Below the pieces are notes generated by a model. It saw nothing but the letters and a program-made list of their open reading frames with translations. It did no database searches and was not told the DNA's origin. The position numbers were made by a program, and so were the translations under genes. A stretch of 36,270 nt of DNA, taken from assembly GCA_947625335.1 (NCBI GenBank), contig CANQNY010000009.1:1-36270 (forward strand). Direction: 5' to 3'. The DNA comes from an uncultured Clostridia bacterium (lineage in GTDB: Bacteria > Bacillota > Clostridia > Oscillospirales > Ruminococcaceae). Below, piece by piece: positions 1 to 36,270 of the stretch (positions are counted from its first letter, which is position 1; each line of letters begins with the position of its first letter).

Positions 1-1848
1 TATGTAATGAAGAGGTCCGACCTCAAAAAGCCGAAAAAATATGATGTTTTCGTGAAAAACGTCGTGTGGGAATATTTCGGCGGGTCGGGGTGGGTAAGGC
101 TTTTCCCCGACGACAGGTTCGGCGATGTTTTCAACGGGAAAAACGACGGTTCTCCCGTGAAAATTACTTTCACCTGCCCGAACGACATTGCTCCCGTAAA
201 TCTCCCGTCGGGGCAATGCTACGCCATAAGGGCGCGCGCGGAGCTTGTGGAGAACTATCTTAAGCAGTACGGCGACTATATCGTGCCGCAGGTGTATATG
301 CCGACGTTTTCATACAGCTATAACGAACTTTTGCGGGTGTATACCGTGTTTACGGAAAATTGCCTTGAAGTTCGCGAGCATTCGCTTAAAAATAATTCGG
401 CGCAGGCGGCAAGGCTTTTGCCGGACGAGGGGAAAACCCTTGAATTCGCGTTTACAGCACCGCTTGACAGGGAGAATATCGGTATTCTTTTCGAGGTTGA
501 GGCAGGCTCGGACAGCAAGAGATACGAATGGGAATATCTTACTAAAAACGGCTGGCAGGCGCTTGACTGCCGCGACGGCACAAACGGTCTGTCGGAAACG
601 GGACTTTTGGTTTTCGGAGAAAACAGCGGGTTTGTTTACAAGGAAAGGTACGGTCATAAGGGGTACTGGATAAGGCTGCGGTTTGAGAAAGTGGAGTATT
701 TTCCGAACCAAGCCGCGGTGAGGGTGTTTTTGAACTGCGCGCGTGCGAGCAATACCGAACAACGCCCCGAAGAGCTTTTCACCGTCACCGACTCCGACAG
801 GGTCTGCCGACTTTCCCAGAGCGGAGTTTACAGCGCGAAAGTCTATGTTGACGAGCTGCCGTCGGCGTCTCCCGCCGAGGCGGACGCTATGGTGAAAAGC
901 AAGGGTTCAAGACCCGTTTACGACGAAAACGGCGACCTTGTATCGCTTTTCGTTTTGTGGAACGAGTACAGCGGCGGCGAAAAGGGACGTTCTTATGTTC
1001 TGGACAGGGACACTTCCTGCGTTATTTTCGGCGGGAACGGCGCGGGGTCTATGCCGCCCGCGTCTAATTCGGCGAATGTTTCCGTAAGCTATATCACTTC
1101 AAGCGGCGACAGGGGAAATCTCCCGAAAAATACCGATTTTACCGCAAACGAGAACGCAGGTCTTATTTCAAGGATATACAATCCGCTGAGAATGACAGGC
1201 GGCGCGGGCAAGGAAACGCTCGGAGGCACGCTTGAACGCTGCGCGGCAGAGCTTAGGCTAAACGCCCGCGCACGCTCGGCGGGCGACTTTGAGGCGGCAG
1301 TAAAAGCCGCCGACAGAAGTGTTCTTCGGGTAAAGGCGTTCGGCGGGAAAAACGCCCGCGGCGAAAGTTCGCCCGGCACGGTGACGATAGCCGTGCTTTT
1401 CAGAGAGCAGGAGGGTTTTCCCGAAAAAAGCGCGCGCCTTGAAAAGCTGCTGCGGGGCATGTGCAGTCCGCTTATGCGCGGAGGGACGCCCGAAATCGTA
1501 AAGCCGTATACCGTGACGTGCAGTATTTCCGTCACGGCGTTCGTGAGAAGTCCCGAGGCTGCGGGACGCGTTCGCACGCGGCTTTCCGAAAGATTTACGG
1601 AATTCTTCGACGCCGAAAACGGCAATATCGACAAAAAAGGCTGGGAAATAGGTCAGCTCCCCGACAAGCCGATGATTTACGGGTATCTGGTCGGTACGGA
1701 CGAAGTCGAGGGTCTGGAGGATTTCGAGCTTATAATGCTCGGTGAAAATAACGAGACGCTGAACGTTTCGGCTCTTGAAGTTCTCAAACGGAACGGAATG
1801 GCGCAAGCGGCGGCGGGAAACGCTTTTATCATGGTAAAGGTTATTTGA
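1..1848 (+). CDS. CIS baseplate J-type protein, 5' end outside the window
   Basis: Putative baseplate assembly protein of a contractile injection system (gp47/J-like, Afp11-type). The reading frame is open to the first base; the ATG at 7 has no visible ribosome site and is probably an internal methionine, so the protein is N-terminally truncated here (at least 613 residues). Two repeats of a WEYxxxxGW...YxIRxR pattern (about residues 22-75 and 173-226 counted from that ATG) are typical of the N-terminal half of the TIGR02243-like baseplate family. A FGGNGAGSMPPA motif near residue 340 corresponds to the family's FGxGxxGxxPP signature. The segment around residue 425 (ARSAGDFEAAVKAAD) matches the conserved J-protein core. 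The next gene follows after 25 nt with a strong ribosome site, so they are co-transcribed. In Afp/PVC particles two such proteins build the baseplate wedges. Function is assigned from family resemblance only. Confidence 0.8.
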   Translation, partial: YVMKRSDLKKPKKYDVFVKNVVWEYFGGSGWVRLFPDDRFGDVFNGKNDGSPVKITFTCPNDIAPVNLPSGQCYAIRARAELVENYLKQYGDYIVPQVYMPTFSYSYNELLRVYTVFTENCLEVREHSLKNNSAQAARLLPDEGKTLEFAFTAPLDRENIGILFEVEAGSDSKRYEWEYLTKNGWQALDCRDGTNGLSETGLLVFGENSGFVYKERYGHKGYWIRLRFEKVEYFPNQAAVRVFLNCARASNTEQRPEELFTVTDSDRVCRLSQSGVYSAKVYVDELPSASPAEADAMVKSKGSRPVYDENGDLVSLFVLWNEYSGGEKGRSYVLDRDTSCVIFGGNGAGSMPPASNSANVSVSYITSSGDRGNLPKNTDFTANENAGLISRIYNPLRMTGGAGKETLGGTLERCAAELRLNARARSAGDFEAAVKAADRSVLRVKAFGGKNARGESSPGTVTIAVLFREQEGFPEKSARLEKLLRGMCSPLMRGGTPEIVKPYTVTCSISVTAFVRSPEAAGRVRTRLSERFTEFFDAENGNIDKKGWEIGQLPDKPMIYGYLVGTDEVEGLEDFELIMLGENNETLNVSALEVLKRNGMAQAAAGNAFIMVKVI

Positions 1849-1873
1849 TTTTGATATTAAGGAGGCGGGGTAA

Positions 1874-3832
1874 ATGTTACAGTCGGAGGATTTAAGCCGC
1901 GACAGCTTTGAGGATATTTTGAAAACGGCAACGGCTGAGGCTGTAAAATTAAGTCCCGACTGGACCGACCACAACCCCTCCGACCCCGGTATCACCATAC
2001 TGGAGCTTATGTCGTGGCTTTCGGAGGTGCAGCGGTATCATCTGAATTCCGTAAACGGACGGCATTTTTCGAGATATTTAAAACTTCTGGGCTGCGAGCC
2101 GCTGCCGTCCGCTCCCGCAAAGACTTATTTAAGGCTCAGCGGCGGCGGTTTTGCTCCGCAGGGGAGCGTCTTTTACGCTGACAATATCCCGTTTGAAACG
2201 AAATACGGCTGCTCGGCGGCGGACAACGAGATACTCTCGCTCGGCACGGGCGAACGTATCGTGGCGAACAGGGAAGATATACTCTCGGACAGCCTGAGAA
2301 GTTTTGCGAATACGCTTGTTTTTCCGTTCGGAGAGAGTTTGCCGTACACGAAATTTCGGGTACGCCTTAAAAATCCGCTTCCTGCGAAAAGCGTAGTCGG
2401 GATATACTTCGGGATAAGGCTTTCCGAGCCGTGTACCGAAATAACAAACAGCGGCGACTGCATAGCGTCCATAGGCGTTTTCACGGGTAATTTTCCCGCA
2501 AAGGTACTTATAGACGAGACCATGGGATTTACCAAAAGCGGCGTAATAATGTTCCGCACGGGAGATGCCGCGGCAGATGAGCTTGTGTTTTCGGTACAAA
2601 GCGGAGAATTCGCGGCAATGCCCGTTGTTACGGCGGCTGTGATAAACGCTGTGCCCGCGGTGCAAAAGCGGACGCTTTCGCGCATACTGCGGTTTGACAA
2701 CGTTGAAAACGGCGTTATCCGAACGCCCGTAAAACCTGCGTTTTTGTTCGCTCTAAGCGATGAAGACGGAGATGAGAGCGAGAGGACGCTTTTAGAGGAT
2801 TTTACGGCAGACGGGAAAATGATAACCGTAAACAGCACGGCGAGGCGTTTTGAGGCGGTGGTGTGCAGCGAGGGCTTTGAGGAACGCTGCTGTTTAGGCG
2901 AGGCGCGCGGCGTGTGCAATTTCAGAATTAAGCCCGAAATCGGGAATATACTCGAAAATTCGGTTTCGGTTTACGTTTGCGAGGACGGTGTTTTCCGCAG
3001 GTGGGTGCAGCTCGGCGACTTTGACAGCGCGAATAAATACAGCCGCTGTTTTGTTTACGATAATGAAACCGAGGAGATAGTTTTCGGAAACGGCGAAAAG
3101 GGTATGCCGCCCGAGGGAAAAATTTACCTTTTCGGGTGCGTTGTATCGCTTAAAAACGGCGGGAACGTCAAGGCGGGCGCGGTAAGCTCCACGAATGAAA
3201 ACGGAATTTCCGCCGTGAATATACTTCCGTCGGAGGGCGGCGCAAAAAGGCAGTCTATTGACGAATGTTTCGACAGCGTGAGAGCCGCTGTAAATTCTCC
3301 GCGCTGCTTAGTTACTCTTGATGATTACGAAAACGCCGTGAGAACTACTCCCGGAATGCCTCACAAGCACATAAGGGCGTATTTAAGCGAACTTAAGGAA
3401 AACTGCGTTTGCATAGCGCTTGAGAATTTTATCGGAAATTCCGCTCCGAACAGCGGTCTTATGCGGAATTTAAAGCGCAGGATATTGCCCGCAGCGCAGC
3501 TTGGCACTAAGGTGGAATTTCCCGCCGTGAGATACGCTCCCGTGAATGTTTACATAAAGCTTAACACAAACATATATTCCGCCAACAGCAAGGAGCTTGC
3601 CGAAAAGGCTGTTCGGAGCTTTTTCGACAGCGACAGGGTGAATTTCGGCGTTACGATAAGCGTAAACGAGTTTTCGCGGTACGTCTGCGAGTCGCCGTGG
3701 GTAAGCGCGGTTTTAAGCGTGGATCTTTCGGTTTCCGCGAGCGACGGCGAAAGACTTCCGAGCGGCGATGTAAGACTGAAAAACGTCTGCCTGCCGACTG
3801 CGGGGAAAATTTCCGCAGTAGTTGAGCACTAA
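1874..3832 (+). CDS. CIS baseplate assembly protein, J/Afp12-like
   Basis: Second baseplate wedge protein, 652 residues. The N-terminus carries the diagnostic PDWTDHNPSDPGITILEL motif (residues 28-45) followed by W-LSEVQRYHLN, the hallmark of the putative baseplate assembly family (TIGR02243-like). FGNGEKGMPP near residue 412 is the same glycine/proline signature as in the preceding gene. The C-terminal third has the DDYENAVRTTPGMP core and a VNVYIKLN strand typical of J-like proteins. The start ATG is preceded by AAGGAGGCGGGG at about 1859-1868. No truncation or frameshift is visible. Expected to act in the cytoplasm during assembly and to form the plate that couples spike release to sheath contraction. 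Confidence 0.88.
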   Translation: MLQSEDLSRDSFEDILKTATAEAVKLSPDWTDHNPSDPGITILELMSWLSEVQRYHLNSVNGRHFSRYLKLLGCEPLPSAPAKTYLRLSGGGFAPQGSVFYADNIPFETKYGCSAADNEILSLGTGERIVANREDILSDSLRSFANTLVFPFGESLPYTKFRVRLKNPLPAKSVVGIYFGIRLSEPCTEITNSGDCIASIGVFTGNFPAKVLIDETMGFTKSGVIMFRTGDAAADELVFSVQSGEFAAMPVVTAAVINAVPAVQKRTLSRILRFDNVENGVIRTPVKPAFLFALSDEDGDESERTLLEDFTADGKMITVNSTARRFEAVVCSEGFEERCCLGEARGVCNFRIKPEIGNILENSVSVYVCEDGVFRRWVQLGDFDSANKYSRCFVYDNETEEIVFGNGEKGMPPEGKIYLFGCVVSLKNGGNVKAGAVSSTNENGISAVNILPSEGGAKRQSIDECFDSVRAAVNSPRCLVTLDDYENAVRTTPGMPHKHIRAYLSELKENCVCIALENFIGNSAPNSGLMRNLKRRILPAAQLGTKVEFPAVRYAPVNVYIKLNTNIYSANSKELAEKAVRSFFDSDRVNFGVTISVNEFSRYVCESPWVSAVLSVDLSVSASDGERLPSGDVRLKNVCLPTAGKISAVVEH

Positions 3833-3867
3833 ATTTTTACCGAAAATCGAAAGGGGTGAGAACAGGT

Positions 3868-4902
3868 TTGAGGAATGTGCCGAAATTTTTCATACTCAAT
3901 AAAAAAAGCGACTTTCTGCGCGGGGTCGGCGGCGAAATACAGGGCGACGCGCTAAAGCCGAACGGCTTGTATTTTTCGGGACTTTTCGACAGCGGCGAGC
4001 GGGAAACGCGCTGGTACAAGCTGGAAACCGAGTTCTCACTTCCCGCCAACTGCTCGGCGCAGGTATCGTTTTACAGCTCCGAGAGCGAGGAAATTGAGGC
4101 TGACGGGAAATTCGTCAATATCACGGAGTTTTTGCGCTCGCCCGAAACGCCCGAAGAAAAGCTGAGTACGCTGTCGCCGCTGCTGCGGTTTACAAGACCG
4201 CTTTCAAAAGAAATACTGCTGACCGAAATTCGGTCGAGGTACTTGTTTTTCGTGATACACGCCGTCTGTCCCGACGGGGAATGTCCCGAAATACGGCTTA
4301 TGAGGCTGATGTTCGACCCGTATATGTGGACGAATTTCCTGCCTGAGATGTACCGCGGCGACAATTCGTTTTTGGAGCGTTATCTCGCGATATTCCAGAG
4401 CCTTTTCGAGCATACCGAAACAAAAATCGACCGCGCCGCAGAATATTATTCTCAGGACTGCGCGGACGGGGATTTTTTAAGGTGGATATGCGGCTGTTTC
4501 GGGATAAAAACAGTCGGGTTGTGGAACGAGGAGCAGCTGAGGTATATTCTGAAAAACGCTCCGAGGATATTCGGGCGCGTGGGAACGCGGGAGGTACTCG
4601 CCGAGCTTTGCAGGCTGTATCTCGGGTGCAGTGCGGATATTGCCGAATATTATCAGTCCGAGGACGGCGGCTTTGTAAACCGCTATTCAATCCCGAAAGA
4701 GCGGCTTTTTACAAACCCTTACGAATTCGCGCTGATACTGCCGTGCGGTCCGATCTCGGAGGAGAAATACAACGGACTTGTGCGGATAGTCGACGACTTC
4801 AAACCCGCGTATATGACCGCGAATATTATAATTATCCCGCGCGAGGATACGCCCGGCGCAAACGGCGGATTGGTTCTCGGCGACGGTTTAACTCTCGTGT
4901 GA
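3868..4902 (+). CDS. CIS tail protein, phage gpI-like
   Basis: About 344 residues. The C-terminal half matches phage tail protein gpI/TIGR02242-like proteins: a FLPEMYRGDNSFLERYLAIF segment, a helical part with DGDFLRWICGCFGI, and FGRVGTREVL, which corresponds to the RGT signature of the family. The N-terminal 150 residues look like an added beta-rich domain. Start choice: AAAGGGGTGAG at 3850-3860 is best read as the ribosome site for the TTG at 3868; the GTG at 3856 lies inside that site. gpI-type proteins link J-like wedge proteins to the baseplate, which fits the gene order J, J, I seen here and in contractile phages. Confidence 0.8.
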   Translation: MRNVPKFFILNKKSDFLRGVGGEIQGDALKPNGLYFSGLFDSGERETRWYKLETEFSLPANCSAQVSFYSSESEEIEADGKFVNITEFLRSPETPEEKLSTLSPLLRFTRPLSKEILLTEIRSRYLFFVIHAVCPDGECPEIRLMRLMFDPYMWTNFLPEMYRGDNSFLERYLAIFQSLFEHTETKIDRAAEYYSQDCADGDFLRWICGCFGIKTVGLWNEEQLRYILKNAPRIFGRVGTREVLAELCRLYLGCSADIAEYYQSEDGGFVNRYSIPKERLFTNPYEFALILPCGPISEEKYNGLVRIVDDFKPAYMTANIIIIPREDTPGANGGLVLGDGLTLV

Positions 4903-4914
4903 CGGAGGCGTTTT

Positions 4915-6588
4915 ATGTACAATATAAAATTTTTCCCGTTTGAACGGAACAATTATTTCAAAGGCAAGGTAATGAGCGCAGAATGCTTTAAGTCGGAGCA
5001 GCTCTATTTAAACGACAAACGCCGGCTTATGAACCGTCTGGCGGGAGGATACGGGATAGTATGCGGACTGGATACCGTGGCTGTCGAGGACGACAAAATT
5101 TCTGTCGAGGCGGGAGTTGCCGTGGACGGTCTGGGACGGGAGATAGTCGTTCCCGCGCCGCATACGGCAAAGCTTTCCGAGCTTAAGGGCTACAACGCGA
5201 ACCTGCTGAGCGGAGAATACTATCTTTGCCTTGAATACGCCGAGAATTCCGATACAGAGGGCGTTGTTTCGGATATGACAGCGGAGGGGTATTCCCTCTA
5301 TCTTGCGGAAACGTCCGAAATACGCACACGGGGCGTGGGGTCGTATTATAAGCAGTCGGCTGTTCTTTTTGAGAACGAGGACGTCGAAATTCGGCTTTAT
5401 GTTCCGAGATTTATCAAATCTAACAGCAAATTCCCCGCCCAGCTGCGAATTATCCCGCGAAACACGGAATGCGTGATAAAAGCAAGGGGAACGGTAGATC
5501 TAAAATGCGTTCGCTGCGACGGAGCGGACAGCATAAGCGTGGATTTTGATTCCCGTTCGGAGAGGATAAAGGACGGGTACTATTCGCTGACGTATATTCC
5601 GGACGGTATGAATATCTCCAACGACACGGCGCAGTTTGTCGTTGGGGCGGGAGCTTTGAGCGTTTGGGTTTCCGAGCGGCAGTTTTCAAACGAAAAAGAA
5701 ATTGAACTGCGCTCCGAGATGATAAGCGGCGAGCCGAGTGAACAGGCGCGCGGCGAATACCGCACCGAGCTTTTAAGTTTTGTAAGCTCCGCGTCGCAGG
5801 TGGATGTTCTTTTAGCGCGGATAACGGTGGAAAATTTTGTTATCACAAAGCTGCGCGAGGCTCCGTCCGATTTCAGATTTCCGACTAACGCGGAGCTTGA
5901 GATAGAAAATCTCGCGCTGAAAGACAGAATACGGGTGTTGGAAAAAACAGCGCGCTCGGAAAATATAAAATCCGAGGGTGAAAAGCATTCCGACGCTCTG
6001 ACGGAGGTGTCCTCCGGGGAGGCTGTCATAGACCTCGGCATAGGCGGAAAGGCGGGAAAGAGGTTCTTTTCGGAGGAAATTTCCCACGGTCTGGGGCTGG
6101 GGAACGTTTTGGTTGTGGCGGGACTGCGCGACGAGAATGTTTCCGATTGCAGCTTTGTTTACGGTTCTTCGGAGATATTTGACGAGGGCGACAGCGGCGT
6201 TAAAGCCGAGGTTGCAGTTCGGGTAAATTCCGCAACGGGAACATTCAAAATAGGCATTCGCCTGCTTGAAGCGGCAGCCGCCGACAGTGCGGTAATACAT
6301 TGGACGGCGATAAAGCGCAGCGAGGTTCGCGCCGCCGCTGACAGAAGAATAATCATAGACAACGGCACAAAAACGCTCGGAGTGTTGGAATCGGCGTATT
6401 TTACGGTAAAATTCATCAATCTTCCGCCCTGCGGGATACGCTGGTCGGTGGTGAGCGAAAACGGCGGCAGCATCGACGACAACGGCTGTTATACCGCTCC
6501 GAACCACAGCGGCGTGTTCAAAATTCGAGCCGTCTGCGCCGACGACGAGAGCGTTTTCGCGGCGGCGTATATCGTCGTGAAACCGTAG
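4915..6588 (+). CDS. CIS-associated conserved protein with C-terminal Ig-like domain
   Basis: A 557-residue protein with no named function that I know. The N-terminus (FFPFERNNYFKGK, then YLNDKRRLMNRLAGGYGIVC and GVAVDGLGREI) resembles a conserved hypothetical family that recurs in CIS gene clusters. The middle is beta-rich and includes a short coiled-coil-like stretch near residues 325-350 (NAELEIENLALKDRIRVLEK). The last 80 residues look like a bacterial Ig-like domain: W-VVSENGGSIDDNGCYTAP followed by a G-FKIRA strand. The start ATG follows GGAGG by 6 nt, and it is 12 nt after the gpI-like gene. It could be a baseplate accessory or a fibre/receptor-contacting component; no classical fibre gene is seen elsewhere in the window. 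Confidence 0.6.
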   Translation: MYNIKFFPFERNNYFKGKVMSAECFKSEQLYLNDKRRLMNRLAGGYGIVCGLDTVAVEDDKISVEAGVAVDGLGREIVVPAPHTAKLSELKGYNANLLSGEYYLCLEYAENSDTEGVVSDMTAEGYSLYLAETSEIRTRGVGSYYKQSAVLFENEDVEIRLYVPRFIKSNSKFPAQLRIIPRNTECVIKARGTVDLKCVRCDGADSISVDFDSRSERIKDGYYSLTYIPDGMNISNDTAQFVVGAGALSVWVSERQFSNEKEIELRSEMISGEPSEQARGEYRTELLSFVSSASQVDVLLARITVENFVITKLREAPSDFRFPTNAELEIENLALKDRIRVLEKTARSENIKSEGEKHSDALTEVSSGEAVIDLGIGGKAGKRFFSEEISHGLGLGNVLVVAGLRDENVSDCSFVYGSSEIFDEGDSGVKAEVAVRVNSATGTFKIGIRLLEAAAADSAVIHWTAIKRSEVRAAADRRIIIDNGTKTLGVLESAYFTVKFINLPPCGIRWSVVSENGGSIDDNGCYTAPNHSGVFKIRAVCADDESVFAAAYIVVKP

Positions 6589-6600
6589 GCGCTGATAAAA

Positions 6601-6625
6601 GGTAAATTGGTAAGCAGGTAAATTG
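6601..6625 (+). repeat. Short direct repeat before the pseudokinase gene
   Basis: GGTAAATTG occurs at 6601-6609 and again at 6617-6625, filling most of the 39-nt gap. The second copy abuts the start region of the pseudokinase-like gene, whose ribosome site is weak. A tandem slip duplication or a translational control site are both possible. Confidence 0.4.
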
Positions 6626-6627
6626 AA

Positions 6628-7458
6628 ATGATTTTTGAGAGTGTTTCGGGAGTATACGAGGTCGTAAATCTCACGGCAAAGCAGCCGGATTTGCGCGTTT
6701 ACAGGTGCAGGCGCGGCGGCAGGGAATATGTTCTCTATCAGCTTATTGACGAGGAACTCAAGCGCTGTGCGTGCGAACGTTTTGAGAAGATAAGAAACAC
6801 GGATTTTGACGGGCTGGAGGAAATATTCACGTCCGGCGACGACCTTATAATAGCGTTTCGTTACCACGAGCTTGGCGAAACGGCGGCGTTTTATTCGGAC
6901 GGCAATTCGACCGAGGCAGGAAAAGTGCGTTTTTTCGGGGATATGCTTGCGGCGCTGTGTATTCACGCCGTACCGGAGGATATTGCGGCTAATCTTATCG
7001 AAAATGACAACGTGGGACTTACTCCCGACGGAAATCCCGAATGCAGATACGAACTTAAGTTCCTGACACAAGACGGCGGCAGAGCAAGCTTTTCCGAGGC
7101 GTTTGAAAAAAAGCTTAGGACGGCGTTTGAAAGCGTCGGACGCTCAAAGCGATCGGCGGCTGTGGAGGAATTGTGCGACGGGCTTATAAAAAATCCGCCC
7201 GCCGATATAATGGAGCTTTTCGGCAGGTACGAACAATGCGTCGAGCCGTTTTCCAAAATGGGTCTTGGGGAAACGAGAAAACAGCGCGCCAAGCGCATAG
7301 CCATGAAAGTTGTAAAGGTCGGGAAAACCGTTCTTGCGGCGGCGGTGCTGGGAATAGCGTTGTTCACGCTAGGGTTAGCGCTGTTTTCGGAGAAACCGTC
7401 CGAGGGCGGGATTTATCAGCAGATAGGCAGCGTGAAAATCGAAGAATATCATAGCTGA
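6628..7458 (+). CDS. Membrane-anchored pseudokinase-like protein
   Basis: A 276-residue protein. Residues about 1-215 have the strand/helix rhythm of a small kinase fold: an RVYRCRRGGREYVLYQLID segment in the N-lobe position and DNVGLTPDGNPECRYEL at 127-143, in the place of a catalytic loop plus DFG. The ATP-anchoring lysine, HRD aspartate and DFG aspartate are all missing, so catalysis is unlikely. A basic stretch (RKQRAKR, 217-223) precedes one hydrophobic segment at 233-253, which predicts a cytoplasmic N-terminal domain and a short outside tail. The ribosome site is weak (GCAGG about 9 nt upstream), unlike its neighbours. Kinase ancestry is inferred from pattern only and needs structure prediction. 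In the CIS operon it could be a membrane-bound docking or regulatory adaptor. Confidence 0.5.
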   Translation: MIFESVSGVYEVVNLTAKQPDLRVYRCRRGGREYVLYQLIDEELKRCACERFEKIRNTDFDGLEEIFTSGDDLIIAFRYHELGETAAFYSDGNSTEAGKVRFFGDMLAALCIHAVPEDIAANLIENDNVGLTPDGNPECRYELKFLTQDGGRASFSEAFEKKLRTAFESVGRSKRSAAVEELCDGLIKNPPADIMELFGRYEQCVEPFSKMGLGETRKQRAKRIAMKVVKVGKTVLAAAVLGIALFTLGLALFSEKPSEGGIYQQIGSVKIEEYHS

Positions 7459-7489
7459 TAAAATTTAAAAATCGCGGGGAGGTGAGTGC

Positions 7490-9205
7490 TTGAAGTTCAG
7501 AAATACGTTTGACCTCAAAAGAACGGTAAAATTTGCGTCGCGTTCTATGCAGAGAAAAGCGGAACAGTCCGTGACGGGCGTGGAAAGAAAACTTCGCAGG
7601 GCGTTTGGACTTCGCACTCTCGACAAGGAGGTAAACGCCCTTGCCGCCGACGCTGAAAAGAGCCTGAAAAACAGCCGCCCGAAATCGGAAAAAGACTATT
7701 TTTCGTTCGGGAGATTTTACATATCGAAAATTCTGGTGCTTATAATCGCGGTCGTTGCGATACTCGCGGCTGCGGCGGTCGTGAAATTCCTTGTGCCGTT
7801 TTTGGTGTCGAAACTTTTTACAAAGGATATTTACCTCTCGACGGACGCTATGAGCGGCTACAGCGGAAAAGTGCGGCTGCTGTCCGACAGCGGAGGCGTT
7901 ATCTTCGAGGGAAGGCTCGTAAACGGCGCGGTAAGCGGCGAGGGAGAGCTTTTCGACTACTGCGGAAATCTCGTCTACAAGGGCGAATTTTCAGATTCTC
8001 TCTACAGCGGCGAGGGAACGCTGTATTATGCGAACGGAAACGCAAAATATTCGGGTTCTTTCGAGAAAAATCTCTACAGCGAAAACGGCGAACTTTTCTA
8101 TGAAAACGGCGTTTCGGAATACAAAGGCGAATTTTCCGAGGGCGTTTTTTCGGGAACAGGCAGGCTGTTTTCAGCGGACGGCACGCTCCTTTATTCGGGC
8201 GGCTTTGAAAACGGAGTTTATTCGGGCGAGGGAGAGCTTTACAACAACGGCGTTTTGGCGTACCGAGGCGAATTTTCGGACGGAATGCGTTCGGGTGTGG
8301 GCAAGGAGTTCAAAAACGGCGTCGCTGTGCTTGACGGCGAGTTCCTAAACAACGAATTCAAGAGCGGAAACGCGGTTATCTATTACGGCGATTTTGATAG
8401 AATACAATACGAGGGCGGCGTTTCGGACGGGAAATATTCCGGCACCGGAAAGCTTTGGTATGAAAGCGGCAGTCTGTGCTATGAAGGGGAGTTTTCCGAC
8501 GGCGTCTACAGCGGCGCAGGAACGTTGTATTCCGAAAGCGGAGATGTTCTTTACAGCGGCGAATTCAAGGACGGCGCGCCTGCGGGCGCGGGTGCGGTAA
8601 GGCTGTTTTATCCCGACGGTACTCTGCAATACAGCGGCACAGTGTCCGACGGCGAATACGACGGCACGGGAATTCTCTATAACGAAAACGGAGATATCAT
8701 CTACGAGGGCGCGTTTTCAAAGGGAAAATACAACGGCGCGGGAAAGCTTTACACCTACTACGCGGGCGGCAAAACCGAGGTTTACGACGGCGAATTCAAA
8801 GACGGCGTGAAAAGCGGCACGGGAAAGGTCAGCCTCAACGGAAAACTTATCTACAGCGGCTCTTTTTCCGAGGACGTCTACAGCGGCATGGGCGACAAAT
8901 ATTCGCCCGACACGGGAAATCTCGTTTATTCGGGCGAATTTAAACAGGGAAAATACCACGGCAGCGGAACGCTCTACAACGAGAAAAACGGCATAAAGTA
9001 CATCGAGGGCGATTTTGCCGAGGGTCTGCCGTACGGAAACTGCGTTATTTACGATAAGGAAAGCGGCGTGAAACGCTACGAGGGCGGCGTCCTAAAAGGC
9101 GAACTTAACGGCGAGGGATCGATTTATGACGAGAACGGCGTTCTTATCCGCAGCGGCACTTTCTTAAACGGCGAGTTTTTGTATCCCGACGGAGAAATTC
9201 ATTGA
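7490..9205 (+). CDS. MORN-repeat membrane protein in CIS operon
   Basis: A 571-residue protein starting at TTG 7490, set by GGGGAGGTGAG just upstream; no in-frame ATG fits. The N-terminal 80 residues are basic and probably cytoplasmic. Residues 81-108 form one long hydrophobic segment (ILVLIIAVVAILAAAAVV core). From about residue 120 to the end there are roughly twenty MORN-type repeats of 20-25 residues, with the pattern YxGEFxxGxYxGxGxLYxxxG, e.g. YKGEFSDSLYSGEGTLYYAN. Charge distribution places the repeat domain outside the cell. MORN repeats form elongated beta-hairpin ribbons used as scaffolds or in lipid and protein contacts. Position between a pseudokinase and the tail-cap gene suggests a membrane-spanning anchor or surface stalk. 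Function is not established by sequence. Confidence 0.75.
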   Translation: MKFRNTFDLKRTVKFASRSMQRKAEQSVTGVERKLRRAFGLRTLDKEVNALAADAEKSLKNSRPKSEKDYFSFGRFYISKILVLIIAVVAILAAAAVVKFLVPFLVSKLFTKDIYLSTDAMSGYSGKVRLLSDSGGVIFEGRLVNGAVSGEGELFDYCGNLVYKGEFSDSLYSGEGTLYYANGNAKYSGSFEKNLYSENGELFYENGVSEYKGEFSEGVFSGTGRLFSADGTLLYSGGFENGVYSGEGELYNNGVLAYRGEFSDGMRSGVGKEFKNGVAVLDGEFLNNEFKSGNAVIYYGDFDRIQYEGGVSDGKYSGTGKLWYESGSLCYEGEFSDGVYSGAGTLYSESGDVLYSGEFKDGAPAGAGAVRLFYPDGTLQYSGTVSDGEYDGTGILYNENGDIIYEGAFSKGKYNGAGKLYTYYAGGKTEVYDGEFKDGVKSGTGKVSLNGKLIYSGSFSEDVYSGMGDKYSPDTGNLVYSGEFKQGKYHGSGTLYNEKNGIKYIEGDFAEGLPYGNCVIYDKESGVKRYEGGVLKGELNGEGSIYDENGVLIRSGTFLNGEFLYPDGEIH

Positions 9206-9221
9206 TTTGGAGCTGATTTGA

Positions 9222-9770
9222 ATGAAATATACCGCAATTTACGACGTAAGCCGCGCACTGCTTGAGCTTATACGGGAAAAGACCATACCCGATATAATAG
9301 CGAAACCCGAGGATATAGGCTTGTGTTCTCCGGCAAATCACGGGGATTACGCTGTGGGACTTTATCTCTACAGCATCGAGCTTTCCGACAGCTTAAGGCT
9401 CAGCGGCAAGCAGAACGAGGGTCTGTTTTTGCAAAAACACCCGCCCGTTGTGCTGGATTTGTACTATATGCTCACGCCGTATTTCAAGACGGACGTTAAG
9501 TTTTTGGCTGAGCAGGAACAGCTGCTTTTCGGCAAGGTCATTCAGGCTATAAACGACAACAGCCGCGTTTTTACGGATACCAACGAGCCCGTCGAACTTC
9601 AGTCTGTCTTCCCCGATGTTGAGGAAAAACAGCGTATCTGGAACTCCGACAGCAGTTACCGCACGTCGATTTTTATCGAGGCAAAGGCGGTAATAATCGA
9701 GTCGCTTATGTCCGAAAAGGTCGCGAGAGTTACCGATGTTACTATTGCCGCGCGGCAGAAACGGAGCTAG
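9222..9770 (+). CDS. DUF4255 tail terminator/cap protein (Pvc16/Afp16-like)
   Basis: A 182-residue protein of the usual length for DUF4255. It starts with YTAIYDVSRALLELI, continues with ICSP-like IGLCSPANHGDYAVGLYLYS, and has the PPVVLDLYYMLTPYF segment that defines the family. In Afp/PVC particles this protein caps the tube and sheath at the end away from the baseplate and fixes particle length together with the tape measure. Its presence, with the AAA+ ATPase downstream, is one of the best indicators that this operon is a CIS rather than a prophage remnant. The stop is 3 nt before the next start, so translation is likely coupled. Confidence 0.88.
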   Translation: MKYTAIYDVSRALLELIREKTIPDIIAKPEDIGLCSPANHGDYAVGLYLYSIELSDSLRLSGKQNEGLFLQKHPPVVLDLYYMLTPYFKTDVKFLAEQEQLLFGKVIQAINDNSRVFTDTNEPVELQSVFPDVEEKQRIWNSDSSYRTSIFIEAKAVIIESLMSEKVARVTDVTIAARQKRS

Positions 9771-9773
9771 GCT

Positions 9774-10460
9774 ATGGACGTTATCAGCGTAAAGGTGAAT
9801 TTCGTTATAGCGCCTGTCGACGGCTTTACGGGAGAGGCTCTCACGGGGGGATATTTCGCGAGGACCTCCGAGGGAAAGTACGCTATGAAAAAGGACGGTT
9901 GTCTGGTGTTTTGGGGGCTTGCAGACGGCAAGTACGAGATAACGGTGGGCGGCGAGAGTTACATTTCAAAAACGCTTACCCTTGAAACCCGTGATGAGTG
10001 CCAAACAGCGGAGCTTACGCTTATGCCGTCGAGAAATTACCGTTTTGGCGACGAGGTGACAAAGCTGTCGGGCAGGATATCCGAGGGCGCGGGAGCGGTA
10101 AAAATAATTTTGCCCGCAGGAACTTCCTCGGCAAGGATAATCGGCGAGTACAAAAAGGGCGAAACCGTAATAAACGCTTTTCTGTCGGATATGCTCCTTC
10201 GCACGAACGCCGAGCTTTCGATAGACGGCGCAGAGTATCGCCTGAAGAAAATATCCGTTTCCGAATTCGAGCTTTCAAAGCCGCTTAAGAAAAATATCGG
10301 CGCGGAAAGCAAAATAGGCGTTGTATACGGGCTTTCGCCGAACGCGGGCGGGGAGTATTTTCTTGCCGTGAGAGGGCGTTTTGAAACGGCTTTCGCGAGC
10401 GTAAAAGGGCGTCTTCAAACGCTCGAACTGCACAGCGGCGAAAACATAATTGATTTTTGA
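9774..10460 (+). CDS. CIS-associated beta-sandwich protein, carboxypeptidase-regulatory-like N-terminus
   Basis: A 228-residue protein I cannot name. Residues 1-85 look like a transthyretin/carboxypeptidase-regulatory-like fold: VNFVIAPVDGFTGEAL, a VFWGLADGKYEITV turn and a YISKTLTL strand. Residues 90-228 are also predicted beta-rich, with no motif I recognise. There is no signal peptide or membrane segment. The start ATG follows GGAG, which lies inside the end of the preceding DUF4255 gene, and the spike-tip gene follows after 21 nt. A structural accessory to the cap or the spike tip is plausible by position; this is inference. Confidence 0.55.
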   Translation: MDVISVKVNFVIAPVDGFTGEALTGGYFARTSEGKYAMKKDGCLVFWGLADGKYEITVGGESYISKTLTLETRDECQTAELTLMPSRNYRFGDEVTKLSGRISEGAGAVKIILPAGTSSARIIGEYKKGETVINAFLSDMLLRTNAELSIDGAEYRLKKISVSEFELSKPLKKNIGAESKIGVVYGLSPNAGGEYFLAVRGRFETAFASVKGRLQTLELHSGENIIDF

Positions 10461-10481
10461 TTTGCGGGGAGAGTGCGTATT

Positions 10482-10868
10482 ATGGGAATGTTGGTATGCG
10501 GCGGCGCTAATATCCAATGCACGTTCGGAGCGGCGCCGTCGGTGCTGAACGTTCTGCCGCAGGCGAAAGTTATGAACGTTATGGCGGCGGCGACGATAAT
10601 GGACAACAAGCCGATAGTGAACATAACTCCGTTCGGTATGTGTATGAGTATGTCAAATCCTATGGTGGCTGCGGCAACGGCTGCGGCGCTGGGAGTGCTG
10701 ACGCCTATGCCGTGTATTCCCGTGACGACCGCGCCGTGGGCTCCCGGTTCGCCGACGGTGATGATAGGCGGCAATCCCGCGCTTAACAATTCCTCAAAAC
10801 TTATGTGCGCTTACGGCGGGGTAATTTCCGTAAACGTTCCGGGACAGACGACGATAAACGTTCCGTAA
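10482..10868 (+). CDS. DUF4280 PAAR-like spike tip protein
   Basis: A 128-residue protein matching the DUF4280 PAAR-like family over its whole length: MLVCGGANIQCTFGAAPS at the N-terminus, NITPFGMCMSMSNP in the middle, PMPCIPVTTAPWAPGSP, and SSKLMCAYGGVI near the end. Cysteines at 6, 13, 54, 78 and 109 are in the family's conserved places. PAAR-like proteins form the sharpened cone on the spike of contractile systems and can carry or recruit effectors. The ATG at 10482 is chosen over the GTG at 10473 because GGGGAGAG sits 8 nt before it. The product is short, without an effector extension, so cargo would have to be a separate protein. Confidence 0.88.
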   Translation: MGMLVCGGANIQCTFGAAPSVLNVLPQAKVMNVMAAATIMDNKPIVNITPFGMCMSMSNPMVAAATAAALGVLTPMPCIPVTTAPWAPGSPTVMIGGNPALNNSSKLMCAYGGVISVNVPGQTTINVP

Positions 10869-10908
10869 ACGCTTTTCCCCGAAATTCCGAAAAAAAGAGG
10901 TGTGACCC

Positions 10909-13491
10909 TTGAACAGGACGCTTGTAAATATAATCGGCGCGGTTTTGGCGGCGGCGTTTGCGGCGATTTATATCTTCATGGGGTATATGCAGAGCTTTGA
11001 CCCCGTAGTTCTCGTTTCGTCGACAAGCTCCGGCACGGTCATTGCCGAAATGGACATTTCGTATATAACTCTTATAAAGAAAAACGGCTCGCATATCGAC
11101 GGGAAAATAAGATTTGACCGCATTGACGACCTCGAAAACGACGAACTTCGCATAAACGCGCCCGCCGCGGTATGCGAGGACGGCGGGAAGATATATTTCG
11201 TCAAAAGCAGCGTTACTTCGGGAAATTCCGTTCCCGATTACGAGGTAAGTATCGCGGATTTCGGCAGAAAAAAGCTGCTGCCCGTATTTTCAATGTCGCA
11301 GGAGGAAATTGAGAATGCTCTTTCCGCCGCGTTGGGAACTGACGGCGATATTACGATATACGATGTTGATTTCAGCGTCGAAAACGGAGATGTGTGCATT
11401 TACATTTACGCCTACGAGGGGCGGGGGCTTACTGATACGATGTTCAGACTTTGCCGCAGCGGCGGCGGATTTCAAGCCGAACGCCTGTTTTCGGGTATGG
11501 AGGGGACGAATTTTCTTCCCTTGGGCGGCGATGTGCTTTGGACAAACCGCGAGGGAGGGCTTTTCCTGAACGCGGAGAGGCTGTCGGACGACGTTTACCG
11601 CGATTTGTACGCGATCGGCAAAAATACCGCCGTATGCTTTGACAGCACGAAAAATTCCTACAGCGTGATAAACTCCAAGGAACACACCGAAACGCCCTGC
11701 ACGGATATTGACAGCGTAATGAACGCTTACGGTCTGAAAAGGCAGAATATTTCGGGAATTTTCCCCGAAAACGGCGAGATTTGGCTTGCCGTAGACCAAT
11801 CTGACAAACATTCGCTGATAAATACGTCGAACGGCGCGCAATTTGAACATCTTTACGCCGACAGCACGGCAATTCTTATCCTGAAGTGTCTGGGGCTTGC
11901 GGCGGCGGGATTTGCGGCGGCGTGGCTTATCGCTCTTGCCGTTTACGGAATAAAGGTTTCGGGAAGCTCCGTTTTAAGATTTGCAGCAGTTTGTGTGCCC
12001 GTTTTTTGCGTGTTCTGCGTTGTGCTTTATTTCGGGGAATTTGTGTTCCTTTTGCTTGAACAGACTCTCAAAATGGCGGATGATCTCGGCGCAGCCGCGC
12101 TGCAGTGCGAGTCAATGGGTCTTGTGGACGAGATAGAGGATTTCGGTTATAATGAAAAATACGCCGATGAAACCGTTCACGCATGTATGACTTTCGATTA
12201 TTTCCGCAGCGTCGGCGGCGCAGATTCGGATATGAGCGTGACGGTGGATTATTTCGGGTATTCCGAAACTGCGGGGAATTTTGTAAACTGGGAAGACATG
12301 GTGTGGGGAATTTATGACAACCCGCCCGAGGAGATTTTCCCCGAAAAGCTTTTAGACGACTTAAAACTCTGCCTTGCCGACGGAAAACGCCGCACCGTAA
12401 GCTCTTACGGCAGCAACTGCATTACCGTGTATATGATTTCCCCCGTAAAGTCGCAGTCGGGGAAGATAACGGGCTTTTACCTGCTCAGCAGCATTTCCAT
12501 CGTGGCGCAGTACCGCGGTATCGAGCTTATAATGATACTGCTGTCGTACCAGATAATCCTCTGCGCGGCGGTAATGGCGGTGTCGATAGCGTCTGCGGCG
12601 GCGTATCTTCGCGGACTTGGAAAGCTGCGCGCGAAAGCTGCCGATTTTGTTGACAAGGGTTATTTCACCGAACCCGAAACCCTGAAAACCCTGAAAAACA
12701 AGAGGCGCGTTTCAAACGAGATAACGATTATTTCCGACGAATTCGACGAGCTTGTCGCCGACGTCAACGCCAACAACGCCGAAATGATGAATTTCCGCGT
12801 GATGAACAGGGCGTATTTCCCCGACGCGGTGTTAAAACTCCTCGGCAGAAAGAACATTTCCGCCGTGACCTTCATGGAACAAGCCTGCGAAAACGTCTAC
12901 TGCCTTATTGCCGTTCTTCCGAGTGAATACAGCGGTTTTAAGGCTATGAACGGACTGCTGTCTGCGCTCAGCGAAAAGCTTTCCGAGTACAACGCGTTTA
13001 TGACCGAAGTCAGCGGGACGGTTCTCGGGATTTATTCCGAAAGCCCCAAATCCATAAATATCCTGTTTTTCTTAAAGGAATACGACAGCCGAATTAAAAC
13101 GGCGTTCGACAGGTGCTATCTAAACGCTGGCGGTATGCGAATGGGCGAACGCCGCAGTTTCGACGTATCTTTCGAGGACGAGGAACGGGAAAATATCGTC
13201 GTCGGCGCTATGTTAAGCACCGGAGCGGGTTCGGCAGTTACCGAGAGGGCTCTTGCGGAAAACGAATACGAATTCACGAAAATTCCCATAGGAATGGCTG
13301 ATAACGAGATGATATACGAAATAATGAGAGAGCATATCCCCGACGCTGTGTGCGAACATCTGCGAAACGGCGTAAAGCTTTACTTTAACGGTGAATACAA
13401 GCATTCGCGGGAGATGTTTATAAGGGTACTAAAGCTCCAACCGAAAAATCGGACCGCAAGGTACTATATATCTCTCATAGACGACGCTTAA
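10909..13491 (+). CDS. Four-TM sensor with degenerate cyclase-like domain and TPR (paralogue 1)
   Basis: An 860-residue protein starting at TTG 10909 behind AAAGAGGTGTGA. Layout: TM1 7-27; a roughly 290-residue outside domain with propeller-like blade repeats; TM2 321-348; TM3 355-383; a second outside domain of about 155 residues; TM4 538-567; a HAMP-like linker 568-625; a domain at about 626-790 that begins NRAYFPDAVLKLLGRKNISAV, the usual entry of class III adenylate/guanylate cyclase domains; and a TPR-like end (NGVKLYFNGEYKHSREMFIR). The metal-binding aspartates expected soon after that entry are absent (the site reads CLIAVLPSEYSGF), so cyclase activity is unlikely. It is probably a receptor whose cytoplasmic part binds a ligand or partner. 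It lies between spike and ATPase genes, so a role in CIS control or docking is inferred. Confidence 0.65.
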   Translation: MNRTLVNIIGAVLAAAFAAIYIFMGYMQSFDPVVLVSSTSSGTVIAEMDISYITLIKKNGSHIDGKIRFDRIDDLENDELRINAPAAVCEDGGKIYFVKSSVTSGNSVPDYEVSIADFGRKKLLPVFSMSQEEIENALSAALGTDGDITIYDVDFSVENGDVCIYIYAYEGRGLTDTMFRLCRSGGGFQAERLFSGMEGTNFLPLGGDVLWTNREGGLFLNAERLSDDVYRDLYAIGKNTAVCFDSTKNSYSVINSKEHTETPCTDIDSVMNAYGLKRQNISGIFPENGEIWLAVDQSDKHSLINTSNGAQFEHLYADSTAILILKCLGLAAAGFAAAWLIALAVYGIKVSGSSVLRFAAVCVPVFCVFCVVLYFGEFVFLLLEQTLKMADDLGAAALQCESMGLVDEIEDFGYNEKYADETVHACMTFDYFRSVGGADSDMSVTVDYFGYSETAGNFVNWEDMVWGIYDNPPEEIFPEKLLDDLKLCLADGKRRTVSSYGSNCITVYMISPVKSQSGKITGFYLLSSISIVAQYRGIELIMILLSYQIILCAAVMAVSIASAAAYLRGLGKLRAKAADFVDKGYFTEPETLKTLKNKRRVSNEITIISDEFDELVADVNANNAEMMNFRVMNRAYFPDAVLKLLGRKNISAVTFMEQACENVYCLIAVLPSEYSGFKAMNGLLSALSEKLSEYNAFMTEVSGTVLGIYSESPKSINILFFLKEYDSRIKTAFDRCYLNAGGMRMGERRSFDVSFEDEERENIVVGAMLSTGAGSAVTERALAENEYEFTKIPIGMADNEMIYEIMREHIPDAVCEHLRNGVKLYFNGEYKHSREMFIRVLKLQPKNRTARYYISLIDDA

Positions 13492-13518
13492 TTTCCGGCT
13501 GAAAGGAGGTGCGACCGA

Positions 13519-15933
13519 ATGGGCGTGCGGGCGAAAATTCTCATCTGGACGGCGGTGCTGCTTATAGCGTCCGCTGTCGCGGCAATGCTGCTGTCGGGCG
13601 GGAACGTAAACTTTTGCAAGAGCATTATCCGCGAAAACGGCGAAACTTATCTTCTAAGCGAGAAAGACTATTTTTCCTCCGTGCTTAAAATTGACGGCGC
13701 GGGGAAGATAACCGACCGTGTGACGCTTTTGAGCGCGAACCCGTTCGGGCTTACCTACAGGAGTTTTCACGACCTTTCGGCGGACGAAAACGGCGATATT
13801 TACATATCCTGCACGGTCTACGGGAATAACAACAAAGTTTTTGCCGAGGTGTATAAACTCGACTTTACATTAGGACTTCCCCGCCTTGTGTGGCGTTCCG
13901 AGGAAAACGCCTTTTCGGAGGATTTTCGCGCGCAGGCGTCAAACGGACGGCTCTTTATTATTTCGTCAGCAGACGGCGTTTCGGAAATTTTTGAGTACAG
14001 CGGCGGCATTTTAGGAAAACTTGACGCAAAATGCCCCGATAATATCGAGTATAAAAATATTATGTTTATTGACGGCTCGGAGTACGCCTGCGCCGAGGAA
14101 GTAGGTGTATTTAAGGACGGAAAACCCCTCTATCCCGCAAACGGCACGGCAAACGTCAACGGTTTTCATTACGAAAACGGTATTTTGAGCTTTGTGGATA
14201 TCGGAACGCATAAACTTTTATGCTATAATACAAAAACGGGGGAGTTTTCCGAAATCGACTGTTCCTACGCCGATTTTCCGTATATGCAGGGTATGAGCGC
14301 GTATCCCGACGGCAGGATAGTCTGCTCGTTTGAGAGCGGAGAACAGCTCCTCGGAAAGATTTTTGAGCGTTCGGGAGAGGCGGTCGTTTATTCAAAACTT
14401 CGCGGGGATTTTCCTGTTAAGGTATTTGCGGGAATTTTCCTCTTTGCAGCGGCGTTTTCGGGGATAATTTTCCTGCTTTACAGAATTATCTTTGTAAGGC
14501 GCAAAAACAAATCGACATACCGTTCCGCGGCGTCCTCGGCAACGGCTCTTTCGGCGGGGATATCGCTGCTGTTGGCAGGCGCGCTCTGTCCGCTCGTTTA
14601 CAGAACTGTAAACAGGTTAAACGATTATCAAAACGGTTTTCTTGATGAAAACACCTCGCGGCTTTTTGCAGGATATTTAAAGGCAAATTTCTCGCTTGAG
14701 GACGGCAGCGTACCGTACTTTACGGAGGAGGACGGAAAACGCATTGACGATATGCTGTCGAAGTATAACGAAAAGCTTGCCGAAAGCGGTCTTATGCAGT
14801 GTGATTTTTTCGTTTTTGCAATGAGCGACGACGTCCCCTATTGCATTTACCGAAACGGTAATTACGAGCCTATCCCCGCAATGTATACGGTCACTCTGGA
14901 CTGCGCGGATAAAATTGCCGAGTGTATCGGTAAAGACTCCGCTGTAACGCTTGTCGACAGAAAAACTTCGGGAATTTACAAATTGACCGTTCAGCCGTTC
15001 AGCGCATTATCGGGCGTGTCCGCAGTAAATATCTGCGTTTGTGTTCGGTCAAATTCCTACCCTGCCGCTCAAAGCCGCGTTTCGGCGGTAGCGTTTACGA
15101 CGGCGGCTATTCTCGCGGTAACGGTGCTGTTGCTTGTTATCACAAATATAATATTGAGGTTCAATCTTCGGCGGCTAAAACGCCTTAAAAACGCATTCGG
15201 GAAGTATAAGAAGAACGAAGACCCCGATGAGTTCCTAATTCCGGGAAACGACGAGGTTTCCGCAACGGGCGGGGCTATCTCGCTTATGACCGAGAGCATT
15301 CGCGTTCACCAGCGCGACTTAAGCGTCGGAAACCGCAAATACAGGCGGCTTATGTCCGAGGGCGTGCTGCGGCTGCTCGGCACGGACGAGGTTTCCAAGA
15401 TAAATTTCGGCGAATATGTCACGGAAAATGTTCTGCTTGTGAGATTTATGGTCTGCGGCGATAAGTCCGTTCTCGAAGGCATAGGAACGTTTGCCGACAG
15501 GCTCGGCGGCGGGGTTTTAAGCTTTAGCAGCCGCAAGGCGGACGTGTGCTTTTCAAAGTCCGAGAGCTTTCCCGAAGTTCTTAAAACGCTGTCGGAACTT
15601 GATTTTCCGTATGAAGTACTCGCGTCCTGCGGGGAACTTTGCGCGGGCAGCGCAGGCGACAGTCAAAACGCGTGGCTTGCGGCTATGTCCGACGAGCTTG
15701 CCGATTTTGACAGGATATGCTTTAAAAGCGCGGGCGTACAGCGCGTTTTGATCTCCGCGAAATGCGAAAAGTGGTTTTCCCGCGCGGAATATGATACCGT
15801 TGAACTTTGCGGTTCGGAATATTTTGAGGTAAGGGCAGGTGAAATTTATGAGGACGCGTCGCCGAAGAATGGCGATAATTCTGACAGCGGCAGCGATACT
15901 GCTGACAGCGGCGATAATATTTTCGCTCGTTGA
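13519..15933 (+). CDS. Four-TM sensor with degenerate cyclase-like domain (paralogue 2)
   Basis: An 804-residue protein whose architecture parallels its upstream neighbour: TM1 7-26; outside domain with propeller-like blades (FHDLSADENGDIYISCTVYG is a typical blade); TM2 301-326; TM3 339-362; second outside domain; TM4 522-547; HAMP-like linker; and a cyclase-like remnant from about residue 605 (YRRLMSEGVLRLLGTDEV). This remnant is further decayed than in paralogue 1, with no catalytic residues. It lacks the TPR tail and ends in a Ser/Asp/Gly-rich stretch. The ribosome site is GAAAGGAGGTGCGA before ATG 13519. The matching TM spacing suggests tandem duplication and possible heterodimerisation. 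Its last 86 nt overlap the next gene in another frame. Confidence 0.65.
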   Translation: MGVRAKILIWTAVLLIASAVAAMLLSGGNVNFCKSIIRENGETYLLSEKDYFSSVLKIDGAGKITDRVTLLSANPFGLTYRSFHDLSADENGDIYISCTVYGNNNKVFAEVYKLDFTLGLPRLVWRSEENAFSEDFRAQASNGRLFIISSADGVSEIFEYSGGILGKLDAKCPDNIEYKNIMFIDGSEYACAEEVGVFKDGKPLYPANGTANVNGFHYENGILSFVDIGTHKLLCYNTKTGEFSEIDCSYADFPYMQGMSAYPDGRIVCSFESGEQLLGKIFERSGEAVVYSKLRGDFPVKVFAGIFLFAAAFSGIIFLLYRIIFVRRKNKSTYRSAASSATALSAGISLLLAGALCPLVYRTVNRLNDYQNGFLDENTSRLFAGYLKANFSLEDGSVPYFTEEDGKRIDDMLSKYNEKLAESGLMQCDFFVFAMSDDVPYCIYRNGNYEPIPAMYTVTLDCADKIAECIGKDSAVTLVDRKTSGIYKLTVQPFSALSGVSAVNICVCVRSNSYPAAQSRVSAVAFTTAAILAVTVLLLVITNIILRFNLRRLKRLKNAFGKYKKNEDPDEFLIPGNDEVSATGGAISLMTESIRVHQRDLSVGNRKYRRLMSEGVLRLLGTDEVSKINFGEYVTENVLLVRFMVCGDKSVLEGIGTFADRLGGGVLSFSSRKADVCFSKSESFPEVLKTLSELDFPYEVLASCGELCAGSAGDSQNAWLAAMSDELADFDRICFKSAGVQRVLISAKCEKWFSRAEYDTVELCGSEYFEVRAGEIYEDASPKNGDNSDSGSDTADSGDNIFAR

Positions 15934-16459
15934 ATACAACCTGCAAAAAACGCCCTCCGCGTTTGAGTATATAGCCGAGGCGGAGCGGCTGATAAATATC
16001 GGCGAATACAACTCCGCTGCCGAAAAATGCTCGGAGGGCTTGAAAAAATACCCGAACGACGATGAGTTGTATCTCAAAAAAGCGCAGGCTTACCTGCTTG
16101 CGGGAGACGGGGAAAAGGCTCTCGGAACGGTAGAATTCGGTTACAAGCAGACAGGCAGCAGCGCGCTTTCACAATACCGCGAGGAGAATTTCCCCGTAAC
16201 GATTTCTTCTCCCGAATTTTCCGAGGTTGCGGGCGGCGGCGTGTTCGGCGCTCCCGAAAGCGACGGACAGTCAGACCCGGTTTCCGACCCGCAAAACAAG
16301 ACGGAATACACCAACCCCTACCCTGAGGAAGACGAAATAAACGTTGTTATTCCGTCCGTACAGCCTGCTCCGCCCGAAAACAGCGGGGATAATCAGAGCA
16401 GCGGGAACAGCGGGGACAATTCCGGGCAAAATTTAACAGAAAGTGAGAATGTTCAATGA
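15848..16459 (+). CDS. Membrane-anchored TPR protein
   Basis: A 203-residue protein from ATG 15848, with GGCAGGTGA upstream. The N-terminus is RTRRRRM followed by a hydrophobic segment at 8-28, giving a signal-anchor with the rest outside. Residues about 38-103 hold TPR-like helices (AERLINIGEYNSAAEKCSEG, then DDELYLKKAQAYLLAGDGEK). Residues 130-203 are low-complexity, rich in Pro, Asn, Ser, Gly and acidic residues, as in wall-spanning linkers. The start lies 86 nt inside the preceding gene; the basic-plus-hydrophobic N-terminus argues that this overlap is real. Its stop overlaps the next start (ATGA). A protein-interaction role at the cell surface is likely; the partner is unknown. Confidence 0.65.
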   Translation: MRTRRRRMAIILTAAAILLTAAIIFSLVEYNLQKTPSAFEYIAEAERLINIGEYNSAAEKCSEGLKKYPNDDELYLKKAQAYLLAGDGEKALGTVEFGYKQTGSSALSQYREENFPVTISSPEFSEVAGGGVFGAPESDGQSDPVSDPQNKTEYTNPYPEEDEINVVIPSVQPAPPENSGDNQSSGNSGDNSGQNLTESENVQ

Positions 16460-16878
16460 AAGAAAAAATCAAAGCGTACCTTGAAAGCAAAAATATCCGT
16501 TTTGTCGACAACGACGCCTTTTTAAGTTTCGGCGTGAACGGAAAGGACACGTTCTGGACAACGGCAATCAGAGCCGACGACAGCATCGTAAACATCTATT
16601 CGATTGTTCCGACTAAAGTCCCCGCCGAGAGATACGACTCGTTTATAAAGGCTGCAAACGCCCTGAACGTCAATATTCGCTACGGGAGCTTTGAGCTTGT
16701 CACCGAGGGCGAGGGCGCGGGCGAGGCGCGCTGCAGAACGCCGCTGTTTATTCCGAAAAGTCTTGACGGCGTTGCGTTTACGGAGCTTATGGACAGCGTT
16801 ATTATGTTTCACGAGGGTGTTATGGACGCGTTCGCAGCGGAAATGGTAAAGATTGCCTGCTCCGATAATGAGGAATAA
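16456..16878 (+). CDS. YbjN-like / secretion-chaperone-fold protein
   Basis: A 140-residue soluble protein. The pattern MKEKIKAYLESKNIRF, then strands around VNIYSIVPTKVP, and a C-terminal helix around MDSVIMFHEGVMDAFAAEM resembles the YbjN family, whose fold is related to type III secretion chaperones. There is no signal peptide. It is coupled to the TPR gene by a 4-nt ATGA overlap and sits 3 nt before the ATPase gene. By fold and position it could be a chaperone for the CIS ATPase or for cargo; this is inference, and the family match is from pattern alone. Confidence 0.55.
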   Translation: MKEKIKAYLESKNIRFVDNDAFLSFGVNGKDTFWTTAIRADDSIVNIYSIVPTKVPAERYDSFIKAANALNVNIRYGSFELVTEGEGAGEARCRTPLFIPKSLDGVAFTELMDSVIMFHEGVMDAFAAEMVKIACSDNEE

Positions 16879-16881
16879 GCC

Positions 16882-18948
16882 ATGAGCGGCGGGTACAACT
16901 CGGTTTTCGGAGAATACCGCGATTATTACGACGCGATGCGGATAATTCTCGGCGCGTATGTGGAGCGTCTTAAAGCTTCCGTTCCCGATGAAAGGCTTTA
17001 CAGCCGCGCTGCCCGCGCAGTACGTTCGGAGAGTGATTTTTACGGACTTCCGTTCGTTCTCGCGGGGGAGGAACACCGCAAATTTGAGGCTCTGCTGTCG
17101 GAAATTTCCGAAAAAACGAAAAATACCGAGATCTTCCTCCCGTTCGATTACGTTTGTTCGGCGTTTTCCATGAGCGAGGGGGAGAGGCTCGCGTTTGCGG
17201 CGTGTCTTTTGCGGTCGCTGCACTCGGAGCTTGCCGAGGTGTTCGCGTATATCAACAACGACATAAATATGACTTTCCCGACGCTTTCAAGCGTATGCAC
17301 GGTATTTTTGTCGGGCGACGAACGCGCCGCATACAATGCGCTTACAAGCTATATTCCCATGCTTTTCGAAGTAAAATCGGGTGAAACAGATCTTTCTTGT
17401 GTGGAACTAAAACCCCGCCGCCGCGTGCTGGATCTTCTGCTCGGAATGGAATTTCTGCACGATCTTCCGTATTCGCACACCTTTGCCGTAAACCAGCCTA
17501 TAGACGAGATATGCGGCAGGGAAAAGGAGCTTTCCGCCGCGCAGAAAGCGTTTTCGGACGAGGGGTGCAGCGTGCTGCTTATTGAGGGCGCAAGCGGTAT
17601 GGGAAAGCGGTTTTTTGTGAAACATTGCGGGATACTCTGCCGCAAAAATGTGATTTTTGCCGACGTTGACAAAATCCCCGAAAACGATATTACACTCGCT
17701 ATATCCGAGCTTGAACGCGAAACGATATTGCAGCGGGCGGTGTGCTGTTTTGTCGGAGTTACCGACAAAAATTCCGAAAAAGCAGAGCGTGCGGCGCGGG
17801 GACTTATTCCCTCGCAAAAGCTCATTTTTATGACAGCGGAAAGCCCCGTAAAGCTCGTAAGCCTTCCCGTATGCAGGCTGCGTTTGGGGGATCTGACGTT
17901 CGAGGAAAAACAGAAAATCTGGGACAGTTTTTCCGTTCCCGTGGAAAACCCCGAAACGGTCGCGAAACTTGCCGCGTCATACGATCTTCCGCCGTCCAAG
18001 ATAAAAAAAGTCGTTTCCGAATGTGAACGCACGGCGGGACTCAGGGGCTGCGATAAAATAACCGACGAGATTTTAAAGTCCGTCTGTCTTGCGGAATCGG
18101 AGGGAATTTTAAAGGACAAAGCCTCGCGCATACAAACGTCTTTCAGGCTTTGCGATCTTATCCTCCCGCAGAGCGAAAAATTGCAGATAATCGACGGGAT
18201 AAACTGCATAAGATACCGCCACACCGTCTACGACAGCTGGAAATTCAAGGAGAAAACAGGCACGGGCACGGGACTTTCAATGCTGTTTGAGGGTTCTCCC
18301 GGAACCGGCAAGACCATGGCGGCGTCGATAGTCGCAAACGAGCTTGGGCTTGCGCTTTTCAAGGTGGACTTGTCGAAAATGATGTCAAAATACGTCGGCG
18401 AGACCGAAAAAAGCCTTGACGAGGTTTTCAATATCGCCGAGCGCAGCAATGCGGTTCTTTTGTTTGACGAAACCGACGCTCTCTTCGGCAGGCGCAGCGA
18501 GATAAAGGACAGCCGCGACAAATACGCAAACGTCGAAACCTCGTTTTTGCTCCAGAAAATGGACGAATTCCGCGGGATAATCATTATGACCACCAACTTC
18601 AAGCAGAATATAGACGACGCTTTTATGCGCCGTATAACGTATATTATCCACTTTCCGCAGCCCAACGCCGAGTTTCGTTTGGAATTGTGGAAAAACGCGT
18701 TTCCGAGTGAGGCTCCCGCAGACAAGGGCATTGACTTCGGTTTTCTCGCGGAACGCTTTGAAATGACGGGAGCTATGATAAAAGGAGCAGCCGTGTCCGC
18801 GGCGTTTTCGGCGGCGGCGCGCGGCGGGAATATTTCTATGTCGGACGTGGTCCGCGCCGTGAGAAGGCAGTTTGCGAAATTCGGCAAGAATATCCCGCCC
18901 GCGGATTTTGGTCCTTACTCGTTGTATATAGACAATTCGGACATCTGA
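16882..18948 (+). CDS. CIS AAA+ ATPase (Afp15/Pvc15-like), two AAA-like modules
   Basis: A 688-residue cytoplasmic ATPase. The C-terminal AAA+ module is complete: Walker A EGSPGTGKT (about 470-478), Walker B LLFDETDALFG (about 524-534, with Thr where Ala is usual), sensor-like IIIMTTN, and an arginine pair in FMRRITY (about 583). It closely resembles the Afp15/Pvc15 ATPases that are conserved in CIS clusters and needed for particle assembly. Upstream, residues about 230-400 form a second module with a Walker A-like GASGMGKR but no clear Walker B acidic pair, so it is probably non-hydrolytic. The N-terminal 200 residues are helical. It starts 3 nt after the YbjN-like gene and is followed after 10 nt by the giant protein gene. 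Confidence 0.88.
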   Translation: MSGGYNSVFGEYRDYYDAMRIILGAYVERLKASVPDERLYSRAARAVRSESDFYGLPFVLAGEEHRKFEALLSEISEKTKNTEIFLPFDYVCSAFSMSEGERLAFAACLLRSLHSELAEVFAYINNDINMTFPTLSSVCTVFLSGDERAAYNALTSYIPMLFEVKSGETDLSCVELKPRRRVLDLLLGMEFLHDLPYSHTFAVNQPIDEICGREKELSAAQKAFSDEGCSVLLIEGASGMGKRFFVKHCGILCRKNVIFADVDKIPENDITLAISELERETILQRAVCCFVGVTDKNSEKAERAARGLIPSQKLIFMTAESPVKLVSLPVCRLRLGDLTFEEKQKIWDSFSVPVENPETVAKLAASYDLPPSKIKKVVSECERTAGLRGCDKITDEILKSVCLAESEGILKDKASRIQTSFRLCDLILPQSEKLQIIDGINCIRYRHTVYDSWKFKEKTGTGTGLSMLFEGSPGTGKTMAASIVANELGLALFKVDLSKMMSKYVGETEKSLDEVFNIAERSNAVLLFDETDALFGRRSEIKDSRDKYANVETSFLLQKMDEFRGIIIMTTNFKQNIDDAFMRRITYIIHFPQPNAEFRLELWKNAFPSEAPADKGIDFGFLAERFEMTGAMIKGAAVSAAFSAAARGGNISMSDVVRAVRRQFAKFGKNIPPADFGPYSLYIDNSDI

Positions 18949-18958
18949 GGTGACGTCT

Positions 18959-21900
18959 ATGGCATTTGAAAGATTGAAAAAAATTTTTGGGGTCGGAAAA
19001 TCTTCCGAAGAAAAAGCCCCCGCTTCGGCGCAGAATACGGGAAAACGGCAGCTGCCGCCCGACGACGACCCTACGAAAACGGTTGAGGAGGCGCGCGACT
19101 GGGCAAACGAGCGGAATAACGAGATAGGCAGACAGTCCGCGGGAGGAGCAAGAGGAGCAGGAGGAGCAGGGGCTTCGGGAGCTTCTGCGGGCGGGTCAAA
19201 CGCTGTTCCCGACGGCAATCTTACCATCGGAATGCTGACGTTCACGGTGAAGAACGAAAACGGCAAAGCCATTGCGACAGAGGGTACTGTGTCCGTTCTC
19301 GGAGCGGATGTCAAATGGACGGCGGTTGAGCCTATAGTTCTCCGGCGCGACAATAGTAACCAGATTCTAGCCTATGGCAAGGTGAAATTTCGGCACGAAA
19401 AGCTTGATTTCGGCGAAGAAGTTGTCATAGGCGTGAACAGCGGTATGTCGTCGATATCGGTAGACGGTCCCGACGGAATTCTTTACACCGAAAACGGCAT
19501 AACTCTCGCCACGGGAATAGGCGGCACGCTTTCGCTTGACGAGATTGTCCCGCGGAAGCTTGCTGTAAAGTCTCCGACAATTCCAAATTCCAACGACGAT
19601 CCGTTTGAGGGTACTCTTAAAATCACCTCCGAGGGCATTGTCGGGGAGGCTAAAAAAAACGCGCTCGGATTTGCCGACTCCGCGGCGGATATTATCAAAT
19701 CCGTGCAGAAAGAGTATGTCCTTTTCAAAGGCGAAAACGGCTTGAGTTATAAAATTGATATGTCCGACGCCGAGATAAATTATTCGATAGGGGAAATATT
19801 CTCCATTAAAGGCAAAACCCCTATAATCGGAGAAATCAAAAGCGACGGCAGCTATATTTATCATGTTTCAAACGGACAATATACCGTTTCGGCTTTCGGA
19901 ACGAATTTTTTAGCAAAGGATCTCCCCGCAAACTTTGACCTTACCTACGCAAACGGGAAGTTATCCACCGATAATTTCAATATACATTTTGATACTTTCG
20001 AAATAGGTCCGATGATTGCTGCAAACATCGCGGTAAATATAAATTTCACGGAAAAATCGCTGTCGCTGGATTCTGACAGCGTGACTTTTAAAAATATCCC
20101 GCTTACTATCGGTAAGACGACGATAACAGCAAACAGCACGGGATTTTCCATAGCGCAGGCAAGTGCCGAGCTTTCTTTGGGCGAAGGAGATGAAGCTCCG
20201 AAAGCCACGGCGAATATAACGGGCTTAAGTTATGCCGCGGAAAAACTTTCCGTTAATAATTTCAGCGCAAATGTTCCCGAAATAACTTTATCCGACAATT
20301 TCAAGCTTAACAGCGCCGATCTTTCCGGCAAGTTGTCGGAGTCGGGAATTGATCTTTCCGCAACGGTCGGAGTGGTTGTGGATTATAAAGGCAGCCCGTT
20401 TGCGGTATCTGCTCCCGATGGCGTAACGGCGTCGATTTCGTATCATAAAAGCGCAGGCGAGGGCGGCAACGCTCCTGCCAAGGGAAATACGACAGGGGTT
20501 GCGATAAATACCGACGATACGCTCGGAAAGGACATCTCCGTGTCGCTTAACGGCGCGCTTTCGGCAGCTCTTGTCATAGGTGAAAAAGAAATTGCGTCCG
20601 CCACGGTAACCGATTTTTCCTATGTGGGCAAGGTTATGACGTTTGGAGAACTCGAGCTTTCGGCAGATATTTCAAAATTATTCAAATCTATCGACGGAAC
20701 GGGTACTTTCCATGCGAAAAATCTTACCTACGGCAACGGCAATTTCCATTTTGATAACTTGTCCGTAACCCTCGCTAACTCGACTTTCAAAAAAAAGGAA
20801 CTGCCGAATATCACCCTCAATGTAAACAAGGACAGCGACGTATCGGAGGAAACTTCCGCCGCGGGCGATGCCGTAGTCCCGCTTGACGAGAACACCAACG
20901 CGGATCTTAAAACGCTCTCGTTTACGCTGAATATCGGTAAGTCGCCCTCTTTGGAAATGGCGGCAAGCAGTTTTTCGACAAATATCGGTCCGTTTGCGGT
21001 GGAAGCCGAAAACGCCGTTATAACGCTGGCGAGCGACAGATTTTCGAGTACGTTTGAAACACTCAGCGTATCAAACGATGATTTAGGGAAGCGTATCGCC
21101 GCTTTTTGCGGTATGGAGGGCGTGGCGTTTACACTGGGTGAATTCCGCTTTGGGTCGGACGGCTTTTCAGTCGGAGCGGTCGGCTTGCAGTTCAACGGCG
21201 ACGCAAAACTGTTCGGAAATGTTCATCTCATCGATCCCGCGGTATCGTTCAATCTTGCCGATAAAAGTCTCGGACTTGATTTCACGCTTTCATATGAAGG
21301 CGGCGACAGCTCGCTGCTGAAAAACTTCAGCGGCAATATGTCGCTTTCCGTCGGCGCGGAAAAAATTACGATAAACGAATTGTCGGACTTTGCGCTTGAT
21401 TTCGGAAGCTGGGGAAAAGGCGGGGTGGAATCCGCAAGCAAATCCGAAAGAGGGATTACGCTTACGGGAGTTACGCTCAAACACGCGAAGTCTGACGACC
21501 CGTCTCAGTTTGAGGGAATGAATCCCATTCTCGCGGCAATTCTCAGAGAAACTCCCGACCTCGCTGTACGCCTTGAAACGCTTACCATCACTAAAAACGG
21601 CATTGATCCCATAACAGCGGGAAATTTTACCATTGAGCAATTCACCAAGGATTTTACAATCACCGACGGCTTTACAGGAACAATCGACTACAACTCCCAA
21701 AGCGGGCTTAATATCGCTCTTAACGCAGAAAAAAGTTTCCCGAACGAACAAGACGAGGGCGAACTGTCCATGGGACGCATCGCCGAATTGGATCTTAATT
21801 TCCCGATAGTGCCGTGCTTGTCGGCAGGCGTGGATTTTCATGCCGACGCGGGATTTAAGGCTGCGATCGGAGCGAATGCAAATGTCGCAAAGGACGCCGC

Positions 21901-23962
21901 GGGAGTCACCACGTTCAGCGGTAAGGTTAATGCAGAAGCTCACGGCGCGGTTGGAGCGGGCGTCGGAGTAAAGCTTATGCTGGGGGTTAATAGTTTTAAC
22001 ACCTCTGTCGGGCTTTCGGGAAATGTTGTCGCACGAGGAGACGGTTCATTGAACGGCAAAATGCAGTTTACGCACGACCCGTCGCTGCCGTTTTTGCAGA
22101 GCTTTTCGCTTGACCGTAAACAGTCTTCTTTGGGTTACGCTCTGAACGCTGATCTTGCGTTCGAGCTGAATGCGACCGCAGGCGCAGAGGCGAAACTGCC
22201 CGCGTTTATAGCGAAAAAAGATTCGCTTGCCGTGTATCATTCGTTTAATCTTGCAACTGTAAATCTCGGCAATGTCAAGTTCAACGGAAATTTGAGCTAC
22301 AAGAAGAACGGTTGGGTATTTGAACACAGCGAAGAAAGTGATTTTCTCGGAAAATTCCATATCGACCATGTTGAGGAGAAGATAAATGAATTCGGCACAA
22401 CTTACGATTCTCTGAAAAGGGATATGGAGGCGGTGCAGTATATCTGCTCGAAGGTGACGGAGGGCAACGTCATAGGTCTTGACGCGCTTATGAACGACAA
22501 GACCATAACCGGCTTAGGTTCGCTGTATGAGAAGCTGAAAGATATACGCAAGCAGGGTATGGATAATTCCATGGAGGCTTACAAGCTTATGGCGGAGCTT
22601 AAAAAGCGGCTTGCGAACAAGGCTGACGAGGGCGAGAAAAACCTTAAGGAAGTCGAGGCTCTCGAAAATATCGAGCTGCAGTCGCAGCAGGCAAACGATG
22701 TTATCCTGGGCAGACAGCGCGCCGAAAAACAACCCGAAAGCGAGAGCGAAAACACCGAAGCCGAAGCGGAAAATTCCGTTGTTACCGAAAGCGGAGTTAC
22801 CGCGAAAGAATACGCGGATTTTATGAAACGTGTAAAAGCAATGCTTGACGACCCCAACGATCCCGCGATAAATAAGCTGTCGGAGCTTGACCCTGTTGCG
22901 GTTACAAATATGCTTAAGGTGTACAAACTAAAAGGCAGCCAAAGCTGGGCGAGCTTTCGCTTAAACGAAAGTCAGGGTTCGCTTACGGCGTTTCATAAAA
23001 TGCTGGTAAAAGACCCTCAAACCCCCGTTTCCAAGAGCAAAAGCAAAACCAAAACCAATGACGACAAGATTTTTACGGAGGCTCTCACGTCGCTTTCCTC
23101 GCTTCAGGATAACTGTTACAACAAGCTTGCGGAAGTTCAGATGGAAATTGACGATATAAACAAACAACTTGAAGACCTTGACAAAGATTCCACAACACGA
23201 AAGACGAAAATCGACAAGCAGAAGGAGGATTACAAGAAACTGCTTGAAGAAAAGCAAAAACAAAAGGAAGAGCTCTTAAGAACCGAGGTCGAGGGCGTGC
23301 AGATGTCGTCGAGCATAAAGGGCTTTACGGAGTTTTTGTCCGTCCAGGACAGTCACGTTCAGGGTATGATTTCAGCAAAGGCGGATCAGTACAAGTCCGT
23401 AGAAAACGTCGCTCTTAACGAAGATGTATTGACGGCGCGGAAAAAATGGCTTATAGATATTCTCGGCAATATGGCAAAGACCTATTTCAATACGGCGAAA
23501 AACTATTTAACTCCCGAATTCGAGGTAACCAACTGGGCGGGGTATGAAAAAACATTGAGAAACACGCTCGAGCAGGCTTCCAAACGCCGGAATGCTCTCG
23601 AAAGGGGAGAATGGTTCGAGGACGACCTGAAAAACTCTTACGGGTTCAGCTCGTTCAGCATAAAAGGCAGAGGATCTCAGTTCACAGGCAAAAAGAACGC
23701 CGCCTCGGAGTATACGCGCCTGAAAAACGCCTATAACAACATAAACGGCAGCATAACAAATTTCTTTGAGCTTCTTAAAGTGAATATGCAAACCACCGAA
23801 TCGCTTATGAAAGTGGATTTCAGCTCGTTCAAATCAGCCAAAGCTCTGAGCATTGAAAGCGAGAAGATAATCGACGCCGTAAACAAGACCGACGAAACCG
23901 AAAAGGCTATCCCGAAAAAACCTCCCGAGTCCGTCGAAGAGCTTATTAAACAAACGGCATAA
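18959..23962 (+). CDS. Giant beta-repeat/coiled-coil CIS-associated protein (candidate cargo or tape measure)
   Basis: A 1667-residue protein from ATG 18959, 6 nt after TGAGGTGA; the GTG at 18950 lies in that site. Residues 1-60 are polar and probably disordered; 60-82 form a Gly/Ala/Ser linker. From about 85 to 1120 runs a repetitive beta-rich region of short amphipathic strands with recurring patterns such as LSFTLNIG, FAVEAENAVITLAS and KSLGLDFTLSYEG. After this come long helices, including a strong coiled coil at about 1393-1444 (DDINKQLEDLDKD...KQKEDYKKLLEEKQKQKEEL). There is no TM segment or toxin motif I recognise. In Afp/PVC clusters toxins follow the ATPase gene, which favours cargo; length and helical end leave a tape-measure role open. 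It is the last gene before the terminator. Confidence 0.6.
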   Translation: MAFERLKKIFGVGKSSEEKAPASAQNTGKRQLPPDDDPTKTVEEARDWANERNNEIGRQSAGGARGAGGAGASGASAGGSNAVPDGNLTIGMLTFTVKNENGKAIATEGTVSVLGADVKWTAVEPIVLRRDNSNQILAYGKVKFRHEKLDFGEEVVIGVNSGMSSISVDGPDGILYTENGITLATGIGGTLSLDEIVPRKLAVKSPTIPNSNDDPFEGTLKITSEGIVGEAKKNALGFADSAADIIKSVQKEYVLFKGENGLSYKIDMSDAEINYSIGEIFSIKGKTPIIGEIKSDGSYIYHVSNGQYTVSAFGTNFLAKDLPANFDLTYANGKLSTDNFNIHFDTFEIGPMIAANIAVNINFTEKSLSLDSDSVTFKNIPLTIGKTTITANSTGFSIAQASAELSLGEGDEAPKATANITGLSYAAEKLSVNNFSANVPEITLSDNFKLNSADLSGKLSESGIDLSATVGVVVDYKGSPFAVSAPDGVTASISYHKSAGEGGNAPAKGNTTGVAINTDDTLGKDISVSLNGALSAALVIGEKEIASATVTDFSYVGKVMTFGELELSADISKLFKSIDGTGTFHAKNLTYGNGNFHFDNLSVTLANSTFKKKELPNITLNVNKDSDVSEETSAAGDAVVPLDENTNADLKTLSFTLNIGKSPSLEMAASSFSTNIGPFAVEAENAVITLASDRFSSTFETLSVSNDDLGKRIAAFCGMEGVAFTLGEFRFGSDGFSVGAVGLQFNGDAKLFGNVHLIDPAVSFNLADKSLGLDFTLSYEGGDSSLLKNFSGNMSLSVGAEKITINELSDFALDFGSWGKGGVESASKSERGITLTGVTLKHAKSDDPSQFEGMNPILAAILRETPDLAVRLETLTITKNGIDPITAGNFTIEQFTKDFTITDGFTGTIDYNSQSGLNIALNAEKSFPNEQDEGELSMGRIAELDLNFPIVPCLSAGVDFHADAGFKAAIGANANVAKDAAGVTTFSGKVNAEAHGAVGAGVGVKLMLGVNSFNTSVGLSGNVVARGDGSLNGKMQFTHDPSLPFLQSFSLDRKQSSLGYALNADLAFELNATAGAEAKLPAFIAKKDSLAVYHSFNLATVNLGNVKFNGNLSYKKNGWVFEHSEESDFLGKFHIDHVEEKINEFGTTYDSLKRDMEAVQYICSKVTEGNVIGLDALMNDKTITGLGSLYEKLKDIRKQGMDNSMEAYKLMAELKKRLANKADEGEKNLKEVEALENIELQSQQANDVILGRQRAEKQPESESENTEAEAENSVVTESGVTAKEYADFMKRVKAMLDDPNDPAINKLSELDPVAVTNMLKVYKLKGSQSWASFRLNESQGSLTAFHKMLVKDPQTPVSKSKSKTKTNDDKIFTEALTSLSSLQDNCYNKLAEVQMEIDDINKQLEDLDKDSTTRKTKIDKQKEDYKKLLEEKQKQKEELLRTEVEGVQMSSSIKGFTEFLSVQDSHVQGMISAKADQYKSVENVALNEDVLTARKKWLIDILGNMAKTYFNTAKNYLTPEFEVTNWAGYEKTLRNTLEQASKRRNALERGEWFEDDLKNSYGFSSFSIKGRGSQFTGKKNAASEYTRLKNAYNNINGSITNFFELLKVNMQTTESLMKVDFSSFKSAKALSIESEKIIDAVNKTDETEKAIPKKPPESVEELIKQTA

Positions 23963-23980
23963 CCGTTTTGACAGAAAAAT

Positions 23981-24016
23981 CCCCGCGCAGACAATCTCCG
24001 CGCGGGGTAATTTTAT
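23981..24016. terminator. Bidirectional intrinsic terminator
   Basis: A perfect 8-bp GC stem, CCCCGCGC (23981-23988) with GCGCGGGG (24000-24007), and an 11-nt loop. On the + side it is followed by TAATTTTAT and on the - side by ATTTTT (complement of 23975-23980). It lies 19 nt after the stop of the giant CIS gene and just after the fabV stop, so it can end both convergent operons. Confidence 0.85.
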
Positions 24017-25155
24017 ATTTCAACGTCAGCGTCGTAATCCACGCCGTCAATGCCGAACCCGAACATCTCGTAAAAATCTTTCCAGTAGCCGTCAATGTCC
24101 GTGCAGTCCTTGAAATTCTCCTGCGAGATGCTGTTCCACACCTCGGTGACTTTTTCCTGAATTTCGGGGAGCATTTCATAGTCGTCCATGCGAATCATTC
24201 CGTCCGCGTCAAGATTGAGTTTTCCGCTCCCGAATTCGGAAAACAGACGGTACATTTGCTCTATGCAGCCCTCGTGGTTTCCCGCCTCTTTCATTATTTT
24301 GTAAAGAATTGCAATGTACAGCGGCACTATCGGAATAGCCGAGGACGACTGCGTAACAAGAGCCTTGTTTACCGAAACGTAAGCCCGGACACCCTTTTTA
24401 TTCAGCTTTTTCGAGGTCTCGAAGAGATGCGCCTTCGCGCGCCCGATTGACCCCTCGAAATACATCGGGTGAGTTATCTTCGGACCGATGTAGTTGTACG
24501 CGACAGTCACGGCGTTGTCCTCGATAGCGTCGGCGGCTTTCAGCGCGTCAATCCACGCCTCCCAGTCCTCTCCGCCCATAACCTTGACGGTAGCCTCGAT
24601 TTCTTCCTCCGTCGCGGGTTCTATGGTAATCTCCGAAATAGCGTTGTTTCTAAGGTCAATGGTCTTGTTAGTGTACGGCGCGCCCGTTGTTTTGAGAACG
24701 CTTTTATACACAACATCTCCCACCGTTCTCCTCGGAGCGGCAAGAGAATACACCACCATGTCAACCTTGCCCAGATCGGATTTTATAATGTCGATAACTT
24801 CCTTTTTGCACTCGTCGGAATAAGCGTCGCCGTTCACCGACTTCGCATAAAGCCCCTCGTTATGAGCGAATTTCTCGAAAGCTTTGGTGTTGTACCAGCC
24901 CGCAGTACCGGTTTTATTGCCGCCGCCCTCTTTGTCGAACATAACGCCCAAAGTCGCCGCACCGCAGCCGAACGCCGCCGAAATCCTCGACGCCAAGCCG
25001 TATCCCGCCGACGCGCCGATAACCAGCACCTTTTTTGCGCCCTCGATTTTCCCTTTGGACTTCACATAATCTATCTGCCGCTTAACAGCCGCCTCGCAGC
25101 CGACAGGGTGAGCCGTCGTGCAGATAAATCCTCTTACTTTCGGTTGAACTACCAT
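24013..25155 (-). CDS. fabV: trans-2-enoyl-ACP/CoA reductase, FabV/TER type
   Basis: NADH-dependent reductase of the 2,3 double bond of enoyl thioesters, acting in fatty acid synthesis (FabV) or, for the closely related TER enzymes, on crotonyl-CoA in butyrate formation. The 380-residue protein begins VVQPKVRGFICTTAHPVGC, as expected for the family, and the frame upstream of this ATG is not conserved. AAGGAG lies 6 nt before ATG 25155. The nucleotide-binding GASAGYG is at 48-54 and the family-specific Y-x8-K catalytic pair is Tyr232/Lys241 (YFEGSIGRAK). It is slightly short against the usual 395-400 residues but has no visible break. It follows the HD gene by 23 nt and shares its promoter. 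Whether ACP or CoA substrates are preferred cannot be decided from sequence. Confidence 0.92.
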   Translation of the reverse strand: MVVQPKVRGFICTTAHPVGCEAAVKRQIDYVKSKGKIEGAKKVLVIGASAGYGLASRISAAFGCGAATLGVMFDKEGGGNKTGTAGWYNTKAFEKFAHNEGLYAKSVNGDAYSDECKKEVIDIIKSDLGKVDMVVYSLAAPRRTVGDVVYKSVLKTTGAPYTNKTIDLRNNAISEITIEPATEEEIEATVKVMGGEDWEAWIDALKAADAIEDNAVTVAYNYIGPKITHPMYFEGSIGRAKAHLFETSKKLNKKGVRAYVSVNKALVTQSSSAIPIVPLYIAILYKIMKEAGNHEGCIEQMYRLFSEFGSGKLNLDADGMIRMDDYEMLPEIQEKVTEVWNSISQENFKDCTDIDGYWKDFYEMFGFGIDGVDYDADVEI

Positions 25156-25178
25156 AAAAACTCCTTCCGTCACACTTC

Positions 25179-25718
25179 TTATTTCAAAGACATCCTCATA
25201 AACATAATTACCGTAACGCACGCGGCAAGCTGCGCTTTGGATTTTGCGAATTTTATCACCATATCGGAAAATTCCGCCGCAGCGCAGAATTTGTCCACAA
25301 GCGTAATCGCGAACGTTTCGCGAAAATGCGGACGGGTCTTTGTCACGGGCCACATGTGGTTTACTATCATATCCCGTTCCAGCTCCGACAGCGAGAACTT
25401 GCGCGACGCGTTTTCCAAAGCGACTTTCGGGTGCTCCTCGGCGTGGGATTTTTCGGAAATATGCTCCAATCTGTCATACAGGAAAAAATCATGCAAAAGC
25501 CCCGCGCGCGCGGCAGAGCGGGCGTTCAGGTGAAATTTTCTGCATAAAAGGAAATTGTAGTACGAAACGTTCAGCGAGTGCTGAAAACGCGTCGTGCCGA
25601 TGTGATGACGGAATTCTTTAAGGCTGTTTACCTCGTCGTCGCGCAGAATATCGTCAATACACCCGTAGTATTCCGAAAGTTCCGACAGCTCTTTTTTTGA
25701 GAGTATCGCTTTGAGCAT
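25179..25718 (-). CDS. HD-domain phosphohydrolase-like protein
   Basis: A 179-residue protein of the HD superfamily. The metal ligands are in order: His in TTRFQHSLNV, the HD pair in LLHDFFLYD, and an Asp in ITLVDKFCAA. Proteins of this size are common in Clostridia, annotated simply as HD domain-containing; substrates are unknown and could be nucleotides or phosphorylated metabolites. ATG 25718 is preferred to the adjacent TTG 25721 because AAAGGTGG then has 7-nt spacing. It is the first gene of a two-gene operon with fabV, behind a good promoter. Confidence 0.78.
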   Translation of the reverse strand: MLKAILSKKELSELSEYYGCIDDILRDDEVNSLKEFRHHIGTTRFQHSLNVSYYNFLLCRKFHLNARSAARAGLLHDFFLYDRLEHISEKSHAEEHPKVALENASRKFSLSELERDMIVNHMWPVTKTRPHFRETFAITLVDKFCAAAEFSDMVIKFAKSKAQLAACVTVIMFMRMSLK

Positions 25719-25752
25719 CAAAAAACCACCTTTAAAAGAAATCGTTACTTAT

Positions 25753-25781
25753 ATTGTAGCTCTTTTTTTACTTTTTTTCAA
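25753..25781 (-). promoter_or_regulatory. Sigma-70/SigA-type promoter of HD-fabV
   Basis: On the - strand, TTGAAA (complement of 25776-25781), a 17-bp spacer and TACAAT (complement of 25753-25758). The predicted transcript would start near 25746, about 28 nt before the HD start, and includes the AAAGGTGG ribosome site. Both hexamers are one base from consensus. Confidence 0.7.
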
Positions 25782-25972
25782 TGGTAATTTTTAATATTGT
25801 GAATTTTATACAAAGTTTTTCGTCAGCCTTTGTGCAGTTTGCGTTTTGGCTAAAATTTTATACACATAGTTTACAAATAACACGCGTCATAAAGTAACAG
25901 CTAACTAAAATATACTTAAAATTAGGTAAAATATGTGTGATAACGATTACTTTTGTGCAAAATTCACAAAAA

Positions 25973-26004
25973 ACTACCTGAAGATTTCTATATATCTAGG
26001 TGGT
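25973..26004. promoter_or_regulatory. Imperfect dyad, possible operator
   Basis: ACTACCT at 25973-25979 faces AGGTGGT at 25998-26004 (one mismatch), with a partial inner match AGAT/ATCT between. It ends 10 bp before the -35 hexamer of the following promoter, a position suited to a regulator. No family can be named. Confidence 0.3.
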
Positions 26005-26013
26005 TTGTTGGAC

Positions 26014-26042
26014 TTGTAATAATTATATATTTGGTGTATAAT
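26014..26042 (+). promoter_or_regulatory. Promoter of the helicase-like/GHKL ATPase pair
   Basis: TTGTAA (26014-26019), a 17-bp spacer and a perfect TATAAT (26037-26042). The predicted start of transcription is near 26049, leaving a leader of about 80 nt before the TTG start at 26131. Confidence 0.65.
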
Positions 26043-26130
26043 TAAGTTACAGGGTCTGTAAATCTGTACATATTTGAAAATTTTGGCAGATAATCTTGTT
26101 TTGCTAAGACAGGTTCGGGGGTGCGATATA

Positions 26131-28080
26131 TTGAGCAATTTTAAGTGGATGCCGCTTGTGGGAATGAACCTTTCCGCCGCAAATCTCGCGGCTGCCGAAA
26201 AACTGCGGAAATTCGGCTTTGCCGTAAACTGCGGGGAGTTCGGGTCGGAAAAATACACCAAGGCGGGGCTGTGCATTTACGACGTTCTCGCGCAAAAGGA
26301 AAATCCGAATATTCTTGTTGTGACGCAGGCGGGCGAAATGTACAGCTGGTACAAGTCTTTGGTGACGACAATCGGCGCGGATTTCAAGATAGTCAACGGC
26401 TCGGCGAATTCGCTGCTGTTTTTCAACGAATTCGGCGCGAGCATGTATATTATTTCCCAGGACGCGCTTTTCGGCGAGAATGTTCTGAAGAAAAAGGTGT
26501 CTAAGCGGTTTTTGTGGGATCTTATCATTATTGATGAGGAACTTAATACCGATGTTCCCGATTATGCGAAGTACGAAAGCGCGATTATCTGGAACAGCGA
26601 GAAATTGCTTATAAACGCGCCGTTCCCCGCGAAAAACGACGCAGATAAAGAGGCGCTGGCGTCGCTTATAAAATCGGTTCTGGATAAGGGAGAGCAGTCC
26701 GAGAGGGCGAATTCCCTTGATTTTGGCGCGGAGTGTGCAAAACTCGATGAAAATAACCCCGTTATGCGGTATTTCAGCACGCCCGTTTACACCGACGGCG
26801 CGCCGCGGGAAGTCGTTTTCGCGGAGTACGAGTTTGACGGGAAAATTCTGGAAAATCTCCGCAGACGCATAGATCTGAGGTCGGGATTGCCCGCGTACCG
26901 CTTTGGCGGCAATGTGTTTGAGGAATTTGACTGCGATAAATTCGAGAAAGAGAAGAAAATCTACTCGAAGTCGTTTTTCACGCGCTCCGATGTTGAGGAC
27001 TTGCGCGCGTTTGATAAAAAGCTGGATTGCCTGCTGAAGCTCTGCGAGGAGACGCTGGGCGACAGCTCCGGCAGAATGATGATCTACTGCTGCGAAAAAA
27101 GCACTTCGGAGTACCTGCATAAGGCGTTGTCCTGCCTGTACGGCGCGGAGGTGCATTTCGCGAGGGGCGGGCTGTTCAGGAACGAGGATATTACAAGCAT
27201 GCTGACCCCGCAGGACAGCGCGGAACAGCCGAAAATTCTGATAGGTCAGGACGACCTCGGAACAGTCGGCGAGGGTTTTGAGAGTGTAACTTGCGTTGTG
27301 AATTACGAACTGCCGTTGTCGCCGGTGCTGTTGGAGCGCAGAATGACGCGCCACGGCGCAGAAAAAGAGGCACGGAGAAAGTTCGTTATTTTCCGCGATA
27401 AAAACGGGGTGTTCGATTCCTGCGTTTTGGACAAGACGCTGTTTTTGCAGCTTGACAGCGCGTTTTGCGAGGGTCTCCCCGCGAGAAACATTTTGCTCGA
27501 TATAAAGGAGAAAGGGCGTTCGGTAAACGCGCTTGTCTCCGACCTTAAATATCTGCGCGATTTCGCTAAACAGGTTGATAATTGCCTTGATCTTATCAAG
27601 AAAGTAAAGTGCGAGTACGCTGTTCCCGAAACCGAGAAAATTACGTCGGGGAAACAGCTTGCCGAATTCGCACAAGGCGAGCTTGATAAAATTTTCAAGC
27701 TTTTGGGCATTTCGGAGCAATCTTCGGAGAGCGATATAACCAATGCCGTAAACGCTGTCGGAGGGCTTTGCACGGTGAACGGCGGGAAACTGGAAAAGGC
27801 TGCGCGGCGCGAGGAAATGGCGGCGTCGTTCTCGTCGGATACGTTTTCAAACGAGCCGTTTGCAGGGGAGGCTATTCCGGGACTTGCAAGCGCGAAAGCT
27901 GAGATTGACGAGCTGCATAAAGGGGATAATTTCCACCTGCGCATAAAGCAGGAGATAAGCTCTCTTAACGACTGTCTGCAATATCCCGCGCTTTACGGGA
28001 TCTGGAAATACAGGGCTAAGGAACAGGATTCCGACCGCTCTTTTAAGGATTATATAAAAATCTACAACGACGGTTTCTGA
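26131..28080 (+). CDS. Degenerate RapA/SNF2-like helicase-family protein
   Basis: A 649-residue protein. The start is set at TTG 26131, 7 nt after GGGGGTG; an upstream TTG at 26074 has no ribosome site. The N-lobe has CGEFGSEKYTKAGLCIYDVL at the place of SNF2 motif I (GLGKT there), so the lysine is kept but the glycines are altered; LVVTQAGEMYSWYKSL matches motif Ia; LIIIDEEL is motif II. The C-lobe segment GEGFESVTCVVNYELPLSP followed by LLERRMTRHG matches motifs V-VI of RapA/HepA-type proteins, with the second half of QRxGRxxR changed. The C-terminal 150 residues are helical and unassigned. DNA or RNA remodelling ability is uncertain. It forms a transcription unit with the GHKL ATPase gene 80 nt downstream. 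Confidence 0.65.
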   Translation: MSNFKWMPLVGMNLSAANLAAAEKLRKFGFAVNCGEFGSEKYTKAGLCIYDVLAQKENPNILVVTQAGEMYSWYKSLVTTIGADFKIVNGSANSLLFFNEFGASMYIISQDALFGENVLKKKVSKRFLWDLIIIDEELNTDVPDYAKYESAIIWNSEKLLINAPFPAKNDADKEALASLIKSVLDKGEQSERANSLDFGAECAKLDENNPVMRYFSTPVYTDGAPREVVFAEYEFDGKILENLRRRIDLRSGLPAYRFGGNVFEEFDCDKFEKEKKIYSKSFFTRSDVEDLRAFDKKLDCLLKLCEETLGDSSGRMMIYCCEKSTSEYLHKALSCLYGAEVHFARGGLFRNEDITSMLTPQDSAEQPKILIGQDDLGTVGEGFESVTCVVNYELPLSPVLLERRMTRHGAEKEARRKFVIFRDKNGVFDSCVLDKTLFLQLDSAFCEGLPARNILLDIKEKGRSVNALVSDLKYLRDFAKQVDNCLDLIKKVKCEYAVPETEKITSGKQLAEFAQGELDKIFKLLGISEQSSESDITNAVNAVGGLCTVNGGKLEKAARREEMAASFSSDTFSNEPFAGEAIPGLASAKAEIDELHKGDNFHLRIKQEISSLNDCLQYPALYGIWKYRAKEQDSDRSFKDYIKIYNDGF

Positions 28081-28104
28081 TAAAGTAAAACATGTAAAAG
28101 CGTC

Positions 28105-28116
28105 CGCCGCGCGGCG
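28105..28116. repeat. Perfect 12-bp GC palindrome
   Basis: CGCCGCGCGGCG between the helicase-like gene and the ATPase gene. It could be a small RNA hairpin or a binding site; no T-run follows, so it is not a terminator. Confidence 0.35.
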
Positions 28117-28160
28117 CGTGCCGATAAAAGATAACAGCGCGGAGAAATGGGGCAAAGCTA

Positions 28161-31100
28161 ATGAGCGGAAGCTACGAGACGGTTGAGAGACTTCTGGGCG
28201 ACTTTTTTGAGCGTAACACCGCGGGCGATAAAGAGGGTATGAAGTCGGTCGTCGAGGATATTCAGAGAAAGCTGGATTCCGGCGAGATTGACAGTACGCC
28301 GTTTAAGGATTACTTCAACAATATGTACGCCGGCAGAGGCGCTATCAATATGGCGGGCATCGCGAAGGACTATCCGAGGGAGTCCATTATTCGCGAGCTG
28401 CTGCAGAACGTGTTCGGGTGCGATTATGATACGCCCGATATCAAGGTTATGATTGAGTTCCTTGACGAGGGGCAGGTAAAGCTTACCTATAATGAAACGG
28501 GGTTTCGCCTGGAGCAGGTGTTCTACTATCTCTCGGTCGGCAGAAACGACGGCGATAAAAAGCGCGAGGGGCGGTTCGGTCTCGGCGCGAAGAGCGTTTT
28601 TGCGAATGTCGACTGGTTTAAAATGCGGTCGAATAACTATTCTCTCCGCGTTGTAAACGATGAGGGCACGCTTAAGGTTCGCGAACTTCAGCTTACGGGC
28701 GAGCATTTCAATCATACCGAGATAGTTTTCGCGCTGCCCGAAAACGAGCAGGCTGCATTGCACGAAAACCTCACTACGCTTACCTCTAAAAAGGGTATGT
28801 ATATCAATATGGTGGATCTGTGCTTTGCGTTTGTGAGGAAAAAGACGCTTACGGCGGCTGATGAAAACGAGTGCCATGAGAGGACGATAAATCTTGCGGT
28901 GCTGAATTTCGGAAACCGCGAGGTTGTTTACCGTATACAGCAGTACCGCAAGGACGAACACGATATTCCGAAAGTCCGTTTTTCCGAGAACGGAAAGAGC
29001 GTGGCGGACTTTATTAACGCGGAGTACGACGGGTTCACCTACCTTATTCCGTATGCTATTTCCGGTGCAAAGAGGGACGCCGCGAAAGTGCTGATGTCGA
29101 AGTACAATTACTTTTCGACGTTCGAGCTTACGGGTTTTGTCCGCGCAAATTCGCAGGAGTTTGTCGATGAACAGCTTTCGGCATTCTTTGTGTCTGTGCC
29201 GAATAAGTTTATTACAAACAACCGTTCGGGTATAAAGTACGATTCGCTGGAGGAGTGTTCCGCGAAGATTGAGCAGGGCATTATGGCGGTGGCGGAGGAT
29301 TACCGCAAGATGTTCGTGCTGGAGCTGACTCCAAGGCAGGATAACCCCGAACTTTATCATCTGCGTCCCAAACAGTACGTTTTCGAGTTCTTTTACAATT
29401 ACATCAACACAAGCGGCATTGCGAAAGGCTTGCGCGAGAAGTTCGGAAACAGCGTTTCCGTGCAGTTCCCGCATTCGGAAAATCCCGTTGTGTTCAGGGA
29501 ACTTCGGAACAACGGTTTCTTCTCCGAGCGCGATGTCAATAAGGAAGAGCATGACGACGGGAGCGCGAAAAAGGCTCTCTACGAAGATATTGACCAGATG
29601 AATTCGTGGTACGGCAAGGACGATAATCACGTTCTGGTTGCACGGTATAACTGGCTTGTGGCGGGGACGGACGAGCGCGGAGAGGAGTTTCTGTATTCGT
29701 TCTTTATCGACGGAAACCGCTATAATATGGAGTCCGACGGCAAGAAGATAAAGGATTACGAGCTTGCGGCGTACTTCAAGAGCATTATCTCGCTTAAACT
29801 CAACGAGTGCATTGTAAACGGCTCGGTTGCCGATGAAAACGCGCTTGCGGACGCTTTCGCGGTTATTGACGAGATGTTCGGCGAGAATTACCGCATCTCT
29901 ATGAAGTATTTCCAGTTTGTGATAAATTCTGGAACGTCGAATATACAGTTTGAGATCTCGAAAATCAATATCGGAAATCTCAAAAAGGCGTATGATACGC
30001 TGGCGGCGCACGAAATGCGCTTTGAGAACCACCAGATATTCAATCAGGTGGTAACGCTTATGGTGAACTCTTTCACCAACGGCAAGGACACCATTCAGTT
30101 CCTGAAAGAGATAAAGAGCCAGGGCGGCGATGTGACGCTTGCGCTCGATATAAACAAGCGTTATCGTTTCTCGGTTTACGGAAAGCAGTTTATGATCCCG
30201 CCGAACATCACGAATGCGGAGCTGTTGGACATTGTAAGCGATGTTTACGCGCTTATCGAAAGCGGTCTGTTTAATAACCGCGTGTTCGATTTCCTGCATT
30301 CTCCGGGGCGGTTCAATTTTGATACGCAGGATATAATTTCGGTTTTGCCGACTGCGGGAAATGCCGACGCTATCGAGCAGACGCTCACGAAAATCTACGT
30401 CTGCGATCTCGGACTTGATAAAATCGCGCTGCTTAACGGCGATGACAAGCTGATGAAGATAGTGGATCTTACCGCGCCCATTTCCGCGGAGGATATGGCG
30501 AAGACCGCAAAGCTTGTTATTCTCCGTGACGGCATGACAAAGCCGCAGTACGCGGGGTTTGTTGAGTTTATACTCACGGGGCAGAACAAGAATTTGCTGC
30601 GCGGGCTGTATTCCGGCACGGAAGAACCGAATATCGTGCTCCTCGATCAGCTGCCGTATTACTACAAGCCTGTTCCGACAATCACACGTCGTGAGTTTGA
30701 CTACCTCAGAAGTGAAGTGAGAAGAATTTCCCTTTACGAGAAGTCCTCTCCGAAGATTTACAGGAACTATTTCGCGCGGGATATAAACGCAAAGCTGTTC
30801 GGCTACGGCGGGGTTTGCCCGTGCTGCGGATATGAAAAGGGCGTTTTAAACAGCTTTGTTGTGAAGAATTTCACGATAGGGCTTATGAACGGCGAAAAGG
30901 AGCAAAAATTCCGCTTTGCGCTGTACCTTTGCCATAACGATGCGGACGCCGCGGCAGGTTGGGTTATCGACGACGTAAGTATCGGCGGTATGACGCCGTT
31001 CCTGTGGTTAGAGGAGATTGCTCAGATAGACAATATTCCTCCCGAGTTTTTGTATTGCAGAATTAAGTATCACAGACAGATAATCTATGATATATGCGAA

Positions 31101-31433
31101 CCCGACGCCGGCGGCTCGAATTCTGTTGAGGAAGTGCTTGACGGACCGCACGAGGTGCTGGATATAATTCTAAGCCCGATGATGGCGGCAAAGTGGTACG
31201 AAGACAGTCTGAGAGGCGTTGTGCGCGAGGCGGAAACTCACGAAGAACCCGCCGAGGAAACGCCAAAGCAAGCGGCTCCCGAAAAGCCTGCCGCGGCGGC
31301 TGCTCCTAAGGAGAAACCCAAGCTTACACCGCGTTATCCTGCGCCCGAGGGCGTAACACCGCGCCGTCCCTCCACCTCTCCTATGGTTGAAGAAAAGGGG
31401 AACAGCGGTATCGGCAACATCGAAATGTTCTGA
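28161..31433 (+). CDS. Large sacsin-like GHKL (Hsp90-type) ATPase
   Basis: A 1090-residue protein. The N-terminal 150 residues carry a Bergerat-fold ATP site: N-box ESIIRELLQNVFG (74-86), a G1 region TYNETGF (109-115) where the usual Asp-Asn-Gly is changed, and a well-kept G2 box EGRFGLGAKSVF (136-147), close to the GxFGxGxKSVF form of sacsin/Hsp90-like proteins. The long middle is mixed alpha/beta with no recognised catalytic motif. Near residue 885 a CPCCG knuckle, with a further Cys/His pair about 45 residues later (LYLCHND), may bind zinc. Residues about 1020-1090 form a Pro/Ala/Glu-rich disordered tail. The ribosome site is modest (GGGG, 8 nt before ATG). With the helicase-like partner it resembles two-gene defence or remodelling modules, but I know no named system with exactly this pair. 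Confidence 0.65.
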   Translation: MSGSYETVERLLGDFFERNTAGDKEGMKSVVEDIQRKLDSGEIDSTPFKDYFNNMYAGRGAINMAGIAKDYPRESIIRELLQNVFGCDYDTPDIKVMIEFLDEGQVKLTYNETGFRLEQVFYYLSVGRNDGDKKREGRFGLGAKSVFANVDWFKMRSNNYSLRVVNDEGTLKVRELQLTGEHFNHTEIVFALPENEQAALHENLTTLTSKKGMYINMVDLCFAFVRKKTLTAADENECHERTINLAVLNFGNREVVYRIQQYRKDEHDIPKVRFSENGKSVADFINAEYDGFTYLIPYAISGAKRDAAKVLMSKYNYFSTFELTGFVRANSQEFVDEQLSAFFVSVPNKFITNNRSGIKYDSLEECSAKIEQGIMAVAEDYRKMFVLELTPRQDNPELYHLRPKQYVFEFFYNYINTSGIAKGLREKFGNSVSVQFPHSENPVVFRELRNNGFFSERDVNKEEHDDGSAKKALYEDIDQMNSWYGKDDNHVLVARYNWLVAGTDERGEEFLYSFFIDGNRYNMESDGKKIKDYELAAYFKSIISLKLNECIVNGSVADENALADAFAVIDEMFGENYRISMKYFQFVINSGTSNIQFEISKINIGNLKKAYDTLAAHEMRFENHQIFNQVVTLMVNSFTNGKDTIQFLKEIKSQGGDVTLALDINKRYRFSVYGKQFMIPPNITNAELLDIVSDVYALIESGLFNNRVFDFLHSPGRFNFDTQDIISVLPTAGNADAIEQTLTKIYVCDLGLDKIALLNGDDKLMKIVDLTAPISAEDMAKTAKLVILRDGMTKPQYAGFVEFILTGQNKNLLRGLYSGTEEPNIVLLDQLPYYYKPVPTITRREFDYLRSEVRRISLYEKSSPKIYRNYFARDINAKLFGYGGVCPCCGYEKGVLNSFVVKNFTIGLMNGEKEQKFRFALYLCHNDADAAAGWVIDDVSIGGMTPFLWLEEIAQIDNIPPEFLYCRIKYHRQIIYDICEPDAGGSNSVEEVLDGPHEVLDIILSPMMAAKWYEDSLRGVVREAETHEEPAEETPKQAAPEKPAAAAAPKEKPKLTPRYPAPEGVTPRRPSTSPMVEEKGNSGIGNIEMF

Positions 31434-31473
31434 TAAAACGTCGTTTAAGCTATTTTAGCAAAGTAAAAAACCG

Positions 31474-31517
31474 GCGCAATTTCAACCGCCTTTTTCGACA
31501 GAAAGGGCGGTTTGCGC
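31474..31517 (+). promoter_or_regulatory. Two-part hairpin in the rnf leader
   Basis: AACCGCC (31484-31490) pairs with GGCGGTT (31506-31512), and the outer GCGCA (31474-31478) with TGCGC (31513-31517); five bases bulge on the left arm. It lies 31 nt before rnfC and 41 nt after the ATPase gene. The T-run after it is weak, so it may be a poor terminator of the upstream unit or a leader element of rnf. No clear promoter for rnf is visible in the 114-nt gap. Confidence 0.45.
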
Positions 31518-31547
31518 TGTAAAGTTCTTTTGAAAGGAATGATATAT

Positions 31548-32852
31548 TTGGGTAAGCTACATTCCGTTCGATTGCCGCATTTCAGCGGTTCGGCGGAGCA
31601 GTCAACCAGGAAGATACCCGCTCCCGAAGAGGTTGCGGTGAGTATGCTGCAGCATATCGGCGCGCCGTGCGAGCCGTGCGTGGCGGTTGGCGACAAGGTG
31701 AAGATCGGTCAGAAAATCGGCGATTCCGAGGCGTTTATGTCAACGCCCGTTCACGCGTCGGTAAGCGGCGTTGTGAAAGAGATCAAAGATGTTATGAACG
31801 TTGGCGGAAGGCTGGTCAAGACGGTCGTTATCACCAACGATAACAAAAACGATATGTACGAGGGGATAAAGCCCCCGAAAGCCGATACGCGCGAGGAGTT
31901 TATAAAGGCTGTCCGCGAGAGCGGGGCGGTGGGTCTCGGCGGCGCGGGTTTTCCGACGCATGTAAAGCTCGGTTTTGATAAGAGCAAGGTGACGATAGAT
32001 TACCTCCTGCTTAACGGCGCGGAGTGCGAGCCGTATATTACCAGCGACTACAGGGAGCTTATGGAGAATGCGGACAATGTCTTGGCGGGGATAGATCTGA
32101 TTATGACGAAACTCGAAATCCCCAACGCCATTATCGGCATTGAGGCGGATAAGCCGCAGGCGATAGACAAGCTGACGAAATTGTGCGTAAGATACCCAAA
32201 TATTAAGGTGCAAAAGCTGCCGTCGGCATACCCGCAGGGCGCAGAAAAGGTGCTTGTGCATACGCTGACCGGACGAATTGTCGGAGAGGGCAAACTGCCG
32301 TCCGACGTGGGGTGTATGGTAATGAACGTTTCGACGACGGGATTTATTTACAATTACATAAAAACAGGCGTTCCGCTGGTTCAGAGAAGAATTACCATTG
32401 ACGGAAATATCGTAAATTCCCCCGCGAATTTCTTCGTGCCCGTGGGGACGCTGCTCCACAGCATCGTGGGCTTTGCTGACGTTCGCCGTCAGCCCGACAG
32501 AATAGTGCTCGGCGGTCCTATGATGGGCGCGTGCGCGTTCGACCCGGACACTCCGCTTGGCAAGACGAATAATGCCGTGCTGCTGTTCGGGGACACTCCC
32601 GTGCGTAAAACGACCGCTTGCATTCGCTGCGGCAGGTGTGTTCGGGCGTGCGCTGTGAATTTGCAGCCTACCGAGCTTGAAAGCGCGTATGACGCGCGCG
32701 ACGCACAGGCTCTTGACAGACTGAAGGTCAATCTTTGCATGAACTGCGGAGCGTGCAGCTTTGTTTGTCCCGCAAAGCGTCCGCTTGCCGAGAAAAATCA
32801 GCTGGCAAAGGACTTCCTGCGCCAGACTAAGATGAAACAACAGGGAAAGTGA
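31548..32852 (+). CDS. rnfC: Rnf complex subunit RnfC (ferredoxin:NAD+ oxidoreductase)
   Basis: Peripheral cytoplasmic subunit that binds NADH and FMN and passes electrons through Fe-S clusters. The 434-residue protein starts at TTG 31548, 9 nt after AAAGGA; an in-frame ATG at 31539 abuts that site and is less likely. The N-terminus has the RnfC barrel pattern (LHSVRLPHFSGS, VAVGDKVKIGQKIG, PVHASVSGVVKEI). GLGGAGFPTHVKL near residue 126 is the flavin/NAD site motif. Two ferredoxin-type [4Fe-4S] motifs lie near the C-terminus: CIRCGRCVRAC (about 358) and CMNCGACSFVCP (about 397). First gene of rnfCDGEAB. Confidence 0.95.
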   Translation: MGKLHSVRLPHFSGSAEQSTRKIPAPEEVAVSMLQHIGAPCEPCVAVGDKVKIGQKIGDSEAFMSTPVHASVSGVVKEIKDVMNVGGRLVKTVVITNDNKNDMYEGIKPPKADTREEFIKAVRESGAVGLGGAGFPTHVKLGFDKSKVTIDYLLLNGAECEPYITSDYRELMENADNVLAGIDLIMTKLEIPNAIIGIEADKPQAIDKLTKLCVRYPNIKVQKLPSAYPQGAEKVLVHTLTGRIVGEGKLPSDVGCMVMNVSTTGFIYNYIKTGVPLVQRRITIDGNIVNSPANFFVPVGTLLHSIVGFADVRRQPDRIVLGGPMMGACAFDPDTPLGKTNNAVLLFGDTPVRKTTACIRCGRCVRACAVNLQPTELESAYDARDAQALDRLKVNLCMNCGACSFVCPAKRPLAEKNQLAKDFLRQTKMKQQGK

Positions 32853-32866
32853 GGTGAGCGGGAACT

Positions 32867-33826
32867 ATGAATAAATTGTTTGTTGAGGCGTCTCCTCACA
32901 TAAGGAGCGCGTGGACGACGCAAAAAGTAATGCTTGCGGTAATCATCGCGCTTTGCCCCGCTCTGGTTGCGGCGACGGTCATTTTCGGGCTGAAAGCGCT
33001 GCTGCTCACGGTCATCTGCTGCGCGGCGTGCGTGCTGTTTGAGTTTTTGTTCGACAAGATAACCAAGCGCGACAACACGGTGTCCGATCTTTCGGCGGTG
33101 GTTACGGGTATGCTTTTGGCGTTCAATCTGCCCGTGGATTTGCCGATATATATGGCGGTTATCGGCTGCTTTATCGCGATAGTTATTGTAAAATGCCTGT
33201 TCGGCGGCATCGGACAGAATTTCGCAAACCCCGCTATCACGGCGAGAATTGCGCTTATGCTGTCGTTTACGGCGGCAATGACCAAGTGGACCGCACCTTT
33301 CTCGTGGAAAGAGGGCGTTGACGCGACGGTGTCTGCGACTCCCTTAGCCGCTCCCGCGGAAGAACTTCCGAGCTTTCTCGATATGTTCCTCGGAAACCGC
33401 GCAGGCTGCCTCGGCGAGACCTGCATTGCGGCGCTGCTGCTCGGCGGGCTGTTCCTCATCTGCATAGGCGTGGTTCACCCTGTAACTCCCGTGTGCTTTA
33501 TCGGCACGGTGGCTGTGCTGTCGTTCTTCTACGGCGGCTGCGATCTGAATTTTATGCTTTATCAGCTCCTTTCGGGCGGTCTTATCCTCGGCGCGCTGTT
33601 TATGGCAACCGACTATTCCACCACGCCCTTAAGCACTAAAGGCAAGCTTATTTTCGGCATAGGCTGCGGACTTATAACGTTCGCTATTCGGCAGTTTGCG
33701 ACAATGCCGGAGGGCGTTTCGTTCTCGATACTCGTTATGAACTGCTTAACTCCGCTTATCGACAGGTTCACCGCTCCCAAGGCTCTGGGCGCTGTAAAGC
33801 CCGCAAAGACAAAGGAGGGAAAATAA
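32867..33826 (+). CDS. rnfD: Rnf complex membrane subunit RnfD
   Basis: Integral membrane subunit with a covalently bound FMN. The 319-residue protein has many hydrophobic helices (first near residues 23-58). The flavinylation motif is VSATPLA with Thr158 as the expected attachment residue. ISGxxANPAI-like GIGQNFANPAITARIALM near 116 is a family signature. The start ATG follows GAGGTGAG; the stop is directly before rnfG's start. Confidence 0.95.
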   Translation: MNKLFVEASPHIRSAWTTQKVMLAVIIALCPALVAATVIFGLKALLLTVICCAACVLFEFLFDKITKRDNTVSDLSAVVTGMLLAFNLPVDLPIYMAVIGCFIAIVIVKCLFGGIGQNFANPAITARIALMLSFTAAMTKWTAPFSWKEGVDATVSATPLAAPAEELPSFLDMFLGNRAGCLGETCIAALLLGGLFLICIGVVHPVTPVCFIGTVAVLSFFYGGCDLNFMLYQLLSGGLILGALFMATDYSTTPLSTKGKLIFGIGCGLITFAIRQFATMPEGVSFSILVMNCLTPLIDRFTAPKALGAVKPAKTKEGK

Positions 33827-33827
33827 T

Positions 33828-34421
33828 ATGGCAAAAGCAAAACCGATTATAGTTTTGGCTCTTATCGCCGCAATAATTTCCTGCCTTGTCATTGTGGTTT
33901 ATCAGGCAACTTATGTCGACACCTCAAATGTTGTTACCGACAAGCAGGCTGAGGCTCTGACGGCTATTTACGGCGGCACAAAGGACGATTTCTCGGTTGT
34001 TCCCGCAGAAAAATGGCAGGAGCTTTTCGCAAATTCGGGAACTGCGGAACTTGCGAATGTAACAAAGGTATTTTCCAAAAACGACGGTTCGATAGCTTTC
34101 GAGTCGGTAGTTAAAGGTTATAAAAAAGGCTACGACATAATGGTCGGAGTAAAGGAAAGCAAGGTTGCGGGCGTGGCTGTCGTGTCCGTCGGCGAGGAAA
34201 CTCCGGGTTTGGGCACAAAGACCAACGATCCCGCGTTCCTTGATTTGTTTAAGGGAAAGTCGGGGACAGTCGAGATTGTCAAAAACAAGTCCAACCCCGC
34301 GGACAACGAGGTAAACGGCGTGACTTCGGCGACATACTCCTCAAGGGGCGTTGCGCTTGCCGTAAACACCGCGCTTTTGGCTTACGATTTTTGGACAACG
34401 AACGGAGGTGAGGCAGCGTGA
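33828..34421 (+). CDS. rnfG: Rnf complex subunit RnfG (FMN-binding)
   Basis: A 197-residue protein with one N-terminal membrane anchor (PIIVLALIAAIISCLVIVVY, residues 5-24) and an outside FMN-binding domain. The flavinylation motif is TSATYSS, with Thr169 as the attachment residue. VVSVGEETPGLGTK near residue 120 is a typical RnfG/NqrC segment. The ribosome site AAAGGAGG lies about 10 nt before ATG. It carries electrons between RnfD/E/A membrane parts and other flavins. Its stop overlaps the rnfE start (GTGA). Confidence 0.95.
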   Translation: MAKAKPIIVLALIAAIISCLVIVVYQATYVDTSNVVTDKQAEALTAIYGGTKDDFSVVPAEKWQELFANSGTAELANVTKVFSKNDGSIAFESVVKGYKKGYDIMVGVKESKVAGVAVVSVGEETPGLGTKTNDPAFLDLFKGKSGTVEIVKNKSNPADNEVNGVTSATYSSRGVALAVNTALLAYDFWTTNGGEAA

Positions 34422-35140
34422 GTTATATGAAAGAGTTTACCAAGGGTCTGATTAAGGAAAACCCCACGCTTGTAACGCTGCTCGGAATGTGTCCGACCCT
34501 TGCGATTACCACAATGGCGTCAAACGCTATCGGAATGGGCGCGGCGGCGACGTTTGTGCTTATCTGCTCGAATGTGGTAATTTCGCTGCTTAAAAAGGTT
34601 ATCCCGAAGGCGGTGCGTCTGCCGTCCTACATAGTTATCATCGCGGGCTTTGTGACGCTTATTCAGTTAATTTTGCAGGCGTTTTTCCCCGCAATTTACG
34701 ACGCGCTGGGAATTTACCTCCCGCTTATCACGGTAAACTGCATAATCCTCGGCAGAGCGGAGATGTTCGCGTCGAAAAACAACGTTGGCGCGGCGGCTCT
34801 CGACGGCGCGGGAATGGGCGTAGGATTTACGCTCGCGCTGCTTTGCATGGGTTCTATCCGTGAAATTTTCGGTTCGGGAACATGGTTCGGCTTGCAGGTA
34901 TGCCCCGATTTTATCGAGCCGATGACGCTGTTTATTCTCCCTGCGGGCGGATTTTTCGTGCTGGGCTGCCTTATCGCGCTGGTGAATAAAATCGCCAACC
35001 GTCAGCCGCCTAAGGCTGCGGGCTGCGCTGCCTGCCCCAACAGAGAGGGCTGCCCGAGCGCAGTAGGAGAGACCGCGGCTGCGGAGAAAATCTCCGAAAA
35101 TGCGGCAAATGCTGCAAACGAGAAAAAGGAGGAGAAGTAA
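34418..35140 (+). CDS. rnfE: Rnf complex membrane subunit RnfE with Cys-rich tail
   Basis: Integral membrane subunit, 240 residues, starting at GTG 34418 behind GGAGGTGAGG. FTKGLIKENPTLVTLLGMCP at the N-terminus and GAAALDGAGMGVGFTLAL in the middle are diagnostic for RnfE/NqrD. RnfE and RnfA are inverted-topology homologues that together hold an iron centre in the membrane. After the last helix there is a 40-residue cytoplasmic tail with CAACPNREGCP followed by an Ala/Glu/Lys-rich stretch, longer than in proteobacterial RnfE. The rnfA start directly follows the stop (TAAATG). Confidence 0.93.
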   Translation: MSYMKEFTKGLIKENPTLVTLLGMCPTLAITTMASNAIGMGAAATFVLICSNVVISLLKKVIPKAVRLPSYIVIIAGFVTLIQLILQAFFPAIYDALGIYLPLITVNCIILGRAEMFASKNNVGAAALDGAGMGVGFTLALLCMGSIREIFGSGTWFGLQVCPDFIEPMTLFILPAGGFFVLGCLIALVNKIANRQPPKAAGCAACPNREGCPSAVGETAAAEKISENAANAANEKKEEK

Positions 35141-35746
35141 ATGGAACTTGCAAAAAGCATGATGATAATTCTCCTCACGGGAATTCTCACCGACAACTTC
35201 GTCCTCTCAAAGTTTCTGGGAATTTGCCCGTTTCTGGGCGTTTCCAAAACCACAAGCGGCTCGCTCGGAATGGGCGTGGCGGTTACGGCGGTAATGGTTC
35301 TCGCGACTGCGGCAACTTACCCGCTGTATCATCTGTTCCTTGTTCCGATGGGTCTGGAATATCTGAACACAATTCTGTTCATTCTGATAATCGCGCTGTT
35401 CGTTCAGCTAGTCGAGATGATTTTAAGAAAATACGTTCCCGCGCTGTATAAAGCGCTGGGCGTGTATCTGCCGCTTATCACGACAAACTGCGCGGTGCTG
35501 GGCGTTACTCTCCTCAACATCGACGAGGGCTACAACTTCGGCGAGAGCATTGTAAATTCGCTCGGCGCAGGGCTCGGATTTCTTATCGCAATGCTGATTT
35601 TCTCCGGCGTCCGCGGACGGCTTGAAAAATGCCGCGTTCCGAAGACGTTTGAGGGAATGCCCATAACGCTGGTTGCGGCGTCTATCGTGTCGCTGTCGTT
35701 CGTCGGTTTCGGCGGACTGGTTGACGGATTATTCGGGGGTGTATGA
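35141..35746 (+). CDS. rnfA: Rnf complex membrane subunit RnfA
   Basis: Integral membrane subunit, 201 residues, six predicted helices. ILTDNFVLSKFLGICPFLGV (N-terminal) and YLPLITTNCAVLGV (about 110) are the conserved RnfA/NqrE segments; the cysteines in them contribute to the membrane iron centre shared with RnfE. GAGLGFLIAMLIF near 148 matches the family. The ribosome site GGAG lies within the end of rnfE. Complete, of standard length. Confidence 0.95.
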   Translation: MELAKSMMIILLTGILTDNFVLSKFLGICPFLGVSKTTSGSLGMGVAVTAVMVLATAATYPLYHLFLVPMGLEYLNTILFILIIALFVQLVEMILRKYVPALYKALGVYLPLITTNCAVLGVTLLNIDEGYNFGESIVNSLGAGLGFLIAMLIFSGVRGRLEKCRVPKTFEGMPITLVAASIVSLSFVGFGGLVDGLFGGV

Positions 35747-36270
35747 TGGAAGTTTTTGTAACATATATACTGCCTGTAATTATTTTCGCGGTAATCGGAG
35801 CTGCTGCGGGCGGATTGCTGGTTCTGGGAACGAAGTTTTTCGCGGTGGAGGTTGACGAAACGGTCACAAAAATTGCCGAGGCTCTCCCGAACGCAAACTG
35901 CGGAGCTTGCGGATATTCGGGCTGCGAGGGCTATGCAAAGGCTGTCGCGGCGGGCGACGCTCCTAATAATAAGTGCAAGCCCGGCGGCGCGGCAGTTGCA
36001 AAGAAAATCGCGGAAATTATGGGTCAGGAGGCTCTGGAGACGGAGCGCGAGGTGGCATATGTCCGCTGCAACGGCTGCGTTGACGCTACCGAGGAACGGT
36101 ACAATTTCATAAGCACGCAGTCCTGCGCCGCGACAGAGCGTTTCTACAACGGCAAAGGCGTGTGCAGAACGGGCTGCGACGGCTTAGGCGACTGCGCGGC
36201 GGTGTGCGACCACGACGCTATTTGCATTGTAAACGGCGTTGCGGTGGTGAATTCCGAAAAGTGCGTAGCC
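35743..36270 (+). CDS. rnfB: Rnf complex subunit RnfB, 3' end outside the window
   Basis: The ferredoxin-oxidising subunit; 176 codons are visible. It opens with a membrane anchor (YILPVIIFAVIGAAAGGLLV, residues 8-27), then CGACGYSGCEGYAKAV with a following CKPGG, the four-Cys cluster domain of RnfB. Further cysteines in YVRCNGC and CRTGCDGLGDCAAVC begin the ferredoxin-like part; the rest is cut off. ATG 35743 overlaps the rnfA stop (ATGA); the next ATG at 35746 has better spacing to GGGGG and may be the true start. Confidence 0.93.
   Translation, partial: MMEVFVTYILPVIIFAVIGAAAGGLLVLGTKFFAVEVDETVTKIAEALPNANCGACGYSGCEGYAKAVAAGDAPNNKCKPGGAAVAKKIAEIMGQEALETEREVAYVRCNGCVDATEERYNFISTQSCAATERFYNGKGVCRTGCDGLGDCAAVCDHDAICIVNGVAVVNSEKCVA

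Follow-up and report, generated by a model that had tools for sequence, protein, structure and literature searches.

The PVC and Afp particles are contractile injection systems (CISs) that are released from the cell. Firing of the Streptomyces coelicolor CIS (CIS-Sc, subtype IId) requires a membrane protein, CisA, whose direct partner in Streptomyces is described as unproven in the available part of that report (PMC12237407). The thylakoid-anchored CIS of Anabaena (tCIS) is held by a transmembrane (TM) segment in Cis13 together with an extension of Cis12 (PMC8894136, available part), and the fibers of AlgoCIS bind Alg12 (PMC8894135, PMC13314943, available parts). CISs of Roseiflexus and Deinococcota are cytoplasmic and unattached, and Roseiflexus has no close cisA homolog according to the portion of the source at hand (PMC12998442); a membrane partner is therefore not universal for intracellular CISs. 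Bacillota CIS loci are already known from Paenibacillus jilunlii and Ruminiclostridium cellulolyticum in a study whose main text has no occurrence of "transmembrane" or "membrane protein" (Geller et al. 2021, PMC8213781). Fiber domains have been found in Bacillota eCISs, and the same 2026 fiber survey, in its available part, put aside fiber-less loci as perhaps intracellular (PMC12923769).

Here we describe a clostridial CIS locus in the window, as we call the whole stretch of DNA analyzed (36270 bases), whose structural genes are accompanied by genes for a pseudokinase (pkin), a MORN-repeat protein, and HAMP/cyclase-like sensors. Judged by analogy, its nearest precedent is Streptomyces CisA, which the first-pass annotation did not mention. 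As far as the available text on CIS-Sc goes (PMC12237407), the two share a Gram-positive setting, Cis11/12/16-type genes, and a dedicated membrane protein, here a candidate; CIS-Sc has no conventional tail fibers, and Pfam found no tail-fiber family in the genes scanned here; the predicted topology of the MORN protein (N-terminus inside, one TM segment, C-terminal domain outside) is that shown for CisA. They are set apart by description in the same text, CisA being a single bitopic protein whose N-terminus is disordered and whose outside domain is solute-binding-like, whereas the window lineage has three different families, of which two are pseudoenzymes, and its Cis12, unlike that of CIS-Sc, lacks an internal propeller.

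The likeness to tCIS would be membrane anchoring via the baseplate parts Cis12 and Cis13, proposed for the window lineage from genes alone; unlike tCIS as described in the available text (PMC8894136), the lineage has a short Cis12, a hydrophobic segment in 6/79 of its Cis13 proteins, and separate membrane proteins following. AlgoCIS, PVC/Afp, and the window CIS have in common the sheath, tube, spike, gp25, J, Cis12, and cap, and AlgoCIS differs in having fibers and, in the text covered, no membrane module (PMC8894135, PMC13314943). The type VI secretion system (T6SS) would be similar in firing a contractile tail from within the cell, if the docking proposed below is right, and differs in that no TssJLM-like Pfam family was found among the window proteins. 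No title or abstract among the literature matches listed concerned a pseudokinase/MORN/HAMP module in a CIS. The parts are of known kinds, and their combination is undescribed in those matches, subscription papers lying outside their scope.

The gene run and its sheath and tube half

The window is the entire contig C9 of a 2.24-Mb genome in 178 contigs. From position 1 to 23962, open reading frame calls gave 15 genes, all on the + strand, in a single run with intergenic gaps of 1-40 nt or overlaps, and none of the terminator-like stems listed for positions 1-20000 lies inside a gap between genes of the run. The single co-directional run of CIS and membrane genes described in the first-pass annotation is thus borne out. 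Genes for CIS baseplate, cap, PAAR-like tip, and AAA ATPase are interleaved with those for membrane proteins, and the left edge of the run is the contig end, not an operon start. The gene calls are mechanical and the TM calls come from hydropathy alone, and many of the loci compared below are MAG contigs. The features are as follows.

1..1848, +, J1, C-terminal 615 residues of a Cis11-like baseplate protein, truncated at the contig end (Baseplate_J 2.8e-9; profile positions 361-977 of 999, E 9.4e-127)
1874..3832, +, J2, second baseplate J-like protein (TIGR02243 1.3e-32, below cut-off; phrog_6 baseplate wedge 5.5e-13)
3856..4902, +, Cis12-like (gpI-like) baseplate protein, short form with no internal beta-propeller (Tail_P2_I 1e-5; CIS12_fam 1.6e-21, below cut-off)
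4915..6588, +, Cis13-like protein (CIS13_fam 3.6e-20, below cut-off)
6628..7458, +, pseudokinase (pkin) with one C-terminal TM helix (kinase profile matches; model; catalytic Asp columns without Asp)
7490..9205, +, MORN-repeat protein, N-terminal TM helix 80-98, repeats predicted outside (MORN 1.1e-29; charge pattern across the family)
9222..9770, +, DUF4255 / Pvc16_N cap protein, Cis16-like (PF14065 1.3e-16)
9774..10460, +, p228, conserved small CIS protein adjoining the cap gene (family in 41/54 loci)
10473..10868, +, DUF4280 PAAR-like tip (PF14107 1.5e-35)
10909..13491, +, sensor 1, 4-TM, with a beta-propeller-like domain and a second domain predicted outside, a HAMP region, and, on the inside, a class III cyclase fold that is apparently dead (profile A3 with its matches)
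13519..15933, +, sensor 2, 4-TM, paralog of sensor 1 (second row of profile A3; A3 match 1.2e-159)
15839..16459, +, TPR protein (TPR206) with an N-terminal TM helix (TPR_19 3.7e-5, just under cut-off)
16456..16878, +, p140, small soluble protein, no family (Pfam search)
16882..18948, +, AAA ATPase, Afp15-like by position (AAA 5.3e-29; phrog_10401 1.1e-54)
18950..23962, +, p1670, final gene of the run, no family (Pfam and NCBIfam searches)
23981..24007, -, terminator-like stem of 11 pairs, 9 of them G-C, between p1670 and the following gene, which runs in the opposite direction (stem scan)

Family matches were found for the two J proteins, the gpI-like protein, the DUF4255 cap, and the DUF4280 tip, all named as such in the first-pass annotation. 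The ATPase it had called Afp15-like is an AAA protein by Pfam, which gives AAA alone, the Afp15 likeness being that annotation's own label; a winged-helix match (1.1e-5, below cut-off) lies inside this protein. Window Cis12 residues 9-327 align to positions 5-336 of 382 in a profile of short Cis12 proteins. Against CIS12_fam it scored 76.7 bits with a cut-off of 860, and the window Cis13 scored 72.6 against CIS13_fam with a cut-off of 370; by these scores both are related to, but outside, the curated equivalog families. The hydropathy scan found no TM segment in the window Cis13 and a hydrophobic segment in 6/79 of its relatives.

Five membrane genes had been claimed, and the simple hydropathy scan found hydrophobic segments in each product (one in pkin, one in the MORN protein, four in either sensor, and one in the TPR protein). 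Three families among them recur in other loci, the two sensors being paralogs; neither TPR206 nor p140 nor p1670 had a BLAST relative at E<=1e-3 among the loci compared. We regard p1670 as a candidate cargo. The scan also flagged residues 64-82 of the DUF4280 protein, which we did not count as a membrane segment. NCBIfam held no family for pkin and gave none above cut-off for the sensors.

The sheath and tube half was found on an 11-kb contig (C73) of the same genome, where a terminal open frame covers J1 profile positions 1-364; the window J1 starts at 361. Because complementary parts of one J gene sit at the end of C73 and the start of C9, we infer that the two contigs adjoin in the genome. 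C73 encodes a sheath (Phage_sheath_1 8e-23, Phage_sheath_1C 1.1e-19), a tube protein (T4_gp19 2.7e-40) with a second tube-like protein (1.7e-11), a spike (Phage_base_V 8.1e-17), GPW_gp25 (9.7e-24), and the hub, along with a 1278-residue protein and a CIS_tube-domain protein having a weak LysM match. By these matches, C73 and C9 together hold the full set of core CIS parts. A different sheath bearing phage sheath domains is encoded on C88, probably another phage-tail locus. An eCIS_core search of the window's genome matched nothing, and the controls were equally silent.

Distribution of the membrane genes and of Cis12 length

A pattern scan of genome_contigs with the Cis13 family profile, at one genome per species, returned 529 related stretches, many of them from gut samples going by their titles. 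The best 80, picked by Cis13 alone, served as test loci (L047-L126). By record title 75 of the 80 are clostridial, three name no class, and two are Bacteroidales or Muribaculaceae, so that the CIS lineage appears almost only in Clostridia in this sample. The clostridial taxa include Oscillospiraceae, Lachnospiraceae, Ruminiclostridium, Heliorestis, Herbivorax, Syntrophomonadaceae, and Peptococcaceae, with Heliorestis and Syntrophomonadaceae assigned to their class by a taxonomy look-up. The profiles for the locus scan were built from 11 DUF4255-selected genomes, the divergent G058 being excluded, and two of the 80 test loci come from the same genomes.

Among these best 80 of 529, each count being taken over loci with enough sequence, pkin lay downstream of cis13 in 72/78 and immediately adjacent in 70/78. 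A MORN protein with a TM segment was present downstream of cis13 in 61/62 and a HAMP/cyclase-like sensor in 51/54; pkin was followed by MORN in 61 loci and by the sensor in 10. All three families occurred together in 49/54 loci. DUF4255 was found in 48/54 of the same loci and AAA in 30/54, incomplete in part because loci end. One of the three families was missing in 5/54, and the locus L112 and the genome G390 had MORN and sensor without pkin, so the module is not all-or-none. These counts apply to this lineage, the 80 having been taken as the best of 529 stretches, and since the loci are akin to one another, Fisher values overstate their independence.

At the level of whole genomes, DUF4255 was found in 12/245 from the window's order. 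At E<1e-9, pkin was present in 10/12 of these versus 0/233 DUF4255-negative genomes, and at E<1e-40 the sensor was present in 11/12 versus 0/233. These strict cut-offs were set after a gap had been seen (1.9e-10 versus 1.5e-6 for pkin; 1.8e-41 versus 5e-20 for the sensor). At E<=1e-3 the sensor profile matches 239/245 genomes, being unspecific there because HAMP is ubiquitous, and pkin matches 22/245, the weaker 12 being partial matches within frames of 573-958 codons. Among the members of profiles A2 and A3 are the window and two genomes, G097 (source of L047) and G067 (source of L108); with these three left out, the counts were 7/9 and 8/9 DUF4255-positive genomes versus 0/233.

All nine genes are present in 32 loci, and among these the pairwise distances correlated with those of J1 at 0.97 for pkin, 0.96 for MORN, and 0.87 for the sensor, values reached in 0/2000 permutations; pairs among J1, J2, cis12, and cis13 gave 0.97-0.99. 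That the sensor correlates less closely is in keeping with its variable architecture. As the comparison had no unlinked control gene, it speaks for co-inheritance, not contact. The proposal that membrane genes and CIS form one unit had come with a preset co-occurrence test, and that test, once run, did not find the genes absent from related loci. On gene order and divergence, pkin, MORN, sensor, and CIS genes are one conserved unit, diverging in step.

Across the phylum, DUF4255 was present in 15/398 genomes, and pkin at E<=1e-8 in 7/15 of these and in 1/383 others. In the lone exception (G599) the matches are two, both weak and partial, and the 20-kb stretch that holds them has no CIS profile match. 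We rejected the idea that the module is common to all CISs of the phylum: eight of the 15 DUF4255-positive genomes had no pkin match, and four (G622, G429, G340, and G554) have module-free loci. Read past cis13, these four CIS loci contained none of the pkin, MORN, and sensor families; their AAA and cap genes lie upstream of the J genes, and in three of them Cis12 is long, with a probable beta-propeller inside. In three further genomes (G546, G551, and G410), DUF4255 lies on contigs of 39, 32, and 10 kb that lack J, Cis12, and Cis13 matches and are not assessable. Because four other CIS loci of the phylum lack it, the membrane module is, on gene content, a trait of the lineage and not general to Gram-positive CISs.

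The length of Cis12 was related to the presence of pkin. In 89 loci cis12 is uncut and followed by at least 3 kb; among these, Cis12 was short in 84, with pkin within 8 kb in 75 of the 84, and long in five, with pkin in 0/5. Two further long Cis12 proteins (720 in G622 and 711 in G429) are likewise without pkin. Nine short-Cis12 loci had no pkin by this count. One of them (G105) has it by another search, the gene caller having missed it; in two (G079, G218) it follows a cis13 elsewhere in the locus; in one (G193) it is on another contig; and L051, L052, L053, G124, and G554 remain, G554 running against the pattern with a 244-residue Cis12 and no pkin.

The long form has about 280-330 additional residues near its start, probably a beta-propeller by weak NHL matches (8.3e-5 in L112, 0.095 in L113, and 0.022 in L119). 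L112 and G390, with a long Cis12, sensor, and MORN and no pkin, may be intermediates. HHalign paired the first outside domain of the sensor with the Cis12 insert at 94% probability, and the same domain gave 0.1-2.3% in controls against J1, cis13, MORN, p228, and the sensor's second outside domain. Both look like propellers by this alignment; any two NHL-type propellers may match so, and the claim is therefore limited to a shared propeller look and does not extend to transfer.

Predicted folds and topology of the membrane proteins

Active protein kinases carry an HRD Asp and a DFG Asp. The family profile of pkin matched protein kinases (PAK1, 1.8e-4; bacterial kinase 4eqm, 2.6e-4), and a structure model with a pLDDT of 85.6 returned kinases in a Foldseek search of the PDB (prob 1.00, E 6.4e-7, TM-scores about 0.5). 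With the catalytic columns placed by hand in a 36-member alignment, Asp was present in 0/36 members at either position; the column beside each held Asp in 4/36 and 3/36. These data agree with the first-pass guess of a pseudokinase and describe a kinase fold without catalytic residues, apparently dead.

A TM helix was called in 67/73 pkin open reading frames. None was called in the other six, among them three of 245-249 residues (L078, L104, and L108, the last being G067 of the window's own family), so the pseudokinase is not always an anchor. The fold lies N-terminal of the helix with a positive flank in 57/67, by which it is predicted to be inside. A LysM match was found in 4/36 members, located after the TM by reading of the alignment, as expected for an outside tail that would touch the wall. 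In the window MORN protein, of 571 residues, the repeats are C-terminal of the N-terminal helix; net charge places the N-terminus inside in 63/74 members, and the repeats are therefore predicted to be outside.

HAMP was found in 24/26 sensor members and a Pfam cyclase match in 3/26; sensor 1 by itself reached no Pfam family. The sensor profile matched class III adenylate cyclases (2w01, 7.3e-15), in keeping with the cyclase-like sensors guessed at first pass, and its part spanning HAMP and the second outside domain matched chemoreceptors (1.1e-6). By profile, the first outside domain matched the beta-propeller protein 3hxj (5.6e-7). The two metal-binding Asp positions of class III cyclases were both acidic in 0/67 sensors, and exactly one had Asp in 5/67, in an alignment with some rows fragmentary or misaligned; the cyclase fold is apparently dead. 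Net charge places the C-terminus inside in 23/25. Across loci the sensor is a 4-TM protein, a 2-TM protein of about 565 residues, or split in two genes. Its structure model was poor (pLDDT 56.6), with no fold search run on it, and the sensor folds therefore rest on the profile matches.

Proposed docking and gating, and the alternatives

On gene content, the lineage has acquired its own putative membrane sensor and docking module. We conclude that it is a distinct Clostridia CIS variant, and consider it somewhat more probable than not that it is docked at the membrane and gated by outside sensors through contact between pseudoenzymes. In the systems compared (AlgoCIS, tCIS, and Streptomyces), firing is preceded by contact with a membrane. 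In the window lineage Cis12 is trimmed, and the pkin gene comes after cis13. It is from these precedents, the Cis12 and pkin features, and the two dead cytoplasmic folds that we draw a model of membrane docking, surface-triggered gating, and outward firing. The first-pass annotation had likewise suggested a CIS kept at the membrane and responding to a surface signal, a reading that the gene data bear out in part. The particle would be assembled in the cytoplasm and held or recruited baseplate-first at the cytoplasmic side of the cell membrane; the likeliest link would be the pseudokinase, whose gene directly follows cis13. The sensor and MORN rod would face outward and read the state of the cell surface or cell wall. 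Their signal would be handed on through proteins touching and changing shape, not by phosphate or cyclic nucleotide, since the output domains, two cytoplasm-facing folds, appear to be dead enzymes. It would trip the baseplate, whereupon the sheath would contract and push the tube outward across the membrane of the producer itself; the producer might be killed, as in Streptomyces, or cargo delivered to a neighbor. No Omp85 match was found in the window's genome, which is 93% complete, in a search whose controls matched 7/14, and this is in line with a single-membrane envelope.

An unlikely alternative, though one that deserves weight, is a released extracellular CIS in which the module acts as a release or lysis checkpoint or as a shield of the producer, without touching the baseplate. 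PVC, Afp, and AlgoCIS are released, and the G097 locus encodes an eCIS_core-domain protein (1.2e-29). Fiber domains also occur in Bacillota CISs, by the available part of the survey (PMC12923769). Against release, Pfam gave no tail-fiber or lysis family in the window genes, the C73 genes, and the G097 ORFs scanned, fiber domain profiles not being among those run; the module is embedded among the structural genes and diverges along with those of the baseplate; and module-free CIS loci in the same phylum argue that CISs do not need the module in general.

A special form of the docked, signal-gated model would make the system a monoderm T6SS counterpart, firing through the wall into a touching neighbor and reused via sheath recycling by the AAA ATPase. 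The module and the ATPase do share one gene run, but the AAA profile also recognizes ATPases in module-free CIS loci (E 2e-197 to 1e-206), Pfam found no TssJLM-like family among window proteins, and reuse is pure inference, so we hold this form to be quite improbable. That the membrane proteins are ordinary signal transducers controlling CIS expression or assembly is a reading we strongly doubt: HAMP with a cyclase fold is a typical signaling architecture, but both possible enzymatic outputs look dead, and no separate DNA-binding regulator was found among the window genes of the run (Pfam, E<=0.05). A chance neighborhood of an unrelated signaling cluster and a CIS, for which the lack of relatives of TPR206, p140, and p1670 in the loci compared might speak, is vanishingly improbable given conservation over the best 80 loci and co-occurrence of 10/12 and 11/12 versus 0/233, synteny and co-occurrence refuting it for pkin, MORN, and sensor and not for TPR206.

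Returning to the docked, signal-gated model, we tentatively propose, as something possible though short of probable, that it represents a further CIS mode beside T6SS, released eCIS, thylakoid-anchored, and CisA-type systems. This would be a plasma-membrane-docked, signal-gated Clostridia syringe with a pseudoenzyme relay (a dead-cyclase sensor and a dead kinase at the baseplate) and an outside MORN rod, and it may have arisen stepwise, with sensor and MORN first (the state of L112 and G390, whose Cis12 is long), followed by loss of the Cis12 propeller and the arrival of the pseudokinase in its stead at the baseplate.

The module bears on an open question, namely how a cell-internal CIS learns its place of docking and its moment of firing. 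It provides a defined and genetically linked candidate trigger, with outside, membrane, and inside parts, so that docking and firing could be tested by single-gene deletions in cultured commensals; Intestinimonas butyriciproducens An565 (L047) and Sporofaciens musculi WCA-9-b2 (L091) are two that carry the set. If the model is true, it would be a bacterial case of a dead kinase and a dead cyclase serving as mechanical relays.

Candidate cargo

A candidate cargo protein of the contractile injection system (CIS) is encoded two genes past the ATPase gene in an Intestinimonas genome (G097), and the CIS run of the window closes with a long gene, p1670:

L030, 17749-18999: eCIS_core-domain protein, first 417 of 892 residues (eCIS_core, 1.2e-29)
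Window, 18950-23962: p1670, a long protein judged by eye to be beta-rich and then coiled-coil-like

The Intestinimonas protein also gave a weak collagen match. When p1670 was searched against Pfam, NCBIfam, and PADLOC, zero families were returned, Pfam detecting no eCIS_core-type domain, and relatives were not found among the loci compared.

Genes right of the run and a second sheath

Two further stretches follow to the right contig end:

Window, 26074-31433: helicase-like gene, then a 1090-residue protein
Window, 31512-36270: RnfC-like gene and the genes after it

The helicase-like gene matched HmaA (7.1e-9), DrmD (4.7e-6), and Helicase_C (0.0008). Its neighbor, to which Pfam and PADLOC assigned no family, presumably resembles a GHKL-type ATPase, and the two are possibly a defence pair adjoining the CIS. 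The RnfC-like stretch is ordinary, the genes that follow being, we assume, the remainder of an rnf run.

Elsewhere in the same genome, a contig of 9055 bases (C88, L017) encodes a second sheath protein (Phage_sheath_1, 2.1e-30) that also bears sheath domain II and Gp18 domains. This sheath probably belongs to a prophage or tailocin tail separate from the CIS of the window.

Variation in the membrane module

Loci of Peptococcaceae BICA1-7 (L112) and of G390 carry a long Cis12, the sensor, and, on the other strand, MORN; the pseudokinase was not found in either locus, and both may be evolutionary intermediates. Two records titled Muribaculaceae and Bacteroidales (L061, L077) hold CIS loci resembling those of Lachnospiraceae, as would arise from either mislabelled MAGs or transfer.

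Heliorestis has extra genes between those for MORN and the DUF4255 cap:

L055, 16971-21490: two large proteins with N-terminal helices

One matched an outer-membrane-efflux (TolC-like) family (1e-6) and the other Cu_amine_oxidN1 (1.7e-12). Together with relatives in L056, L062, G079, G218, and G465, they would be additional outside parts of a single sub-branch.

LysM matches were obtained in 4 of the 36 pseudokinases, apparently, as the alignment was read, those of L047, L048, L050, and L062. Each lies past the membrane helix at the C-terminus, where LysM could possibly tie the cell wall directly to the baseplate.
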